64,000 nt of DNA from Candidatus Pseudobutyricicoccus lothianensis (lineage in GTDB: Bacteria; Bacillota; Clostridia; Oscillospirales; Butyricicoccaceae): contig CAJFRA010000006.1 in assembly GCA_904419295.1 (NCBI GenBank), positions 19,438 through 83,437 of the forward strand, read 5' to 3'. This document shows, piece by piece, positions 1 to 64,000 of the stretch; the stretch's first letter is position 1; every line of letters starts with the position of its first letter. Below the pieces are notes generated by a model that did not search any database, was not told where the DNA came from, and worked only from the letters and a program-made list of their open reading frames with translations. The position numbers and the translations under genes are program-made.

Positions 1-47
1 GCCTATTTTGATAAGCGAAAACAGAGGTTTAAAAATGGGGCGGCAGT

Positions 48-1295
48 TTACTGGCCAGCACCTGCCCGCTGTTTTTTCAACTTGGCAAAGCGGGGCAGGC
101 CGTTTTCATAGGGCAGCTCGGTCTCCCCTTGGATCAGGGGCAGCGCGTAATGGATAAAGTCCTCCGTCAGGCCGACACCATCCGGGGTGATCCATTCTTG
201 GGGTACTTTCTTTTCTGTATTGGCCACGATATCCAAGGGGGCGGGCACGTAGTCGATGGCATAATCCGGGCCGGGGCGGCGCTGGAAGGACACCATTTTG
301 TCCGTCTCACCGGCCACAGCCAGCTCCACCGCTTGCTTGCCGGCCTGATAGGCTTCTTCGATGTCGGTGCGGGAAGCGCAGTGGGCCGCGCAGCGCTGCA
401 GCAGGGAAAGCTCGATGCTGCGCACTTTGTAGCCAAAGCGGCTCTTGACCTCTCCGGCGACAAAAGCGCCGGCGCCGCCCATCTGTTTGTGGCCAAAGGC
501 GTCAGTGGCCACATCTTGCCCGTATTCGGCGATGAATTTTCCCTCTTTGTCGATCACACCTTCGGAAAGAGCCACCAGGCAGTTGCCCCGGCGCTGGTAG
601 ACTTGCTGGATCTGGGCCAAAGCCTGCTCCAGATCAAAGGGACGCTCCGGCAGATAGATCAAGTCTGGGCCGGCGCCGGAGAGGGAGGCCAAAGTGCTGG
701 CGGCAGTGAGCCAGCCGGCGTTGCGGCCCATGATCTCCACGATCACCACTGTGCCGGTGTCATAGACGTTGGCGTCGTGGAAGATCTCCATGCAGGAGGT
801 GGCGATGTATTTGGCAGCAGAACCAAAGCCTGGGCAGTGGTCTGTGCCATACAGGTCGTTGTCGATGGTCTTGGGCACGCCGATGATGCGGCATTCATAG
901 TTTTGGCTCATCAGGTATTTGGAGATCTTGTTGCACGTATCCATGCTGTCGTTGCCGCCATTGTAGAAGAAGTAGCGGATGTCGTATTTCTGAAAGATCT
1001 CCAGGATGCGCTTGTAATCGGTGTCATCCACCGCGCTGTCCTTCAGCTTGTAGCGGCAGGAACCCAGGGCAGAAGAAGGGGTGTAACGCAGCAGCTGCAG
1101 TTCCGCCGGGTCCTCCTGGGCGATATCGTAGAGGCAGTCGTCTAAAATACCTTTAATGCCGTGGGCACAACCGTATACGGCTGTGATGCACTCTTCCCCC
1201 AGGGCAGTTTCCAGCACGCCCAGCGCACTGGCGTTGATCACCGAAGTGGGGCCGCCGGATTGGCCAAAGAGACAGGCGCCTTTCAATTTGCTCAT
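48..1295 (-). CDS. pfp: Pyrophosphate-dependent 6-phosphofructokinase
   Basis: Phosphorylates fructose 6-phosphate in glycolysis, probably with PPi as donor. The 415-residue protein opens with the nucleotide/phosphate loop FGQSGGPTS (about residues 10-18), has GGNDS at 113-117 where ATP enzymes have GGDGS, PKTIDND at 141-147 where ATP enzymes have PGTIDND, and MGRNAGW near 190. Asp and Lys at these two positions are the classical PPi-PFK marks. An ATG five codons upstream (1310) is open, but the GGAGG in that stretch sits 8 nt before the ATG at 1295, so 1295 is the start. A TATAAT-like box lies at 1370-1375 on the minus strand with no good -35. Monocistronic as far as the window shows. Donor specificity is inferred from residues only. 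Confidence 0.93.
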   Translation of the reverse strand: MSKLKGACLFGQSGGPTSVINASALGVLETALGEECITAVYGCAHGIKGILDDCLYDIAQEDPAELQLLRYTPSSALGSCRYKLKDSAVDDTDYKRILEIFQKYDIRYFFYNGGNDSMDTCNKISKYLMSQNYECRIIGVPKTIDNDLYGTDHCPGFGSAAKYIATSCMEIFHDANVYDTGTVVIVEIMGRNAGWLTAASTLASLSGAGPDLIYLPERPFDLEQALAQIQQVYQRRGNCLVALSEGVIDKEGKFIAEYGQDVATDAFGHKQMGGAGAFVAGEVKSRFGYKVRSIELSLLQRCAAHCASRTDIEEAYQAGKQAVELAVAGETDKMVSFQRRPGPDYAIDYVPAPLDIVANTEKKVPQEWITPDGVGLTEDFIHYALPLIQGETELPYENGLPRFAKLKKQRAGAGQ

Positions 1296-1506
1296 GGTTT
1301 GAACCTCCATCCCGGCCGCAGCAGCGGCCGATCCAAATTCTGATATAGGCCGGGGAGAAAACCGGCCTCATTATAGGAGTATTGTACCATAAAACAGGCG
1401 GGTAGAAAAGAGGGATGCCCGGGTACAGGGCTTTTCATCTGGCAGGTTTTGTGGTATGCTAAGACACTAGGAGCGCCCTGCAAGGGGCGGATGGGAGGGA
1501 TCTGGT

Positions 1507-2709
1507 TTGAAAAAGCATCATCCAAAACATCATCCATTGATCGTGGCGCTGTTGGTGCTGTTGGCGGTGGCGGCAGTGGGCGCACTGTTGTTTTGGCAGA
1601 TCGTCAAAGGGCAAGGCATAACGCCGGGGAGGACAGGCAAACCGGCCTGCAACGGTGTGGCTGTGACCGCAGCGTTGGAAGAACAGGAAGAGCAGACCGG
1701 CGCCTTTCACAGCATCCAGCTGAAGACCTATGGGGCAAATGTGCGGCTGGTGCCAGGCCAACGCTTTGCCATCTATCACAAATACAACACCGATGTCTTC
1801 GATTTCCAATGGCAGGTGGAAGACGGCACGCTGCACGTGTGGGAAGAGTTGACAGAGAAGTACAGCAATAAAAAAGGGACCATCCGTATGACAGGCGCTT
1901 GGAACCTGCCCCAGGATATCATTGAGATCAATTGCCCGGCAGAGTATCTCCTGCGGCAGATCGAACTGGAAAATACCGTGGGCGATGTGGAGATGCAGGG
2001 CTGCCAGGCCAGCGGGCTGACGGTGGTGCTGGAAGATGGAGACCTGACCATGCAGCAGTGCGCTGCCGGCCAGTTTACGTTGGACAGCGAGTTTGGCGAC
2101 GCCATTTTGGTATGGAACGGCCGGATGGCACAAAAAGCTGCCATTACCATGAGCAGCGGTGACTTCCATGCCACTGGGCTGCAGGCCAGGGATCTGGCGA
2201 TAGAGAGCAGTTATGGCGATGTGTGGCTGCAGGAAGGCAGGGTGCAGACGGCCGATATCGCGATGAACAGCGGTTCGCTGACGCTGCAGGAGATGGAGCT
2301 GACACTAGACGGCCAGATACGCAATGATTACGGCGAAGTGCGCTTTTGGGGCGGCAGCGCCCGAGGGCTTTCCATTGGGGCATCCAGCGGCGATGTGATG
2401 CTGTTGGGCCAGTGGAAGGGAGCGCTGCAAGTGATCAATGAACATGGCGACGTGAAGATCGGCGCACTGGGACAGGCCTCGGATTATGGCTACACGTTGA
2501 CTGCGGATGCGGGCAGCATCCAAGTGGGCGACCAGTATTTTGACCCCGGAGAAGAAGGTGGGACCACTGCCAGCCAACGGGGCGGCCGCAGCCGGATCGA
2601 GGCTTACAGCCAAAACGGCGACATCCGGCTGGCGTTTTTGGAGGCAGCCGCCTTAGAGGAAGCGACAGCCAGTGCCGCCGGGAGCCAGGGCAATGCACGG
2701 GGACTCTGA
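1507..2709 (+). CDS. Membrane-anchored DUF4097-type beta-repeat protein
   Basis: 400 residues. A basic, His-rich N-terminus (KKHHPKHHP) is followed by one transmembrane helix (about residues 11-32), then an extracytoplasmic region of short repeats of the type 'G-D-V...', 'S-G-D', 'Y-G-D/E-V', typical of the DUF4097 putative-adhesin beta-helix family. It uses a TTG start with GGGAGGG about 7 nt upstream. Role unknown; in Firmicutes such domains often accompany envelope-stress regulators, but none is adjacent here. It is transcribed away from pfp, and a weak promoter (TTTTCA-17-TATGCT) ends about 50 nt before the start. Confidence 0.8.
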   Translation: MKKHHPKHHPLIVALLVLLAVAAVGALLFWQIVKGQGITPGRTGKPACNGVAVTAALEEQEEQTGAFHSIQLKTYGANVRLVPGQRFAIYHKYNTDVFDFQWQVEDGTLHVWEELTEKYSNKKGTIRMTGAWNLPQDIIEINCPAEYLLRQIELENTVGDVEMQGCQASGLTVVLEDGDLTMQQCAAGQFTLDSEFGDAILVWNGRMAQKAAITMSSGDFHATGLQARDLAIESSYGDVWLQEGRVQTADIAMNSGSLTLQEMELTLDGQIRNDYGEVRFWGGSARGLSIGASSGDVMLLGQWKGALQVINEHGDVKIGALGQASDYGYTLTADAGSIQVGDQYFDPGEEGGTTASQRGGRSRIEAYSQNGDIRLAFLEAAALEEATASAAGSQGNARGL

Positions 2710-2746
2710 GGCCCGTGATGGCAGCAGATACGAGCAGAGCAACAGA

Positions 2747-2777
2747 AAACCGGACTGCAGTTGCAGTCCGGTTTTTT
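2747..2777. terminator. Bidirectional intrinsic terminator
   Basis: A near-perfect stem AACCGGACTGCA/TGCAGTCCGGTT with a 2-nt loop is flanked by A-rich sequence on the left and a T6 run on the right. It can end the DUF4097 gene (+) and nadE (-). Confidence 0.9.
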
Positions 2778-2834
2778 ATACGTTTGAACAGCAAGTGCTA
2801 TAGCACCGCCGGCAGAAGGCACGGGGCCTGTGGA

Positions 2835-3566
2835 TCAGTCGTCGATGTACACCAGGGGCATCCGGCGTTTGTGTTCGGTGACAGCATGGGCCCGGTGGAT
2901 GCGGGCGTCGTTGTCGCTGCCGCAAGAGCCGGTTTCCATATACATCTCGATCTCGTCGTAGGTCACGCCCATTTCCGCCTCGTCGGTCTGACCCTCAAAC
3001 AGCCCGGCAGAAGGCGCTTTGCGGATGATGTTTTCCGGCGCTTTCAGATAGGTCAAAAACTCGTAGATCTCTGTGACGGTCAGATCGGCGATGGGGTTGA
3101 AATCACAGGCGCCGTCACCCCATTTGGTGAAATAGCCCATGTAGCGCTCACATTTATTGCCCGTGCCCGCCACCAGAGCGCCCCGGCTCTGGGCAATGGC
3201 ATATAAGGTCGTCATGCGCAGCCGGGGAGCGATGTTGCTCAGAGAAGCTTGATCCAGCGGCTGTACCGGTTCGATCTGGCTGCACAGAGCTGCCTTGACA
3301 TCGCTCAGGTCTACCGTCAGCGTTTCGATGTGGAACTGCTCTGCCACAGCCAAGGCATCTTCCATATCTTCGCCGAAATTCCGGCTGGATTGGCAAGGCA
3401 TGGCGACGCCCACTGTGTTCTCACAGGCCAGCTTGCACAAAATGCCCACCAGGGCGCTGTCTTTGCCGCCGCTGTTGCCGTAGACGATGCCGTTGCAATG
3501 GGCATCTTTCAGGGCGAACTGGATGAATGCCACCCTCTGTTTGAGTTCTTGTTCGTAGTCTCTCAT
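2835..3566 (-). CDS. nadE: NH3-dependent NAD+ synthetase
   Basis: Last step of NAD biosynthesis: amidates nicotinate adenine dinucleotide using ATP and ammonia. 243 residues, the usual size of the short ammonia-dependent form without a nitrilase domain. The PP-loop SGGKDS is at residues 32-37; ATP-pyrophosphatase fold residues follow (AMPCQSS, GTGNKCERYMGYFTKWGDGACDFNP). An AAGGGATGG Shine-Dalgarno lies about 10 nt upstream of the ATG. It is followed by the terminator at 2747-2777 and lies 60 nt downstream of the carB-dapF stop, so it may be the last gene of the carA-carB/dapF transcript. Confidence 0.95.
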   Translation of the reverse strand: MRDYEQELKQRVAFIQFALKDAHCNGIVYGNSGGKDSALVGILCKLACENTVGVAMPCQSSRNFGEDMEDALAVAEQFHIETLTVDLSDVKAALCSQIEPVQPLDQASLSNIAPRLRMTTLYAIAQSRGALVAGTGNKCERYMGYFTKWGDGACDFNPIADLTVTEIYEFLTYLKAPENIIRKAPSAGLFEGQTDEAEMGVTYDEIEMYMETGSCGSDNDARIHRAHAVTEHKRRMPLVYIDD

Positions 3567-3627
3567 GCTTTATTCCATCCCTTCCTAACAGCCGGGGCAG
3601 CGCTGCCCCGGCCCAGAAACCATGCGA

Positions 3628-6600
3628 TCACACTTCAATAACGCCTTCAAACACCGTCTCTGCCTTGCCTGTCATATAGACAGCTTCGTCGGTGTAGCGG
3701 ATCATCAGCTCGCCGCCCAGCAGCTTGACGGTGATATCGGTGTTTTTCAGGCAATAGCCCCGCAGCACGCTGGCTACCGCCGCGGCACAGGCGCCGGTAC
3801 CGCAGGCAAAAGTTTCGCCGCTGCCCCGCTCCCACACACGCATTTGAATGGTGGTGCGGTCCAGCACCCGGACGAATTCGGTGTTGACCCCTTCGGGGAA
3901 CAGGGGATCGTGTTCAAATTGGGGGCCGACCTGTTCAATGGGCAGGTTGTCCAAATTGTCGCAGAACACCACACAGTGGGGATTGCCCATGCCCACGCAG
4001 GTGATCTCGTATTCTCCGCCGGCCACTGCAACACGCCGGCCGGTCACATCCAAGCCCGTCAGCCGGACCGGGATGCTTTCAGGCGCCCGCAAGGCCTTGC
4101 CCATATCCACGGTCACCGAGGTGACCTGGCCGTGCTGCACATACAGATGGAGGCTGCGGATGCCGCTCAAGGTCTCCACCGTCATATCCTGCTTGGGCAC
4201 GATGCCTTTTTCATACAGGAATTTGCCCACACAGCGGATGCCGTTGCCGCACATTTTGCCCTCGCTGCCATCCAGATTGAAAATGCGCATGCGGGCGTCG
4301 GCCACGGCCGAAGGCTCGATGAGGATGATGCCGTCGCCGCCCACGCCGTACCGGCGGTCGGAGAGGTAGACAGCCAGGCTTTCCGGACTTTGGATCTGCT
4401 GGTCGAAGCAGCTGAAATAGATATAATCATTGCCGGCGCCCTGCATTTTGGTAAAGCGCAGGGGCTTGCGCTTTTGGCGCATGTGGTTGATATCCACCAG
4501 TTCGGTGCTGTGTTCGTTGTACCGGCTGCGCAGGCTGTCGGCCAAGGCGTTGGCCGTGTCGATGGCCGTCAGGCAGGGAATGCCCAGCTCCACAGCTTTG
4601 CGGCGGATCTTTACGCTGTCCAGCCAAGGCAGACGGCCTTTGGAGGAGGTGGAGACGATGTAGCTGATCTGGCCGCTTTCCAGCAAAGTGGCAGTGTTCT
4701 CCTCCGCTTCGTGGATCTTGCTGACCACTTGGGCTTCCAGGCCAGCCTGGGCCAACACCTGGGCCGTGCCCGCTGTGGCATACAAGGTAAAGCCAAGGTC
4801 GGCAAACTTGCGGGCCAGAGGGGCGATCTCGTGCTTGTCGGTGTCGCACACCGTCAGCAGCACGCCGCCGGCTCTCTGCATCTGGTAACCGGCGCCGATC
4901 ATGCCTTTGTACAAGGCCTCTTCCAGCGTCTTGCCCAGCCCCAACACCTCACCGGTGGATTTCATCTCGGGGCCCAATTGCACGTCTACATCCGTCAGCT
5001 TTTCAAAACTGAATACCGGCACTTTGACAGCCACATAGGGGGGCACTGGGTACAGGCCCGTGCCATAGCCCATGTCCTCCAATTTTTCACCCAGCATGGC
5101 CCGGGTGGCCAGATCCACCATGGGCACGCCCGTCACTTTGCTGATGTAGGGGATGGTGCGGGAAGAGCGGGGGTTGACCTCGATGACGTAAATTTCCCCT
5201 TCATGGATCAGGTACTGGATGTTTACCAGGCCCCGGGTCTTCATGGAGAGGGCCAGATCCCGGGTATAGGAGAGGATCTTTTCCACCTGCAGGCCGTTCA
5301 GATTCCAGGCCGGATAGACGGCGATGGAATCGCCCGAATGGATGCCCGCCCGTTCCACGTGTTCCATAATACCGGGGATCAGCACATCCTCCCCATCGCA
5401 GATGGCATCCACTTCGATCTCAATGCCCATCAGATACTTGTCGATGAGCACCGGGTTTTCGATGTTGTGGGACAGGATGATCTCCATGTATTCCAGGATG
5501 TCATCGTCGCTGAAAGCGATGATCATATTTTGGCCGCCCAGCACATAAGAAGGCCGCATCAGCACCGGATAGCTCAGGGAGCGGGCGGCTTCCAAGGCTT
5601 CTTCCTTGGTCATCACCGTCAGGCCCCGGGGCCGGCTGATGTGCAGCTGCTCCAGCAGAGCGTCGAACCGCTCCCGGTCTTCGGCCATATCGATGCTGTC
5701 CGCCGGCGTACCCAGGATGGGGACGCCCTGCTTTTCCAAAAATTGCGTCAATTTAATGGCTGTTTGGCCGCCGAAAGCCACCACGACGCCCACCGGGTGT
5801 TCGGTGCGGATGATGTTCATCACATCCTCCGGCGTCAAGGGTTCGAAATACAGCCGGTCACCGGTGTCGAAATCGGTGGAGACCGTCTCTGGGTTGTTGT
5901 TGACGATCACCACGTCGTAGCCCGCTTTCTTCAGCGAACGGACACAGTGGACAGAAGCATAGTCGAATTCGATGCCCTGGCCGATGCGGATGGGGCCCGA
6001 GCCGAAGACGATCACGGTCTGCTTGCCGCTGGGGTGGTCTGCGATGAATTCCGCCGCCTCGTTTTCCGTGTCGTAGCAGGAGTAGAAATAGGGGGTCTGG
6101 GCGTCAAATTCGGCGCCGCAGGTATCCACCATTTTGAAAGAAGCATCCAGATGGCAGGGCAGCTCACTGCCGCTGAGCCGGCGAAGCACCGCGTCGGGGA
6201 AACCGAGGCCTTTGCCCAGCCGGTATTGCTCCTTGGTCAGCGGCACGCTGGTAACGGCGGTTTCGTAGGCAGCCAAATGGTGGAGCTTCCACAAAAACCA
6301 CAGGTCGATGCGGGTGATCTCATGGATCTCTTCGGGCGGCACCCCGCGCCGCAGGGCTTCGTACACCACAAACAGGCGTTCGTCATCGCACACATGGATG
6401 CGCTGGCGCAGCTCTTCCAAGGGCAGCTCCCGCAGTTTGGGCAGCGCCAAGCTATCTAGGCCGATCTCGGCGCCCCGCACGGCTTTCATGATGGCGCTCT
6501 CAAAGGTCTGGGCAATGCTCATCACTTCGCCGGTGGCTTTCATCTGGGTGCCCAGCAGCCGTTTGGCGTAGACGAATTTATCGAAGGGCCACTTGGGAAA

Positions 6601-7668
6601 CTTGACCGCCACATAATCCAGCGTGGGCTCAAAGCAGGCACAGGTCTTGCCGGTCACCGCATTGGTGATCTCATCCAGAGTGTAGCCGATGGCGATGAGG
6701 GCCGCCACTTTGGCAATGGGATAACCGGTGGCCTTGGAGGCCAGGGCAGAGGAACGGGAGACGCGGGGATTGACCTCGATGACCGCGTATTCAAAGCTGT
6801 CGGGATTCAAGGCGAATTGGCAGTTGCAGCCGCCTTCGATGCCCATGGCCGTGATGATGTTCAGCGCCGCTGAGCGCAGCATTTGATATTCTTTGTCCGA
6901 CAGCGTCACAGCCGGGGCGATGACGATGCTGTCGCCAGTGTGGACGCCCACCGGATCGAAATTTTCCATGGAGCACACGGTGATGACATTGCCTGCGCCA
7001 TCCCGCATGACTTCGAATTCGATCTCCTTCCAGCCGGAAATGCATTTTTCGACCAGGATCTGGGTGATGGGGGATAGGCGGAGCCCTGTGGCTGCAATGT
7101 GGCGCAGCTCCTCCTCATTTTGGGCGATGCCGCCGCCGCTGCCGCCCAGGGTAAAGGCGGGCCGCACGATGACGGGATAGCCGATGGTCTGGGCAAAGGA
7201 CAGCGCGCCGGTCAGGTCGGTGACCACTTTGCTGGGGATCACCGGCTCACCGATGGAGAGCATGGTATCTTTGAAGCGCTGGCGGTCCTCCGCTTTGTCG
7301 ATGGTCTCCGGATCGGCGCCCAGCAGGCGCACGTTGTGCTCGGCGAGGAACCCTTCCCGGGCCAGCTGCATGGAAAGATTCAGACCGGTCTGGCCGCCCA
7401 AGGTGGAGAGCAGGCTGTCCGGCTTTTCTTTTTCGATGATCCGCTTGACGGTCTCCAGGGTCAGCGGTTCGATATACACTTCATCTGCCATGACACCATC
7501 GGTCATGATGGTGGCCGGGTTGGAATTGATGAGCATCACTTCCAGACCTTCTTCTTTCAGCGCCCGGCAGGCTTGGGTGCCAGCATAGTCGAACTCGGCC
7601 GCCTGGCCGATGACAATGGGGCCGGAGCCGATGACCAGCACTTTTTTTATCCCAGGGTTCCGCGGCAT
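3628..7668 (-). CDS. carB-dapF: Carbamoyl-phosphate synthase large chain fused to diaminopimelate epimerase
   Basis: One uninterrupted frame of 1346 codons. Residues 1-1062 are a complete CarB: two ATP-grasp halves (start VLVIGSGPIVIGQ near 10; second half VIVFGSGPIRIGQG near 550) and a C-terminal MGS-like allosteric domain (TLYATAGTAQVL). Residues 1063-1346 are a complete DapF starting MRQKRKPLRFTKMQGAGND, with both catalytic cysteines (KMCGNGIRC and FACGTGAC). CarB makes carbamoyl phosphate for pyrimidines and arginine; DapF interconverts LL- and meso-DAP for lysine and peptidoglycan. There is no stop between them; the Met at 4482 has only a weak GGTGGAT upstream, so separate translation is possible but not favoured. 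The start overlaps carA by 22 nt, implying coupling. Confidence 0.93.
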   Translation of the reverse strand: MPRNPGIKKVLVIGSGPIVIGQAAEFDYAGTQACRALKEEGLEVMLINSNPATIMTDGVMADEVYIEPLTLETVKRIIEKEKPDSLLSTLGGQTGLNLSMQLAREGFLAEHNVRLLGADPETIDKAEDRQRFKDTMLSIGEPVIPSKVVTDLTGALSFAQTIGYPVIVRPAFTLGGSGGGIAQNEEELRHIAATGLRLSPITQILVEKCISGWKEIEFEVMRDGAGNVITVCSMENFDPVGVHTGDSIVIAPAVTLSDKEYQMLRSAALNIITAMGIEGGCNCQFALNPDSFEYAVIEVNPRVSRSSALASKATGYPIAKVAALIAIGYTLDEITNAVTGKTCACFEPTLDYVAVKFPKWPFDKFVYAKRLLGTQMKATGEVMSIAQTFESAIMKAVRGAEIGLDSLALPKLRELPLEELRQRIHVCDDERLFVVYEALRRGVPPEEIHEITRIDLWFLWKLHHLAAYETAVTSVPLTKEQYRLGKGLGFPDAVLRRLSGSELPCHLDASFKMVDTCGAEFDAQTPYFYSCYDTENEAAEFIADHPSGKQTVIVFGSGPIRIGQGIEFDYASVHCVRSLKKAGYDVVIVNNNPETVSTDFDTGDRLYFEPLTPEDVMNIIRTEHPVGVVVAFGGQTAIKLTQFLEKQGVPILGTPADSIDMAEDRERFDALLEQLHISRPRGLTVMTKEEALEAARSLSYPVLMRPSYVLGGQNMIIAFSDDDILEYMEIILSHNIENPVLIDKYLMGIEIEVDAICDGEDVLIPGIMEHVERAGIHSGDSIAVYPAWNLNGLQVEKILSYTRDLALSMKTRGLVNIQYLIHEGEIYVIEVNPRSSRTIPYISKVTGVPMVDLATRAMLGEKLEDMGYGTGLYPVPPYVAVKVPVFSFEKLTDVDVQLGPEMKSTGEVLGLGKTLEEALYKGMIGAGYQMQRAGGVLLTVCDTDKHEIAPLARKFADLGFTLYATAGTAQVLAQAGLEAQVVSKIHEAEENTATLLESGQISYIVSTSSKGRLPWLDSVKIRRKAVELGIPCLTAIDTANALADSLRSRYNEHSTELVDINHMRQKRKPLRFTKMQGAGNDYIYFSCFDQQIQSPESLAVYLSDRRYGVGGDGIILIEPSAVADARMRIFNLDGSEGKMCGNGIRCVGKFLYEKGIVPKQDMTVETLSGIRSLHLYVQHGQVTSVTVDMGKALRAPESIPVRLTGLDVTGRRVAVAGGEYEITCVGMGNPHCVVFCDNLDNLPIEQVGPQFEHDPLFPEGVNTEFVRVLDRTTIQMRVWERGSGETFACGTGACAAAVASVLRGYCLKNTDITVKLLGGELMIRYTDEAVYMTGKAETVFEGVIEV

Positions 7669-8747
7669 GAGCGGTCCACCTCCATCCGTTCCATGAATTG
7701 GTCAAACAAGAATGCAGTATCCAGCGGCCCACCGCAGGCTTCCGGGTGGAACTGCACGCTGAACACCGGCATATCGGTGTATTCGATGCCCTCGCAAGTC
7801 AGGTCGTTGGCATTGACCATGCTGACTTTGGCGTTGGGGGGCAGCTGGCTGCCATCTACGGCATAGCCGTGGTTTTGGCTGGTGATATAGACCCGGCCTG
7901 TGCCCAGATCACGCACAGGCTGGTTGGCGCCCCGGTGCCCATATTTCAGCTTGTGGGTCCGGCCGCCCTGGCTCAGGGCCAGCAGCTGATGGCCCAAACA
8001 GATGCCGAAGGTGGGGATGCGCTTCTGGCACAACAGGGCCAGCTGTTCGATGATCCCCTGGTTGTCCGCCGGGTCCCCCGGGCCGTTGCTCAACATGATG
8101 CCGTCCGGCTTCAAAGAGGCGATCTGCTCGGCAGTGGAAGAGGCGGGCATGGTCAGCACCTCACAGCCCCGCTTGAGCAGTTCCCGCCGGATGTTCTCCT
8201 TGGCGCCAAAATCCCACAGCACCACCCGGCGGCGGGGCTCCTCCGGCGTATCGGTGCGGGGGCTCTGGCGGGTGACAGCCTCCACGGCCCCTTGGATGCG
8301 GTATGAGCGGATCTCATCCAGCAGGGCAGGCAGATCGCGGATCTCCCGGACGATCTTGCCGTTCATCACGCCGTTTTGGCGGATGCGCTTGGTCAGCTGC
8401 CGGGTATCGATGCCCCACAGCCCCACAATGCCCTGCTCTTTCAAATAGGCGTCCAGATCCCCTTCCGAGCGGAAGTTAGAGGGCTCTTGGCACCATTGGC
8501 GCACAACATAGGCCCGCACTTGGGGCCGGGTGCTTTCAAAATCCGCAGGGATCACCCCGTAATTGCCAATGAGGGGAAAGGTCTGCACCACGATCTGGCC
8601 ATGGTAGCTGGGGTCGGTCAAAGTCTCCAGATAGCCGGTCATGCCGGTTGTAAAAACGATCTCACCGCACACATCGCCGCTGGCGCCGAAGGAAATGCCC
8701 TCCATGACAGTGCCATCTTGCAGCACTAGGTATGCTTTCTGCTCCAT
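7647..8747 (-). CDS. carA: Carbamoyl-phosphate synthase small chain (glutaminase)
   Basis: 366 residues. Supplies ammonia from glutamine to CarB. N-terminal CPSase small-chain domain (YLVLQDGTVMEGISFG, GMTGYLETLTDPSY) followed by a class I glutamine amidotransferase with nucleophile Cys in FGICLGHQ and the His-Glu pair in FHPEACGG. The open frame extends 32 codons further up, but the ATG at 8747 has GGAGG 9 nt upstream and begins the conserved domain, so it is the start. The 3' end overlaps carB by 22 nt. Confidence 0.95.
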   Translation of the reverse strand: MEQKAYLVLQDGTVMEGISFGASGDVCGEIVFTTGMTGYLETLTDPSYHGQIVVQTFPLIGNYGVIPADFESTRPQVRAYVVRQWCQEPSNFRSEGDLDAYLKEQGIVGLWGIDTRQLTKRIRQNGVMNGKIVREIRDLPALLDEIRSYRIQGAVEAVTRQSPRTDTPEEPRRRVVLWDFGAKENIRRELLKRGCEVLTMPASSTAEQIASLKPDGIMLSNGPGDPADNQGIIEQLALLCQKRIPTFGICLGHQLLALSQGGRTHKLKYGHRGANQPVRDLGTGRVYITSQNHGYAVDGSQLPPNAKVSMVNANDLTCEGIEYTDMPVFSVQFHPEACGGPLDTAFLFDQFMERMEVDRSCRGTLG

Positions 8748-8786
8748 TCTCAGTTGCCTCCGTTCCCGTTGCCGAGGTTTTTCACA

Positions 8787-8827
8787 GACCCCCGCGGCCA
8801 TCCGGAAAAAGATGGGCCGCGGGGGTC
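8787..8827. terminator. GC-rich hairpin between purA and carA
   Basis: A perfect 13-bp inverted repeat, GACCCCCGCGGCC (8787-8799) with GGCCGCGGGGGTC (8815-8827). There is no long U-run on either side (minus strand continues TGTGAAAAACC), so it may be a weak or factor-dependent terminator, or a processing/stability hairpin. Confidence 0.5.
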
Positions 8828-8843
8828 CGGCGTTTCTGTTCAA

Positions 8844-10115
8844 TTACATGACGATGTATTGTTCCCGGGCGGCGCCCACAGATACATAAGAGATGTGGCA
8901 GCCCACAGCCTGCTCCAAGAAGTGGATGTAATCCACCGCCGCCTTGGGCAGGTCTTGGATGCGGCGGCAGCCGGAAATGTCGCACTGCCAGCCGGGCACA
9001 TACTCATAAATGGGCTTGGCCCGATCCAACGCGGCACCAGTGGGGAACTCCGTGGTGCGCTGGCCGTCTACTTCGTAGGCCACACAGACCGGGATGCGGT
9101 CCAGGTAGGAGAGCACATCCAGCTTGGTCAGGGCGATCTCGTCGGCGCCCTGCATCCGCACGCCATAGCGGGAGGCCACGCAGTCGAAGGGGCCGACCCG
9201 GCGGGGGCGGCCTGTGGCAGCGCCGAATTCGCCGCCGGCCTGGCGCAGCTTTTCACCCTCTTCGCCGAACAGCTCCACTGTAAAGGGGCCCTCGCCCACA
9301 CAAGAGGAATAGGCTTTCATGATGCCGATGCTCTTGCTCAGTTTGTGGTTGGGGATGCCTGCGCCGATGGGGGCATAGGCCGCAATGGTGGAAGAGGAAG
9401 TGGTGTAGGGATAGATGCCAAAGTCGATATCCCGCAGGGCGCCCAACTGGGCTTCAAACAGGATCTTTTTGCCCGCTTTCTCCATCTGATCCAGATACAG
9501 GCCGGTGTCACACACGTGGTCCCGCAGGGGAGCGCCATAGGTCTCCAGCCATTCCATCACGCCGTCTACGGTGATGGGATCGCTGTGATAACCGCCAACG
9601 ACAGTCAGGTTCTTCCAATCGACGATGCCTTCCAGCCGGCGGCGCAGGTCCTCCGGGTGCAGCAGCTCGCCCATGCGCACCGCCCGCTTCATGTACTTAT
9701 CGCCATAGACCGGCGCAATGCCCCGGCGGGTAGAGCCGAACTTGGCATCGCCCAGCCGGTCTTCCTCCAGGTTGTCCAGCAGCTTGTGATAGGGCAGGCA
9801 GATGACGGCTTTGTCGCTGATCTTCAAATTTTCCGGCGTGACGGAGACGCCGGCGTCCCGCAGGTTTTTGATCTCGCCGTTGAGGTGTTCCAGATCAATG
9901 ACCATGCCGTTGCCCATCACATTGACTACGCCGCTGCGCAAAATGCCGGAAGGCAGCAGGTTCAAAATGAATTTGCCCCGGGGATTGACCACCGTGTGTC
10001 CGGCGTTGTTGCCGCCTTGGTAGCGGACCACGACGTCGTAATTTTCCGAAAGCAGGTCCACCATGCGGCCTTTGCCTTCGTCGCCCCAGTTGATGCCAGT
10101 GATTGCTGTAAGCAT
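8844..10115 (-). CDS. purA: Adenylosuccinate synthetase
   Basis: Converts IMP, aspartate and GTP to adenylosuccinate, the first step from IMP to AMP. 423 residues, normal length. GDEGKGR near residue 11 (the usual Lys is Arg here), GGNNAGHT near 38, and STRRGIAP are recognised family motifs. The ATG at 10115 has GGGAGG 9 nt upstream; upstream in-frame codons are rejected. It stands alone, far from the pur operon at 48.9-60.3 kb, behind its own promoter and leader attenuator. Thus IMP-to-AMP conversion is encoded outside the putative excisable element. Confidence 0.96.
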   Translation of the reverse strand: MLTAITGINWGDEGKGRMVDLLSENYDVVVRYQGGNNAGHTVVNPRGKFILNLLPSGILRSGVVNVMGNGMVIDLEHLNGEIKNLRDAGVSVTPENLKISDKAVICLPYHKLLDNLEEDRLGDAKFGSTRRGIAPVYGDKYMKRAVRMGELLHPEDLRRRLEGIVDWKNLTVVGGYHSDPITVDGVMEWLETYGAPLRDHVCDTGLYLDQMEKAGKKILFEAQLGALRDIDFGIYPYTTSSSTIAAYAPIGAGIPNHKLSKSIGIMKAYSSCVGEGPFTVELFGEEGEKLRQAGGEFGAATGRPRRVGPFDCVASRYGVRMQGADEIALTKLDVLSYLDRIPVCVAYEVDGQRTTEFPTGAALDRAKPIYEYVPGWQCDISGCRRIQDLPKAAVDYIHFLEQAVGCHISYVSVGAAREQYIVM

Positions 10116-10155
10116 AAAAGATTCCTCCCAAATTTTTGTTCTTCCGGGTGGCATA

Positions 10156-10222
10156 AAAACAGACGTTCATTAAAGGACAAAAGCAGTTATCCTTTCACCC
10201 TTTAATGAACGCCTTTGTTCAT
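10156..10222 (-). promoter_or_regulatory. purA leader attenuator with competing hairpins
   Basis: In the purA 5' leader a perfect 13-bp inverted repeat (10164-10176 with 10199-10211) is followed on the minus strand by TCTGTTTTTATG: a terminator-like structure 41 nt before the purA start. Its upstream arm also pairs with an earlier segment: ATGAAC (10222-10217), loop AAAGGC, GTTCAT (10210-10205), so two hairpins exclude each other. The early segment also reads as a six-codon ORF, M-N-K-G-V-H-stop (10222-10202), which begins within one or two nt of the expected transcription start and has no Shine-Dalgarno. The structure is seen directly; regulation of purA by it is inferred. Confidence 0.6.
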
Positions 10223-10229
10223 CGGTTCA

Positions 10230-10258
10230 ATTATATAATACCAGGGAAAATGCGTCAA
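10230..10258 (-). promoter_or_regulatory. Promoter of purA
   Basis: TTGACG (10258-10253), 17-bp spacer, TATAAT (10235-10230) on the minus strand: a near-consensus sigma-A promoter placing the start near 10223. Confidence 0.85.
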
Positions 10259-10492
10259 GCGGTTTACCGATATTTTTCGAGCAGATGGCCCAATTCGTGA
10301 TTTTGCAGCGGCAGAAGAGGGAATGGGAGAAAAATTTGATGAAAACCGCACGGCAGTTGGCGGCGTGGAAAGAAAAAGCTGTCCGGCGGGGAAAAAGGAT
10401 GATAAAATAAGAAAATGAGAATACTGAGAAAAGGGAAGATGCAGCAAAACAGAGGAAGAAAGGAGCGTACCGGCTGCCGGTACGGAAAACTT

Positions 10493-11059
10493 ATGCGCAC
10501 ATTGATTTTGAACGGATCTCCACGCCCCCAGGGCGATACGGCGCACCTGATCCAGGCACTCCGGCGGGAACTGCCCGGCGAGGTGGAGCAGGTGGATGCC
10601 TACCGGACCTCGGTGGCGCCTTGTGTGGATTGCCGGGGATGTTTCCACCAGCCGGGCTGTGTCGTCCGGGACGATATGGATGCCATCTACCAGCTGGTGG
10701 ATGGCGCTGACGTGATCGTGTTGGCTTCGCCCCTGTATTTTTCCACGCTGACCGGCAGCCTGCTGGCCCTGTGCAGCCGGTTCCAGGCCCTGTATGCCGG
10801 CCGGGTGCAAGGGTTTTTCGCACCGGCCAAGGCGAAGACCGGCGTAGTGCTGCTCACTGCCGGAGGCAGCACAAAAGAGCCGGCCTGCGCCTTGAAGACC
10901 GCGCGGATCATTTTGGCCGAACTGGGGGCGCCTGCCCAGTTCAGCGCCGTCAGCCTGCATACGGATCAGCTGCCTGCCCAGGCGGACCAGGAGGCCCTGC
11001 GGCAGATACGGCAGATCGCCCACAGCCTGCGGCGCAAGCAAGAGGGATTGCCCCAGTGA
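10493..11059 (+). CDS. NADPH-dependent FMN reductase / flavodoxin-fold protein
   Basis: 188 residues of the NAD(P)H:FMN reductase-flavodoxin superfamily. MRTLILNGSPRPQGDT is the FMN phosphate-binding start, CVDCRGCFHQPGC is the Cys cluster common in the iron-sulfur-flavoprotein/ArsH-like branch, and SPLYFSTLTG the second flavin loop. Probably an electron-transfer or stress reductase; substrate unknown. The frame is open 26 codons upstream, but conservation starts at 10493. The best Shine-Dalgarno (AAAGGAG) is about 27 nt away, with a small ACCGG/CCGGT hairpin between it and the ATG that would bring them closer. Confidence 0.85.
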   Translation: MRTLILNGSPRPQGDTAHLIQALRRELPGEVEQVDAYRTSVAPCVDCRGCFHQPGCVVRDDMDAIYQLVDGADVIVLASPLYFSTLTGSLLALCSRFQALYAGRVQGFFAPAKAKTGVVLLTAGGSTKEPACALKTARIILAELGAPAQFSAVSLHTDQLPAQADQEALRQIRQIAHSLRRKQEGLPQ

Positions 11060-11066
11060 GGACATG

Positions 11067-12356
11067 TCAGGCGGTCAGCACGCCGTTGGCCCCTTCCAGC
11101 AGGAGCAGAATGTTCTGTTCCGCGCCGGTCTGGGCGTCGATATACACGATGCAGTGGGTGTTCTCCGGCGTGCGGCAGACAAATTCATAGCAGTCCACTT
11201 CCCGCTCGCCGGCAGAAGGGATGAGGGCTTGGCCTTCCCGTTCCACGGTCAACAGAGGGGAGAGAGATTGCCGCGCCTGCTCCAGGGAGATCTGGGGCAC
11301 CGCCAACTGCCGTTCCCGGTGGTTCATCAGGTAGCCGCGGCTTTCAAACCCCACCACTTCGCCGGTATCCAGCGCAATGGAGACTTTGACCAGGTCAGGG
11401 TACAGGGTGCGGCCATCTTGCTGGCTGGCGAAGTTGACTGTTACAATGCCGCCGGTTGCTTCATAATAGCTCTGCTTCATGCCGGCAAAGCCATGGCGCT
11501 CCAGAAAAGCGGCGGCTTGCTGGGCCCCCTGCTGGGCCGTCATCTGAGGGGCACCCAGCGTGCGGCCGTCGGTGAGCAGCAGCACATGACCGCCTTGCTT
11601 GGTCACCTGCATGGCGATATCGCCGCCCTGCACCTGCCAACAGGGGATGGTACCGGCTGTTTCACCGGTCACTTGCAGGCTGTCTTCCTCCAAGGCGGCA
11701 AAAGCGGCTGCCTTTTCAATGGCCTGCTGCTTTGTCACAGAGGCTTGGCCCTCCAGATACAGGGAGGTGCGCCGGTCCAGGTGGTCAGAGAAGGGGCCGT
11801 CATACACCAAAGAAGGGTATTCGGCCTGCTGGGGCGTGTCGCTGTCAAAGGCGGAGACGGTCTGGGCCTGGCTGCCAAAGGCCAGGTCTTGCCCCAGGGT
11901 GGCCTGGTAATCCATCAGCTGGGAGCACAGGCTGTCGGCCGATTGATACAGGGCGGAAAGGTTGGTGTATTCCTCATCGCCCAACACGCCATTCCGGCGG
12001 ATGAGAGTGAAGGCATATTCGCCGGTTTGGTTGACGAATTTCTGCACTTCCAGCAGCCCGTTGGTAGTCAGGGGCAGCGTGGACAAAGCGGCGGAAGCAC
12101 CGGCGGATTCCCGCCAGACTTGGGCCGCCAGCTGGGAGAGCATGGGGGCGCTGTTGGAATACCGGGCTTTTTGCAGGGCAGTCTCCAAATTGGAGACATG
12201 GTCCAGCAGCTGGGAATAGGCTTCCTGCTGGTGCTGTTCCACTTGCAGCGTCAGGCCGTCGGCCTTGTAGCGGTAGTAAAGGGCTGCGCTGAGAGAGACG
12301 ACGCTGACGCACAGCAGGAAACTGATGGTGCGGATGGCATTTGATTTCTTCTGCAA
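11067..12356 (-). CDS. ypeB: Germination protein YpeB
   Basis: 429 residues. Begins with one signal-anchor helix (about residues 9-27), followed by a long helical N-domain and C-terminal PepSY-like repeats (VTKQQAIEKAAAFA; ISLEQARQSLSPLL; final ...VYIDAQTGAEQNILLL). YpeB holds and stabilises the cortex-lytic enzyme SleB in the spore; here no sleB is adjacent. The start is TTG at 12356, with AAAGGAGG 8 nt upstream; a closer ATG is out of frame. It converges on the flavodoxin gene. Expression is expected in the forespore, but I do not see a clear sigma-G promoter. Confidence 0.88.
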   Translation of the reverse strand: MQKKSNAIRTISFLLCVSVVSLSAALYYRYKADGLTLQVEQHQQEAYSQLLDHVSNLETALQKARYSNSAPMLSQLAAQVWRESAGASAALSTLPLTTNGLLEVQKFVNQTGEYAFTLIRRNGVLGDEEYTNLSALYQSADSLCSQLMDYQATLGQDLAFGSQAQTVSAFDSDTPQQAEYPSLVYDGPFSDHLDRRTSLYLEGQASVTKQQAIEKAAAFAALEEDSLQVTGETAGTIPCWQVQGGDIAMQVTKQGGHVLLLTDGRTLGAPQMTAQQGAQQAAAFLERHGFAGMKQSYYEATGGIVTVNFASQQDGRTLYPDLVKVSIALDTGEVVGFESRGYLMNHRERQLAVPQISLEQARQSLSPLLTVEREGQALIPSAGEREVDCYEFVCRTPENTHCIVYIDAQTGAEQNILLLLEGANGVLTA

Positions 12357-12426
12357 GGCATGTTCCTCCTTTTGACGGTATTTTTCACAAATTTGCGAGA
12401 AATATCCGGGGGAACGCGGGAAAGCC

Positions 12427-12456
12427 TTGCCTATGGGTGGCAGCCTGTGATAAAAT
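12427..12456 (+). promoter_or_regulatory. Promoter of aminotransferase-trpS unit
   Basis: TTGCCT (12427-12432), 18-bp spacer, TAAAAT (12451-12456), about 65 nt upstream of the aminotransferase start. Confidence 0.6.
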
Positions 12457-12523
12457 CCAGATATATGTCTGGCAGAGGGCGCAATGGTGTCCTCTGGTTT
12501 TGCCACGGATAGGAGGTACAGCG

Positions 12524-13720
12524 ATGGACTATCGTTTTTCCAAACCATTTGCGTCAATGCCCCAGGGCGGTGGCGGCGACGTTTTGAAAATGACGGCTGA
12601 CCCTGCCACCATCCCCTTTGCCGCAGGAAACCCTTCGGCAGAGACATTCCCCCTAAAGGAATTGCGGGCCATTGCCGACGAGCTGTTCCAGCGGGAAGAT
12701 GCGCCGGCCCTCTTCCAATATGGGCAGACAGAGGGCTACGACCCATTGCGGGATTTCCTCCGGCAGCGCATGGCACAGAAGCATGGCACCGGCCGGCCGG
12801 AAGACGAACTGATGATCACCGGCGGCGGCCAGCAGGCCATCGACCTGTTCACCCGTATGATGATCGACCCGGGAGATGTGATCTTGGCCGAAGACCCCAC
12901 GTTTATGGGGGCGCTCAAGACGTTTGCTTTTGATGGGGCCCGGGTGGTAGGGGTGCCCATGGAGCCGGACGGCATGGACCTAAACGCCCTGGAAGACCAG
13001 CTGCGGCAGCAGAAAAATGTGAAGTTCATCTATGTGATCACCACGTTTCAAAACCCCACCGGCTATACCACCAGCATGGAAAAGCGCCGGGAGATCTATG
13101 CGCTGGCCCAGCGGTACGATGTGATGATCTTGGAGGACAACCCCTATTTTGAGCTGCGCTATAGCGGCGAATATGTGCCGCCCCTGAAGAGCTTGGACGA
13201 AGATGGGCGTGTGTTTTTTGCCGGTTCCCTGTCTAAGATCTTATCCCCCGGTGTGCGCATGGGCTATGCCCAGGCCAACCGGCAGCTCATCGAGCGGATG
13301 GCCCAGAGCCGGATGGCCAGCGACATCCATTGCAACCTGTTTTTCCAGGCAGTGGCGGCCGAGTATTTCAACCGGTTTGACCTGGATGCCCACATCGCCG
13401 CCTGCTGCCAGCTGTATCGGAGCAAGCGGGACCTGATGCTGGAAGAGCTGGCGGCCCACATGCCGGACGGCGTCGCATTTTCCAGGCCGGATGGTGGTCT
13501 GTTTATATGGTTGGCGCTGCCGCAAGGCAGCAACAGCGATCAGCTGGCCGCTTTGGCCGCCCAGAACGGGGTGGCCGTGGTGCCGGGCTCCGCCTTCGTG
13601 CCCGGCGGCTGCCGGGAAAATCCCGGCGTGCGGCTCAATTATTCGACACCGACCGAAGAACAGATCCGGCGGGGCGTGGCCATTTTGGCCCAATGCACCC
13701 GCCAAGTGATGGGAAAATAG
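12524..13720 (+). CDS. PLP-dependent aminotransferase (class I/II, 2-aminoadipate/MocR-like family)
   Basis: 398 residues with the fold-type I aminotransferase layout: IPFAAGNPSAETFP at the N-terminus, YGQTEGYDPLRDFL, TGGGQQAIDL, TFQNPTG, and the PLP lysine in GSLSKILSPGVRMGY (about 240). It resembles the stand-alone aminotransferase domains related to LysN and to MocR regulators, but lacks the GntR DNA-binding part. Substrate is not predictable; 2-oxoadipate, branched-chain or aromatic amino acids are options. AGGAGG is 8 nt upstream of the ATG. trpS follows after 14 nt, so the two are co-transcribed. Confidence 0.92.
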   Translation: MDYRFSKPFASMPQGGGGDVLKMTADPATIPFAAGNPSAETFPLKELRAIADELFQREDAPALFQYGQTEGYDPLRDFLRQRMAQKHGTGRPEDELMITGGGQQAIDLFTRMMIDPGDVILAEDPTFMGALKTFAFDGARVVGVPMEPDGMDLNALEDQLRQQKNVKFIYVITTFQNPTGYTTSMEKRREIYALAQRYDVMILEDNPYFELRYSGEYVPPLKSLDEDGRVFFAGSLSKILSPGVRMGYAQANRQLIERMAQSRMASDIHCNLFFQAVAAEYFNRFDLDAHIAACCQLYRSKRDLMLEELAAHMPDGVAFSRPDGGLFIWLALPQGSNSDQLAALAAQNGVAVVPGSAFVPGGCRENPGVRLNYSTPTEEQIRRGVAILAQCTRQVMGK

Positions 13721-13734
13721 AGGAGCGTTTTTGT

Positions 13735-14781
13735 ATGGAAGTGCAACAGACGGCAGCCCCGATTCGTGGGGCAGAAGAAGCGAAACAAAAGATCGTATTC
13801 AGCGGTGTACAGCCTTCGGGCAAGTTGACGCTGGGCAACTACCTGGGCGCCATTGGCAACTGGGTGGGCATGCAGCAGGATTACCGCTGCATCTTCAGCG
13901 TGATGAACCTGCATTCCATCACCGTGCGGCAGGACCCGGCCGCTCTGCGCCGTCAGACGCTGGAAGTGTTGGCCCAGTACATTGCCTGCGGCATTGACCC
14001 GGCGAAGAGCCTGCTGTTTATCCAGGGCCATGTGTCTGCCCATGCGGAATTGGCCTGGATCTTGAACTGCTACACCATGTTTGGGGAGCTGTCCCGCATG
14101 ACCCAGTTCAAGGATAAATCCAAGCAGCATGCCGATAATGTGAATGCAGGCTTGTTTACCTATCCGGTGCTGATGGCCGCTGACATCCTGCTGTACCACA
14201 CCGACTTGGTGCCCGTGGGACAGGATCAAAAGCAGCATGTGGAAATTGCCCGGGATATCGCCGAGCGGTTCAACGGCGTTTACGGCGATGTGTTCACCAT
14301 CCCCGAACCGATGATCGTGCGGTCGGGAGCCAAGATCATGTCGCTTGCCGACCCGACGAAAAAAATGAGCAAATCCGACCCGAACCAAAACGCCTATGTG
14401 CTGCTGACCGACAAGCCGGAGGATATCCTGCGCAAATTCAAGCGGGCAGTCACCGATTCGGGCAGCGAGATCCGCCGGGGCGAAGACAAGCCGGGCGTCA
14501 ACAACCTGATCAACATCTACTGCGCCGCCACCGGTTCCACGCCGGAGCAAGTGGAGCAGCAGTTTGTCGGCAAAGGGTATGGCGACTTTAAAATGGCCGT
14601 GGGCGAAGCTGTGGTGGAAGTACTGCGCCCTGTGCGGGAAAAGACAGAGGACCTGCTGAAGAACAAGGACTATTTGGAGCAGGTATATACCGAGGGCGCT
14701 TTCCAGGCTGCACGCCTGGCAGATCGTACCCTGGAAAAAGTGTATAAAAAAGTGGGTTTTTTGGCAAAGCCAAAAAGATGA
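13735..14781 (+). CDS. trpS: Tryptophanyl-tRNA synthetase
   Basis: 348 residues, class Ic aminoacyl-tRNA synthetase charging tRNA-Trp. The HIGH-like signature is in PSGKLTLGNYLG (about 31-42) and the KMSKS loop is KKMSKSDPN (about 211). A 17-residue N-terminal extension precedes the Rossmann fold. AGAGGAG upstream. No T-box leader is present because it follows the aminotransferase directly. Confidence 0.97.
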   Translation: MEVQQTAAPIRGAEEAKQKIVFSGVQPSGKLTLGNYLGAIGNWVGMQQDYRCIFSVMNLHSITVRQDPAALRRQTLEVLAQYIACGIDPAKSLLFIQGHVSAHAELAWILNCYTMFGELSRMTQFKDKSKQHADNVNAGLFTYPVLMAADILLYHTDLVPVGQDQKQHVEIARDIAERFNGVYGDVFTIPEPMIVRSGAKIMSLADPTKKMSKSDPNQNAYVLLTDKPEDILRKFKRAVTDSGSEIRRGEDKPGVNNLINIYCAATGSTPEQVEQQFVGKGYGDFKMAVGEAVVEVLRPVREKTEDLLKNKDYLEQVYTEGAFQAARLADRTLEKVYKKVGFLAKPKR

Positions 14782-14977
14782 GGCTTTGAGGCAAAAACAG
14801 GGCCGTCTGGCCATAGAGATCGTTGATATGACAAAGGTAGAAAGCTCTCTGCCTTGCCAATGATATTGACGGTTTACTGGGGCCGGGCGCGCCCTGTGCC
14901 GCAAACACACGCAAAGAACACAGAACAGAATCGCGAGAAAGGGGGCCCCCGGAGCAGCACTGCGGGGGACAAAGATC

Positions 14978-16087
14978 ATGATCGACAACAGCGTTCTCAT
15001 CACATCGTTTTTCGCCTTCAGCGTGGCGCTGGCACTCAGTTTTGCCCTGACACCGGTGGTGAAGATGTTTGCCAAAAAGGTGGGCGCCATCGACGTGCCG
15101 CGGGACGCCCGGCGGATGCACAAGGTGCCCATTCCCCGGTTGGGCGGGCTGGCCATTTTTCTGGGGTTCCTCATCAGCTTTTTGCTCTTTGGCCGGATCG
15201 ATTCCCAGACAAAATCCATTTTGCTGGGCGCGGTGCTCATCGTCTGCCTGGGCGTCATCGATGACATCCACCCGCTGAAACCGCTGGTCAAATTTGCCGG
15301 GCAGATCGTGGCGGCGCTGATCCCCGTGTGCAGCGGCGTGGTGGTGCGCACCTTGATGAACCCTTTTAGCGACAGCGGCTTGATCGATCTTGGTATTTTT
15401 GCCGTGCCTCTGACTGTGGTGTGGATCGTGGGCGTGACCAATGCCGTCAACATGATCGACGGTCTGGATGGCCTGGCGGTGGGTGTATCCACCATCGCCA
15501 CCATCACGGTGTTCACCATCGCCGTGCTGGTGTCCGAAGGGTATATTGCCGTGTGCATGGCGGCGTTGGCCGGCGCTTGTATCGGCTTTATGCCCTACAA
15601 TATGAACCCGGCCAAGATCTTTATGGGCGATACCGGATCCATGTTCTTGGGCTATATTTTGGCCACCATCTCCATACAGGGCCTGTTCAAATTTTATGTG
15701 GGCATATCCTTTGCCGTGCCGTTCATCATTTTGGGCCTGCCCATTTTCGACACTGCCTTTGCCATCATCCGCCGGCTGCTCAAAGGGCAGAGCCCTATGC
15801 ATGCCGACCGGGGCCATGTGCACCACCGGCTCATCGATATGGGCTTTGATCAGAAACAGTCGGTGGCGATCTTGTACATGCTGTCGGTGGTGCTGGGATT
15901 GGCGGCTGTGATGCTGGCCACCAGCGGCGAAGTGAAGATCATTATTTTGGCCCTGGCGATCTTGGCGGCCGTGCTCATCGGCTTGAGCGTCACCGGCTAT
16001 GATCAAAAAAAGGAAGAAGAGCACGAAGAAGCCGCCCACAGCCATGATCAAAAAGACAGCGGCCAAGACGGCGGGGACGAGCAATAG
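14978..16087 (+). CDS. tagO: Undecaprenyl-phosphate GlcNAc-1-phosphate transferase (TagO/WecA type)
   Basis: Polytopic membrane enzyme of the MraY/WecA family that loads a sugar 1-phosphate on undecaprenyl phosphate to start wall teichoic acid or other surface glycans. 369 residues, about ten membrane helices, with the family motifs GVIDDIHPLKP, NMIDGLDGLA, FMGDTGSMFLG and the His-rich DRGHVHHRL loop that separates WecA/TagO from MraY. The last 25 residues form a charged Glu/His/Asp-rich tail. GGGGGA upstream of the ATG. The epimerase gene follows after 12 nt, consistent with ManNAc-containing linkage units. Confidence 0.93.
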   Translation: MIDNSVLITSFFAFSVALALSFALTPVVKMFAKKVGAIDVPRDARRMHKVPIPRLGGLAIFLGFLISFLLFGRIDSQTKSILLGAVLIVCLGVIDDIHPLKPLVKFAGQIVAALIPVCSGVVVRTLMNPFSDSGLIDLGIFAVPLTVVWIVGVTNAVNMIDGLDGLAVGVSTIATITVFTIAVLVSEGYIAVCMAALAGACIGFMPYNMNPAKIFMGDTGSMFLGYILATISIQGLFKFYVGISFAVPFIILGLPIFDTAFAIIRRLLKGQSPMHADRGHVHHRLIDMGFDQKQSVAILYMLSVVLGLAAVMLATSGEVKIIILALAILAAVLIGLSVTGYDQKKEEEHEEAAHSHDQKDSGQDGGDEQ

Positions 16088-16099
16088 GGGAGGAGCGCT

Positions 16100-17260
16100 A
16101 TGGAAAATATCAAAGTCATGTCGGTGTTCGGCACGCGGCCTGAGGCCATCAAGATGTGCCCGCTGGTGAAAGAACTGCAAACCCGGCCGGAGATCGAGAG
16201 CCTGGTCTGTGTCACAGCCCAGCATCGGGAGATGCTGGACCAGGTGCTTCAGGCTTTTCAGGTGACGCCCGATTACGACCTGGATATCATGGAGCCCTCT
16301 CAGACACTGATGCGGATCACCGCCAAAGTGCTGGAAGGGATGGGGGGCGTGCTGGAGCAGGCAAAGCCTGACCTGGTGCTGGTCCACGGCGACACATCCA
16401 CCACTTTTGTGGCGGCTCTGGCCTCCTTTTATGCAAAAGTGAAGGTGGGCCATGTGGAGGCTGGCCTGCGGACTTATGACAAATACTCCCCCTTCCCGGA
16501 AGAGATGAACCGGACCCTGACCGGCGACATTGCCGACCTTCATTTTGCCCCCACCCGGGCCAATGCAGAAAACCTGCGCCGGGAAAACATTACGAAAAAC
16601 GTATATGTGACGGGCAACACGGTCATCGACGCCCTGTCTACCACCGTGCAGCACCCCTATACCTTTGCCTGCAGCCGGCTGAACCAGATCGATTATGACA
16701 AAGAGCAAGTCATTCTGCTGACAGCCCACCGCCGGGAAAATTACGGCGAACCTTTCCAGAACATCATGGATGCGGCGCGGCGTGTGGCACAGGAACAGCC
16801 CGGGGTGCGCATTGTCTACCCGGTGCACTTGAGCCCTTATGTGCAGCAAATGGCCCGGGACAACCTGGGGGATATCCCCAATGTGGAGTTGGTGGAGCCC
16901 TTGGGCGTGGTGGATATGCACAACCTGATGGAGCGAGTGACGCTGGTGATGACCGATTCGGGCGGCATTCAGGAAGAGGCCCCCTCTTTGGGCAAACCGG
17001 TGCTGGTGCTGCGCCGGGAGACCGAGCGGCCGGAAGCGGTGGCAGCCGGCACAGTGCGCATGGCCGGAGTAGAACGGGACGCCATTGCCCAGATGGCTTT
17101 GACGCTGCTGCGGGATCCGGCGGAATACCGGAAGATGGCCCAAGCGGTCAACCCCTATGGCGACGGGCAGGCCAGCCGGCGCATTGCCGACGCCATTTTG
17201 TATGCCTTTGGCCGCACAGAGCAGCCACCGGAAGATTTTGCGGCCACTGCGGAGTCCTGA
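16100..17260 (+). CDS. wecB: UDP-N-acetylglucosamine 2-epimerase (non-hydrolysing)
   Basis: 386 residues. Interconverts UDP-GlcNAc and UDP-ManNAc for surface polysaccharide or teichoic acid linkage units. Family motifs: FGTRPEAIKM at the N-terminus, TAQHREMLDQ, VHGDTSTTFVAAL, GHVEAGLRT, FPEEMNR, TAHRRENYG and TDSGGIQEEAPSLGKPVL. Complete length. Lies in a tight run after the TagO-type transferase and 3 nt before the next gene. Confidence 0.95.
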   Translation: MENIKVMSVFGTRPEAIKMCPLVKELQTRPEIESLVCVTAQHREMLDQVLQAFQVTPDYDLDIMEPSQTLMRITAKVLEGMGGVLEQAKPDLVLVHGDTSTTFVAALASFYAKVKVGHVEAGLRTYDKYSPFPEEMNRTLTGDIADLHFAPTRANAENLRRENITKNVYVTGNTVIDALSTTVQHPYTFACSRLNQIDYDKEQVILLTAHRRENYGEPFQNIMDAARRVAQEQPGVRIVYPVHLSPYVQQMARDNLGDIPNVELVEPLGVVDMHNLMERVTLVMTDSGGIQEEAPSLGKPVLVLRRETERPEAVAAGTVRMAGVERDAIAQMALTLLRDPAEYRKMAQAVNPYGDGQASRRIADAILYAFGRTEQPPEDFAATAES

Positions 17261-17263
17261 TCG

Positions 17264-18046
17264 ATGAAACGGGGCAAGATGGCCCAGGCTGTGGCCATTG
17301 CCACCACGCTGCTTTTGATCGTGCTGGCCTGTAGTTTTTATTTTACCAGCCGCAGCTATCTGGACCAGATACAGACCATCACGCTGCCCGGCGAAAACGG
17401 CGGCTTGACAGTGGGCGCCGGCGAATTGGGCGAAAACGCCGATGCGGTGGATGGCGTGGCCATCCACCCGGAAAACGTGAAAGACGTGATCCGCACCCTG
17501 CGGCGGCCGGCAGAATATCAATACACTGCCCTGGTGACCCAGAGCTATCACAGCCTGGAGAACCAGACCCAAGTGACGGCGGCAGTCAAGGGGGAGCGGT
17601 GCCGGCTGCGGATCACCCCGGCGGATGGGGGGCAGGAAAAGAACATCATCCTGACGCCCGACAGCTATTATGCTTGGCTGTCAACCAGCTCGCCCCAGTA
17701 TTACCAAGGCAGCCGGGGTGAATATAGCTACGATGAGGCCGGCGGGATCCCCACATATGAAGACGTGCTGGAACTGGAGATCCTGGAGGCCGGCTACACG
17801 GAACGGGATGGAAAAGCCTGCATTTATGTCAAGGCAGCGCACCCCGTGGACAACGCCATGGGGGCAGGCCTGATGGTGGAAGACACTTATTACATCGCCG
17901 TTTCCACCGGCCTTTTATACGGGGCCGAAAGCCAGGTGGGCGGGCTGACGGTCTATAGCATGCAGCAGACCGCCTACCAGGCGGACAGCCCGGCGGAGAC
18001 TGAGTTTGTGCTGCCCAACGGGCAGACCGTGCAGACCGGTGCCTAA
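17264..18046 (+). CDS. Membrane-anchored protein of unknown function
   Basis: 260 residues; one N-terminal signal-anchor (about residues 8-27), the rest extracytoplasmic. The body is beta-rich and reminiscent of LolA-like or outer-lipoprotein-sorting folds (an averaged 'YQYTALVTQSY...ENQTQVTAAVKG' pattern then aromatic strands), but I cannot assign a family. It is 3 nt after wecB, so probably co-transcribed with the surface-glycan genes and active at the envelope. The lipoprotein at 21787 has a similar overall character. Confidence 0.75.
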   Translation: MKRGKMAQAVAIATTLLLIVLACSFYFTSRSYLDQIQTITLPGENGGLTVGAGELGENADAVDGVAIHPENVKDVIRTLRRPAEYQYTALVTQSYHSLENQTQVTAAVKGERCRLRITPADGGQEKNIILTPDSYYAWLSTSSPQYYQGSRGEYSYDEAGGIPTYEDVLELEILEAGYTERDGKACIYVKAAHPVDNAMGAGLMVEDTYYIAVSTGLLYGAESQVGGLTVYSMQQTAYQADSPAETEFVLPNGQTVQTGA

Positions 18047-18057
18047 ACGAAGGCGTG

Positions 18058-18083
18058 AGCCTCCCCCAAAAGGGAGGCTTTTT
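18058..18083 (+). terminator. Intrinsic terminator
   Basis: AGCCTCCC, short loop, GGGAGGCT then TTTTT. Ends the tagO-wecB-17264 unit. Confidence 0.92.
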
Positions 18084-18131
18084 CCGTGGGCAAGCGGCAA
18101 GATTCCAGAGAGAGCGGAGAGGAAGGCGGAT

Positions 18132-20750
18132 ATGAAAAAATTGGTCGTAGGGATCCTGGCCCATGTGGACGCAGGCAAGACCACGTTGTCCGAGGGGATG
18201 CTGTACCAAAGCGGCTGCCTGAAAAAATTGGGCCGGGTGGACCATCAAGACGCTTTTTTGGATACATTCGCCTTGGAACGGCAGAGGGGCATCACGATAT
18301 TTTCCAAGCAGGCGGTGCTGCCTTTGGGGCAGACGGAGGTCACGCTGTTGGATACCCCGGGCCATGTGGATTTTTCCGCCGAGATGGAGCGGACGCTGCA
18401 AGTGCTGGATTACGCCATTTTGGTCATCAGCGGCACCGATGGGGTCCAGGGCCATACGGAGACACTGTGGCGGCTGCTGGAACGGTACCAGGTGCCTACT
18501 TTTTTGTTCATCAATAAGATGGATCTGCCGGGCGCGCTGCGGGAACCCCTGCTGGAAGAGCTCAAAAACAGGCTGGGAGAAGGCTGTGTGGATTTCAGCC
18601 AGCCGGACCAGCAGGCTTCGTGGGAAGAAGCCGCCCTGTGCGATGAGCAGACCCTGGCCCGCTATTTGGAGCACGGCCGGCTGAACCAAGAGGAACTGGC
18701 GCAGCTGGTGGCCCGGCGGAAGCTGTTCCCCTGTTATTTTGGCGCCGCCCTCAAACTGGATGGGGTGGAGGCCCTGCTGCAAGGGCTGGATGATTATACG
18801 TTGGAGCCACAGTACCCACAGGCTTTTGGCGCCCGGGTGTACAAGATCGCCCGAGACCCCCAGGGCAACCGGTTGACCTATATGAAAGTGACAGGCGGCT
18901 GTTTGCGGGTAAAAGACGCTTTGGCGGCGGAAGGCAAAGAAAAAGTAGACCAGATCCGCATTTATTCGGGCCAGCGGTATCAGCTGGCAGACCAGGCGCC
19001 GGCTGGGACTGTCTGTGCCGTCACCGGCCTGGATACTACATATCCGGGCCAAGGTCTGGGGGAGGAGGCGCCTGCCCAGGCGCCGGTGTTGGAGCCGGTG
19101 CTCACTTATCGGGTAGATCTCCCCCAAGGGACCGATGCCCACAAAGCCCTGCTGCAGCTGCGCCAGTTGGAAGAGGAAGACCCCCAGCTGCACATTGTGT
19201 GGAACGAGTCACTACGGGAGATCCACATGCAGCTGATGGGGGAAGTACAGCTGGAGATCCTCAAACAGATCATCGCCCAGCGCTTCGGGATGGAAGTGGA
19301 GTTTGGCGCGGGCAACATCCTGTACCGGGAGACGATCGCCCGGCCGGTGGAGGGCGTGGGCCATTTTGAGCCCTTGCGCCATTATGCGGAAGTCCATCTG
19401 TTGCTGGAACCGCTGCCCAGGGGCAGCGGGCTCCAGTTTGCCACCCGGTGCAGCGAGGACTTGCTGGACCGGAATTGGCAGCGGCTGGTGCTGACCCATT
19501 TGGAAGAGAAGACCCACCTGGGGGTGCTCACCGGATCGCCCATCACCGATATGAAGATCACCCTGGTGGCAGGGCGGGCCCATGTGAAGCACACCGAAGG
19601 GGGCGATTTCCGCCAGGCCACTTACCGGGCGGTCCGCCAGGGACTGATGAGCGCCGAGAGCATTTTGCTGGAACCCTGGTATGCCTTCCGGCTGGAGGTG
19701 CCTACGGCGCAGGTGGGCCGGGCCATGGCGGATCTGCAGCGGCTGGGCGGCCAATTTGACCCGCCCCAAGAGCAGGGGGAGTTTTCACTGCTGCAAGGGG
19801 CGGCGCCAGTGGCGACCTTGCGGGATTATGGCCTGGAGGTGACGGCCTACACCGGCGGACGGGGCCGCTTTTCCTGCACTTTGCAGGGCTATGAGCCCTG
19901 CCACAACCAGCAGCAAGTGGTGGAAGCCATCGGCTACGACTGCCAGCGGGACGTGGACAACACCGGGGATTCAGTGTTCTGTGCCCATGGGGCCGGCTTT
20001 GTGGTCAAATGGGACCAGGTGCGCCGGTATATGCATGTAGACAGCGGCTTACGCCTGGATCCGCCCGAAGAAGAGGAGGCGGCAGCCCCCGCTGCGCCGC
20101 CGCCTGTCCGCTACAGCGGTTCATTGGAAGAGGACAAAGAGCTGATGGCCATTTATGAGCGGACCTACGGCCCCATCCGCCGGCGGGAGTGGCGGGCGCC
20201 CCAAACGGCTGCGCAGGCGCCCCAGCGCCCGCTGGTCATGCGGGACCGGGGGCCCGAATATCTGTTGGTGGATGGATACAACATCATTTTCGCCTGGGAG
20301 GAGCTCAAGGAAGTGGCCAGAGACAACCTGGATTTGGCGCGCCAGATGCTGATGGACATCCTGAGCAATTATCAAGGGTTCAAAAAGTGCGTGGTCATCC
20401 TGGTGTTTGACGCCTATAAAGTGCCGGGAGGCACCGGCGAAGTCTCCCGTTATCACAACATCTATGTGGTCTATACCAAGGAAGCGGAGACAGCAGACGC
20501 CTATATCGAAAAGACCACCTATGAGATCAGCAAACGGCACCGGGTGCGGGTCGCCACTTCCGATAACACCGAACAGCTGATTATCCTGGGCCATGGAGCG
20601 CTGCGCCTGTCGGCCCAGACCTTCCGGCAAGAGGTGGAGCAGGTGCAGGGGGAACTGCGTTCCCTGCTGGAAAAGACCCGCCAGGGCAAAAACAAAGCCA
20701 TCCAATACGCATTGGAAAAGCGGGGCGCAAAAGGAAACGAAAGGGGATAA
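18132..20750 (+). CDS. TetM/EF-G-like translational GTPase fused to a YacP/Rae1-type NYN nuclease
   Basis: 872 residues. Residues 1-650 have the domain order of ribosomal-protection GTPases (TetM/TetO): G1 AHVDAGKTT at 10-18, G3 DTPGH at 74-78, G4 NKMD at 128-131, a domain II barrel, an EF-G-like domain IV (MEVEFGAGNILYRETI) and a domain V (TGGRGRFSCTLQGYEP). After a Pro/Ala-rich linker, residues from about 705 are a full NYN (PIN-like) domain of the YacP family with acidic residues in LLVDGYNII, LVFDAYKVPG, ETADAYIE and TSDNTEQ. Bacillus Rae1 (YacP) is a ribosome A-site mRNA endonuclease, so both halves point to the A site. Whether it confers tetracycline resistance is unknown; it is not one of the named Tet proteins as far as I can tell. 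Confidence 0.88.
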   Translation: MKKLVVGILAHVDAGKTTLSEGMLYQSGCLKKLGRVDHQDAFLDTFALERQRGITIFSKQAVLPLGQTEVTLLDTPGHVDFSAEMERTLQVLDYAILVISGTDGVQGHTETLWRLLERYQVPTFLFINKMDLPGALREPLLEELKNRLGEGCVDFSQPDQQASWEEAALCDEQTLARYLEHGRLNQEELAQLVARRKLFPCYFGAALKLDGVEALLQGLDDYTLEPQYPQAFGARVYKIARDPQGNRLTYMKVTGGCLRVKDALAAEGKEKVDQIRIYSGQRYQLADQAPAGTVCAVTGLDTTYPGQGLGEEAPAQAPVLEPVLTYRVDLPQGTDAHKALLQLRQLEEEDPQLHIVWNESLREIHMQLMGEVQLEILKQIIAQRFGMEVEFGAGNILYRETIARPVEGVGHFEPLRHYAEVHLLLEPLPRGSGLQFATRCSEDLLDRNWQRLVLTHLEEKTHLGVLTGSPITDMKITLVAGRAHVKHTEGGDFRQATYRAVRQGLMSAESILLEPWYAFRLEVPTAQVGRAMADLQRLGGQFDPPQEQGEFSLLQGAAPVATLRDYGLEVTAYTGGRGRFSCTLQGYEPCHNQQQVVEAIGYDCQRDVDNTGDSVFCAHGAGFVVKWDQVRRYMHVDSGLRLDPPEEEEAAAPAAPPPVRYSGSLEEDKELMAIYERTYGPIRRREWRAPQTAAQAPQRPLVMRDRGPEYLLVDGYNIIFAWEELKEVARDNLDLARQMLMDILSNYQGFKKCVVILVFDAYKVPGGTGEVSRYHNIYVVYTKEAETADAYIEKTTYEISKRHRVRVATSDNTEQLIILGHGALRLSAQTFRQEVEQVQGELRSLLEKTRQGKNKAIQYALEKRGAKGNERG

Positions 20751-20761
20751 GAAGCAACGGA

Positions 20762-21055
20762 ATGGATGTATTGATCGTGATGTGTGTGGGTGTTTTGGTG
20801 GGCAACCGGATCTTTCCACGCAAAGCCAAAGGCATCAATGAAAAAGTGCAGCTGATCTGCACGCTGCTGCTGATTTTTTCCATGGGGGTCACGTTGGGCG
20901 GGCGCCCCAACTTCCTTTCGGAATTGGCCAGCCTGGGGCTTGACAGCTTACTCTATTGTTTGATCCCCACGGCGCTGTCGGTGGCCATCGTCTATCTGCT
21001 CTCTAAAAAATTCCTCCAAGAACCGGAGGACAGACCCAAAGGGGAGGAACCATAA
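20762..21055 (+). CDS. LysO-type exporter, N-terminal subunit
   Basis: 97 residues, two to three membrane helices (VLIVMCVGVLVGNRIFP; LICTLLLIFSMGVTLGG; LLYCLIPTALSVAIVYLL). It matches the N-terminal DUF340-like part of the lysine exporter LysO (YbjE), which in E. coli is one protein. Its stop codon is followed immediately by the ATG of the C-terminal partner. Likely a heteromeric amino-acid exporter; substrate is assumed from family. Confidence 0.8.
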   Translation: MDVLIVMCVGVLVGNRIFPRKAKGINEKVQLICTLLLIFSMGVTLGGRPNFLSELASLGLDSLLYCLIPTALSVAIVYLLSKKFLQEPEDRPKGEEP

Positions 21056-21655
21056 ATGGTGCTTTTTGCATTGGCAGCCCTGGGGTTGGGCATAGGCTAT
21101 GGCCTGTGGGGGCCCGATTGGGGCCTGGTGGATTGGCTGGCCGCCAATTCTGATTACATCCTGTATCTGCTGATGTTCTCTGTGGGCATCAGTGTCGGCA
21201 TGCATCACGGCCTTTGGAACAAGCTCAAGCAATACCATATCAAAATCTTGGTAGTGCCGGCGGGCATCGTCGTGGGGTCGATGCTGGGCGGCATTTTGTG
21301 CGGCCTGCTCACCGGCCATCCGCCGAATGAGAGCGCAGCCGCAGCCTGCGGGTTGGGGTGGTACAGCTTGGCAGGCGCTACCCTGGGCAAGCTGGCCGGT
21401 GCCCAGATGGGCAGCATCACGTTCTTGAGCAACCTGATGCGGGAGATCTTCTCCTTTTTCAGCATTGCCTGGTTATCCAAGCATTTGAATGCCTACAGCT
21501 GCATTGCTGCTGCCGGCGCCACCAGCGAAGATACGACTTTGCCTATGATGATCCGCTATACCAATGACGAAGCTGTGGTGTTTTCAGTGATGAACGGCGT
21601 CATATGTTCCGCCCTGGTGCCGGTGCTCATCAGCTTCTGTTACCGGATCTTGTAA
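21056..21655 (+). CDS. lysO: LysO-type exporter, C-terminal subunit
   Basis: 199 residues with about five membrane helices and the LysO core GLGWYSLAGATLGKLAG, GSITFLSNLMREIFSF and AGATSEDTTLPMM, which carries the conserved acidic residue of the family. Starts directly after the stop of the 97-residue N-terminal partner (no intergenic base), so the pair is a split lysO with coupled translation. Probable role: lysine or analogue export. Confidence 0.88.
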   Translation: MVLFALAALGLGIGYGLWGPDWGLVDWLAANSDYILYLLMFSVGISVGMHHGLWNKLKQYHIKILVVPAGIVVGSMLGGILCGLLTGHPPNESAAAACGLGWYSLAGATLGKLAGAQMGSITFLSNLMREIFSFFSIAWLSKHLNAYSCIAAAGATSEDTTLPMMIRYTNDEAVVFSVMNGVICSALVPVLISFCYRIL

Positions 21656-21689
21656 TAGAGATACACCGCCTGCTTTTTTGTTGCATCCG

Positions 21690-21717
21690 AAAGCCTCCGC
21701 GAGATTGCGGAGGCTTT
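21690..21717 (+). terminator. Intrinsic terminator after lysO
   Basis: An 11-bp perfect stem AAAGCCTCCGC/GCGGAGGCTTT with a 6-nt loop; the trailing T-run is short (TTTGCTG). Confidence 0.75.
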
Positions 21718-21786
21718 GCTGTACCTGGATGCCGGCATAATGGCGCGCTGCCGGCGCTATACATAGGGCAGGGAGAGTGATGTGCA

Positions 21787-22386
21787 TTGAAAAAGAACCA
21801 GAAGCCTTGGCTGGCCTTGCCTTTGCTGCTGTGCCTGCTGGCAGGCTGCGGCAAACAGGAGGCAGGGCCTGAACAGCAAGTGCGGGAATATTACAATGGG
21901 CTGGAACACTTTAGCACGACTGCCACTGTGACGGCGGATTCCGGCGTGATCATGGAGTATCAGCTGGCCATTGAGAAAACACCGGAACAAAGCTCCGCCA
22001 CTGTAGTGGAGCCCCAGGAGATCGCAGGGGTCCGCTGCGTCATTTCGGAAAACGGCACAAAGCTGCAATATGACGATGCAGAATTGGAGACATTGCTGCC
22101 AGCTATCTCCGGCTTCACGCCGGTGGATTGTGTGGATGGGCTGCTGAACAGCCTGGCGGGGGGCGTGCCCACCGAATGGGGCAAGGAAGAAAAAGAGGGG
22201 ATATCCTGCCTGGCGTTGACCTATGAGCTGGATGCCGAAGGGCGGGCAGCGGCCAAACGGGTGTGGCTGCAGGAAGACACACTGGAGCCGGTATGCGCAG
22301 AGTGGTTTTTGGAAGGCGACCGGATCTTGCACGCTGTTTTTCACAATGGAGAGAAGGACGGCCAGACAGAGGGAGCTGGGGCTTAA
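21787..22386 (+). CDS. Lipoprotein of unknown function
   Basis: 199 residues. The signal peptide ends in a lipobox LLAGC (about residues 17-21), so it is lipid-anchored outside the membrane. The mature part alternates beta strands (TTATVTADSGVIMEYQLAIE; ISGFTPVDCVDGLLNSLAGG) and looks LolA/sorting-protein-like, but no family is certain. TTG start with GGGAGAG 10 nt upstream. Its 3' end overlaps the convergent carboxypeptidase gene by 4 nt. Confidence 0.8.
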   Translation: MKKNQKPWLALPLLLCLLAGCGKQEAGPEQQVREYYNGLEHFSTTATVTADSGVIMEYQLAIEKTPEQSSATVVEPQEIAGVRCVISENGTKLQYDDAELETLLPAISGFTPVDCVDGLLNSLAGGVPTEWGKEEKEGISCLALTYELDAEGRAAAKRVWLQEDTLEPVCAEWFLEGDRILHAVFHNGEKDGQTEGAGA

Positions 22387-23333
22387 CCGCTGACAAGAAC
22401 CGAAGATAAGGCGTTGAGCAGCAGACAAGCGTCCGTGATGTTGTATTGCTCCGTGGCGTGGTTGCCCGGCGCGCTGCCGGTGATCAGAATGTATTCGTCT
22501 GTTCCCAGGCGGGACAGCGTAGCCAAGCACAGACCTGCCTGGCTGGTAAAGCCGGTTTTGCCCCCCAAGATGACGCCGGAACGGAGCGCCTCTGGGGGCA
22601 GTTCATCGGCCAGCGTGCTGGAAAGGGGCAATCCTTCCGGGTGCTGCGGGGTCACAGAGGCCTGGTAGTGCCAAGTGGTAAAGATCTGCCGGAAAGTGGG
22701 GTTTGCCAAGGCGGCATCCAACAGAAGAGCCAGGTCATGGGCTGTGGAGACGTGGTCAGGGTCGTGGAGGCCGCAGGCGTTGGTGAAATGGGTGTTTGCC
22801 ATGCCGAGCTGCCGGGCTCTCTCGTTCATCTTTTGCACAAATGCCGCCTCGGTGCCGGCAGATAGCCGGGCCAGTGCCACGGAGCATTCGGCGCCGGAAG
22901 AAAGGAGGCAGCCGTAGAGCAAGTCGCGGACAGTGACCCATTCGCCGGGTGAAAAGCCGGCCAGAGAAGCGGACGCTTCTTCCAAAGGGGGAAAGATATC
23001 GGGAGTCAAGCAGATCTGCATATCCAGATCCGGCAGTGTTTCCAGAGCCACTAAGGCAGTCATGATCTTGGTCAGCGAAGCCGGGTACATGGGGGAATCC
23101 GCCTGGCGCTGAAGCAATACGGCGCCATCGCTGCGCCGCACCAGCAGTGCTTGGGCGCTGTGCAGCTGTTGGGCGGCCTGCTGAAGGCTGGACGCACCAC
23201 CCCATACCGCTTGGGCCTGGCGGCCCGCCTGCCAGACCGTTGCCCCAGCCTGCCAGGTGGAGAGCGCCAAGAGCACACAGGCCAAACAGGCCAAAAGCTG
23301 TCGTTCACGGTGTCGATTCCTTATTCTGCCCAA
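22383..23333 (-). CDS. D-alanyl-D-alanine carboxypeptidase (peptidase S11)
   Basis: 316 residues. Trims D-Ala from peptidoglycan stem peptides outside the membrane. After an N-terminal hydrophobic segment, the active-site SxxK is YPASLTKIMTAL and the KTG box is GGKTGFTSQAG. The second motif, normally S-x-N, reads SSGAECSVAL, i.e. Ser-Gly-Ala. Domain length is short, without an obvious C-terminal beta domain, as in DacF/DacB-like spore enzymes. Start is TTG at 23333 with AGGAGGGG 7 nt upstream; the frame is open 26 codons further but has no ribosome site. Confidence 0.88.
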   Translation of the reverse strand: MGRIRNRHRERQLLACLACVLLALSTWQAGATVWQAGRQAQAVWGGASSLQQAAQQLHSAQALLVRRSDGAVLLQRQADSPMYPASLTKIMTALVALETLPDLDMQICLTPDIFPPLEEASASLAGFSPGEWVTVRDLLYGCLLSSGAECSVALARLSAGTEAAFVQKMNERARQLGMANTHFTNACGLHDPDHVSTAHDLALLLDAALANPTFRQIFTTWHYQASVTPQHPEGLPLSSTLADELPPEALRSGVILGGKTGFTSQAGLCLATLSRLGTDEYILITGSAPGNHATEQYNITDACLLLNALSSVLVSG

Positions 23334-23470
23334 TCTCGTTCCCCTCCTAGAGGCCGGGAGAAAACCACAGCCCGGCCCATACGGTTGCCATATGGTTATA
23401 GCATGGCCCAAAAGAAGGCAGATGAAACCTGGGAATCAAAAATCTTGGGTTTCGAAGGGGAAAATGAACA

Positions 23471-23499
23471 TTGCTCCAGGCTGCGAAATATGATATAGT
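23471..23499 (+). promoter_or_regulatory. Promoter upstream of mazF
   Basis: TTGCTC (23471-23476), 17-bp spacer, TATAGT (23494-23499). Leaves a leader of about 185 nt before mazF in which I see only a small CATGAA/TTCATG hairpin and no convincing antitoxin gene. Confidence 0.6.
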
Positions 23500-23689
23500 A
23501 ACCATGAACGAAATTCATGGGCTCCGCCTGCAGGCACGCCCGGGCCGCCGCCGCATAAAATGATACGGGGGAGAACGGCACCTGCGCCGCGCGCTGGCAC
23601 AATTTCTGTTTGCATGATTAAAACAGGGATCTGTGTGGAAAAATAAAAGAGCGGTTCAACCGACTTTTACCAGCGGAGCGTGAGCGATT

Positions 23690-24088
23690 TTGGAACACTT
23701 TTCATCGAATATAAAGCGGGGCGATATCTATTATGCAGATCTGAGTCCCGTGGTGGGCAGCGAGCAAGGCGGCATGCGGCCGGTGTTGATCGTGCAGAAC
23801 AACGTGGGCAACCGCTTTAGTCCTACAGTCATCGCAGCGGCCATCACATCCCAGCTGAATAAGGCCAAACTGCCCACCCACATTGAGATCGAAGCCCGTA
23901 CCTACGGCTTATCCAAAGATTCTGTCGTCCTGCTGGAGCAGGTGCGGACGTTGGATAAGCGGCGGCTGCGGGAAAAAATGGGCCGTTTGGATGAAAGCGT
24001 AATGGAGCGGGTAGATGACGCCATAGCTGTAAGCTTTGGCCTGCGCACCGAAAACGAACAAGAGCACAAGGAGCACAGGGAGGGTTAA
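23690..24088 (+). CDS. mazF: MazF/PemK-type mRNA interferase toxin
   Basis: 132 residues, a typical MazF/Ndo[31 protein letters not shown], then [15 protein letters not shown] and [18 protein letters not shown]. Single-strand-specific RNA cleavage is expected. A short charged tail ([10 protein letters not shown]) exceeds the Bacillus enzyme. Uses a TTG start behind GGAG. No mazE/ndoAI-like antitoxin is encoded just upstream, where it normally lies. The gene is 7 nt from the next, an exported protein. Confidence 0.9.
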
Positions 24089-24095
24089 CAAGAAC

Positions 24096-24692
24096 GTGAA
24101 AAAAGACAGGATGTGGGGCAAGCCGGCCTTTGCGGCGCTGTTGGTATTGGCACTGGGCGGCGCGGTGGTGGCGGCAGCTGCCGGCGGTTATGGCTCCCAG
24201 AGCGATCCTCTGGTGACACTGAGCTACATAACCGATGTGGCGGTGCCTGAGGCAAACACTCAGATCGATTCGGTGTTTCAAGCCAAGCAAAAGGAAATTG
24301 AAAGCCAGATCAGTACAGAGATGGCGGCTGTGCAGCAAGAATTGGAGAGCGCGATCCAGCAGGCCGACCCGGCCAGCCAATCGGTGATCGACCGGGTGGT
24401 GCAGGCGGCTGTGGCCCAGGTGGGCGGAAATGGCGGCACGAGCAACCAGTGGCGCAGCGTCACAGTGCCGGCAGGCCAGAGCCTGCTGGGCAGCGTGGGT
24501 TGCCAGGTGATCTTGCGCAGCGGCAGTGCCAGCTGCTATTCCGGCATGGTGGATCTGTCCTCGGGTGGAAAGATCCTCCATGGCGACAGTGTTGCACAAA
24601 ACAATTTGTATCTGGTGGGCACCGAGGGCTGCGGCTTCACTGCCACAGCAGAGTGTACCGCACTGGTATGCGGCAGCGCGGCAGTGCAATAA
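24096..24692 (+). CDS. Exported protein of unknown function
   Basis: 198 residues. The N-terminal hydrophobic stretch FAALLVLALGGAVVAAAA (about 10-27) is a signal peptide or anchor. It is followed by a helical, Gln/Glu-rich segment (about 55-95, likely coiled coil) and a C-terminal part with GNGGTSNQWRSVTVPAGQSL, a predicted beta region rich in Ser/Gly/Cys. GTG start after GGGAGGG. Possible polymer-binding or spore-surface protein, but I cannot name a family. Transcribed with mazF. Confidence 0.72.
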   Translation: MKKDRMWGKPAFAALLVLALGGAVVAAAAGGYGSQSDPLVTLSYITDVAVPEANTQIDSVFQAKQKEIESQISTEMAAVQQELESAIQQADPASQSVIDRVVQAAVAQVGGNGGTSNQWRSVTVPAGQSLLGSVGCQVILRSGSASCYSGMVDLSSGGKILHGDSVAQNNLYLVGTEGCGFTATAECTALVCGSAAVQ

Positions 24693-24731
24693 AAGGGATC
24701 CCCTTTGGTGGGGAGAATCGAAATGAGACTG

Positions 24732-24756
24732 GGGGAAGCGGCGGCTTCCCCTTTTT
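24732..24756 (+). terminator. Intrinsic terminator
   Basis: GGGGAAGC, loop GGCG, GCTTCCCC then T5. Ends the mazF-24096 unit. Confidence 0.92.
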
Positions 24757-24812
24757 CCATTTTGTCAGCGTATCAAAAACAAAGCTGCTTCATAAAATGA
24801 AAAGAGGAACGT

Positions 24813-25421
24813 ATGGCGAAAGGGGGACATACCGTGGGCCAGTGTGATCTATTGCTGGAAGGCCGGCCGGTCGGGGCCCTATCCTGGCAAGAAGAGGGCC
24901 AGGGCTGGCAGATCCACGCCTGTTGCCCCGTGGAAGAAGGGATGATCTACCGGGTGATGCTGGATCTGGAGGGCGGCAGCACTTGGGTAGCCGGGGTGAT
25001 GATCCCAGAATTCGGAAAGTTCTCTTTGCACAAACGGGTGCCCTTCGAACAGGCGCACCAATGGGGGCCAGGGCTTCGCGCCATCCGAGGTGCGGAGATC
25101 ATCCGCACCAAACCGGGTGAGCCGCTCCCAAAAGGGCCGCTGCCTTTCCCCATTGCCATGCTGGAGGAGTTTGACCGGGAAAAATTGCCCAAAGCACCGC
25201 CGGAACTGCTGGAGGCCCTGGCACAGGGGGGCGCTAAAATGCGTTTTCACGGCGACGGTTATTATGTGGTGGTGCCCATGGAACCCACAGAACCTTTTGC
25301 CCTGAACAGCGCTTTTTGTATGGCAACGCCTGTGCGCCTGGAGGGAAAATGGGCAGCCGCCATAAAAATCCGGGAGGACGGCACGCTGGATACCGTGCAT
25401 ATTCCTGCAGATCCTGGCTAA
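24813..25421 (+). CDS. Hypothetical cytoplasmic protein
   Basis: 202 residues, no signal or membrane segment. Contains a compact N-terminal beta region (CDLLLEGRPVGALSWQEEG) and a Pro-rich middle (GEPLPKGPLPFPIAMLEEF). No catalytic motif is visible and I do not recognise the family. AGAGGAAC sits 4 nt before the ATG. Codon use matches neighbours. It lies just upstream of two coat-type genes but I see no promoter linking them. Confidence 0.7.
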   Translation: MAKGGHTVGQCDLLLEGRPVGALSWQEEGQGWQIHACCPVEEGMIYRVMLDLEGGSTWVAGVMIPEFGKFSLHKRVPFEQAHQWGPGLRAIRGAEIIRTKPGEPLPKGPLPFPIAMLEEFDREKLPKAPPELLEALAQGGAKMRFHGDGYYVVVPMEPTEPFALNSAFCMATPVRLEGKWAAAIKIREDGTLDTVHIPADPG

Positions 25422-25456
25422 AATAAGGCTGTATTCAAAAGAAAGGAAGTGCGCAA

Positions 25457-25645
25457 ATGCCCAATCTGACGACCAAGGAACTCTCTTTTCTCCAAGAGCA
25501 GCTCAAAAGCGAACAAAACGAGGTGGCTCAGTTCAACTTGATGGCAGAGCAGTGCTCCGACCCCCAGCTGAAAAATAAGCTGGCCGGCATCGCCTCGCGC
25601 CACCAGAACCACTACGACACACTGTACCGCTTTTTGCAGAACTGA
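25457..25645 (+). CDS. Small CotF-associated helical protein
   Basis: 62 residues, all helical (TTKELSFLQEQLKSEQ; AQFNLMAEQCSDPQLKNK; GIASRHQNHYDTLYRF), with His/Glu/Gln placed as in the short ferritin-like partners often encoded before CotF-type coat proteins in Clostridia. Thirteen nt separate it from the next gene, which is clearly CotF-like. Probably a spore coat component. Confidence 0.8.
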   Translation: MPNLTTKELSFLQEQLKSEQNEVAQFNLMAEQCSDPQLKNKLAGIASRHQNHYDTLYRFLQN

Positions 25646-25658
25646 GGGAGGTAGGATC

Positions 25659-25919
25659 ATGAGCAATATGTGCCCGGACCAGGTCATCATTACAAACGCG
25701 CTGAATACCCAGAAACTGCTGACCGCAAACTACAATACAGCCGCCGGCGAATGTGCCAACAACCAGCTGCGCTGTGCCATGATGGATCTGTGGAAAGATG
25801 AACACGAGATCCAAAACGACATTTTTGTGGATATGAACAGCCGGGGTTGGTACCCGGTGCAGCAGGCCCAGCCCCAGCAGATCGAAACGGCCAAACAGCA
25901 GCTCAACAGCCAAAACTGA
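25659..25919 (+). CDS. Spore coat protein, CotF family
   Basis: 86 residues. The C-terminal half has the CotF signature (ELRCAMMDLWKDEHEIQNDIF-like helix followed by MNSRGWYPVQQA). CotF proteins are incorporated in the outer layers of the spore. GGGAGG upstream of the ATG. Forms a two-gene unit with the 62-residue helical protein and ends at a strong terminator. Confidence 0.88.
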   Translation: MSNMCPDQVIITNALNTQKLLTANYNTAAGECANNQLRCAMMDLWKDEHEIQNDIFVDMNSRGWYPVQQAQPQQIETAKQQLNSQN

Positions 25920-25950
25920 GACCGCCGGAAACACGATACGGCAGACGCGA

Positions 25951-25987
25951 AGAGCTCCCGCCCCTTTGTGGGGACGGGAGCTCTTTT
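25951..25987 (+). terminator. Intrinsic terminator after cotF
   Basis: AGAGCTCCCGCCCC, loop TTTG, complementary arm ending GGGAGCTCTTTT; one bulged base. Confidence 0.93.
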
Positions 25988-26059
25988 CAGTGGGATAGCA
26001 ATAAATTTCCGCCGGCAGTGGCAACAAGTGTGCAAGATCACCGCTGCAGCAAATAAGAA

Positions 26060-26093
26060 ATGATGCCTTGGATGGCAGATCCACCGGCATCAT
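26060..26093. other. Intergenic hairpin in the 25920-26274 gap
   Basis: ATGATGCC (26060-26067) pairs with GGCATCAT (26086-26093), with an inner TGGAT/ATCCA stem. It is followed on the minus strand by TTTCTTATTT, so it could terminate antisense transcription. The rest of this 355-nt gap holds the terminator at 25951 and the promoter at 26157; I see no gene in it. Confidence 0.5.
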
Positions 26094-26156
26094 CCACCTG
26101 TGGCAGAGGCAAATGTGTTGCGCGCCAACGCAGCAGAAAAAGCCGGAAATTGGCGC

Positions 26157-26185
26157 TTAACAAATGGAGGAAAATCAGGTACAAT
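26157..26185 (+). promoter_or_regulatory. Promoter of SLH-domain gene
   Basis: TTAACA (26157-26162), 17-bp spacer, TACAAT (26180-26185), about 90 nt upstream of the start. Confidence 0.65.
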
Positions 26186-26274
26186 AACGATAAGCGACCT
26201 GTGCGCCTGCAAACAGGCAACAGACGAAGCGCGAAGCACAGAGCCCGCCATGCGGGAGAAAGGTGAGGAATGCG

Positions 26275-27039
26275 ATGAAACGGAAAAAGAGAGCGGCTTG
26301 CGCCGCGCTGGCCGCGGTGATGGCTGCCACTGCGCTGCCCCTATCGGCCCGGGCCTATTCGATGACATATACCGATGTGCCCCAGGACCATTGGGCCTAT
26401 CAGGATATTTTATACACCAGCCAATGGGGCTTTTTCAATGGCAAAGCCGATGGCAATTTCCATCCGGATGATACGTTGACCCGGGCGGAATTTGTCTCCA
26501 TTTTAGCGCGCATCGCCAATGCCCAGGTAAACCGGTTCCAAGGTACGGAATTTACAGACGTGAACGATGACGACTGGTTTGCCGGCGCCGTGGCTTGGGC
26601 GTCCCGCCGGGGGATCATCAGCGGCGTAGGCGATGACCGTTTTGACCCCAACGGAGTTGTGACACGGGAACAGATGGCAACTTTGAGCTACAACTTCCTC
26701 AAGAGCATGGGCATTGTCTATGGCTCGGAAAATGGAGAAGTGCCTTATACGGACAAAGATCAGATCAGCGACTGGGCGTTGACTGCTGTGAAGGGAATGT
26801 ATTCCTCTGGCATTATGACCGGGCGGGAGGACAACACCTTTGACCCGCAGGCCACCACCAGCCGTGCCGAAGCGGCCTCCATTGCCCGCCGCTTGTATGC
26901 GGATCTGGATTATGACTATAGGGATGAGACAGAAAACCAAAAACCAGAGACAGACTCTGGCACAGAACAAGATCTCACGGCATCTGCAGATAAAACTCCT
27001 GGGGCGGGAGAAGAAACGACTGCTGCAGAGGAGATTTGA
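26275..27039 (+). CDS. S-layer homology (SLH) domain protein
   Basis: 254 residues: Sec signal peptide (KRKKRAACAALAAVMA...ARA, cleavage near 27) and three SLH repeats, each with the 'D(V)...W(A/F)...AV..A...G(I/F)..G....F.P....TR(A/E)E' pattern (YTDVPQDHWAYQDI, FTDVNDDDWFAGAV, YTDKDQISDWALTAV). The acidic, Thr/Glu-rich tail has no further domain. SLH domains bind pyruvylated wall polymer, so it is a cell-surface protein, perhaps structural. ATG 26275 is preferred over GTG 26263 because GGTGAGG is 6 nt upstream of it. Confidence 0.92.
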   Translation: MKRKKRAACAALAAVMAATALPLSARAYSMTYTDVPQDHWAYQDILYTSQWGFFNGKADGNFHPDDTLTRAEFVSILARIANAQVNRFQGTEFTDVNDDDWFAGAVAWASRRGIISGVGDDRFDPNGVVTREQMATLSYNFLKSMGIVYGSENGEVPYTDKDQISDWALTAVKGMYSSGIMTGREDNTFDPQATTSRAEAASIARRLYADLDYDYRDETENQKPETDSGTEQDLTASADKTPGAGEETTAAEEI

Positions 27040-27047
27040 CGTTTGAA

Positions 27048-27082
27048 AGTCTGGCATGTCCAAAGCGTGCCAGGCTTTTTTT
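27048..27082 (+). terminator. Intrinsic terminator after SLH gene
   Basis: An 11-bp stem AGTCTGGCATG/CGTGCCAGGCT (two G-U pairs) followed by T7. Confidence 0.92.
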
Positions 27083-27210
27083 GATTGTCGGAAAAGAAAG
27101 CCCAAATCTGCCGCCAACAATCTTTGTTGTACAGAGCCCATCCTCTGTACATCTCGCTTTGACCTTCGCTTCCGCTTTCACGCGGTTCCTTTGACATGAT
27201 TGGCTGGGGC

Positions 27211-27240
27211 TTGTCTGAACGGTGGATCTTGTGCTATACT
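27211..27240 (+). promoter_or_regulatory. Promoter of lytic transglycosylase gene
   Basis: TTGTCT (27211-27216), 18-bp spacer, TATACT (27235-27240), 36 nt before the GTG start. Confidence 0.65.
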
Positions 27241-27275
27241 GAAACAAATATGAAATATGTATTGCAGAAAGGCGC

Positions 27276-27977
27276 GTGAAAGTATTGAAAATAGAAGGAA
27301 TGCTGGAGCTGCCTCCCATGTATGGCGGCCAATGGACGGCGCAGCCGGCCCAGGGCCAATTTCGCCAGGCCATGGCGCAGGCAGCAGGCGGCACTGGGAT
27401 GGATGCCATGTTTGAGGCAGCCTCCCAGCAGACTGGCGTGCCGGTGCAGCTGCTCAAGGCGGTGGCAAAGGCAGAATCCAATTTTAATCCGGATGCTGTG
27501 TCCTCCTGCGGGGCGGTGGGTGTGATGCAGCTGATGCCAGCTACGGCCCGCTCTCTGGGGGTGACAGACCCGACAGACCCGGGGCAAAACATCCTGGGCG
27601 GTGCGAAATACTTGCAGAGTATGCTGGAACGGTATGATGGCGATACAGCCCTGGCGTTGGCAGCGTATAATGCCGGGCCGGGGAATGTGGATAAATACGG
27701 TGGGATCCCGCCTTTTCGGGAGACTCAAAACTATGTGCAAAAAGTCATGGGTTATCTGGAGCAGCCTTTGCAGACACCGAATGGGAAGAGCGTCACTTTT
27801 GAAGAAAGCAATGCGTTGAGCCAAGTGGTCCAAGGGTTATATCCCAACTATGATGTGGACCAGGAGAATGCGGCTCGGCTGCATCTGGCTTTCCAGATGA
27901 TGACCCAGGCACAAATGAACAAAGCACTGGCACAAGTGGAAGATGGGAAAGATTATTTGGCGGATACTACCATTTGA
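27276..27977 (+). CDS. Lytic transglycosylase (SLT domain)
   Basis: 233 residues. The SLT/goose-lysozyme-like domain spans about 45-160: catalytic Glu in [42 protein letters not shown] and ETQNYV. Cleaves the glycan strand of peptidoglycan with anhydro-MurNAc formation. No clear signal peptide, as in several Firmicutes SLT proteins with an N-terminal Pro/Gln-rich stretch, so export is uncertain. GTG start behind GAAAGG. Confidence 0.88.
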
Positions 27978-27990
27978 ATCAGGCAGACGG

Positions 27991-28029
27991 AAAGGCCACA
28001 GCGGGCAGAGCGCCCAGCTGGGGCCTTTT
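27991..28029 (+). terminator. Intrinsic terminator before spoIIGA
   Basis: AAAGGCC (27991-27997) pairs with GGCCTTTT (28022-28029), enclosing a second GC-rich stem (GCGGGC/GCGCCC). Confidence 0.7.
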
Positions 28030-28047
28030 GTTCTGCCCGGGCCCCGG

Positions 28048-28080
28048 TCGACAATTTTTGATTTTGTCCCATGGTATACT
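28048..28080 (+). promoter_or_regulatory. Probable Spo0A-type promoter of spoIIGA-sigE
   Basis: TATACT (28075-28080) is preceded 21 bp upstream by TCGACA (28048-28053). The long spacer and an overlapping 0A-box-like TGTCGAC on the minus strand resemble the Bacillus spoIIG promoter (22-bp spacer, Spo0A activated). The architecture is seen; Spo0A control is inferred. Confidence 0.5.
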
Positions 28081-28122
28081 GGAGGCAAGAAAGGGACAGG
28101 GCCCGATGGGAGGGGGAGGCCA

Positions 28123-28986
28123 TTGCACACGGTTTACATCGATATCCTGTTTGCCACAAACCTTTTCATTGATTATCTGCTGCTGTTGGTCACTGCCAAA
28201 TTTGCGGGCAAGCCTTGCAGCCGGCGGCGGTTGCTGGCGGCTGCCGCCCTGGGGGGATCACTGGCGGTATGTTCGTTTTTTTTTCCGCCCAGCCAAGCGA
28301 TGGCCCTGCCTTTTCGCGGCCTGTGCTGTCTGGCGTTGTGCGGACTGGCCTTCCGGTGGCCCATGTTTCGGGAGCTGTGTCGTCTTTCCCTGATCTTCTT
28401 GGCTGTCACTTTGGCCTTTGGAGGCGCGGTCTTTGCCACCGCCTATTTGGGAAGAGGACCTGGGATCGTGAGCCTGCGGGGCGGGGCCCTTTACTGGGAT
28501 GTTCCCTTGGGGCTGCTGCTGGGCGCCAGCGCTGCCGCCTATTTGCTGCTCGGCCTGGTCTTTGGCGGAAACAGTGCCCGAGGCCGGCAAAAACCGGCGA
28601 AGGTGCAGGTGCGCTGCGGCGGACGCTCTGTGGTATTTGACGCCCTGTGGGATACGGGGAACCAGCTGCGGGACCCTGTGACCACACGGAAGGTGATGGT
28701 GGTGGAGAAGGAGCGGCTGTATCCACTCTTTACGCCGGAGGAACAGGGGTGCATACAAGACTTGGAGCAGGGAAACACAGCCCAAGTATTCGAACGGTTG
28801 GGGCGCTGCGGCGCCCACAAGTTTTTGCTGGTACCTTATCGGGCGGTGGGCCAGCCTGGCGCATTGTTGTTGGCTTTGCGGCCCGATGGCCTGTTGGTGG
28901 ACGGACGGCCCAGCCAAGAGTACCTAGTGGGGGTCAGCCCAGAGGAAATCGCGTTGCCCGACGGGATGCGGGCGATCTTGGGATAG
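28123..28986 (+). CDS. spoIIGA: Sporulation sigma-E processing peptidase SpoIIGA
   Basis: 287 residues: five N-terminal membrane helices (first [23 protein letters not shown]) and a cytoplasmic aspartic-protease-like domain with catalytic [16 protein letters not shown] (Asp about 177). It removes the pro-sequence of SigE in the mother cell after a signal from SpoIIR. Start is TTG at 28123, with GGGAGG just upstream; earlier in-frame codons lie before the promoter. sigE follows after 13 nt. Confidence 0.93.
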
Positions 28987-28999
28987 GAGGAATCGTGCT

Positions 29000-29728
29000 A
29001 TGAAATGGTATCTGCTGTTTTGCCGGGGTTATTTGGCCGTATGCCGTCTGCTGGGGCGGCTAGGGCTGCCAGGGGCGCCGTCCATCCACTACATCGGCGG
29101 CTCTGAGAGTTTGCCAGCCCCTTTGACCCAAGAGGAGGAAGCCTATTATTTGAGCCGCTACACCGGTGCGGAAGAAGAGATCCGCCGGGTACTGATCGAG
29201 CACAATTTGCGGTTGGTGGTCTATATCGCCCGGAAGTTTGAAAACACGGGCATTGGCATCGAGGACCTGATCTCCATTGGCACCATCGGGCTGATCAAGG
29301 CTGTGAACACATACCGGGCAGACAAAAACACCAAACTGGCCACCTATGCTTCCCGCTGCATCGAAAACGAGATCTTGATGGTGCTGCGCAAAAATGCAGG
29401 ACAGCGCAGCGAGATCTCCATTGATGAGCCGCTGAACACCGATTGGGATGGCAACGAATTGCTGCTCTCCGATATTCTGGGGACAGAACCGGATTGCGTG
29501 ATGCGGCCCATTGAAGACGATGTGGACCGGGAGCTGCTGGCCCACTCCATCCAACAGCTCACCGAGCGGGAGCAGCAGATCATCTCCATGCGGTTCGGCT
29601 TGGGTGGCCGGGATGAACTGACCCAAAAAGAAGTGGCCGATATCATGGGCATCTCCCAATCTTACATCTCCCGTTTGGAAAAAAGGATCATTGGCCGCTT
29701 GAAGAAGGAGATGTTGAAAACGATGTAG
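29000..29728 (+). CDS. sigE: RNA polymerase sporulation sigma factor SigE (pro-form)
   Basis: 242 residues. A hydrophobic/basic pro-sequence (about 1-27, [16 protein letters not shown]...) precedes the sigma-70 core: region 2 ([33 protein letters not shown]) and region 4 helix-turn-helix ([23 protein letters not shown]). Directs early mother-cell transcription, including genes for engulfment and coat assembly. Directly after spoIIGA, the conserved arrangement. If the dpaA element is excised in the mother cell, this factor or SigK would be the expected controller. Confidence 0.97.
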
Positions 29729-29735
29729 CAGGGGC

Positions 29736-29764
29736 TAGGCAAAGGGGAGGCGCCAGGGTATAAT
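29736..29764 (+). promoter_or_regulatory. Promoter of 29830 gene
   Basis: TAGGCA (29736-29741), 17-bp spacer, TATAAT (29759-29764). Confidence 0.55.
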
Positions 29765-29829
29765 GGGGGCAAGCCTTCCCCGATAGGGACTGGCTGCAAT
29801 GGATAACACGCCAGGAGGTCCCCAAAGAT

Positions 29830-30339
29830 ATGACAGGCAAGACCCATTTGATCGGCGGCGTTTTAGCAGGCGCTGCTTTTGCTTATGGAACAGGTTCCCT
29901 ACCGGTCTTGGCCGCCACAGTGGCCGGTGCGGCAGCCGGCGCGCTGCTGCCCGATCTGGATCATACCCGCTCTACTGTCACAAGGCGCGCTGGGCTGGCG
30001 GGTTTTGTGCTCAGCCATTTGCTGCGGCAAAGGGGCGTATTGCACACGCCGGTTTTCGGTTTGCTGTTCTGCTGTCTGTGCCGCGCTTTGGTACACGCTG
30101 CGGCGCCGGGCTTCACCCTTTTGGAAAATGCCTGGACCGGCCTATGTTTGGGCATCGCTTCCCATCTGGTGCTGGACCCGTGCACCCCCAAAGGGATCTG
30201 GCTTTTTTGGCCGTTGAGCCATAGGCGGTATCATTGGCTGGATCTTCCCACCGGCGGTTGGCTGGAAAAACTGCTGGCTTTGGTGATGCTGGCGGCTTTG
30301 GGTGGTTTTGGGTATTCTTTTATGCAAAATGTACTGTGA
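29830..30339 (+). CDS. YdjM-type membrane-bound metal-dependent hydrolase (DUF457)
   Basis: 169 residues, four membrane helices. Family motifs: MTGKTHLIGGVLAG, ALLPDLDHTRS, QRGVLHTPVF and GIASHLVLDPCTPKGI, which place His and Asp residues for metal binding at the membrane face. Physiological substrate unknown; in E. coli YdjM is LexA-controlled. AGGAGG is 14 nt upstream. Monocistronic between its promoter and a strong terminator. Confidence 0.88.
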   Translation: MTGKTHLIGGVLAGAAFAYGTGSLPVLAATVAGAAAGALLPDLDHTRSTVTRRAGLAGFVLSHLLRQRGVLHTPVFGLLFCCLCRALVHAAAPGFTLLENAWTGLCLGIASHLVLDPCTPKGIWLFWPLSHRRYHWLDLPTGGWLEKLLALVMLAALGGFGYSFMQNVL

Positions 30340-30348
30340 AAGCAGCAC

Positions 30349-30389
30349 AAAGCCGCGCGGCGGGAGATCTCCCTTTGCCGCGCGGCTTT
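30349..30389. terminator. Bidirectional terminator
   Basis: A 13-bp stem AAAGCCGCGCGGC/GCCGCGCGGCTTT separates the convergent 29830 gene (+) and the SASP gene (-). Confidence 0.85.
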
Positions 30390-30421
30390 GCTATATGGGC
30401 AGCCCGTTGGCTGCCGCTGGC

Positions 30422-30688
30422 TTAGTACTGCTGGCCGTTGTTCAGGTTTGTGCTGGTGGGAACAGAAGTGTTGATCACAGAGCCAGGGTTGCTGGCCAGG
30501 GTGTTTTCTGCATGCATGATCATCTTTTTGACCATCTGGCCGCCTACGCTGCCTGCCTGGCGGGAAGTCAGGTCGCCATTGTAACCCTGCTTCAGGTTAA
30601 CGCCAACTTCCTTGGCGGCTTCCATCTTGAAGTTGTACAGAGCGTCCTTGGCGGCGGAATTCAGGTTGGATTTATTGCTGCTAGACAT
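30422..30688 (-). CDS. Alpha/beta-type small acid-soluble spore protein
   Basis: 88 residues. The SASP core is plain: ALYNFKMEAAKEVGVNLKQG (with the GPR protease site around Glu-Val/Gly) and GDLTSRQAGSVGGQMVKKMI. SASPs coat and protect spore DNA and supply amino acids on germination. The C-terminal tail is Asn/Ser/Thr-rich. GGAGAA upstream of the ATG. Forespore (sigma-G) expression expected; I could not find a convincing sigma-G promoter. Confidence 0.96.
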   Translation of the reverse strand: MSSSNKSNLNSAAKDALYNFKMEAAKEVGVNLKQGYNGDLTSRQAGSVGGQMVKKMIMHAENTLASNPGSVINTSVPTSTNLNNGQQY

Positions 30689-30839
30689 AGTCGTATTCTC
30701 CTTTGATCGTTTGTTTAGTGTTGTGTTTCTTGGGGATTACAGGCATATTGTGTGTGTTCTGCGACAGTTTATGATAAGAAATTGTTGGCAATTGTCGTTT
30801 TGCTTCTCATGCGTGGAGGCGGGAAATGGACAAAGGCGG

Positions 30840-30868
30840 TTGTAGCAATGCATGGGCTGTGGTATACT
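30840..30868 (+). promoter_or_regulatory. Promoter of ferritin gene
   Basis: TTGTAG (30840-30845), 17-bp spacer, TATACT (30863-30868), 100 nt before the ATG. Confidence 0.65.
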
Positions 30869-30968
30869 AGCGATAGACGGCGGGATCCACGCCGCCATGC
30901 ATTGCCGGATGCTGGCGGATGCCGCTTGTAAGATCAGGCATTGAGAAATTGGAACAGGAGGTTTTCTT

Positions 30969-31478
30969 ATGGATCAGACCGTATCGAAGCTGCTCTGTGA
31001 GCAAGTCAACAAAGAATTTTATTCTGCGTACCTCTACCTGGAATTCGCCAACTTTTTTGAAGAAAAAGGGTTGGATGGATTTGCAAACTGGTATCAAGTG
31101 CAGGCAAAAGAAGAAATGGATCATGCCATGCTCTTTTATCAGTATTTGCACAACAACAACCAAAAAATCGCGTTGGAAGCCATTGCAAAACCGGAACGGA
31201 AGGGCGACAGCTTTGAAGCGGTCCTGCAGGAAGGGCTGGCCCACGAAGAATATGTGACAGCACTGATCAATCAAATTTACGAAGCCGCCCAGAATGCCAA
31301 AGACTTCCGCACCACACAGTTTTTGGATTGGTTCATCAAGGAACAAGGGGAAGAAGAAGCCAATGCCAACGACCTGATCACGCGGATGGGACTCTTTGGC
31401 CATGACGCCAAGGGACTTTATCTGCTGGATGGCGAGTTGAAAAACCGGACGTATGCTCCCCCTTCTTTGACATTGTAA
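30969..31478 (+). CDS. ftnA: Non-haem ferritin
   Basis: 169 residues, four-helix ferritin storing iron as a 24-mer. Ferroxidase residues: Glu in [19 protein letters not shown], Glu-x-x-His in [12 protein letters not shown], and Glu/Gln in [21 protein letters not shown] upstream of the ATG. Monocistronic, between a housekeeping-type promoter and a terminator. Provides iron storage and oxidative-stress protection in an anaerobe. Confidence 0.95.
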
Positions 31479-31488
31479 GAAAAAAGTG

Positions 31489-31521
31489 GACGACCCATGC
31501 CGTGAGCGTGGGTCGTCTTTT
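31489..31521 (+). terminator. Intrinsic terminator after ferritin
   Basis: GACGACCCA (31489-31497) pairs perfectly with TGGGTCGTC (31509-31517), then TTTT. Confidence 0.92.
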
Positions 31522-31611
31522 GGGCTTGTACAATGGAAAGATCGGTGTGCGGCCATATGCCGCACCGGCACCAGTGGATACCACTTGAAACAGAAAAAGG
31601 AGGAAAACTCT

Positions 31612-32445
31612 ATGTTGCACATTGGCTGCCACCTATCGTCGGCCAAAGGATTTGAAGCAATGGGAAAAGAGGCTCTGAAGATCGGGGCGGACACGTTCCA
31701 ATTTTTCACCCGAAATCCCCGGGGCGGGGCAGCCAAAGCGCTGGACACCGAAGACGCCTCCCGGCTGCAGGCGCTGTTGGAGACGAATTCTTTTGCGCCG
31801 CTGGTGGCCCATGCGCCGTATACCCTAAACCCTTGCGCTGCCAGTGAAGACTTGCGCCAGTTTGCGCAGCAGACCATGGCAGACGATCTGGCACGGCTGG
31901 AACACCTGCCAGGCAATTACTACAATTTCCACCCGGGCAGCCATGTCAAGCAAGGGGCAGAAGCAGGGATCGCCCGCATTGCGGAAGTGCTGGATCGAGT
32001 GCTCTGGCCGGAGTGCCAGACCACGGTCTTGTTGGAGACGATGGCGGGCAAGGGCACCGAGGTGGGGCGGAGCTTTGAAGAGCTGCGGGCCATCATCGAC
32101 CAAGTGGAGCTGGGGGACCGGTTGGGCGTCTGTTTGGATACCTGCCATGTGTACGACGCCGGTTATGACATCGTCAACGACCTGGATGGCGTTTTGGAAC
32201 AGTTTGACCGGGTGTTGGGCATCGGGCGGCTGCGGGCGATCCATCTCAATGACAGCAAGAACCCCTTTGGCAGCCACAAAGACCGCCATGAGACCATTGG
32301 CAACGGCACCATCGGTCTGGAAGCCATGGAACGGATCATCAACCATCCCCAGCTCAAGCACCTGCCCTTTTGCCTGGAGACGCCCAATGACCTAGCTGGC
32401 TATGGACGGGAGATCACGTTGCTGCGGCAGCTTTGGCGGCCTTAA
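31612..32445 (+). CDS. nfo: Endonuclease IV (apurinic/apyrimidinic)
   Basis: 277 residues, the standard TIM-barrel AP endonuclease of base-excision repair. Zinc ligands are recognisable in [61 protein letters not shown] and CLETP. AAAGGAGG is about 8 nt before the ATG at 31612. Nfo also repairs spore DNA during germination in Bacillus, so its place near SASP and sigE genes is suggestive only. Confidence 0.97.
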
Positions 32446-32459
32446 ATGCCGGGAAAGGC

Positions 32460-33029
32460 TTACATAGGGGGTGGCAGTTCTTCGTTCAGCCGTACCATAT
32501 GGACATGGTCCTCCCACACGCCTTGGATGGCCAGGTAACGGGGGGATATGCCCTCGGAATGGAACCCCAGCTTTTCGGCCACCCGCAGGGAAGGGCGGTT
32601 GCGGGGCATGATGTTCGCCTCTACCCGGTGCAGGCCCAGCGGACCGAAGGCAAGGGCCATCACCTGTTCCAGGGCTTCGGTCATATAGCCCTGGTTTTTG
32701 TGGGCCGCATCCAGCTGATAGCCTAAAAAACAGGAACAAAAGGCGCCGCGCACGATGTTGCTGAGATGGGCAAAGCCAATGATCTCATCAGCAGATTTTC
32801 GCGGGGCAAGCCACAGGCGCAGGCCAGTGCCTACTTCATAAGCGTCCACATCTTCTTGCAGCAAGACACGCTGTTGCTCTTCTTTTTCATAGCCTGGCGG
32901 CCGGAGCGGTTGAAAAGGGGTCAAAAATGCCCGGTTGCGGCGCAGGTAAGCAGATACCGCCGGGGCCAGATCGGGGTGGGAAAGATACAGCCGCAGGCGC
33001 GGCGTGTCGAGAGAGAAAGAAGATGCCAT
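32460..33029 (-). CDS. GNAT acetyltransferase, RimJ/RimL type
   Basis: 189 residues. TPRLRLYLSHPDLAPAV opens the fold; the acetyl-CoA loop is the DAAHKNQGYMTEAL stretch; RVEANIMPRNRPSLRVAEKLGF and the C-terminal WEDHVHMVRLNEE are typical of RimJ/RimL/YdaF proteins that acetylate ribosomal or other N-termini. Substrate not predictable. GGAGG is 7 nt before the ATG at 33029, so longer starts are rejected. Convergent with nfo. Confidence 0.92.
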   Translation of the reverse strand: MASSFSLDTPRLRLYLSHPDLAPAVSAYLRRNRAFLTPFQPLRPPGYEKEEQQRVLLQEDVDAYEVGTGLRLWLAPRKSADEIIGFAHLSNIVRGAFCSCFLGYQLDAAHKNQGYMTEALEQVMALAFGPLGLHRVEANIMPRNRPSLRVAEKLGFHSEGISPRYLAIQGVWEDHVHMVRLNEELPPPM

Positions 33030-33131
33030 CACAATACCTCCAATCAAAGGAATTGAGCTAATTATACCAGAAAACACAGAGAGTTGCATGGAAAAGTACC
33101 ATTATATGACCAAAAAAATAGAAAGAAATGC

Positions 33132-33162
33132 TTGACTTAGAGCGTACTCTAAGCGCTAAAAT
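33132..33162 (+). promoter_or_regulatory. MerR-type operator/promoter of aldo/keto reductase
   Basis: TTGACT (33132-33137) and TAAAAT (33157-33162) are separated by 19 bp, too long for unassisted RNA polymerase, and the spacer region holds a perfect dyad CTTAGAG-CGTA-CTCTAAG (33136-33153). This is the layout of MerR-family activators (AdhR/NmlR-like aldehyde sensors). No MerR gene is adjacent. Confidence 0.8.
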
Positions 33163-33285
33163 AAAACAAAAGGGGCAATGTCTCTGCGATCTAGTGGGTC
33201 AAAAAAGCGCGGTGACAGAGCCCGAAGGTGAAGAATGAGACAAAAGGGCGCGAAGAATCGCGCTGAGAAAGGGAGGAACCCAAGG

Positions 33286-34422
33286 ATGATGACCACACGC
33301 GAGTATAAGAACACAGGGGATCAAATCTCGCTGCTGGGCTTCGGCTGCATGCGTCTGCCCAAGATCGATCCGGAAAAATCCGATATCGACAAAGAGAAAG
33401 CCCAAGAGATGATCGATTACGCCTATGCCCACGGCGTCAATTACTACGATACCGCTTACCCCTACCACGAGGGAAAGAGCGAACTTTTCATCGGTGAAGC
33501 GCTGAAAAAATATCCCCGTGAGAGCTTCCACCTGGTGAGCAAAAACCCGGTATGGCTGGTGGAAAAACCCGAGGATGCGGTGAACTTCCTCCACGAACAG
33601 TTGAAAAAATGCCAGACAGAGTATTTTGATTTTTATCTGTGCCATGCGCTCAACCATGACCGGTTGGAGATGATCAAAAAGCACCACATTTTTGAAAGCC
33701 TGCAAAAGGAAAAGGAAGCAGGCCGCATCAAGCACCTGGGCTTTTCTTTCCACGGCACCATTGAGATGCTGGAGGAGATCGTAAACGCCTATGACTGGGA
33801 CTTTGCCCAGATCCAATTGAATTATTACGATTGGGATATGCAGAACGCCAAGCGGGAATACGAGATCCTGACCGAGCACGGCCTGCCCGTGGTCATTATG
33901 GAGCCTGTCCGCGGCGGCGCGCTGAATACATTGTGCCCCCAAGGCATTGAGATGCTGAAGAAGGCAGACCCGAATGCCACCCCGGCTTCCTGGGCGCTGC
34001 GCTTTGCCGCTTCGCTGCCCAATGTGCTGACTGTGCTCAGCGGTATGACTGCCATGGAGCATGTGAAGGACAATGTGGCCACCATGGATGACTTTAAGCC
34101 GCTGACCGATGCAGAACGGGAATTGCTGTTCCAAGTGGCGGAAGTCTACAAGCAGAGCAAGACCGTGCCCTGCACCGGTTGCCGCTATTGCATGGATTGC
34201 CCGGCAGGCGTGGATATTCCGGCGGTCTTTAAGATCTACAACAATTATGCCGTCACAGAAAACAAAGCCCAGTTCCTGGCGGATTACGAAGCATTGGGCG
34301 AGAGCAAGCAGGCGCACAATTGCGTTGCTTGCCGCAAATGCTGCAGCCAGTGCCCCCAGAGCATTGAGATCCCTGAGCGGATGAAAGAGATCGAAGCTTT
34401 GGCGAAAAAGTTGAAAGGCTGA
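33286..34422 (+). CDS. Aldo/keto reductase with C-terminal 4Fe-4S domain
   Basis: 378 residues. N-terminal TIM-barrel AKR with catalytic Asp/Tyr in YYDTAYPYHEGKSE, Lys in HLVSKNP and His in YLCHAL. The C-terminal part holds two CxxCxxCxxxCP-type clusters: CTGCRYCMDCPAGVDIP and CVACRKCCSQCPQSIEIP, so it binds two 4Fe-4S centres and probably uses ferredoxin-like electron transfer. Starts ATG ATG after GGGAGG. Controlled by the MerR-like operator upstream, which fits aldehyde detoxification. Confidence 0.95.
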   Translation: MMTTREYKNTGDQISLLGFGCMRLPKIDPEKSDIDKEKAQEMIDYAYAHGVNYYDTAYPYHEGKSELFIGEALKKYPRESFHLVSKNPVWLVEKPEDAVNFLHEQLKKCQTEYFDFYLCHALNHDRLEMIKKHHIFESLQKEKEAGRIKHLGFSFHGTIEMLEEIVNAYDWDFAQIQLNYYDWDMQNAKREYEILTEHGLPVVIMEPVRGGALNTLCPQGIEMLKKADPNATPASWALRFAASLPNVLTVLSGMTAMEHVKDNVATMDDFKPLTDAERELLFQVAEVYKQSKTVPCTGCRYCMDCPAGVDIPAVFKIYNNYAVTENKAQFLADYEALGESKQAHNCVACRKCCSQCPQSIEIPERMKEIEALAKKLKG

Positions 34423-34501
34423 TCTGATTCTATCCATTGGCCACCCTGGCATCCAGCCGGGGTGGCCTTTTACAAAAAAGTAAGAAAAAGAGAAAAAACT
34501 A

Positions 34502-34530
34502 TTGACAAATGGGTTGTGGGAGGTTATAAT
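34502..34530 (+). promoter_or_regulatory. Consensus promoter of tRNA-Val
   Basis: TTGACA (34502-34507), 17-bp spacer, TATAAT (34525-34530): an exact sigma-A consensus. Confidence 0.95.
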
Positions 34531-34548
34531 AAAAAAGCTGATTCCGAT

Positions 34549-34625
34549 GGACGCTTAGCTCAGCTGGCTAGAGCACCTGCTTGACGTGCAGGGGGTCAGG
34601 GGTTCAAGTCCCTTAGCGTCCACCA
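34549..34625 (+). tRNA. tRNA-Val (anticodon GAC)
   Basis: Acceptor GGACGCT pairs with AGCGTCC; D arm AGCTCAGCTGGCTAGAGC; anticodon stem-loop CCTGC-TTGACGT-GCAGG with GAC at 34-36; T arm GGGGTTCAAGTCCC; CCA is encoded (34623-34625). Reads GUC/GUU valine codons. Single-gene transcription unit bounded by a consensus promoter and a terminator. Confidence 0.97.
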
Positions 34626-34630
34626 GATTA

Positions 34631-34666
34631 AACACCCTCGAATTTCAGGATTCGAGGGTGTTTTTT
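34631..34666 (+). terminator. Terminator of tRNA-Val
   Basis: A perfect 13-bp stem AACACCCTCGAAT/ATTCGAGGGTGTT, then T6. Confidence 0.95.
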
Positions 34667-34680
34667 GCTTTTTCCAAAAC

Positions 34681-34709
34681 AAAAAGGACATCGACCCAGA
34701 TGTCCTTTT
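34681..34709. terminator. Bidirectional terminator
   Basis: AAAAGGACATC, loop, GATGTCCTTTT. Can end the Cys-rich gene on the minus strand, about 130 nt after its stop. Confidence 0.85.
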
Positions 34710-34840
34710 GTTGGATCAAAACGACCCTGCAAATAAATTTTCTCCCCAATGCTTTCTCTCTATGGGGCAGGGGATCATACCACGGGCAGCAGCACACACT
34801 CGATCGACTTCCGCTGCTGCCCGAAACCGGGGCTGCTGTC

Positions 34841-35080
34841 TTATTGTGGATCTGCTGTTTCAGATGGTGGAGCGCCGGCCGGCAGGACAAGCCGGGCGAA
34901 ATCCGCATAGGAATCCCCCGTCCGGTTCTGGGAGCCATCCACAAGAGAGAAAAAGCAATTGGGTATTTCTTTGAGGCGCAAGTTTTTTTGAATGCACGGG
35001 GCACAGCCTTGTGTGTGCCGGGTGGGGTGCAGCGGACAGCTCAAATTCTTACAGGTGCAAAATGAACTCAAATTTTCCAT
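34841..35080 (-). CDS. Small cysteine-rich protein (DUF6485-like)
   Basis: 79 residues. The start has Cys/His residues spaced like a metal site: FCTCKNLSCPLHPTRHTQGCAPC, followed by 'NCFF' and a SYADFARLV helix. This resembles the DUF6485 family of small Clostridia/anaerobe proteins that begin C-x-C-x(4)-C and have a later C-x-x-C. GGAGG is 5 nt before the ATG at 35080; six upstream in-frame codons are rejected. Function unknown; a zinc or iron-sulfur site is likely. Confidence 0.7.
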   Translation of the reverse strand: MENLSSFCTCKNLSCPLHPTRHTQGCAPCIQKNLRLKEIPNCFFSLVDGSQNRTGDSYADFARLVLPAGAPPSETADPQ

Positions 35081-35091
35081 AAGGCCTCCAT

Positions 35092-35280
35092 CTAGCAAGC
35101 CAGTTGGTCAAAAAGGGATGCTACATATTCCGCAATGGCACAATCTTCTTCTTCCGTGCCGCCACCTACACCGATGCCGCCGGCGATCTTCCCGTGGACA
35201 AATAAAGGATATCCGCCGGCAACCAAGGTGATCTTTGGGTCGCTGGACTGGATCGCCATCAGGGAAGCACCTTCTGCCGC
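35092..35280 (-). pseudogene. C-terminal remnant of a GlcG/HbpS-family protein
   Basis: Read on the minus strand this gives about 60 residues ending in TAG, including ASLMAIQSSDPKITLVAGG, IAGGIGVGGGTEEEDCAIAE and VASLFDQLAC. This is the ending of GlcG/HbpS (PF03928) proteins, which normally have about 140 residues. No start or N-terminal half is present; the open frame runs back into the truncated araC gene in another frame. Best explained as one side of a deletion. Confidence 0.75.
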
Positions 35281-35993
35281 AGCAGCGGCCCCATCCCAAC
35301 GGCGCTCTTGAACTTTTGGTGGAAAAGGGAAACGTTCATGTTTTGCTTTTCCGCCAGTTCTTCCACGGTGAATGGGGAACGGAAGTTCTCTTTGATCCAG
35401 CGGTTGGCCTGGTAGATCGTATCGGCTTGTCCGATCTGGACGATGCTCTGGAGGAATTGCCGGCCGCTTGAGCCGCAGAGAAAAAAGTAGATGACTTGCT
35501 GCATGATGTTTTTGCGCAGGAATTCGGAGGGGATCGTTTGGTGCATGGCGGGGAACAGCTGATAAACGGCTTGAAGAGCTGCACGGTCTGCCGCCGCCAT
35601 GGCCTGTTCCTCCACCTGTTCTGCCAGGATCTTTTCCGTCAGGCTGTCATCCAGGTTCAAAACGGCTGTGATGACCTCTGCCGTGGAAAATTCCACGGAC
35701 AGGGCCAAAAAATCATGCTGGGAGGAAAAGAGAAGCACAGTGCCTGCCAAAGGGGTATCGATCTTGGAGATAGAACATTGACCGGCAACATAGTCTAAAA
35801 TGCCCGACGGTGTGTGGAGCCGCAGCACGCCATCCAATACAAGGTAAAGGTATGGATGGTCGGTCTGAGGCATCTGGATCGTCTCCCTGGTAAAGCGCCA
35901 AGCCGTAACCAGAGGGATCCCCGTCTGGTTGCCGCCCTCAGCCAGGGCATATTTACGGACCGTCTGCTGGAATGGAGAAAGGATCGACTGCAC
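35259..35993 (-). pseudogene. AraC-family regulator truncated in its DNA-binding domain
   Basis: 244 residues from a GTG start. An AraC N-terminal ligand domain is complete, and the first helix-turn-helix is present (FTVEELAEKQNMNVSLFHQKFKSAVGMGPL), but the protein then ends LRQKVLP-stop. Normal members continue about 45 residues with the second helix-turn-helix. The break coincides with the start of the GlcG-like fragment, so a deletion joined the two genes and changed frame. Unlikely to bind DNA normally. Confidence 0.8.
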
Positions 35994-36091
35994 AGGATCA
36001 CCACCATGGAATGGATTTTTTCATAATAACGCGAATAGGGGGGAGTTTTCTGCCGCCATTCTACAGAGAAGCCCCGATTGCCGTGCAAAAG

Positions 36092-36120
36092 AAAAACGCG
36101 CCGACAAATGGCGCGTTTTT
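36092..36120. terminator. Terminator of the pit-DUF47-DUF368 operon
   Basis: AAAAACGCGCC, 7-nt loop, GGCGCGTTTTT; symmetrical, works in both directions; lies 29 nt past the DUF368 stop. Confidence 0.9.
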
Positions 36121-36148
36121 GCAAAGGATTTATCTTGGTGCCAGGGGG

Positions 36149-36943
36149 TTAGAGCTTTGACAGACGGTAGATGATGAAGAAACCGGCGGCAAAGGTAAGC
36201 ACACAAGCAGGTGCTACGGCCAGAGAAGGCAGGCCAGGGAACACAGAGGCGATGGAAGCCAGCATAAAGCCCAGGATCACCAAATAAGTCGGGCGGGGAT
36301 GGCGGTCCATCAAGCGCTCCAAAATTTTAGTCACGAGCAGGATGCCGATACACAGCCCGATGAATAAGGGGAGCAAAAAAGAAAACTGCAGGTGGCTGAT
36401 GGCTGCGATGGTCTTATCATAAAGGCCGAGCATCAGCAACAAATAGGATACGCTGATGCCGGGAAGGACCAGGGCGGCAGCGGCCACGATGCCGGTGACG
36501 ATCAATAGAAGGGGCTGCCAGCTGCCTGTGGAAGAGATCACCCCGGTGGGCAGCACCGAAAACAAGGAGACGATCACCACACCGGCCAATACATAGACGG
36601 GAACATGCCAGCTGAAAGATGAGGGCTGAGATTTTTGGTAGATCATAGGGATGCTGCCCGCCACTGCACCGATGAAAAAGTACCCCATTGGCAGGGGGAA
36701 GGCATTGAGCAAGCTGAGCAGGGGACGGGAAAACAGCAGCATGCCGAGACCGCCGCCCACACAGAACAGAAACAGGAACAACAAGTTTTGCCGCGGCTGG
36801 CGGCGGAAAGAGGCGACCGCATGGACCAGTTGGTCGTATATACCCAAAATTATGGCCATGGTACCACCGCTGACCCCGGGCACCAGCATAGTGCCGCCGA
36901 CGATCGCGCCTTTGCACACAGTAAGAATCGAACGATTTTGCAC
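36149..36943 (-). CDS. DUF368 membrane protein (PopT-type undecaprenyl-phosphate translocase)
   Basis: 264 residues, about eight membrane helices. The DUF368 signature GAIVGGTMLVPGVSGGTMAIILGIYD is at the N-terminus and repeated as VLPGISVSYLLLMLGLYD in the second half. DUF368 proteins (PopT) recycle undecaprenyl phosphate to the inner leaflet for wall synthesis. GTG start with AGGAGATC upstream. Third gene of the pit operon, 24 nt after DUF47; the link between lipid-phosphate carrier recycling and Pi transport is unexplained. Confidence 0.9.
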   Translation of the reverse strand: MQNRSILTVCKGAIVGGTMLVPGVSGGTMAIILGIYDQLVHAVASFRRQPRQNLLFLFLFCVGGGLGMLLFSRPLLSLLNAFPLPMGYFFIGAVAGSIPMIYQKSQPSSFSWHVPVYVLAGVVIVSLFSVLPTGVISSTGSWQPLLLIVTGIVAAAALVLPGISVSYLLLMLGLYDKTIAAISHLQFSFLLPLFIGLCIGILLVTKILERLMDRHPRPTYLVILGFMLASIASVFPGLPSLAVAPACVLTFAAGFFIIYRLSKL

Positions 36944-36967
36944 GATGAGATCTCCTAGAATGACAAA

Positions 36968-37591
36968 TTAAGAATTCTTGGTCACGATGCTTTCAATGGT
37001 ATCTGCCACGTGTTCACAGGCGTCTGCCGCTTTTTCCAAGTAGATATACACTTCCCGCCAGACGATGATCTCGATGGGATCTTGAGAGGTGGTGTGCAGC
37101 GTATGCATGCTGGAGATGAACAGTTGGTCGGATTCTTCCTCCATAGAGTTGATGTGGACGATGTAGTCGTGTAGGTTTTTGGAATGCCGGAAATCGGCGA
37201 ATTCCGCCACCATGCGCTTGACTTCCTCGCAGCAGCGGACCACCAGTTCCGACAGGGTGATGGCATCGGGGCGGATGCTCTGGATGTTGTTGCAGTAGAC
37301 GCGCAGCAGCACATCTTCGATCTTGTCCGTCATGTCGTCGATGTTCTGGCTCAGCAAAATGATGTCTTCCCGCTCGATGGGGGTGATGAACGCCTTGCCC
37401 AACACGTGGAGCAGCTCATGCTTTTGCTCATCTGCGGCATGCTCCACTTCCCGCATCCGCTTTAACATATCCATGGTGCGGGAAGGGTCGAACTCCCGAA
37501 AAGACTGCACCAGCAAATTGGCGGCCTGACAGGCGTAATCGGTGCAGGTGATGAAGTTCTCAAAATAGAATGCATCGTGTTTCTTAGCCAT
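36968..37591 (-). CDS. DUF47 (PhoU-like) Pit accessory protein
   Basis: 207 residues, all helical. FYFENFITCTDYACQAANLL at the start, EVEHAADEQKHELLHVLGKAFITPIEREDI and DMTDKIEDVL are DUF47 hallmarks, with acidic residues that bind metal clusters in PhoU-like proteins. Normally encoded with Pit and thought to tune its activity or sense phosphate. Lies 65 nt downstream of pit. Confidence 0.92.
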   Translation of the reverse strand: MAKKHDAFYFENFITCTDYACQAANLLVQSFREFDPSRTMDMLKRMREVEHAADEQKHELLHVLGKAFITPIEREDIILLSQNIDDMTDKIEDVLLRVYCNNIQSIRPDAITLSELVVRCCEEVKRMVAEFADFRHSKNLHDYIVHINSMEEESDQLFISSMHTLHTTSQDPIEIIVWREVYIYLEKAADACEHVADTIESIVTKNS

Positions 37592-37656
37592 TCAAATGCT
37601 CCTTCTTTCCGTTGTTTCGAGGTTTGTCCAGCCGGACAGCGCCTCATCATGATGGT

Positions 37657-38709
37657 TTAGAAAATATAGATAAAGAGTTTGGCCACAAGGAAACTGATCA
37701 AGCCGCAACCAGGGAAGGTGAACACCCAGGTCAACATCATATCCTTAACCACGCCAAAATTGATGGCAGTCAGGCGTTTGACAGCGCCTACACCCATAAT
37801 GGCGCTGGTCTTTGTATGGGTGGTGGAGACCGGAATGCCGAACAGGCTGGAAAGCAGCAGACAAAAAGCAGCGGACATATCCGAGGCAAAACCCTGGTAC
37901 TTTTCCAAACGCACCATGTCCATCCCCACGGATTTGATGATCTTTTCGCCGCCCACGCTGGTGCCCAGGCCCATGACAGTGCTGCACAGCAGCATGAGCC
38001 AAATGGGTATAATCACGCCGGCCACACTGCTTTGCCCATTGCAGAACGCCATGCCCAAAAACAGTACGCCGATGAATTTTTGTCCATCCTGGGCGCCGTG
38101 CATAAAACTCATGGCGGCAGCACCGAAAATTTGGGCGACCCGGAAAAAGGCATTGGTCTTCTGGCGGTTCATATTCACACAGAGGACGGTCAGCAGCTTG
38201 CAAAACAGATAACCGCTGAGGAAACCAAGCAGCAGGCTGAGCACCAAGCCATAGAGAACTTTGACCCATTCATCCATATTGATGCCGCCCACACCGTTTT
38301 GAATAGCGATGGCTGCGCCGGAAAGGCCGGCGATCAGGCTGTGGCTCTCACTGGTGGGGATGCCAAAATAGGAAGCCCCCACGCTGTATACCACAATGGA
38401 GAACAAAGCCGCGCACAAGGCGATCAGCGCCTGCTGGGTGTTGGAACCGAAATCCACCATGTTGCTGATGGTAGATGCCACGGAGCTGTTGATTTGGGTC
38501 ATGATGAACACGCCCAAAAAGTTGAAAACCGCGCTGAGCAAGATCGCAGTGCGGGCCCCCAAGCAGCGGGTGGTGATGCAAGTAGCGATGGCGTTGGGAG
38601 CGTCGGTCCAGCCGTTGACGAAGATCACGCCCAGCGTCAAAATCACCGTGATCAGCAACACCGGGTTGGACGACATCTCCTGCAGAAAGTGCGAAAAGGA
38701 AACATCCAT
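37657..38709 (-). CDS. pit: Low-affinity inorganic phosphate transporter (Pit family)
   Basis: 350 residues, about ten membrane helices in two inverted repeats. Signature GWTDAPNAIATCITTRCL in the first half and SFMHGAQDGQKFIGVL in the second; GIPTSESHSLIAGLSGAA and GIPVSTTHTKTSAIMGVG are the paired 'G-x-P-x-S-x-x-H' motifs. Symports phosphate (as metal phosphate) with protons or sodium. First gene of pit-DUF47-DUF368 and preceded by a structured leader with a terminator. ATG 38709 chosen; the 11 upstream in-frame codons have no ribosome site. Confidence 0.94.
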   Translation of the reverse strand: MDVSFSHFLQEMSSNPVLLITVILTLGVIFVNGWTDAPNAIATCITTRCLGARTAILLSAVFNFLGVFIMTQINSSVASTISNMVDFGSNTQQALIALCAALFSIVVYSVGASYFGIPTSESHSLIAGLSGAAIAIQNGVGGINMDEWVKVLYGLVLSLLLGFLSGYLFCKLLTVLCVNMNRQKTNAFFRVAQIFGAAAMSFMHGAQDGQKFIGVLFLGMAFCNGQSSVAGVIIPIWLMLLCSTVMGLGTSVGGEKIIKSVGMDMVRLEKYQGFASDMSAAFCLLLSSLFGIPVSTTHTKTSAIMGVGAVKRLTAINFGVVKDMMLTWVFTFPGCGLISFLVAKLFIYIF

Positions 38710-38740
38710 AAAACGACCTACTTTCTTTGTTGGGCGGAGC

Positions 38741-38885
38741 AAAAAAAGAACAGGGCTTCCCGGATAGAAGTCCTGTCAAGGAACGGAAATGAAGCCCACT
38801 CGCCCTTTTCAGTTTCACCACTGCGAATAAATAGGGCAACCAGAAACCATTCGCCCTATGACAGACTCCACCGCTTATTCCAGTA
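38741..38885 (-). promoter_or_regulatory. Structured attenuator leader of pit (candidate riboswitch)
   Basis: On the minus strand: an outer stem GAATAA/TTATTC (38880-38875 with 38830-38825) encloses hairpin ATAGGGC/GCCCTAT (38859-38853 with 38837-38831). The hairpin loop's GCGAAT could instead pair with ATTCGC just downstream. Then comes an intrinsic terminator: ACAGGaCTTC (38776-38767) with GGAAGcCCTGT (38760-38750), then TTCTTTTTTT. Upstream, GGGCTTC (38797-38791) is complementary to GAAGCCC (38759-38753) in the terminator's second arm, giving a competing antiterminator. I do not match it to a riboswitch class known to me. Confidence 0.65.
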
Positions 38886-38890
38886 AGTCC

Positions 38891-38919
38891 AACATACCAT
38901 GAAACTGGTATTTCGTCAA
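38891..38919 (-). promoter_or_regulatory. Promoter of pit operon
   Basis: TTGACG (38919-38914), 17-bp spacer, TATGTT (38896-38891) on the minus strand. Between this promoter and the SCIFF promoter at 39104 I see no gene. Confidence 0.8.
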
Positions 38920-39103
38920 GATATTTCATCAGCCGCCTGGTACCGATCTGCAAAGGAGCCGGGGCCGCTTCACGGCTGGAAAAGTGAATGGCCGGACAAA
39001 AACCACACGGCTGACGGATCTCTGAGCGGTTTTGGCCCCATCGCTCCAACGGCCAGCACCGCAGACCTTTCGGTACAAACCGAGAAAAAGCGAGATAGAT
39101 ACC

Positions 39104-39132
39104 TTGACAAGTGCCCCACCTGGCCTTAAAAT
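39104..39132 (+). promoter_or_regulatory. Promoter of SCIFF peptide gene
   Basis: TTGACA (39104-39109), 17-bp spacer, TAAAAT (39127-39132), 53 nt upstream of the ATG. Confidence 0.8.
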
Positions 39133-39184
39133 AATATACATTGACATTTTGTATCTAGATGAATGAGAAGGGACGAATCAACTC

Positions 39185-39331
39185 ATGAAAAGAATCAAGA
39201 CAATCGAGACGCGGGACCTGTGCAAGAGCTTGAAAAACGGCGGCTGCGGCGAGTGCCAGACTTCCTGCCAATCGGCTTGCAAGACCAGCTGCGGCGTGGC
39301 TAACCAGCCTTGCGAAAAGCAGGACCGCTAA
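39185..39331 (+). CDS. scfA: SCIFF ranthipeptide precursor (six-cysteines-in-forty-five)
   Basis: 48 residues: a leader (MKRIKTIETRDL...) then the invariant core GGCGECQTSCQSACKTSC followed by QPCEKQDR. Six conserved cysteines at 21, 24, 28, 32, 36 and 43; an extra Cys at 13 sits in the leader. In characterised members the partner radical SAM enzyme forms Cys-to-Thr/Ser thioether bonds, and the T/S residues for this are present. SCIFF is near-universal in Clostridia and has been proposed to act in signalling. AAGGGA lies about 12 nt upstream. Too short for most gene callers. Confidence 0.97.
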   Translation: MKRIKTIETRDLCKSLKNGGCGECQTSCQSACKTSCGVANQPCEKQDR

Positions 39332-39349
39332 CGGCGCCTGGACAAATGG

Positions 39350-39380
39350 AGTGCTGCCTCGCAAGGGGGCAGCACTTTTT
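39350..39380 (+). terminator. Terminator between SCIFF and maturase
   Basis: AGTGCTGCC (39350-39358), loop, GGCAGCACT (39368-39376), T5. With no separate promoter seen after it, partial readthrough would give more precursor than enzyme. Confidence 0.85.
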
Positions 39381-39421
39381 GCTGTATCGACGGAATGCGC
39401 GAAGAATAGGGAGGAGCTAAA

Positions 39422-40804
39422 ATGCACCATCAATATAAATTGGACGGCTACAACATCGTGCTGGATACCTGCAGCGGCGCCGTTCATCTGGTGGACGATG
39501 TGGCCTATGACATCATTGGCATGTACCAAGACCATACGCCCGACCAGATCTGCCACACAATACTGGAAAAATATGCAGATCGTCCCGACGTGACGAAGGA
39601 AGAAGTGCTGGCTTGCCTAGAAGATGTGGAAGCCCTGAAGGCGGAACACAAGCTGTTTACGCCGGATACTTATGAACCAGTGGCGGCTACCTACAAAAAC
39701 AACAGCGACGTGGTCAAAGCCCTTTGCCTCCACGTGGCCCACACCTGCAATCTCAACTGTGAATATTGCTTTGCCAGCCAGGGCAAATACCAGGGAGAGC
39801 GGGCGCTGATGTCCTTTGAGGTGGGCAAGCAGGCCCTGGATTTTTTGGTGGCCCATTCGGGCTCCCGGCGGAATTTAGAGGTGGATTTCTTCGGCGGAGA
39901 ACCTTTGATGAATTGGCAAGTGGTAAAAGACCTGGTGGCCTATGCCCGGAGCCTGGAACCCATCCACAACAAAAACTTCCGCTTTACCCTGACGACGAAC
40001 GGCGTGCTGCTGGATGATGAAGTCATCGATTTCTGCAACCGGGAGATGCACAATGTGGTGCTCTCTCTGGATGGCCGCAAAGAGGTCCATGACCGGTTCC
40101 GCAAGGATTATGCAGGCCGGGGCAGCTACGACACCATCGTACCCAATTTTCAGCGCTTTGTGGCCAAACGGGGGGACAAAAGCTACTACATGCGGGGCAC
40201 GTACACCCACTACAACACCGATTTCACAAAAGATATCTTCTATATGGCAGACCTGGGCTTTACTGAATTGAGCATGGAACCGGTGGTCTGCGACCCGGCT
40301 GATCCCTGCGCTTTGACCGAAGAAGATCTGCCCATTTTGATGGAGCAATACGAGATCTTGGCGCGGGAGATGCTGCGCCGCCACCGGGAAGGCCGGCCCT
40401 TTACCTTCTACCACTACATTCTGGACTTGAAAAACGGCCCCTGCATTTATAAACGGATCTCGGGCTGCGGCAGCGGCACAGAATATATGGCGGTGACGCC
40501 CTGGGGCGAGCTGTTCCCCTGCCATCAATTCGTAGGCGACCCCAAATACAGCCTGGGGAACATATGGGAAGGCGTAAAAAACAAGGAAGCCCAAGACGAA
40601 TTCCGGGCTTGTAACGCCTATGCCCGGCCGGAATGCCAAGACTGCTGGGCCAAGCTATACTGCTCTGGCGGCTGCGCAGCCAACAGCTACCATGCCACCG
40701 GCTCCATTCAAGGGGTCTACGCTTATGGCTGTGAATTGTTCAAAAAACGGATCGAATGCGCCATCATGCTCCAAGTGGCCATGGAGCAAGAACCGGAAGC
40801 ATGA
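39422..40804 (+). CDS. scfB: SCIFF radical SAM maturase
   Basis: 460 residues. N-terminal RiPP-recognition element (YKLDGYNIVLDTCSGAVHLVDDVAYDII), radical SAM 4Fe-4S motif CNLNCEYC (Cys109, 113, 116), FFGGEPLMNW, and a C-terminal SPASM domain with many cysteines (CHQF, CQDCWAKLYCSGGCAAN, CELF) for auxiliary clusters. Installs thioether cross-links in the SCIFF peptide encoded just upstream. GGGAGGAGC before the ATG. Its stop overlaps the next start (ATGA). Confidence 0.97.
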   Translation: MHHQYKLDGYNIVLDTCSGAVHLVDDVAYDIIGMYQDHTPDQICHTILEKYADRPDVTKEEVLACLEDVEALKAEHKLFTPDTYEPVAATYKNNSDVVKALCLHVAHTCNLNCEYCFASQGKYQGERALMSFEVGKQALDFLVAHSGSRRNLEVDFFGGEPLMNWQVVKDLVAYARSLEPIHNKNFRFTLTTNGVLLDDEVIDFCNREMHNVVLSLDGRKEVHDRFRKDYAGRGSYDTIVPNFQRFVAKRGDKSYYMRGTYTHYNTDFTKDIFYMADLGFTELSMEPVVCDPADPCALTEEDLPILMEQYEILAREMLRRHREGRPFTFYHYILDLKNGPCIYKRISGCGSGTEYMAVTPWGELFPCHQFVGDPKYSLGNIWEGVKNKEAQDEFRACNAYARPECQDCWAKLYCSGGCAANSYHATGSIQGVYAYGCELFKKRIECAIMLQVAMEQEPEA

Positions 40805-42144
40805 AGACACCCGTACGGGATTTCATCGACTACTACCGGCAAAGCGGCATGACAAGGCTCCACATGCCGGGCCACAAAGGGCATGGCCCACTGGGCTGTG
40901 AAGCCTGGGATCTGACAGAGATCCAGGGGGCAGATGACCTGGCAGACCCTTCGGGCATCCTGTTGGAGAGCGAAAACAATGCCACGGCTCTGTTTGGCAG
41001 CCGACATACTTTTTACAGCACCGGGGGCAGCTCCCAGTGCATCAAAGCCATGCTGTATCTGGCGCTGCTCCACAAGCCTGCCGGGGCGGCTGCCACTGTG
41101 CTGGCAGGCCGGAACGCCCACAAAGCCTTTGTTCATGGCTGTGCACTGCTGGGGCTGGAACCCGTTTGGCTGTGGCCCAGCCAGCCGGATGGCCTGTGTA
41201 CCTGCGCTGTCACAGGGGAGGACCTGGAGAGGGCGCTGGCCGCCCAGAGCCAGCTGCCTCTGGCAGTCTATATCACCGCACCGGATTACCTGGGCACCTC
41301 GCCGGATCTGGCGGCGCTGGCAGAAGTGTGCCGGCGCTGGGGCGTGCCGCTGCTGGTGGACAACGCCCACGGGGCGTATTTGCGGTTTTTACAGCCCAGC
41401 CGCCATCCGCTGGATCTGGGGGCGGCCATGTGCTGCGATTCCGCCCATAAGACGTTGCCGGTGCTCACAGGCGGCGCCTACCTCCACGTGGCCAAAGGGG
41501 CGGCATGCCCCTTTGAGCAAGACGCCAGGCAAGCGCTGTCGGTCTTTGGTTCTTCCAGCCCATCTTACCTGGTATTGGCGTCGCTGGATGCCTGCAACGC
41601 TGCTTTGGCCGGTGACCTGCCCGCCCGTTTGGCTGTCTGCGCTGACGAAATGGCAAGCTTAAAACGGCGGTTGGAAGGCCAGGGGCTGCCGCTGCGGCTC
41701 GGTGAACCGCTGAAGCTGGTGATCGACGGGGCAGCGGCAGGCACCACCGGCCTGGCATTGGCTGACCGATTGCGTGCCGGAGGGGTAGAGCCGGAATTTG
41801 CGGATGAAGACGTGCTGGTGCTGATGGCGGCAGCTGACACCAGCCGGGCAGATCTGTCCAAAGTAGCCCAGGCATTGGATGGATTTCAGCCGGGGAAGCC
41901 CCGGGCGCCTTTGGCTTTGCCATCGCCTGGCCCGCAAGCAATGAGCCTGCGGGAAGCCATGCTGGCTCCGCAGCAAAAAGTAGCTGTGGTCCAGGCGGCC
42001 GGCCGGGTGTGCGGCAGCACAGTGGTCTCCTGCCCGCCTGCCATTCCCATGGCAATGCCTGGGGAGCGCCTCACGGAGGAGACAGCCGCTTTTTTGGAAC
42101 GGATGGGGATGGACTGCATCTCCGTGGTGAAGGAAGTGCATTAG
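40801..42144 (+). CDS. Orn/Lys/Arg decarboxylase family protein
   Basis: 447 residues, PLP fold-type I. MTRLHMPGHKGHG, the GADDLADPSGIL segment, FYSTGGSSQCIKAML and the PLP lysine in DSAHKTLPVLTGGAYLHV (Lys about 217) define the short Bacillus SpeA/YaaO-type branch; the C-terminal domain (SCPPAIPMAMPGERL) is present. Substrate (Arg, Lys or Orn) cannot be decided. Overlaps the SCIFF maturase by 4 nt, so it is translationally coupled to it. Confidence 0.92.
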   Translation: MKTPVRDFIDYYRQSGMTRLHMPGHKGHGPLGCEAWDLTEIQGADDLADPSGILLESENNATALFGSRHTFYSTGGSSQCIKAMLYLALLHKPAGAAATVLAGRNAHKAFVHGCALLGLEPVWLWPSQPDGLCTCAVTGEDLERALAAQSQLPLAVYITAPDYLGTSPDLAALAEVCRRWGVPLLVDNAHGAYLRFLQPSRHPLDLGAAMCCDSAHKTLPVLTGGAYLHVAKGAACPFEQDARQALSVFGSSSPSYLVLASLDACNAALAGDLPARLAVCADEMASLKRRLEGQGLPLRLGEPLKLVIDGAAAGTTGLALADRLRAGGVEPEFADEDVLVLMAAADTSRADLSKVAQALDGFQPGKPRAPLALPSPGPQAMSLREAMLAPQQKVAVVQAAGRVCGSTVVSCPPAIPMAMPGERLTEETAAFLERMGMDCISVVKEVH

Positions 42145-42151
42145 AGAATCG

Positions 42152-42182
42152 AAGCCTGTCAGAGAGAATGGCAGGCTTTTTT
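42152..42182 (+). terminator. Intrinsic terminator after decarboxylase
   Basis: AAGCCTGTCA, 7-nt loop, TGGCAGGCTT then T5; one G-U pair. Confidence 0.92.
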
Positions 42183-42263
42183 GATCGTACCACCTCCTGA
42201 AGGGAAGAGAGCAGCCTATTTCCATGGAAATACCGAAAAGGAGGCTCCGCTGGCGGGAAAGCT

Positions 42264-42292
42264 TTGCGCTTTGCCTGCCGGTCTGCTACAAT
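42264..42292 (+). promoter_or_regulatory. Promoter of tex
   Basis: TTGCGC (42264-42269), 17-bp spacer, TACAAT (42287-42292), 65 nt before the ATG. Confidence 0.65.
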
Positions 42293-42357
42293 AAAAGGCA
42301 ACAGACGGCTCTGCGCGCAGGAGAGCCGCCCAATCTTCCCACAGAAGGAGAACCTCA

Positions 42358-44505
42358 ATGGAACAAATGATAGAGACCCTGGCCCGGGAATTCAATGTCA
42401 AGCCCCAACATGCCCAGGCTGTGGTACAGCTGTTGGACGAGGGCAATACCGTCCCCTTTATTGCCCGTTACCGCAAGGAGCAGCACGGCACGATGGATGA
42501 CCAGACCATCCGCGCCCTGGCAGAGCGGCTCCACTATTTGCGCGGGCTGGAGCAGCGGCGGCAGGAAGTATCCCAGGCCATCGAAGCCCAGGGCAAATTG
42601 ACGCCCGAATTGGCCGCGGCTTTGGGGCAGGCCACCACTTTGGCAGAAGTGGAAGATCTATACCGCCCATACCGGCCAAAACGCCGCACCCGGGCCAGCA
42701 TTGCCCGGGAGAAAGGCCTGGAGCCGCTGGCAGAAGCCCTGCGGCAGGGGAAAGGCCAGGATGCATTGGCTTTGGCGCAACCCTATGTACAGCCGGAAAA
42801 AGGGGTGGAGACGGCAGAGGAGGCGCTGCAGGGCGCCAGCGATATCTTGGCGGAAGAGCTTTCCGACGATGCGGCGCTGCGCAAGCGGCTGCGGAACCAT
42901 ATCCAGCGCACCGGGGTTTTGCAGGCCAAAGGGGCTACAGAAGAGGACACGGTGTACCGGCTGTACTATGACTTTGCTGAGCGGGTGACAAAGCTGCAGA
43001 GCCATCAGATCTTGGCCATCAACCGGGGCGAAAAAGAAGAGGCGCTGAAAGTCGCAGTGCAAGCCGATGGATCGGGGGCGGTGCAGTTGGTGCAGCGGGC
43101 CCTTATCCGGCCTGGCAACCCCTATGAAGACCGGTTGCGGGCGACAGCGCAAGACGCATGGGACAGGCTGCTTTTCCCCTCTTTGGAGCGGGAGGTGCGG
43201 GCTGACCTGACGGAGCGGGCTCAAGAGCAGGCCATTCACACATTTGCCCTGAACCTGCGGCCTTTGCTGATGCAGCCACCTGTGAAAAATAAGGTCATCC
43301 TGGGTTTTGATCCGGCCTACCGCACCGGCTGCAAACTGGCAGTGGTCGACCCTACGGGGAAAGTGCTGGAGACCGGTGTGATCTACCCGACCAAACCCCA
43401 CAACAAGGTGGAAGAGGGGAAGCGGGTCTTGCGGCGCCTTTGCGATACCCATCACATCCAGTGCATCGCCATCGGCAATGGCACGGCTTCGCGGGAATCG
43501 GAGCTGTTTGTGGCAGAGTTCATTCGGGAATATGGCGGAGATGTCAGCTACATGGTCGTCAGCGAGGCAGGGGCCTCTGTCTATTCTGCCTCGCCGCTGG
43601 GGGCCGAGGAATTCCCCGACTACGACGTTTCTCTGCGCTCGGCAGTCTCCATTGCCCGGCGGCTCCAAGATCCTTTGGCTGAGCTGGTGAAGATCGACCC
43701 CAAAGCCATTGGCGTGGGGCAGTACCAACACGATATGCCCCAGGTACGCCTGGGGGAGACGCTGGATGGCGTGGTGGAAGATTGCGTCAACGCTGTGGGG
43801 GTGGATCTGAACACCGCATCGCCTGCTCTGCTGCGCCGGGTCGCCGGCGTGACAGCGGCAGTGGCGAAAAACATCGTGGTCTATCGGGAGGAAAACGGCC
43901 CATTCCCCGACCGGAAAACTTTGAAAAAAGTGCCTAAACTGGGGCCGAAGGCCTTTGAACAGTGCGCCGGTTTCCTGCGGCTGCCCGAAGGAAAGGAATG
44001 GCTGGACCGCACAGCGGTACACCCAGAATCGTATCCGGCTGCCCGAAAGCTGCTGGATCTCTGGGGACATCCGCTGGAAGAAGCGGCGATGCTGCCCCAG
44101 TGGCTCCGGCAGCAAGGGCTCCAGCAGGTGGCAGAACAGTGTGGCGTAGGCGTGCCTACGCTGCAGGACATTGCAGCTGAGCTGCAAAAACCGGGCCGAG
44201 ACCCCCGGGATCAGCTGCCGCCCCCGCTGCTGCGGCAGGATGTGCTGAGTATGGAAGACCTCAAACCGGGGATGGAATTGCAAGGCACCGTGCGCAACGT
44301 AGTGGATTTCGGCGCTTTTGTGGATATTGGTGTGCACCAAGATGGGCTGGTGCACATCTCTCAGATCGCCGACCGCTATGTCCGGCACCCCTCCGATGTG
44401 CTCACGGTGGGTGATGTGATTCGGGTCACCGTGCTGGAAGTGGACCAGAAGAAAAAAAGGATCGCTCTGACCATGCGCCAAGGAAAACAAGGGACAGAAG
44501 GTTAA
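42358..44505 (+). CDS. tex: Tex-family S1 RNA-binding transcription accessory protein
   Basis: 715 residues, full length. N-terminal helical Tex domain (VPFIARYRKEQHGTMDD), YqgF/RNase H-like domain (VILGFDPAYRTGCKLAVVD; IAIGNGTASRESE), helix-hairpin-helix pair (GVDLNTASPALLRRVAGV; LKKVPKLGPKAFEQCAGFLR) and a C-terminal S1 domain (GMELQGTVRNVVDFGAFVDIG). Binds nucleic acid and influences transcription and sporulation or toxin genes in some bacteria. GGAGAA before the ATG. Upstream neighbour of dpaA, separated by a terminator. Confidence 0.97.
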   Translation: MEQMIETLAREFNVKPQHAQAVVQLLDEGNTVPFIARYRKEQHGTMDDQTIRALAERLHYLRGLEQRRQEVSQAIEAQGKLTPELAAALGQATTLAEVEDLYRPYRPKRRTRASIAREKGLEPLAEALRQGKGQDALALAQPYVQPEKGVETAEEALQGASDILAEELSDDAALRKRLRNHIQRTGVLQAKGATEEDTVYRLYYDFAERVTKLQSHQILAINRGEKEEALKVAVQADGSGAVQLVQRALIRPGNPYEDRLRATAQDAWDRLLFPSLEREVRADLTERAQEQAIHTFALNLRPLLMQPPVKNKVILGFDPAYRTGCKLAVVDPTGKVLETGVIYPTKPHNKVEEGKRVLRRLCDTHHIQCIAIGNGTASRESELFVAEFIREYGGDVSYMVVSEAGASVYSASPLGAEEFPDYDVSLRSAVSIARRLQDPLAELVKIDPKAIGVGQYQHDMPQVRLGETLDGVVEDCVNAVGVDLNTASPALLRRVAGVTAAVAKNIVVYREENGPFPDRKTLKKVPKLGPKAFEQCAGFLRLPEGKEWLDRTAVHPESYPAARKLLDLWGHPLEEAAMLPQWLRQQGLQQVAEQCGVGVPTLQDIAAELQKPGRDPRDQLPPPLLRQDVLSMEDLKPGMELQGTVRNVVDFGAFVDIGVHQDGLVHISQIADRYVRHPSDVLTVGDVIRVTVLEVDQKKKRIALTMRQGKQGTEG

Positions 44506-44539
44506 GGGAAGGCGCCGACGATAAAACAGAGATCGGCCA

Positions 44540-44568
44540 AAAGAGCCGCCCGGCTGGGCGGCTCTTTT
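44540..44568 (+). terminator. Intrinsic terminator after tex
   Basis: AAAGAGCCGCCC, loop GGCT, GGGCGGCTCTTTT: 12-bp perfect stem. Confidence 0.95.
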
Positions 44569-44639
44569 GCAGTATAGCGGTACTTTTGGAACCAAAGGCA
44601 GGCGGTAGGGAATAAGATGGGGCAGAAAGGAGTGATGAG

Positions 44640-45626
44640 ATGGAGAAAAAACTGCGGTTCGTTGTGGCCGGCGGCGACACCCGGCAAGTCCATCTGTGCC
44701 AGCTGCTGGAACAGGACGGCCATCAGGTGCGGGCCTTTGCCTTGGATCGCTACCGGTTCGAAACCGGTATTTTGACCTGCGCTACCATGGAGCAGGCAGC
44801 GTATGAGGCGGACTGCGCCATCTTTCCCATGCCAATGACCCAGGAGGGCAGGTTGAACGCCCCTTTGGCAGCAGAGCCACAAAAGCCGGAACGGCTTTTG
44901 GAAGCACTGCCGGGCGGCTGCATCGCCATGGGCGGTATGGTGCCGGAAAATCTGCGCCAGACCGCGGCGCGCCGGGGGAACACGCTGCACGATTACCTCC
45001 AACGGGAGGAATTGGCCCGGATGAATGCGGCGATCACAGCAGAAGGAGCCATTCAGGTGGCGATGGAGAACACGGAGCAAGCCCTGCTGGGCAGCCGGTG
45101 CCTGGTGGTCGGATACGGGCGCATTGGCAGCCAACTGGCGGCCCGTTTGCGGGCGCTGGGCGCCCGGGTAACGGCCACGGCCCGGCAGTGGAAGGACCTG
45201 GCCCAGATCCGCTGCGATGGCATGGAGGCGCTGCCGACAGGCCAGTTGGAGCGGGTGCTGCCCCACGCAGAGCTGGTCTTTAACACAGCGCCTGCCCTGG
45301 TGTTGCCAAGGGAGCGGCTGGCCCTGCTGCCTGCGAGCGCTGTGGTCATTGACCTTGCCTCCAAACCAGGGGGGGCTGGCTTTCTGCCCAGAGGGCTGGC
45401 GCATGCCTTGCGTTTGCCCTCGTTTTCTGCTAGAGTAAAAGACAGGGAATCTCATCTTGCAATACAAAAAAGAGGGAGCGATTACTATGCTGAAAACAAA
45501 CCGTGCGGATCTGCCTATCTTGCTGGTACAGGGGCAGGTGCGCCATTCCCGCAGCAGCCAGACCTACCGGCACACCATCGACGGAGAGCCCTTTATTTTG
45601 CCTGCTACCGGCGGCATCACCTTTAA
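44640..45626 (+). CDS. dpaA: Dipicolinate synthase subunit A, interrupted 5' part
   Basis: DpaA (SpoVFA) makes spore dipicolinic acid with DpaB in the mother cell. Residues 1-246 are a normal DpaA N-terminal portion: LRFVVAGGDTRQ, PLPMTQ-like FPMPMTQEG, the dinucleotide fold VVGYGRIGSQLAARL (Gly about 158), FNTAPALVL, and IDLASKPGG. At codon 246 (position 45378) homology stops; the frame runs 82 unrelated codons to 45626, entering the next gene out of frame. The missing C-terminus lies 16 kb away at 61568-61705, in phase and just before dpaB. AAAGGAG sits 8 nt before the ATG at 44640. Confidence 0.9.
   Translation: MEKKLRFVVAGGDTRQVHLCQLLEQDGHQVRAFALDRYRFETGILTCATMEQAAYEADCAIFPMPMTQEGRLNAPLAAEPQKPERLLEALPGGCIAMGGMVPENLRQTAARRGNTLHDYLQREELARMNAAITAEGAIQVAMENTEQALLGSRCLVVGYGRIGSQLAARLRALGARVTATARQWKDLAQIRCDGMEALPTGQLERVLPHAELVFNTAPALVLPRERLALLPASAVVIDLASKPGGAGFLPRGLAHALRLPSFSARVKDRESHLAIQKRGSDYYAENKPCGSAYLAGTGAGAPFPQQPDLPAHHRRRALYFACYRRHHL
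45370..45391 (+). repeat. Left junction (attL-like): core plus right P-arm
   Basis: The core GGGGGGCTG (45370-45378) follows dpaA coding sequence; it is followed by GCTTTC (45379-45384) and GCCCAG (45386-45391), which are the exact reverse complements of GAAAGC and CTGGGC left of the core at the other junction. Confidence 0.8.
45408..45436 (+). promoter_or_regulatory. Promoter of DUF4438 gene
   Basis: TTGCGT (45408-45413), 17-bp spacer, TAGAGT (45431-45436), inside the foreign tail of the dpaA frame, 50 nt before the ATG at 45487. Confidence 0.6.
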
Positions 45627-46344
45627 CGCCAAGATCGGCGACCGGTGTGTGGGGTGGGCTGCGGACCATCTGGAACCCGGTGTGACGGCCCGCAATGAAA
45701 ACGACGAATACAACGCCGCCCTTTCCAGCCTGTCTTGCATTGGCAATGTGGCTATTGTGCGCAGCGGCGACGCCAAAGGCGCCAAAGGCTTTGTCACCGG
45801 CAAACACGGCGGATGCGAGCATCTGTTGTGCTACTTTGACGATGAGACCATGGAAAAGATGACCATTGGCGATACCATCGATGTCCGCTCTCAGGGGCAG
45901 GGGATGAAGTTGCTGGATTACCCGGAGATCCTGCTGCGCAATATGAGCCCTGAGCTGCTGGACAAAATGAATATCACCGAGGAAAACGGCAAGCTGAAGG
46001 TAGGCGTGGCCAAGATCGTACCCGCCGCCATCATGGGCTCTGGCTTGGGGGCTTCCACCTCATATTTTGGCGACTACGATATCACGCTGCACGACAAGGC
46101 CATCACCCAGCAATATGGCTTGCAAGATCTGCGCTTCGGCGACATTGTAGCCATTCAAGACGCAGATACCCGGTTTGGCCGCAACTACTTGACCGGCGCG
46201 GTCACCATTGGCGTAGTGGTCCACAGCGATTGCATTTTGGCTGGCCATGGCCCGGGTGTCACCACCCTGATGACCTGCAAGACACCATTGATCGAAGCTG
46301 TGATCGATGAACATGCCAATCTGGCCGATTACTTCGTCAAATAA
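45487..46344 (+). CDS. DUF4438 domain protein
   Basis: 285 residues, cytoplasmic. Recognised by the DUF4438 pattern: LPATGGITFNAKIGDRCVGW, ERNEN-like TARNENDEYNAALSSLSCIGNVA, GKHGGCEHLLCYF, IVPAAIMGSGLGAS, DYDITLHD, DADTRFGRNYLTGAVTIGVVVH and GHGPGVTTLMT. Function unknown; the conserved His, Asp and Cys suggest an enzyme or metal site. GAGGGAGC before the ATG. First gene inside the left end of the dpaA element, with its own promoter and terminator. Confidence 0.88.
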   Translation: MLKTNRADLPILLVQGQVRHSRSSQTYRHTIDGEPFILPATGGITFNAKIGDRCVGWAADHLEPGVTARNENDEYNAALSSLSCIGNVAIVRSGDAKGAKGFVTGKHGGCEHLLCYFDDETMEKMTIGDTIDVRSQGQGMKLLDYPEILLRNMSPELLDKMNITEENGKLKVGVAKIVPAAIMGSGLGASTSYFGDYDITLHDKAITQQYGLQDLRFGDIVAIQDADTRFGRNYLTGAVTIGVVVHSDCILAGHGPGVTTLMTCKTPLIEAVIDEHANLADYFVK

Positions 46345-46359
46345 GAAGAGGCAACAAAA

Positions 46360-46387
46360 AACAGCACGCTGGCAGGCGTGCTGTTTT
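46360..46387. terminator. Bidirectional terminator
   Basis: AACAGCACGC, loop TGGCAG, GCGTGCTGTT then TT; flanked by A-rich sequence on the left, so it also ends the minus-strand gene at 46401. Confidence 0.9.
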
Positions 46388-46400
46388 GCTGTCTTGTGAT

Positions 46401-46844
46401 TTATTTGCCGCAGGTCTTGTTTTGGCGGCGGTGAGCCAACGCCTTCCAAGGCTGCCAAAAAAGCAACAGTGCCAGAGTGGAAGCCGCCAAAGCCCCAGGC
46501 GAATTGCCGCGCCAAATGAACCAATGGGAAAGCGCGAGGCACAAGGGAAACGCCGCCAGCCGCAAAGCCAGGACGATCTTATGTTGGCCCGCTGGCCGGC
46601 AACGAACTGTATTGAAACCGTACCACAGCGTGACCAAAATACCGGACAAAAGGGGGAAGTCACCCAGCAGAGAAAAGAGGATCAGCAAAAAGGGGAACAG
46701 GCCTTTGAGCAGCGTTTTCCCATAGGAGGCAAAAGACGCATTGGAGGGGAGCTGTTCCAGCTCTGCACGAGAAGAACCCAGGAAAAACAAAATAGGGGAG
46801 AGAAGGAGACAGCCGCCCAGCAGGACGATCAATGTGTTGAACAT
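46401..46844 (-). CDS. Small membrane protein of unknown function
   Basis: 147 residues with four predicted helices (NTLIVLLGGCLLLSPILFFLG; LLKGLFPFLLILFSLLG; GILVTLWYGF; AASTLALLLFW) and a basic C-terminus (HRRQNKTCGK). No family recognised. GGGAGGTG lies 8 nt before the ATG at 46844. Inside the dpaA element, convergent with DUF4438. Confidence 0.7.
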   Translation of the reverse strand: MFNTLIVLLGGCLLLSPILFFLGSSRAELEQLPSNASFASYGKTLLKGLFPFLLILFSLLGDFPLLSGILVTLWYGFNTVRCRPAGQHKIVLALRLAAFPLCLALSHWFIWRGNSPGALAASTLALLLFWQPWKALAHRRQNKTCGK

Positions 46845-46982
46845 GGAGATACACCTCCCTGCAGATCTCTGTACGGATCCCTTACCGTCAGTATATCATA
46901 CAAACAGCAGCATTTCCACTGTTCTGCCTACAGGGACAGCTGGAAAAGGAAAAACCAGAGGAGATCCCGCGAAGATATAGAA

Positions 46983-47156
46983 ATGCAACAAGATGATATA
47001 AGTGTAAAAGGAAATGACTTTACAGTTATTATATATGTCCCAAAAATCAGATCCAGATATGAGGTGGAGGAAAAAAGAGAGGAGACTTCAGCGGAAAATA
47101 CACTGGAATGGAAAGCGAAAGCGGGAGCGTATCGCAATCGGAGTAAAAACAAATAA
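46983..47156 (+). CDS. Small low-GC ORF beside the recombinase
   Basis: 57 codons: an N-terminal beta-like stretch (GNDFTVIIYVPKIRSRYEV) and a strongly charged C-terminus ending in KNK. Base composition is clearly AT-richer than its surroundings (about 46.95-47.22 kb), hinting at separate ancestry. Ribosome site is weak (GAGGAG is about 20 nt upstream). It could be an accessory factor of the recombinase, such as a directionality factor like SprB of SP-beta, or non-coding. I cannot name a family. Confidence 0.4.
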   Translation: MQQDDISVKGNDFTVIIYVPKIRSRYEVEEKREETSAENTLEWKAKAGAYRNRSKNK

Positions 47157-47188
47157 AATAATTGTAAAGTGATATACAAGTACAGTAA

Positions 47189-47218
47189 TTGAAAATAGAG
47201 AATGGATAGTCGTATAAT
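47189..47218 (+). promoter_or_regulatory. Promoter of recombinase unit
   Basis: TTGAAA (47189-47194), 18-bp spacer, TATAAT (47213-47218). A sigma-E-like reading (AATA upstream, CGTATAAT as -10) overlaps the same bases, so the sigma factor cannot be decided by eye. Confidence 0.6.
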
Positions 47219-47288
47219 GTGGAAGGTGGAGGCGGCCTGAACATGATGAGCCGGCCGGACGCATAAACATAGGCAGGAGGTGATGGCG

Positions 47289-47390
47289 ATGAAAACGGAC
47301 TACCAAGTGGAGAGCCAAGGCCTGCCCGACCTGCTGGAACTGGAACGGCATTGCGAACTGCTGCTTTGGCTGCTGGGGCTGCAGGCATGA
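47289..47390 (+). CDS. Small ORF translationally coupled to the recombinase
   Basis: 33 codons behind an excellent AGGAGGTG 6 nt upstream; Leu/Glu-rich, likely one amphipathic helix (LPDLLELERHCELLLWLLG). Its stop overlaps the recombinase start (ATGA), so it probably serves translation of the recombinase or makes a partner peptide. Too short to classify. Confidence 0.65.
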   Translation: MKTDYQVESQGLPDLLELERHCELLLWLLGLQA

Positions 47391-48676
47391 GAGTCGGCCT
47401 GTATTTGCGACTGTCTCGGGAAGACGGCGAAGGAGAGTCCCAGAGCATCCAAAGCCAGCGGTTGCTGCTGACAGAATTTTGCCAACAGCAGGGGTTCGCT
47501 GTGGCAGCTGAATATGTAGACGATGGCTACAGCGGCACCACCTTTCAGCGGCCGGCCTTTGCCAAAATGCTGGCGGACATTGAACAGGGGCGGATCGATA
47601 CGGTCATCACCAAAGACCTTTCCCGGCTGGGGCGCGACTATATTTTGACAGGGCACTATCTGGAGCGCTACTTCCCTGCCCATGGGGTGCGGTACATCGC
47701 CTTGGGGGACAACATCGACACAGGGCGGGGGCAAGACGACATGGCGCCCTTCCGGGCCGTTGTCAACGACCTCTATGCCCGGGACATTTCCCGCAAGGTG
47801 CGGGCCTCTCTGCTGGCCAAAAAGCAGGCCGGGCTTTTCATCGGGGCCCGGCCTCCCTATGGCTATCGCCGGCAGGCAGAGGACAAAAACCGGCTGGAGC
47901 CGGACCCGGACACCGCCGGGGTGGTAAAACAGATCTTTTGTTGGGCAGCGGCCGGTTGGGGGGCAACGGCCATCGCCCGGCGGCTGGAAGAGATGGGGGT
48001 CGCCGGCCCGACGCACAACGCGCCCTGGAGCAGCGCCATGGTGCGGCGCATTTTGACCAACCCCACCTACTGTGGCTGCTTGACCCAAAACCGTTCCCGC
48101 AAAGTCAGCTATAAAGTGGAGAAAAGCCGCCCCCTCCCACCGGAAGAGTGGATCACGGTGGAAGGGACCCATCCGGCCATAGTGCCGCCCGCTCTTTTTC
48201 AAGCAGTTCAATCAAGCCGGCGGCAGACGGTGCGGCACCCGTTGGCCGGCAAAGCGTGGTGCGCCTTGTGCGGCGCCGCAATGACGTTTACCACAGACGG
48301 CGCACGCCGGTACCTGGTGTGCAGCGGGCGGCGGAAGGGCACGGGATGCTCTCTGCCTTTGCTGCGGGAAGAAGCTGTGGAGCAGGCGGTGTTGCGCTGT
48401 TTGAAGGGAGAGTTGGCTGCGGCAGCCCAGGCGACAGGAGAAGAGAAATGCAGGAAGCTGCTGGAAAATTGGCCTGCAGGGGCGGAGGAACAGGGAAGGC
48501 TGCTGGCCGCCAGCCTCCGGCGGTTGGAGCTGGGTCCTGCCCAAGGGCGGGTCTTTTGGCTCTGGAGCCCGGAAAAGCGCCCCCAAAGCCCACAAAATAA
48601 TGGGATTTGGGATGAAAATTGTACGGAAATTGACACATCAAACAAAAAAGGAGAAAAAACCAGAAATTCCTGTTGA
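47387..48676 (+). CDS. Serine recombinase (resolvase + recombinase domain + zinc ribbon)
   Basis: 429 residues. Resolvase catalytic domain with nucleophile Ser10 in GLYLRLSREDGEGES, DGYSGTTFQRPAF and KDLSRLGRDY; recombinase DNA-binding domain about 150-270 (FIGARPPYGYRR, AAGWGATAIARRLEEMGVAGP, ILTNPTYCG); zinc ribbon near 290-330 (WCALCGAAM...CSGRRKGTGC). The C-terminal coiled coil is shorter than in most large serine recombinases (usual 450-550 residues). Same class as SpoIVCA, which excises skin. It is the only recombinase in the dpaA element and the natural candidate for its excision. Confidence 0.93.
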   Translation: MRVGLYLRLSREDGEGESQSIQSQRLLLTEFCQQQGFAVAAEYVDDGYSGTTFQRPAFAKMLADIEQGRIDTVITKDLSRLGRDYILTGHYLERYFPAHGVRYIALGDNIDTGRGQDDMAPFRAVVNDLYARDISRKVRASLLAKKQAGLFIGARPPYGYRRQAEDKNRLEPDPDTAGVVKQIFCWAAAGWGATAIARRLEEMGVAGPTHNAPWSSAMVRRILTNPTYCGCLTQNRSRKVSYKVEKSRPLPPEEWITVEGTHPAIVPPALFQAVQSSRRQTVRHPLAGKAWCALCGAAMTFTTDGARRYLVCSGRRKGTGCSLPLLREEAVEQAVLRCLKGELAAAAQATGEEKCRKLLENWPAGAEEQGRLLAASLRRLELGPAQGRVFWLWSPEKRPQSPQNNGIWDENCTEIDTSNKKGEKTRNSC

Positions 48677-48701
48677 ACTTGTGAGGGAAAATCGGTAAAA
48701 T
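48673..48701 (+). promoter_or_regulatory. Promoter of pur operon
   Basis: TTGAAC (48673-48678, overlapping the recombinase stop), 17-bp spacer, TAAAAT (48696-48701). Confidence 0.75.
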
Positions 48702-48708
48702 AAAAGCA

Positions 48709-48875
48709 AGAACCATATGCGGCATGCGGAGGTGCGATGGATGCAGGATGCGGTGGGCAGAGGGGCGCGGACCTCTTCTGTGGAAGGGTGCGGCCTTTTG
48801 GCAGGGCGCACAGCCTCCCGCCGCCGTGCCGGTGTGAAAGAAAAAAGCTGTGGGCCCGCCGCGGCTTTTTTCTTT
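48709..48875 (+). promoter_or_regulatory. pur operon leader with transcription terminator
   Basis: A GC-rich leader of about 200 nt lies between the promoter and purE. It ends in a terminator: a 12-bp stem AAAGAAAAAAGC (48837-48848) with GCTTTTTTCTTT (48864-48875) topped by a GC hairpin. No promoter follows before purE, so expression needs readthrough. CACAGC (48809-48814) can pair with GCTGTG (48847-48852) and open the stem. Other hairpins: AGAGG/CCTCT and TGCGGCC/GGC...CGCA. I do not see the conserved bases of guanine, ZTP or PRPP riboswitches. Confidence 0.6.
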
Positions 48876-48906
48876 GCGGCCCCCGCAACAAGAAAGGATG
48901 GAGAAT

Positions 48907-49407
48907 ATGCAAAAAAATAAAGTAGCCGTGATCATGGGCAGCGACAGCGACCTGCCTGTGGTGGAAAAGGCCATTCAAACATTGAAAGAGTTCGGCGTGC
49001 CCTTTGAGGCCCATGTAATGAGCGCCCACCGGACACCGGCTGCGGCCTGCGACTTTGCCGCCCATGCGGCGGAAAAGGGCTTTGGCGTCATCATCGCCGC
49101 CGCCGGCAAAGCAGCTCACCTGGGCGGTGTGCTGGCGGCCCATACGGTGCTGCCCGTCATCGGCATCCCCATGAAGTCCTCCACACTGGATGGATTGGAC
49201 GCCCTGCTGGCCACAGTCCAGATGCCCTCTGGCGTGCCGGTGGCTACAGTGGCCATCGACGGTGCGGAAAATGCCGCTCTGCTGGCCATTCAGATCTTGG
49301 CGGTGGCCGATGAAAATCTGGCGCAGAAGCTGCTGGACAAGAAAAAGGCCATGGCTGAAAGCGTGGCAAAGAAAGATCAAAAACTGCAGGAGACGCTGAA
49401 CCACTAA
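48907..49407 (+). CDS. purE: N5-carboxyaminoimidazole ribonucleotide mutase
   Basis: 166 residues, class I PurE. Motifs: [51 protein letters not shown]. Converts N5-CAIR to CAIR. No purK is adjacent; class I PurE normally needs PurK, or in some anaerobes acts directly with CO2 (class II). The ATG at 48907 is preferred over 48898 from Shine-Dalgarno spacing (AAAGG 9 nt). First gene of the pur operon. Confidence 0.95.
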
Positions 49408-49486
49408 GTGGCATTGCGGGAAAGAACCGGAACCCACCCGTGGCTGACGGTGTATTTTGAGAACACAGATCGAGGAGGAAAATTCC

Positions 49487-50197
49487 ATGGAAAAGCGTGA
49501 ACAACTCTACGAGGGAAAAGCAAAGAAAGTATACAAGACCGATGACCCGGAACTGCTGATCGTCTCTTATAAAGACGATGCCACCGCTTTCAACGGTGAA
49601 AAAAAGGGAACGATCGTGGGTAAGGGCGTCATCAATAACCGGGTGACGAACCACCTGATGCAGAAGCTGGAGAAAGCCGGTATCCCCACTCATTTTGTCA
49701 AAGAGCTTTCGGATACTGATACCGTGGTGAAGAAAGTCTCCATCGTGCCGCTGGAAGTGATCATCCGCAACATCTCCGCCGGCTCCTTTGCCAAGCGCTA
49801 TGGCGTGGAAGAGGGCATCGTGTTCGACCAGCCCACCATTGAGTTTTCCTATAAAAACGACGATCTGGGCGATCCGCTGATCAACAGCTACCATGCCCTG
49901 GCGCTGAAGCTGGCCACACCGGAGGAGATCGAGACCATCAAAAAGTACGCTTTCCAGGTGAATGACCTGCTGAAGAGCTTTATGAAAGAGATCGGCATCG
50001 ATCTGGTGGACTTCAAGCTGGAATTCGGCCGCTTGACAGACGGCACCATTGTGCTGGCCGATGAGATCTCGCCGGACACCTGCCGCCTGTGGGATGAAAA
50101 GACCCATGAAAAGCTGGACAAAGACCGTTTCCGCCGGGATCTGGGCGGCGTGGAAGACGCCTATCATGAGGTGATGCGCCGGCTGATGGGAGAATAA
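49487..50197 (+). CDS. purC: Phosphoribosylaminoimidazole-succinocarboxamide synthase
   Basis: 236 residues. [38 protein letters not shown]-like [13 protein letters not shown] and [16 protein letters not shown] are the SAICAR synthase signatures. Adds aspartate to CAIR with ATP. GGAGGAAA upstream of the ATG at 49487. Second gene, 79 nt after purE. Confidence 0.97.
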
Positions 50198-50240
50198 TGC
50201 ACCGGCATTGACAGGAATGAGAGAAGAGGAGGACACGGTA

Positions 50241-51671
50241 ATGCAGGACAAGCTCCATGAGGAATGCGGTGTTTTTGGCATTTATGACAATGGCGACGAC
50301 CTGGATGTGGTGACTTCTACTTATTTGGCTCTTTATGCGTTGCAGCATCGGGGGCAGGAAAGCTGCGGCATCGCGGTGAATGACGACGGTGTGATCCGCG
50401 GCTATAAGGATCTGGGGCTTGTGACCGATGTATTCAAGCCCCAGGTATTGGAAAGCTTGGGCACGGGCAAAATGGCTGTGGGCCATTGCCTGTATGGCAC
50501 GGCGGAAAGCAACCGGCGGGAAAATGCCCAGCCCATGACCATACGCCATGTGAAAGGCCAGATGGCCATTGCCAGCAACGGCAGTATCCTCAATGCGCTG
50601 GAACTGCGGGAGAAGCTGGAGCTGCAGGGAGCCATTTTCCACTCCACCAGTGCAGCCGAGCTGCTGGCCCACATGATCACCCGGGAACGGCTGACGGCCC
50701 ATTCCATCGAAGAGGCCATCTGCCAGGCCATGGACAAGCTGTACGGCGTCTATTCGATGATCGTGATGTCGCCAAAGAAGCTGATCGGCGTGCGAGACCC
50801 GCTGGGGCTGCGGCCGCTGAGCATTGGGCAGTGCGGCAACAGCTATGTGCTGGCCTCGGAGACCACTGCGCTGGACAGCATGGGGGCCCACTTCGTGCGG
50901 GATGTACGGCCGGGAGAGATCGTGATCATCGATGAAAACGGTCTGCGCAGCATTGACAAGCACTGCGGAAAGAAAAGCCACCTTTGCGTGTTCGAATTCG
51001 TCTATTTTGCCCGCCCCGATTCGGTGATCGAAGGCACGAGCGTGCACATGGCCCGGCAAAAAATGGGCGCGTTTCTGGCCCAGGAACACCCGGTGGAAGC
51101 CGACTTGGTGATGGGCGTGCCCGACAGCGGCAATGACGCTGCCTTGGGCTATGCCAATGAATCGGGTATCCCCTATGGCATCGGTTTGATCAAGAATAAG
51201 TACATTGGCCGCACGTTTATTTTAAACACCCAGCGGCAGCGGGAAAACGCCGTGCGCATCAAGCTCAACGCCATTGCCGAGGTGGTGCGGGGCAAACGCA
51301 TTGTGCTGGTGGACGATTCCATCGTTCGGGGCACGACCAGCGCCCGCATCGTGCGGCTGCTGCGGGAAGCCGGTGTGAAAGAGGTGCATATGCGCATTTC
51401 TTCGCCGCCGTTCCGCTACCCCTGCTACTTTGGCACAGACATCGACTCGCCGGAACGGTTGATCGCCAACAAGATGACCGTCGAGGAGATCGGCCAAAAG
51501 ATCGGCGTAGACTCCCTGGGGTTTTTGAGCTTGGAAAACATCGTCAAAGTGGCTGAAAAATCCGACTGTGCGTTTTGCACCGGCTGCTTCAGCGGCGAAT
51601 ACCCGCTGTGTGTAGACGATGCAGGGCGTGTCTCCAAGTTCGATTTGAAATTCAGCGAACAGATAGATTGA
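50241..51671 (+). CDS. purF: Amidophosphoribosyltransferase
   Basis: 476 residues. Committed step: PRPP plus glutamine to phosphoribosylamine. A short propeptide MQDKLHEE precedes Cys9 (ECGVFGIYD), the Ntn glutaminase nucleophile exposed by self-cleavage; PRTase loop [15 protein letters not shown]-terminal cysteines (CAFCTGC with upstream CYFGTD) are the 4Fe-4S ligands of the Bacillus-type enzyme. AGGAGG upstream. Confidence 0.97.
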
Positions 51672-51682
51672 GAGGGCGATTT

Positions 51683-52714
51683 ATGAAGAGTTTTAGCGAC
51701 AGTTACAAGGCGGCGGGCGTAGATGTGACCGCCGGTTACAAAGCGGTGGAACTGATGAAGCAGCACACGGCCCGCACGATGATCCCCGGCGTGCTCTCCG
51801 GATTGGGCGGCTTTGGTGGCCTGTTTGAAATGGATCTTTCCGGCATGGAGCACCCGGTGCTGGTTTCGGGCACCGACGGCGTGGGCACCAAGCTGAAGCT
51901 GGCTTTTCTGCTGGATAAGCACGACACCGTGGGCATCGACTGCGTAGCCATGTGCGTCAACGACGTGGTGTGCGCCGGCGCCAAGCCTTTGTTCTTTTTG
52001 GATTATATCGCCTGCGGCAAAAATCAGCCGGAAAAGATCGCCTCCATCGTCTCTGGCGTGGCGGAAGGCTGCGTACAGGCTGGCTGCGCGCTGATCGGCG
52101 GCGAGACTGCGGAGATGCCCGGCTTTTATGCGGCAGATGAATACGACTTGGCCGGCTTTACAGTGGGCGCGGTAGACAAAGCCCGGATCTTGGACCAAAG
52201 CCGTGTGCAGCCAGGCGATGTGCTGGTGGCGCTGCCCTCTTCCGGTGTGCACAGCAACGGCTTTTCCCTGGTGCGCAAAGTGTTCGACGTGGAAAACAAG
52301 AAAAATTTCTACAGCGAAGAGCTGGGCACCACTTTGTGGGAAAGCCTGCTGACCCCGACGCGCATCTATGTCAAGCAGGTGCTGGCCCTGATGGAACAGG
52401 TCAAAGTCAAATCTGTCTGCCATATCACAGGGGGCGGCTTTTATGAGAACATCCCCCGCGCCCTGCCCGATGGGTTGAGCGCCAAGATTGAAAAGAAAGC
52501 CGTGCGTACACCGCCCATCTTCCGGCTGATCCAAGCGGAGGGCAACGTGCCGGAAAAAGATATGTTTAACACCTATAACATGGGCGTTGGCATGTGCTGC
52601 ATCGTGGCCAAAGAAGAGGCGGACCGGGCGCTGGAAGCGCTGAAAGCCCAAGGAGAAGACGCTTATGTGCTGGGCGAAGTGGTAGAAAGCGACGAGGGCG
52701 TGATCCTGTGGTAA
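51683..52714 (+). CDS. purM: Phosphoribosylformylglycinamidine cyclo-ligase (AIR synthetase)
   Basis: 343 residues. [59 protein letters not shown] and [13 protein letters not shown] are family motifs. Closes the imidazole ring of AIR. AGAGGGCG upstream of ATG; overlaps purN by 7 nt. Confidence 0.97.
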
Positions 52715-53328
52715 AGATCGGGGTGCTGGTGTCGGGCGGCGGCACCAACTTGCAGGCTTTGCTGGATGCGCAAGACCAAGGCCGGCTGCACAGCGGCCAG
52801 ATCGCCTTGGTGGTCTCCAGCCAGGCTGGGGCGTATGCGCTGGAACGGGCCAAACAGCATGGGGTGGAAAGCGCCACCCTGGCCCGCAAGGCCTTTGCCA
52901 GCCAAGCGGAATACGACAGCGCCATGGTGGAGCTGCTCCGCTGCCACGACATCGATGTGGTGGTGTTGGCCGGCTTTCTCAGTGTGCTGGGCCCTGCAAT
53001 GGTGCAGGCTTTTCCGAACCGCATTCTAAACGTACATCCTTCGCTGATCCCCAGTTTTTGCGGCAAGGGATATTACGGGCTGAAGGTCCACGAAGCGGCG
53101 CTGGCCCGTGGGGTCAAGGTGACGGGAGCCACGGTGCATCTGGTCAACGAGATCACAGACGGCGGCCCCATCCTGCTGCAAAAGGCGGTAGAGGTGCTGC
53201 CCGGCGACACGGCGGAGACGCTGCAGCACCGGGTGATGGAACAGGCTGAGTGGGTGCTGCTGCCCCAAGCCACTGAAATGGTGTGTGCTGCCGTGACACA
53301 ACAGAAAAAGGAGAACGCTGGATCATGA
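52708..53328 (+). CDS. purN: Phosphoribosylglycinamide formyltransferase
   Basis: 206 residues. [55 protein letters not shown] and [16 protein letters not shown] carry the catalytic Asn-His-Asp set. Transfers formyl from 10-formyl-THF to GAR. GTG start inside the purM end, with GAGGGCG upstream: tight coupling. Confidence 0.97.
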
Positions 53329-54035
53329 ATGTATATGAAACCGGCTCCTTGGCAGAAAAGCTGCGGAGCAATACTTATCCCGGCCGGGGCATCGTGCTGG
53401 GGCTGACGGCCGATGGCACTCATTCGGTAGCCGCCTATTTCATCATGGGCCGCAGCCAAAACAGCCGCAACCGGGTGTTCGTAGAGGAGCCCGACGGCAT
53501 CCGCACCCAGGCGTTTGACCCGGCCAAGCTGGAGGACCCCAGCTTGATTATCTACCACCCGGTACGCCAGGTGGGGCGGGGCCTCATCGTGACGAACGGC
53601 GACCAGACGGACACCATCCGGGCGTTTTTGGAAAAAGGGCTGCCTATGGAACAAGCGCTGCGCACACGGGAATTCGAGCCCGACGGCCCCAACTGGACAC
53701 CGCGCATCTCGGGACTTTTGAGCCCGGATGGCAGCTATAAAATGTCCATTTTAAAAGCGGCGGATGAAAAGGGGAGCGCTTGCCTGCGCCAGACCTTTGA
53801 ATACCCGGGCCAGCCGGGAGTGGGCCACTTTTTACACACCTATGTGTGCGACGGCGACCCCATCCCCACCTTCAAGGGCGAACCGGAGCGTGTAGCCATT
53901 GAAGGCGGTCTGGATGCTTTCACCGACTTGATCTGGGAAAGCCTGGACCCGCAAAACAAAGTATCCCTTTACGTGCGCTATACTTGCCTGGAGACCGGGG
54001 AGCATGCGTGCCGTATACGGAATAAGAATCAGTAA
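53325..54035 (+). CDS. IMP cyclohydrolase (PurO-like)
   Basis: 236 residues. Homologous in pattern to the archaeal-type IMP cyclohydrolase family (PF07826): NTYPGRGIVLGLTADG, AYFIMGRSQNSRNRVF, PSLIIYHPVR, VTNGDQTDTI, EFEPDGPNWTPRISGLL and FLHTYVCDG. Closes FAICAR to IMP, replacing the N-terminal half of PurH. Starts within the purN stop (ATGA) and is followed after 12 nt by a stand-alone AICAR transformylase, so together they substitute for bifunctional PurH. Confidence 0.9.
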   Translation: MNVYETGSLAEKLRSNTYPGRGIVLGLTADGTHSVAAYFIMGRSQNSRNRVFVEEPDGIRTQAFDPAKLEDPSLIIYHPVRQVGRGLIVTNGDQTDTIRAFLEKGLPMEQALRTREFEPDGPNWTPRISGLLSPDGSYKMSILKAADEKGSACLRQTFEYPGQPGVGHFLHTYVCDGDPIPTFKGEPERVAIEGGLDAFTDLIWESLDPQNKVSLYVRYTCLETGEHACRIRNKNQ

Positions 54036-54047
54036 AGGAGCCCACCC

Positions 54048-55226
54048 ATGACAGAATTTGAGCTGAAATATGGCTGCAACCCCAACCAAAAGCCGGCCAA
54101 AATTTTTATGAAAGATGGTTCTCAGCTGCCGGTGCAAGTGCTCAATGGCAAGCCTGGATACATCAACTTTTTAGACGCTTTCAACTCCTGGCAGCTGGTG
54201 CGGGAGCTGAAAGAAGCCACTGGATTGCCGTCGGCCGCCTCTTTCAAGCACGTTTCACCGGCGGGCGCCGCTGTGGGGCATCCGCTGACCGATGTGGAAC
54301 GGCAGATGTATTTTGTGAGCGAAAAGGGCCCGTTGAGCCCCATTGCCTGTGCCTATATCCGGGCGCGGGGGGCCGACCGCCTGTGCTCCTATGGAGACTG
54401 GGCGGCGTTGAGCGATGTGTGCGATGCGGATACTGCCCGCTATATCAAGCCGGAAGTGTCCGACGGCATCATCGCCCCGGGCTACACCGATGAGGCGCTG
54501 GCCATTTTGAAAGAGAAGAAAAAGGGGCGTTACAACGTCATTCAAGTAGACGCCTCCTATGTGCCCAGCGCCCAAGAGTGTAAGGACGTGTTTGGCGTCA
54601 CGTTTGAACAGGGGCACAATTTCTGCAAGATCGATGAAAGCTTGCTGCAAAACATCGTCACAGAAAACAAAGAGCTGCCGCAGCAAGCCAAAGTGGATAT
54701 GATCGTGGCGCTGATCACGCTCAAATACACCCAGTCCAACTCGGTATGCTATGTGAAAAACGGCCAGGCCATCGGCGTAGGCGCCGGCCAGCAGAGCCGC
54801 ATCCACTGTACCCGCTTGGCAGGGCAGAAGGCGGATAACTGGTATCTGCGCCAGCACCCGAAAGTGCTGGGCCTGCAGTTTTTGCCCGGCGTCCGCCGGC
54901 CGGACCGGGACAATGCCATCGACGTTTACACCTCAGAGGAGTATGAGGACGTGCTGGCAGAGGGCGTATGGCAGACTATTTTTCAAGTCAAGCCCCCCGT
55001 TTTGACTGCCCAGGAGAAAAAAGAGTGGATCGCCACCCAATCCGGCGTGACAGTAGGATCTGACGCCTTCTTCCCCTTTGGCGACAATGTGGAGCGGGCC
55101 CGCAAGAGTGGCGTGCAATACATTGCAGAGCCTGGCGGCTCCATTCGGGATGACAACGTCATCGACACTGCCAACAAATATGGCATCGTCATGGCCTTTA
55201 CCGGCCTGCGGCTATTCCATCATTGA
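54048..55226 (+). CDS. purH: AICAR formyltransferase (stand-alone, PurH C-terminal type)
   Basis: 392 residues. Corresponds to the AICAR transformylase domain: ELKYGCNPNQKPAKI, ASFKHVSPAGAAVG (catalytic Lys-His), SNSVCYVKNGQAIGVGAGQQSRIHCTRLA, SDAFFPFGDNVERA and GGSIRDDNVIDTANKYGIVM. The MGS-like IMP cyclohydrolase half of PurH is missing and is supplied by the preceding gene. AAAGGAG before the ATG. Confidence 0.95.
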   Translation: MTEFELKYGCNPNQKPAKIFMKDGSQLPVQVLNGKPGYINFLDAFNSWQLVRELKEATGLPSAASFKHVSPAGAAVGHPLTDVERQMYFVSEKGPLSPIACAYIRARGADRLCSYGDWAALSDVCDADTARYIKPEVSDGIIAPGYTDEALAILKEKKKGRYNVIQVDASYVPSAQECKDVFGVTFEQGHNFCKIDESLLQNIVTENKELPQQAKVDMIVALITLKYTQSNSVCYVKNGQAIGVGAGQQSRIHCTRLAGQKADNWYLRQHPKVLGLQFLPGVRRPDRDNAIDVYTSEEYEDVLAEGVWQTIFQVKPPVLTAQEKKEWIATQSGVTVGSDAFFPFGDNVERARKSGVQYIAEPGGSIRDDNVIDTANKYGIVMAFTGLRLFHH

Positions 55227-55244
55227 TCCAGAGACAAAGGTCGG

Positions 55245-55274
55245 TCCCCCACAGGGAAGCTTCCCTGTGGGGGA
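55245..55274 (+). repeat. Perfect 30-bp palindrome between AICAR transformylase and purD
   Basis: TCCCCCACAGGGAAG (55245-55259) and its exact reverse complement (55260-55274). No T-run follows, so it is more likely an mRNA processing/stability hairpin or partial terminator that separates operon segments than a full stop. Confidence 0.8.
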
Positions 55275-55307
55275 GGCGGCCAATCGGCACAAAATGAGGG
55301 TTGTTTC

Positions 55308-56591
55308 ATGAAAATTGCTGTCATCGGCGGCGGCGGCCGTGAACATGCCGTGATCAAAAAGTTGAAAGAAAACAAACGAGTGACCAAAGTCTATGCTTTG
55401 CCGGGCAACGGAGGAATTGCCCAAGACGCCGTCTGTGTGGCCATCAAAGCCACCGATGTGGAGGGCGTTGTGGAATTCGCCAAGCGGGAGCAGATCGACT
55501 TGGTGGTGGTGACGCCCGACGATCCGCTGGCCCTCGGCATGGTGGACCGGCTGCAACAGGCGGGCATCCGCGCTTTTGGCCCGACGGCAAAGGCGGCGGA
55601 GATCGAGAGCAGCAAGGTGTTCGCCAAAGAGCTGATGAAAAAATACCACATCCCGACAGCGGATTATGAGGTGTTCGACAATTTGGAGAACGCCATGGCC
55701 TATATCCGCTCCCGGGCAAAATACCCGGTGGTCATCAAGGCCGACGGCCTGGCCTTGGGAAAAGGCGTTATCATCGCCGAAAACGAAGTGGCGGCCAAAG
55801 AGGCCTTGCAGGCCATTATGAACGACAAGATCTTTGGCAACAGCGGCGATAAAGTGATCGTGGAAGAATTTTTGCAAGGCCCGGAGATTTCGGTTTTGAC
55901 ATTTACCGATGGCAAAACTGTGGCACCGATGGTGACATCCATGGATCATAAGCGGGCTTATGATGGAGACGAAGGCCCCAACACCGGCGGTATGGGCACT
56001 GTGGCCCCCAACCCCTTCTATACGCCGGCAGTGGCAAAGCGGTGCATGGAGGAGATCTTCCTGCCCACGATCCAGGCGATGAATCAAGAAGGCCGTGTTT
56101 TTCAGGGGTGCTTGTATTTTGGCCTGATGTTGACAGAAGAGGGGCCAAAGGTCATTGAGTACAACTGCCGCTTTGGCGACCCGGAGACCCAAGTGGTATT
56201 GCCTTTGCTGAAAAGTGACTTGCTGGATGTGTTTGAGGCGGTGATCGAAGGCCGGCTGGACCAGCAAAAAGTTGCGTTTGCCAAGCAGGCGGCCTGCTGC
56301 GTGATCTTGGCTTCGGGCGGTTACCCCAAAAACTACTACACAGGCCTACCCATCACCGGCATCGAAGAGGCTCAAGCCATGCCGGGGGTTTCGATATACC
56401 ACGCAGGCACCAAAGTGGAAGATGGAAACCTGCTGACGGCCGGCGGCCGTGTGCTGGGTGTGACCGCTGTGGCGAAAGACCTGCCCCAGGCCATTCAGCG
56501 GGCCTATGATGCGGCGGGCAAGATTCATTTTGACAACATGCATTTCCGCAGGGACATCGGCAAGCGGGCTTTGGAACAGAGGGGGAATTGA
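55308..56591 (+). CDS. purD: Phosphoribosylamine-glycine ligase
   Basis: 427 residues, ATP-grasp. AVIGGGGREHAVIKKL, GNGGIAQDAV, VVIKADGLALGKGVIIAE, EEFLQGPEISVLTFTDG and KRAYDGDEGPNTGGMGTVAP are diagnostic. Makes GAR. GAGGG is about 8 nt upstream of the ATG. purL begins 1 nt after its stop. Confidence 0.97.
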   Translation: MKIAVIGGGGREHAVIKKLKENKRVTKVYALPGNGGIAQDAVCVAIKATDVEGVVEFAKREQIDLVVVTPDDPLALGMVDRLQQAGIRAFGPTAKAAEIESSKVFAKELMKKYHIPTADYEVFDNLENAMAYIRSRAKYPVVIKADGLALGKGVIIAENEVAAKEALQAIMNDKIFGNSGDKVIVEEFLQGPEISVLTFTDGKTVAPMVTSMDHKRAYDGDEGPNTGGMGTVAPNPFYTPAVAKRCMEEIFLPTIQAMNQEGRVFQGCLYFGLMLTEEGPKVIEYNCRFGDPETQVVLPLLKSDLLDVFEAVIEGRLDQQKVAFAKQAACCVILASGGYPKNYYTGLPITGIEEAQAMPGVSIYHAGTKVEDGNLLTAGGRVLGVTAVAKDLPQAIQRAYDAAGKIHFDNMHFRRDIGKRALEQRGN

Positions 56592-56592
56592 G

Positions 56593-59500
56593 ATGGCGGT
56601 TTTTCGAATCTTTGTAGAGAAGAAACCCGGCTTTGACGTGGAGGCGCGGCAGCTGTTGGCCGATATCAACGGTTTGCTGCAAATTGGCAGTGTGGAAAAA
56701 GTGCGGCTGTTGAACCGCTACGACGTAGAGGGCATTGACCGGGCCTTGTTCGACCAGTGCGTGCCCACCGTGTTTTCCGAGCCCCAGGTAGACCGGGCCA
56801 CGGAGGAGATGGACGTGCCGGGAGCACTGGTCTTTGCCAGCGAATATCTGCCCGGCCAATACGACCAGCGGGCGGATTCCTGCGCCCAGTGCATCCAGTT
56901 CGTCTCCCAGGGGGAGCGGCCTACTGTGCGCACAGCCCGGATCTATGCCCTATATGGCAACATCCGCCCAGAAGAACTGGCGGCCATCAAAAAATACGTC
57001 ATCAACCCGGTGGAGAGCCGGGAAGCCTCCCTGGAGAGCTACGACACTCTGCAGGTACAGTATGACATCCCCACCCAGGTGGAAACGCTGGAAGGTTTTA
57101 CGCAGCTGGATGAAGAGGGGTTGGCCCAGTTTATCCGCACCTACGGCTTGGCGATGGATCAAGACGACATCCGCTTCTGCCGGGACTATTTCCGCCAGGA
57201 GGGGCGGCAGCCTACCATCACAGAGATCCGCATGATCGATACCTATTGGTCGGACCATTGCCGCCACACCACCTTTTCAACGATCATCGACCAGGTGGAG
57301 ATCGGCGACGAAGCGGCCCAAAAGAGCTTTGCCATGTATCAGAATTTGCGGGGCGAGGTCTACGCAGGCCGCCAGGAAAAGCCCATGACCTTGATGGATC
57401 TGGCGACCATTGGCGCAAAATATCTGAAAAAGACCGGCGCTCTCACCGACTTGGATGAGTCGGAAGAGATCAATGCCTGCTCGGTAAAGATCGATGTGGA
57501 AGTGGAAGGGGAGATCCAGCAATGGATCTTGATGTTTAAAAACGAGACCCACAACCATCCTACAGAGATCGAGCCCTTTGGCGGTGCCGCCACCTGCATT
57601 GGCGGTGCCATCCGCGACCCGCTGTCGGGCCGCAGCTATGTTTACCAGGCCATGCGCGTCACCGGCGCGGCAGATCCCCGGAAGCCCATTGACGAGACGC
57701 TGCCCGGCAAACTGCCTCAGCGGAAGATCGTACAGACTGCGGCGGCCGGTTACAGCTCCTATGGCAACCAGATCGGCCTAGCCACCGGCTTGGTCCACGA
57801 GATCTATCACCCGGGCTATGTGGCCAAGCGTATGGAGATCGGCGCTGTGGTAGGCGCGGCGCCGGCAGAGAATATCCGCCGTGAACGCCCCCAGCCCGGC
57901 GACGCCATCATTTTGCTGGGCGGCCGCACCGGGCGGGACGGCTGCGGTGGGGCCACCGGCTCTTCGAAGGCCCATACCCAGCAGTCGCTGGAGACTTGCG
58001 GCGCGGAAGTGCAAAAAGGCAACGCGCCGGAAGAGCGGAAGATCCAACGGCTGTTCCGCGACAAAGCAGTGACCCGGCTCATCAAGCGGTGCAATGACTT
58101 TGGAGCCGGCGGCGTATCGGTAGCCATCGGTGAGCTGGCCGACGGCCTGGACATTGACCTAAACCGGGTGACGAAGAAATACGAAGGCCTGGACGGCACC
58201 GAGCTGGCCATTTCTGAATCCCAGGAGCGTATGGCCGTCGTGGTGGCAGCCAAAGATGTGGAAGAGTTTTTGCAGCGGGCTGCCGATGAAAACCTGGAAG
58301 CGACAGTGGTGGCCCAAGTGACAGAAGAGCCCCGGCTGGTGATGCGCTGGAACGGCAACACCATCGTCGACCTTTCCCGTGCCTTCCTCAACTCCAACGG
58401 CGCAGAAAAACACATCGGGGTAAAGATCGAGGCCCCGTCCCTGGAGGAAGAAGAGCATCTGGCGGCCACTGGGGCCAACTACAAAGAGGTGCTGGGCCGG
58501 CTGAATGTGTGTTCGGAAAAAGGCCTGATCCAGCGGTTTGACAGCACCATCGGCGCAGGCACTGTGCTGATGCCCTTGGGTGGCAAGAACCAGATCACCC
58601 CGGCCCAAGCCATGGCGGCCAAGATCCCCGTGCTGGGCCGTGAGACCAAGACCTGCTCGGTGATGGCGTATGGCTTCGATCCGTTTTTGAGCCAGCAGAG
58701 CCCTTATCGGGGCGCTTACCAGGCAGTGGTGGAATCGGTCTGCAAGCTGACGGCTACAGGCGCTTCCCACAAAAACTGCCATCTGACCTTCCAGGAATAC
58801 TTTGAGCGGCTGGGTACAGCGCCAGAGCGTTGGGGCAAACCCATGGCAGCTTTGTTGGGCGCGCTGGAGGCGCAGAAGCAACTGAAGGCCGGTGCCATTG
58901 GCGGCAAAGACAGCATGTCCGGCAGTTTTGACGACATCGATGTGCCGCCCACTCTGGTCAGCTTTGCCATTGCAGCAGCCAATACCGACAACCTGATCTC
59001 GCCGGAATTCAAGCAAGCCGGCAGCCGGGTGGTATTGGTGCAGGCTCAGGCAGAAGGGGCTCTGTTCCAGGAAGAGAGCTTGCTGCATACATTGGATACA
59101 GTGGAGCAGCTGATCGCCCAGAAGAAGGTGCGCAGCGCTTATGTGCCCGGCGCAGGCGGCATCGGCGCCGCTATCGCTGTGATGTGCTTTGGCAATGGCT
59201 TGGGTTTTGCCTACGACCGGGCGGAAAACTTGTTTGATACGGTGCGGGGCGCTTTCTTGCTGGAACTGACGGAAGACGCTCCTCTGGTAGGCGAGTTGGT
59301 CGGCCACACGATGGAAGAACCGGCCATTGCATTCCCTGGCGGCGAAACACTGCCTTTGGCAGAGCTTCAGGCGGCATACGAAGCCACGCTGGAACCCATC
59401 TTCCCCTGCAAGACCGAGAGCCAGGGTCAAGTGCCTGTGTATTCCTACCAAACTACCCAGCGGGTAGCTCCGGCCGTCCGGGTGGCGAAGCCCCATGTTT

Positions 59501-60288
59501 TGATCCCGGTGTTCCCAGGCACCAACTGCGAATTTGATACGGCCCGGGCCTTCCAGAAAGCGGGAGCGGAACCGGAGATCTTGGTGCTCAAGAACTTGAC
59601 GCCGGCCCAGCTCACCGAATCGGTGGAGCGAATGGAGCAGGCCATTGGCCGCAGCCAGATCCTGGCTTTGCCGGGCGGCTTTTCCGGCGGCGACGAGCCC
59701 GATGGGTCGGCCAAATTCATCACGGCTTTCTTCCGCAACCCCCGTATCACCCAGGCGGTACATGCCCTGCTGCAACAGCGGGATGGCCTGATGCTGGGCG
59801 TCTGCAACGGCTTCCAAGCGCTGATCAAGCTGGGGCTGCTGCCCTATGGGGAAATTCGCGACTTGGGCGAAGAAGATGCCACGTTGACATATAACGTCAT
59901 CGGCCGGCATCAGTCCGGACTGGTGCACACCCGCGTGTGTTCCAACAAATCCCCCTGGCTGATGCTGCACGAAGTGGGCCAGGTGCATACCATTGCCATT
60001 TCCCACGGGGAGGGCCGGTTTGTGGCACCCCAGAGCCTGATCGACCAACTGGCGGCCAACGGTCAGATCGCCACTCAATATGTGGATCTGGCAGGCGATC
60101 CCACGATGGATGTGGCCTTCAACCCCAATGGGGCCTACCAGGCCATTGAAGGCATCACATCGCCGGATGGCCGTGTGTTCGGCAAAATGGGCCACACAGA
60201 ACGCCATGGCGATAACTTGTATAAGAATGTGCCGGGCGACAGAGACCAGCGGATCTTTGAAGGCGCTGTGCAATATTACGCTTTGTAA
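56593..60288 (+). CDS. purL: Phosphoribosylformylglycinamidine synthase (single-chain)
   Basis: 1231 residues, the long form holding PurS-like N-domain, PurL synthase body and class I glutaminase. Motifs: IDTYWSDHCRHTTF near 220, NETHNHPTEIEPFGGAATCIGG near 320, GGRTGRDGCGGATGSS near 440, and a C-terminal amidotransferase (LIPVFPGTNCEFDTARAF, ALPGGFSGGDE, MLGVCNGFQALIKLG with nucleophile Cys). Converts FGAR to FGAM. Preferred ATG is 56593, immediately after purD. Last gene of the pur operon. Confidence 0.97.
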   Translation: MAVFRIFVEKKPGFDVEARQLLADINGLLQIGSVEKVRLLNRYDVEGIDRALFDQCVPTVFSEPQVDRATEEMDVPGALVFASEYLPGQYDQRADSCAQCIQFVSQGERPTVRTARIYALYGNIRPEELAAIKKYVINPVESREASLESYDTLQVQYDIPTQVETLEGFTQLDEEGLAQFIRTYGLAMDQDDIRFCRDYFRQEGRQPTITEIRMIDTYWSDHCRHTTFSTIIDQVEIGDEAAQKSFAMYQNLRGEVYAGRQEKPMTLMDLATIGAKYLKKTGALTDLDESEEINACSVKIDVEVEGEIQQWILMFKNETHNHPTEIEPFGGAATCIGGAIRDPLSGRSYVYQAMRVTGAADPRKPIDETLPGKLPQRKIVQTAAAGYSSYGNQIGLATGLVHEIYHPGYVAKRMEIGAVVGAAPAENIRRERPQPGDAIILLGGRTGRDGCGGATGSSKAHTQQSLETCGAEVQKGNAPEERKIQRLFRDKAVTRLIKRCNDFGAGGVSVAIGELADGLDIDLNRVTKKYEGLDGTELAISESQERMAVVVAAKDVEEFLQRAADENLEATVVAQVTEEPRLVMRWNGNTIVDLSRAFLNSNGAEKHIGVKIEAPSLEEEEHLAATGANYKEVLGRLNVCSEKGLIQRFDSTIGAGTVLMPLGGKNQITPAQAMAAKIPVLGRETKTCSVMAYGFDPFLSQQSPYRGAYQAVVESVCKLTATGASHKNCHLTFQEYFERLGTAPERWGKPMAALLGALEAQKQLKAGAIGGKDSMSGSFDDIDVPPTLVSFAIAAANTDNLISPEFKQAGSRVVLVQAQAEGALFQEESLLHTLDTVEQLIAQKKVRSAYVPGAGGIGAAIAVMCFGNGLGFAYDRAENLFDTVRGAFLLELTEDAPLVGELVGHTMEEPAIAFPGGETLPLAELQAAYEATLEPIFPCKTESQGQVPVYSYQTTQRVAPAVRVAKPHVLIPVFPGTNCEFDTARAFQKAGAEPEILVLKNLTPAQLTESVERMEQAIGRSQILALPGGFSGGDEPDGSAKFITAFFRNPRITQAVHALLQQRDGLMLGVCNGFQALIKLGLLPYGEIRDLGEEDATLTYNVIGRHQSGLVHTRVCSNKSPWLMLHEVGQVHTIAISHGEGRFVAPQSLIDQLAANGQIATQYVDLAGDPTMDVAFNPNGAYQAIEGITSPDGRVFGKMGHTERHGDNLYKNVPGDRDQRIFEGAVQYYAL

Positions 60289-60305
60289 CACGGCAGATTA
60301 TCAAA

Positions 60306-60338
60306 AAAGGCAACCTTCCCATGGGAAGGTTGCCTTTT
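60306..60338 (+). terminator. Terminator of the pur operon
   Basis: GGCAACCTTCCC-AT-GGGAAGGTTGCC: 12-bp perfect stem, then TTTT; A-rich on the left, so also usable by the convergent AbrB gene. Confidence 0.95.
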
Positions 60339-60363
60339 GTTGCCTTAAAGCGGTGATGAGAGA

Positions 60364-61401
60364 CTATAAAATCTGTGAGATCCAATTGGTCAATGTGGGG
60401 AAGAGGGCCACCACTACGATCATGCGGAGCGTCTGCATGGCAGCGACTTTGGCCGGGTCTGCCCCCAATTCGGCCGCGATGATCGACATGTCGCTGACAC
60501 CGCCTGGCGCAGAGGCAAAGAGGGAGGTAGTCAAGCCCAGATGGCCGAATTTTGCAACGGTAAAGCCCAAAATCAAATTGATGGCGGCCAGTGCCAACAC
60601 CAGGATCAGAGCGGGCAAAGCCACCAAACGCAGCCCCTGCACTTCTGCCATGCCCATGCCGGAACCGATGATGGCACCGCTGAGAGTCTGGGTGACATTG
60701 CGGAAATCGGCGGGTACTTGTACACGATGGCCGGCAAAGGTCAACACCATAGCCCCTGCCATCGCGCCGATCATGGCGCCGGAAGGGATGCCTAAATAGT
60801 GAAAGGATAGGCCGCCGATCAGCCCGGCCACTGCCAGCATGGCATAGTGCTTCCACGTGTAAGTGGGTTTTGCAGCGGCCCCTTGGGATGCAGGCAAAAT
60901 TTCGGGCTTATTGTCGTAGCGGGCCGCCCGCTTGAGCAAGGCGGGCATGAATGCGATGACAAAGATCACACGGACTGTTTGTAAGATAGCCACTTGCCCT
61001 GCATCGGCGCCCAAGTCGTCAGCCACCAAGGTCATTTCTTGGATGCCGCCCGGGGCGGAAGCAAGCAGTGCCGTTTTCACATCCAGATCGCTGACAGCAC
61101 TAATGCCCAGGCCTACACAAGAATTTAGGAAGATCAATCCGAAAACCATCATCAATGTGGCGGGCAGTATAGTGCGCAGATTGAGTACATCCTGCATGCT
61201 CATGCGGGTACCGATGTAAATGCCAGCCATGATGCGGATGTAGGGCCGTACAGGGTTAGGTACGTTGGCGTAATCAAAAAAGATGTTCATCAGCAGTACG
61301 GCGATCATGGCGCCGATAATGGTGCCGGCCGGCAGTTTCAATTTGCGGCCAATAAAACCGCCTATCGCTGCCACGAGTATCGTTACAAGAAAAGAAAGCA
61401 T
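60364..61401 (-). CDS. AbrB-family (PF05145) membrane transporter
   Basis: 345 residues, about ten membrane helices arranged as two repeats, each with the family hallmark ALLASAPGGIQEMTLVADDLGAD and SLFASAPGGVSDMSIIAAELGAD followed by VAxLQTxR. LPAGTIIGAM and IPSGAMIGAM open each half. The family is annotated as 'AbrB/ammonia monooxygenase-like', with unknown substrate, possibly an amino acid or anion. ATG 61401 (GGTGGG upstream) is preferred over GTG 61413. Last gene of the dpaA element, near its right junction. Confidence 0.88.
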   Translation of the reverse strand: MLSFLVTILVAAIGGFIGRKLKLPAGTIIGAMIAVLLMNIFFDYANVPNPVRPYIRIMAGIYIGTRMSMQDVLNLRTILPATLMMVFGLIFLNSCVGLGISAVSDLDVKTALLASAPGGIQEMTLVADDLGADAGQVAILQTVRVIFVIAFMPALLKRAARYDNKPEILPASQGAAAKPTYTWKHYAMLAVAGLIGGLSFHYLGIPSGAMIGAMAGAMVLTFAGHRVQVPADFRNVTQTLSGAIIGSGMGMAEVQGLRLVALPALILVLALAAINLILGFTVAKFGHLGLTTSLFASAPGGVSDMSIIAAELGADPAKVAAMQTLRMIVVVALFPTLTNWISQIL

Positions 61402-61540
61402 AGCAGATCCCACCCGTTCCCATAGATTTTACCTTCTTATTACAGTATAGCATATGAGGGAGCAAAAGAGTGAAAACCAGGCCGTTTTTCGGCAAGATGA
61501 CGGTAATTTGGGCAAAAATACCCAAAAACCACCTTGTTTG

Positions 61541-61568
61541 CTGGGCGATTGAAAGCTACGGGGGGCTG
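61541..61568 (+). repeat. Right junction (attR-like): left P-arm plus core
   Basis: CTGGGC (61541-61546), GAAAGC (61551-61556), then the core GGGGGGCTG (61560-61568), followed by dpaA coding sequence. The two arm hexamers are exact inverted matches of those at 45379-45391. Confidence 0.8.
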
Positions 61569-61705
61569 ATTTCATTGCAGCCCAGGAATTGGGGATAGCA
61601 ATCCACCACGCCCTGTCACTGCCGGGCAAAGTAGCGCCCCTCAGCGCTGCCATGGCCATACGCGATACCGCCTATAATATTTTGCAGGAGGAGGGGATAC
61701 TGTGA
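61566..61705 (+). pseudogene. dpaA: dpaA 3' part (last 45 codons), separated from its 5' part
   Basis: Open frame from the core: A-D-F-I-A-A-Q-E-L-G-I..., HHALSLPGKVAPLSA and MAIRDTAYNILQEEGIL, ending TGA at 61703-61705. This is the conserved DpaA C-terminus (ALSLPGKVAP...). It has no start of its own, contains no frameshift or stop, and overlaps dpaB by GTGA exactly as in an intact operon. An in-frame TGA lies upstream of the core at 61547-61549, on the element side. Preserved coding in a fragment argues for restoration by excision rather than decay. Confidence 0.88.
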
Positions 61706-62274
61706 CGGAACAGAACATCGGATTTGGCGTCACCGGTTCTTTTTGTACATTTTCGCAGATCTTGCCTGTGATGGAGCGTTTGGCAAAATGCAATCAAGTA
61801 TTTCCTGTGCTTTCCGATATGGCATATGGCACGGATACTCGATTTTATAAAGCAGAAGATTTTCGGTCAGAAGTGCGGCGCCTGTGCGGCAACGAGATCA
61901 TCCATACCATCGTGGATGCCGAACCGATTGGCCCGCGCAAAATGTTTGATGCTATGGTGATCGCCCCGTGTACGGGCAATACACTGGCAAAGTTGGCGTG
62001 CGGTATTACCGATACACCGGTGTTGATGGCGGCAAAAGCCCATATTCGCAATGACAGGCCCTTGATCATTGCGGTTTCCACCAACGATGCGCTGGGAGCG
62101 GCAGCGCAAAACATCGGTGCACTGCTCAACCGGCGCAATGTGTATTTTGTTCCTTTCAGCCAAGACAATTATGAGAAAAAGCCTCGCTCTATGGTGGCGC
62201 GGATGGGTCTCATTGAACAGACCATTGAATTGGCTTTGAAAGGCCAACAGATCCAGCCGTTGATCTTGCTGTAA
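61702..62274 (+). CDS. dpaB: Dipicolinate synthase subunit B
   Basis: 190 residues, flavoprotein fold (SpoVFB). IGFGVTGSFCTFSQILP, AEPIGPRKMFDAMVIAPCTGNTLAKLACGITDTPVLMAAKA and RPLIIAVSTNDALGAAAQNIGALLNRRNVYFVPFSQD are diagnostic. With DpaA it makes dipicolinic acid in the mother cell for spore heat resistance. GTG start overlapping the dpaA stop, with GAGGAGGGG just upstream. In the unexcised state it is cut off from the dpaA promoter, and I see no strong promoter directly upstream. Confidence 0.95.
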   Translation: MTEQNIGFGVTGSFCTFSQILPVMERLAKCNQVFPVLSDMAYGTDTRFYKAEDFRSEVRRLCGNEIIHTIVDAEPIGPRKMFDAMVIAPCTGNTLAKLACGITDTPVLMAAKAHIRNDRPLIIAVSTNDALGAAAQNIGALLNRRNVYFVPFSQDNYEKKPRSMVARMGLIEQTIELALKGQQIQPLILL

Positions 62275-62340
62275 CGGCATATCAGTATACCGTCCGCAAC
62301 GGTGCATTTGCTTTGTCGGACAGATCCGCGGGGAGAGAAG

Positions 62341-62373
62341 AAAAGCGGACACCCACGCAGGTGTCCGCTTTTT
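62341..62373. terminator. Bidirectional terminator
   Basis: AAAAGCGGACACC, loop CACGCA, GGTGTCCGCTTTTT: 13-bp stem between convergent dpaB and the amidohydrolase gene. Confidence 0.95.
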
Positions 62374-62395
62374 GACGGTATCATAAGGATATGCT

Positions 62396-63619
62396 TTATT
62401 TGCGGCAGATCACTTGGCCTTCCTTCATGACAAACTGGCAATCTGTCATGGTCTTCACATCTTCGGCCGGGTCGCACTTCCAGGCGCAGATATCGGCCAG
62501 CTTGCCTTTTTCTAGGCTGCCCACCTGATCTTTGATGCCCAACACTTCGGCGTTGGTCATCGTGGCGGCGATCAGCGCCTTGTGGGGATCCATGCCAAAC
62601 TTTTGCAGTAGCTCAAACTCATAGCCCTGCTTGCCGTGGAAGTTGAAGGGGGTGGCGGCGTCGGTGCCAAATGTGATTTTAACGCCCCGCTCCAAGCACT
62701 GGCGGAAGCCCCATTCGTGATGGGACAGAACCTGGTTGGCCTTGTCGACCATCCAGGGGATGAGCCCCATCTCAGGCCCTTTGGCGCAGATGCGCTCAGC
62801 AGCAATGATGGTGGGGGTCAGATAGGTACCGTGTTCCAGCATCAGCTCAATGGCTTCCTCGTCCAAGATCATGCCGTGCTCCACTGTGGTAACGCCGGCA
62901 CGGACAGCCGCTTTAATGCCGTTGGTACCATGGGCGTGTGTGGCGGTGTGGACTCCGTACATATGGGCGATCTCAATGATGGCGGCGATCTCGTCGTCAC
63001 ACAGTTGTTGAGAGCCGACCGTAGTCCCTTTGCTCATAACACCGCCGGTAGCCATAAACTTCAAGAAGTCGGCGCCGTGCTTCAAATTATAGCGGGCTGC
63101 CTTCCGGGCAGAGTCGGGACCATCGATGATGGGGCGTTCCTCCGCCGGGTTATAGGTGCCAGGAGCATAGTGGCTGTCGGCATGTCCGCCGGTAGAGCCC
63201 ATGGAATAGCCGGAGACGAACATGCGGGGGCCGATGAAGTCTCCTTTGTTGATCGCATCACGGATGGCCACACTGACAAAGGCTTGGCTGCCGCAATCAC
63301 GGATGGTGGTAAAACCGGCATACAGGTCTTGCTGCACGTTTTTCAAAGAATATAACGTCAATTCGCCGACTGTATGCTGCAACAGACCCATGCGGTCGTT
63401 CCCTTCGCCGTTCATGCCGCTGTGCACGTGCAGGTCGATGAGGCCGGGAGTCACAAAAAGGTTGGAGAGATCGATCACCTCCATATCCGGATTTTCAGCG
63501 AACTCTCGGCGGTCGATGACATCGCAGATGGCTTTATCTTCTACAATAATAACCTTGTCTGTTAAGACCTGATTATTTTGGGAATCGAAGAGCTTGCCGC
63601 ATAAGATTGCCGTTTTCAT
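62396..63619 (-). CDS. Amidohydrolase (imidazolonepropionase/prolidase-like subtype)
   Basis: 407 residues, metal-dependent TIM barrel. Metal-site residues: PGLIDLHVHSG, carbamylated Lys in GADFLKFMATGG, HTATHAHG, TTVEHGM and ITFGTDAATP. The C-terminal beta subdomain ends GSLEKGKLADICAW. This branch contains Xaa-Pro/Xaa-Arg dipeptidases and other amide hydrolases; substrate not assignable. ATG 63619 has GGAGG 9 nt upstream; the Met at 63631 is too close to it. No signal peptide. Confidence 0.93.
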   Translation of the reverse strand: MKTAILCGKLFDSQNNQVLTDKVIIVEDKAICDVIDRREFAENPDMEVIDLSNLFVTPGLIDLHVHSGMNGEGNDRMGLLQHTVGELTLYSLKNVQQDLYAGFTTIRDCGSQAFVSVAIRDAINKGDFIGPRMFVSGYSMGSTGGHADSHYAPGTYNPAEERPIIDGPDSARKAARYNLKHGADFLKFMATGGVMSKGTTVGSQQLCDDEIAAIIEIAHMYGVHTATHAHGTNGIKAAVRAGVTTVEHGMILDEEAIELMLEHGTYLTPTIIAAERICAKGPEMGLIPWMVDKANQVLSHHEWGFRQCLERGVKITFGTDAATPFNFHGKQGYEFELLQKFGMDPHKALIAATMTNAEVLGIKDQVGSLEKGKLADICAWKCDPAEDVKTMTDCQFVMKEGQVICRK

Positions 63620-63698
63620 GTGGTTCATCCTCCAGTACAATGATATTTAAGGAGATGGGGCAGTGAAACGTCTCATCACCTTATTGAATGATAAATTC

Positions 63699-63726
63699 AG
63701 TATAACACATGGAACCTAGAAAGCAA
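63699..63726 (-). promoter_or_regulatory. Promoter of amidohydrolase gene
   Basis: TTGCTT (63726-63721), 16-bp spacer, TATACT (63704-63699) on the minus strand. Confidence 0.6.
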
Positions 63727-63830
63727 AGCAAAGAATTGGCGGTTTGCACATAAAAGACAGCAAAAAGGGGAAGCATACCGTGCAGATGCAATGGAGAGGT
63801 CGAAAGATTGAAAAAGGGTGAAAAAAGGTG

Positions 63831-63859
63831 TTGACAAGGGAGGGGGAATGTGGTAATCT
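63831..63859 (+). promoter_or_regulatory. Tandem rRNA-type promoter, first copy
   Basis: TTGACA (63831-63836), 17-bp spacer, TAATCT (63854-63859), preceded by AAAAAAGGTG. Nearly identical to the second copy 126 bp downstream. Confidence 0.8.
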
Positions 63860-63956
63860 AACTAAGCTGTCCCGCAAGGGAGGCGGCACAAAGCGGACTG
63901 GGACACTGGAAAGCAGAAGAACGCGGTTGATTCCGAAAGGCTTCTGAAAAAAGGTG

Positions 63957-63985
63957 TTGACAAGGGAAGCGGAGTGTGGTAAGAT
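63957..63985 (+). promoter_or_regulatory. Tandem rRNA-type promoter, second copy
   Basis: TTGACA (63957-63962), 17-bp spacer, TAAGAT (63980-63985), again preceded by AAAAAAGGTG. Paired strong promoters of this kind usually drive rRNA operons in Firmicutes; no rRNA sequence falls inside the window. Confidence 0.8.
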
Positions 63986-64000
63986 TATCAGGCTGCTTCG

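Follow-up and report, generated by a model that had tools for sequence, protein, structure and literature searches.

Among the described intervening elements, vfbin of Bacillus weihenstephanensis interrupts spoVFB, which encodes the other subunit of the enzyme to which dpaA (spoVFA) contributes, and its recombinase is reported to be expressed in sporulation (PMC10747680, PMC5595907). The gin element in gerE of Bacillus cereus ATCC10987 is described as having no phage genes, serine recombinases, 9-bp end repeats and a small accessory protein, GirX, of 42 amino acids (PMC5595907). In Clostridioides difficile, the skinCd element in sigK has a large serine recombinase, CD1231, and a small directionality factor (RDF), CD1234, and its excision is stated to be confined to the mother cell (PMC5025042). 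The recombinase-bearing yin element occupies yabG, a spore gene of a Clostridium strain, and is prophage-like and, according to its authors, unique to that one strain (PMC10747680), while SP-beta of Bacillus subtilis is an active prophage whose excision in sporulation is reported to rebuild the host gene spsM (PMC4191935).

The locus examined here lies in a 64,000-nucleotide stretch of the genome of Candidatus Pseudobutyricicoccus lothianensis (hereafter the window), in which dpaA is split by an element that shares features with all of the above, namely the interruption of a spore gene of Clostridia by a recombinase-bearing element (yin), the predicted excision in sporulation that would rebuild a host gene (SP-beta), the interruption of a gene for the same enzyme (vfbin), the large serine recombinase with a candidate small companion and predicted mother-cell excision (skinCd) and the 9-bp end repeats without phage genes (gin). 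Unlike vfbin, the dpaA elements hit the other subunit gene in another bacterial class, fall at two attachment sites, involve two recombinase clades and carry metabolic cargo; unlike gin, the window element lies in a different gene, its cargo includes core metabolism and its recombinase is without most of the coiled coil. The target of skinCd is a sigma factor, a regulator, whereas dpaA is a biosynthetic gene, and RDF control, demonstrated for skinCd, is proposed for the dpaA element. The dpaA elements recur across families, in contrast to yin. No report of an intervening element in dpaA/spoVFA was found in the open-licence literature, and one article considered, PMC12946183, is unrelated. The gene, the two sites, the three-piece genes and the housekeeping cargo are new with respect to the known intervening elements.

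The interrupted dpaA gene and its cargo

In the window sequence, dpaA is interrupted in frame by 16,190 bp, in agreement with the original prediction of a 16.19-kb insert. The 5' piece of 246 codons (44640..45377, plus strand) carries DpaA_N and NAD-binding domains (PF16924, 2e-23), and the 3' piece of 45 codons plus stop (61568..61705, plus strand) holds the conserved ALSLPGKVAP region. The repeat noted at both junctions was confirmed as GGGGGGCTG at 45370-45378 and 61560-61568, in identical codon phase (GGG GGG GCT|GAT); from the sequence and half-site comparison, these plus-strand copies are assigned as the cores of attL and attR, respectively, and a crossover would fall inside the 9-bp core 45370..45378. 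The join is free of stops and rebuilds a DpaA of 291 amino acids, as had been proposed, its stop codon overlapping at 61702 the start of dpaB (dipicolinate synthase subunit B, PF02441; 61702..62274, plus strand). All 38 columns that are invariant among 16 intact DpaA sequences are retained in the alignment of the joined protein, and the DpaA_N match and the adjoining dpaB place the gene in a sporulation-gene context.

A second intact dpaA, named beforehand as evidence against the prediction, was searched for across the window's own genome (G000; 98.75% complete, 81 contigs) and none was found, the dpaA matches being these two pieces and one weak match (32% over 102 residues), which is likely a related dehydrogenase. 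Among the best 120 of 2696 matches listed from a protein database, the rejoined DpaA of this species was absent, and the only form of this species was truncated (P0001, 30 members). A decayed duplicate or rearrangement had been suggested by apparently DpaA-like residues past the junction, the match of the 5' piece extending to 267; this tail is explained by the half-site of the element, and the independent splits described below rule out either as the main story.

Besides the large serine recombinase, the insert carries a DUF4438 gene, an AbrB-family gene and nine purine genes; the presence of a serine recombinase between the halves had been noted, and the purine operon is an addition to that account. 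The first cargo gene encodes the DUF4438 protein (45457..46344, plus strand; PF14505/PF20999), which is 86% identical and in the same place in the sister species of the same genus (G001). The purine genes follow the recombinase, all on the plus strand: purE (48850..49407), purC (49457..50197), purF (50208..51671; no other close copy was found in the genome), purM (51575..52714) and purN (52594..53328), both given as the listed ORFs with true starts probably downstream, the IMP cyclohydrolase-like purO (53283..54035; PF07826), the AICAR transformylase-like purH (54048..55226; PF01808), purD (55308..56591) and purL for a full-length FGAM synthase (56506..60288 as the listed ORF; TIGR01857). The AbrB-family protein (PF05145; 80% identical in G001) is encoded on the minus strand at 60364..61413. 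When five proteins of the window element were compared with PHROGs, matches (integrase/invertase/transposase) were obtained for the recombinase only, which sets the element apart from the active prophage SP-beta, and no phage structural or transfer genes occur among the named genes of the element, the rest of which are metabolic.

Recurrence of the split and its agreement with recombinase clades

Surveys of the family, order and class identified 32 genomes with dpaA in pieces. The splits lie at codon 131 (site 1) or codon 246 (site 2, that of the window), two genomes being split at both and one at a third place. Of the 87 genomes surveyed in the family, 15 show the split at site 1 and 3 at site 2, 33 have one full piece and 10 have no dpaA match. 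Eight of the 12 hand-picked genomes of the order sample are split, two of them in three pieces, and the class sample contributed 6 more among 195 genomes. The elements span about 2.5 to 45 kb, and some of the genomes concerned have few contigs (G040, 2; G419, 6; G231 and G342, 7 each). The sister species has the same split and the same cargo order, with a recombinase 63% identical and a 13-bp core. The occurrence of the same split in this relative and of the same site in other families, together with matching half-sites, indicates that the split is more than chance.

DpaB-like proteins (59-70% identical) follow the 3' piece of dpaA in G001, G012 and G019. The DpaA of G001 retains 34 of the 38 invariant columns and is 39% identical to the 5' piece of the window, against 70% for DpaB, which suggests weaker constraint there. 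Site-1 joins leave the frame open in 14/14 cases, each with a 3' half of 160 codons, and an open frame likewise results from joining each of the two three-piece genes, which retain 37 and 36 of the 38 invariant columns; a TGA in the middle piece of G419 sits just past the site-2 junction and is therefore not a defect. The halves of the site-1 genes are under purifying selection, with dN/dS values of 0.08-0.21 for the 5' half and 0.07-0.33 for the 3' half (18 closest of 105 pairs). Genes for SpoVAC and SpoIVA are present in G000 and G001, and are non-discriminating since they are retained in family genomes with no dpaA match (10/10 and 6/10, respectively).

All 14 family loci that were retrieved with a site-1 split contain a recombinase. 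The insertion site agrees with the recombinase clade in 24 of 24 grouped rows of the phylogenetic tree (support 100/99) and in the four loci with a recombinase among six genomes fetched later; the other two, G467 and G493, showed no clade A or B recombinase within the parts fetched. The tree was built without G062 (truncated) and ORFs shorter than 250 aa (the G012 fragment and other recombinase-like ORFs, two of G043 and one of G134), and carries a long-branch warning for L040, L041, G342 and G043_13825. Another six rows stayed outside the grouping (two of L040, L041, two of G222 and a second one of G043); those of G222 and L041 are placed with the site-1 recombinases. The locus of L041, whose recombinase is on the clade-A side, gave no dpaA match, so that clade A is not confined to dpaA. 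A contig scan with the recombinase as query gave two distant loci, neither with a dpaA match.

Recombinase, companion ORF and attachment sites

The recombinase of the window (47387..48676, plus strand; phrog_95 integrase) has resolvase, recombinase and zinc-ribbon domains (PF00239, PF07508, PF13408). Its ORF was listed from TTG 47351; ATG 47387 is the more likely start, giving 429 aa and an overlap with a small ORF of 35 aa (47283..47390, plus strand) that is a candidate directionality factor. Such an ORF is coupled to the recombinase in 15 of 21 clade-A cases and, by a loose test, in 5/6 of clade B, where it precedes four of the five recombinases other than that of the window, the case of G001 being doubtful. 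Searches with the peptides, five against Pfam and two against NCBIfam, gave nothing over the cut-off, and a SHOCT-like motif, considered at first, is unsupported. A coiled coil helps make serine integrases one-way. As read by eye from the alignment, this segment is mostly absent from G000, G001, G342 and six clade-A rows, and is present in other rows of both clades, the clade-B types of G419 and G204 among them.

The motif GCATANNNT, a sigma-K/E-like -10, occurs upstream of 14/21 clade-A recombinases, against 0.95 expected from shuffled sequence and 4 on the opposite strand, and upstream of 2/6 clade-B recombinases; it is found before neither the window's recombinase nor that of G001. With the full promoter patterns, sigma-K-like matches were obtained in 6 of 28 recombinase upstream regions (0.66 expected by shuffle) and sigma-E matches in none of the 28.

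Joining the element ends produces an attP-like dyad in 14/23 sites at nominal p<=0.05 by a gapped test, the remaining nine lying above p 0.05; the p-values, all nominal, are about 0.016 for G000 and 0.002 for G001 and G204, and the 23 sites are those without G012, G222 and G419, with G368_s1, a negative, anchored one base off. In the ungapped test, the circle junction of G043 scored 16/16, and p<=0.01 was reached by attP in 5/16 sites (G001, G043, G060, G066, G083), by attL in 1/16 (G062) and by attB and attR in none, with G000 negative (9/20, p~0.93; 8/16, p 0.78). The dyad at the circle junction of the window is thus shown by the gapped test only. Beyond the half-site, the sequence after the 5' piece varies among elements.

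Explanations for the split gene and their implications

The exact in-frame join, the presence of a recombinase within the insert, the match between recombinase clade and insertion site across families, the dyad at the circle junction and the open halves are best fitted by a skin-like system, as the original prediction held. Judged from sequence, the split dpaA would be rebuilt when the window recombinase excises the 16,190-bp purine-operon element in the sporulating mother cell, to which a probability of about 0.78 is assigned. The recombinase would cut out the element there and leave a whole DpaA, a step presumably needed for making dipicolinate, and if excision is limited to the mother cell, which is a dying cell, loss of the purine genes would cost nothing. 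Since most of its coiled coil is missing, the recombinase may need little assistance from a directionality factor for excision, or none; the coupled 35-aa ORF is the candidate helper. The dpaA elements are best read as domesticated skin-like elements with predicted mother-cell excision, in which an old insertion would have been kept in frame and host genes would have moved in.

Excision might instead occur outside spore development, as a reversible switch or a leak in growing cells that leaves a minority with a working dpaA. Such behaviour would agree with the lack of a sporulation-type -10 before the window's recombinase, with the ability of one studied integrase to act on both site pairs after loss of its coiled coil (PMC10754689) and with the excision of yin reported at all time points (PMC10747680); it is nevertheless unlikely, as loss of the circle would cost growing cells the operon with the only close purF, and a sigma-K/E-like -10 is shared by 14 of the 21 clade-A recombinases. 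Somewhat less probable is a dead dpaA, broken by a mobile element in cells that have no dipicolinate or an alternative route to it. The retention of all invariant residues in G000, the open site-1 joins with dN/dS far below 1 for both halves and the persistence of the recombinase over large divergence argue against it, even though the G001 copy is diverged and some relatives may manage without dpaA, as the ten family genomes with no match, all with SpoVAC and six with SpoIVA, suggest.

It is highly improbable that each piece yields its own polypeptide and that the two cooperate with no DNA excision. Both pieces are indeed open, and some 3' pieces lie inside ORFs with an upstream start codon (G019, for example), but the 45-codon piece of the window starts in the attachment core, where no start codon of its own was seen, and what follows the 5' piece beyond the half-site varies from element to element. 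The least credible explanation is an old rearrangement or assembly error that put the purine segment into dpaA with the recombinase as a bystander; a cargo of ordinary host operons without phage genes would suit it, whereas the recurrence in many genomes, some of few contigs, the tracking of the site by the recombinase clade and the circle-junction dyad would not.

A broader proposal, held with less confidence and on balance probable, reaches beyond the window: in Clostridia, dpaA would be a standing docking gene with two slots. Each recombinase clade would own one conserved codon site, and both slots could be filled to give three exon-like pieces; the insert would house host operons for core functions (purine, thiamine, DNA repair) that the mother cell discards in every spore-forming cycle, and the recombinases, repeatedly shedding the coiled coil, would be excision-only.

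The heat resistance of spores has dipicolinate as a main cause. If mother-cell excision is true, a sizeable share of the family, 18 of the 87 genomes, can make dipicolinate with DpaA only after a recombinase has edited the mother-cell genome; species with split dpaA would then be wrongly annotated as having no whole dpaA. The many aligned elements would constitute a natural set for following the change from mobile element to developmental switch, and may also serve questions on the direction of serine integrases and on why host operons enter DNA that is discarded in a dying cell.

The split dpaA gene and its insert

The dpaA gene of the window is divided into a 5' piece of 246 codons (44640-45377) and a 3' piece of 45 codons plus stop (61568-61705), the stop of which overlaps dpaB at 61702. 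GGGGGGCTG occurs in identical codon phase at both junctions (45370-45378 and 61560-61568), so the insert amounts to 16,190 bp. Both pieces, the repeats and the dpaB overlap were re-located in the sequence where the original prediction had placed them. Joining at the same-phase repeat yields the anticipated 291-residue DpaA, which retains all 38 columns invariant among 16 intact DpaA of related genomes (alignment A1). Since four of these columns (L264, P265, G266 and P270, first-row numbering) are located in the 45-codon piece, a product of just the 5' piece should lack enzyme function; solved structures exist for DpaA (3d4o, 2rir). A second intact dpaA, which the prediction had named as a refuting finding, was not found in the rest of the window's genome (98.75% complete).

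The serine recombinase expected between the pieces is indeed present, as a large serine recombinase with a probable ATG start (47387-48676) and a small ORF ahead of it (47283-47390). A DUF4438 gene (45457-46344) comes first past the left junction. The recombinase is followed by purE, C, F, M and N, purO-like and purH-like genes, purD and purL, and then by an AbrB-family protein on the opposite strand. The purine operon looks like the cell's own, because its purF is the sole close copy in the genome (next-best relative 34% identical) and a PHROGs scan of five element proteins gave matches for the recombinase alone.

The sister species of the same genus (G001) has the same gene order, namely 5' piece, DUF4438, recombinase, purine genes, AbrB, 3' piece and dpaB, and its core repeat is 13 bp. 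Identities to the window are 86% for DUF4438, 63% for the recombinase, 62-91% for the purine genes, 80% for AbrB and 70% for dpaB. Its DpaA is less well conserved, being 39% identical to that of the window over the 5' piece and retaining 34 of the 38 invariant columns, which counts against strong constraint in that species.

Recurrence and integrity of split dpaA

A search of 87 genomes of the family with A1, with categories counted by reading the match table, gave a dpaA match in 77, some being just weak partial ones that likely represent a related dehydrogenase. The gene is split near codon 131 (site 1) in 15 genomes (G019, G040, G041, G043, G047, G050, G051, G052, G053, G060, G061, G062, G066, G082 and G083) and near codon 246 (site 2, that of the window) in three (the window's genome G000, G001 and G012). 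A single full-length piece is present in 33; the remaining genomes lack a match or give a partial or, in G024, an ambiguous one. The halves are on separate contigs in G012, G047, G060, G062 and G066, where the element is never seen whole, and in G050 the 5' piece itself is spread over two contigs.

In the order sample, at least 344 of 396 genomes have a dpaA match. Twelve hand-picked genomes were searched individually, with eight split and four unsplit; the split count for the order is a lower bound. The eight comprise splits at site 1 alone (G134, G222, G231, and G228 on two contigs), at site 2 alone (G204, G342) and at both sites, leaving dpaA in three pieces (G368, C1:16265-36666, loci L062 and L063; G419, C1:906316-927220, loci L064 and L065). 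The class sample (195 genomes) added six: site 1 in G467 (two contigs), G512 and G578, site 2 in G491 and G563, and a third place near codon 187 in G493, on two contigs (C11:586-1158 and C40:5452-5763; loci L081 and L082). At least 32 genomes of the three samples therefore carry a split dpaA. As a separate observation, seven genomes of family f23 (G108, G141, G154, G167, G178, G271, G311) have near-full-length dpaA matches, each interrupted by a single in-frame stop codon (TGA, TAA or TAG) and attributable to slippage, recoding, two ORFs or decay.

The interrupted genes could simply be dead, and the nature of the joined sequences is against this. All 14 joined site-1 genes lack an internal stop and have a 3' half of 160 codons; 13 retain 38 of 38 invariant columns and one retains 37. 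At site 2, 38 of 38 are kept in G000, G012 and G204 and 34 of 38 in G001 and G342. The three-piece genes rejoin in an open frame (G368, 291 aa, 37/38 invariant; G419, 287 aa, 36/38). A TGA in the G419 dpaA was considered as a defect and ruled out, as it sits just past the site-2 junction. Among the 18 most similar of 105 pairs, two of which include the intact G006, dN/dS ranges from 0.08 to 0.21 in the 5' half and from 0.07 to 0.33 in the 3' half. The joined frames, invariant columns and dN/dS argue against a dead dpaA.

For the window's DpaA, the top protein database entry corresponds to its own truncated form (30 members), and no rejoined copy occurs among the best 120 of 2696 matches. Of the 119 other proteins so listed, eight match in part: in P0002, P0003, P0004, P0005, P0010, P0021 and P0039 the match ends between residues 248 and 263, which is at site 2 or slightly beyond it, whereas P0050 is a different case. 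The nearest DpaA bearing an organism name, among the matches listed, is P0011 from an Oscillospiraceae MAG (54% identical). That the split form is what gets sequenced fits excision confined to dying mother cells; equally, the absence of a rejoined form among the listed proteins gives no direct sign of excision.

Recombinase clades and attachment sites

A recombinase is present in all 14 fetched family site-1 loci; compared with the G019 enzyme, the 13 others show 54-72% identity in the best stretch. In 11 of the 14 the gene starts at a distance of 158-225 bp from the 3' piece; the exceptions are G043 (about 430 bp), G083 (about 550 bp, inverted) and G066 (beside the 5' piece). Thirty recombinases were placed in a maximum-likelihood tree (18 grouped site-1 rows, six site-2 rows and six ungrouped), in which a branch with 100/99 support parts the grouped site-1 rows (clade A) from the site-2 rows (clade B). 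The ungrouped rows on the site-1 side include the two of G222 and that of L041; as L041 is a locus without a dpaA match, this side is not confined to dpaA. The G222 element (L071) is a single site-1 element with two site-1-side recombinases in opposite orientation. G368 and G419 each have one recombinase per clade, within the element at the matching site. The class loci, checked after the tree, agreed in four of four with a recombinase (G512 and G578 in clade A, G491 and G563 in clade B; 374-568 bits vs 114-129 for the other clade), and neither clade was found in the fetched parts of G467 and G493.

The break follows codons NAV in 14 of 14 family site-1 loci, the joined sequence being NAV-P-T-[CA]-E-G-A. 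Serine integrase sites are described as having inverted-repeat arms (PMC10754689), and an integrated element bears these as separate halves. When the halves from the element ends are joined, the arms match at 16 of 16 bases in G043, 15 of 16 in G001 and 17-18 of 20 in G204, G231 and G134. An ungapped dyad reached p<=0.01 in 5 of 16 circle junctions (attP), one of 16 attL and none of 16 attB or attR sites, and was not significant at the window's own site. With gaps, nominal p<=0.05 against shuffles was obtained in 14 of 23 sites, the window included (CTGGGCGATTGAAAGC / CTGGGCAGAAAGC, p ~0.016), and nine lay above. Own half pairs scored higher on average than swapped ones (12.6 vs 10.9 at site 1, with one row mis-anchored; 13.6 vs 10.2 at site 2).

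Putative control of excision and biological significance

GCATANNNT, a -10 of the kind used by mother-cell sigma factors, precedes 14 of 21 clade-A recombinases (0.95 expected by shuffle; four on the other strand) and two of six in clade B, and is absent before those of the window and G001. A small ORF reaches into or near the recombinase start in 15 of 21 clade-A cases and, under a loose criterion, in five of six clade-B cases (that of G001 being doubtful). These candidate helpers resemble in their small size CD1234 of skinCd (PMC5025042; 53 aa, PMC10747680) and GirX (42 aa, PMC5595907). The coiled-coil segment is mostly missing, by eye in the alignment, from the recombinases of the window, G001, G342 and six clade-A rows. 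A model integrase (LI) without it is reported to recombine attL x attR without a helper (2.2%), and the phiC31 enzyme without it to be inactive (PMC10754689); coiled-coil loss in several branches would fit excision-only enzymes.

Seven site-1 elements (G040, G041, G047, G051, G052, G053, G062), belonging to one genus, encode a Spo0A-like response regulator (for example L044:1631-2500, minus strand; PF08769 at 1.9e-19 in G051), and each of these genomes has a far stronger Spo0A match outside the element. These regulators hint at a further link to sporulation. The smallest element, of about 2.5 kb in G051, holds barely more than such a regulator, a small ORF and the recombinase. The window's genome has four Spo0A_C-domain genes (C26, C38, C7, C20).

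Housekeeping cargo is also present elsewhere: the G204 site-2 element (L067, about 5.1 kb between the dpaA pieces) carries thiH and a thiE/tenI-like gene, and therefore probably a thiamine set, and the site-1 element of G368 carries uvrC, mutS2 and mtaB. Known elements are described in sigK, spsM, spoVFB, gerE and yabG (PMC10747680, PMC5595907), whereas that of the window interrupts dpaA, and no report of an element in dpaA/spoVFA was found in searches of an open-licence paper library. The choice of dpaA is new here, as are the pair of sites each specific to one recombinase clade, the occurrence of genes in three pieces, the breadth of the set and its housekeeping cargo.

We hold that the window carries a domesticated skin-like element, a member of a widespread set docking in dpaA, for which timed excision is predicted. 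The known kind is matched in structure, site and recombinase; it is defined by timed excision, here predicted only. Dipicolinate synthesis is described as a mother-cell process of late sporulation (PMC5629000), and dpaA is a fitting target because its product comes late from a cell that dies. The mother cell being doomed, loss of the purine operon on excision would be harmless there.
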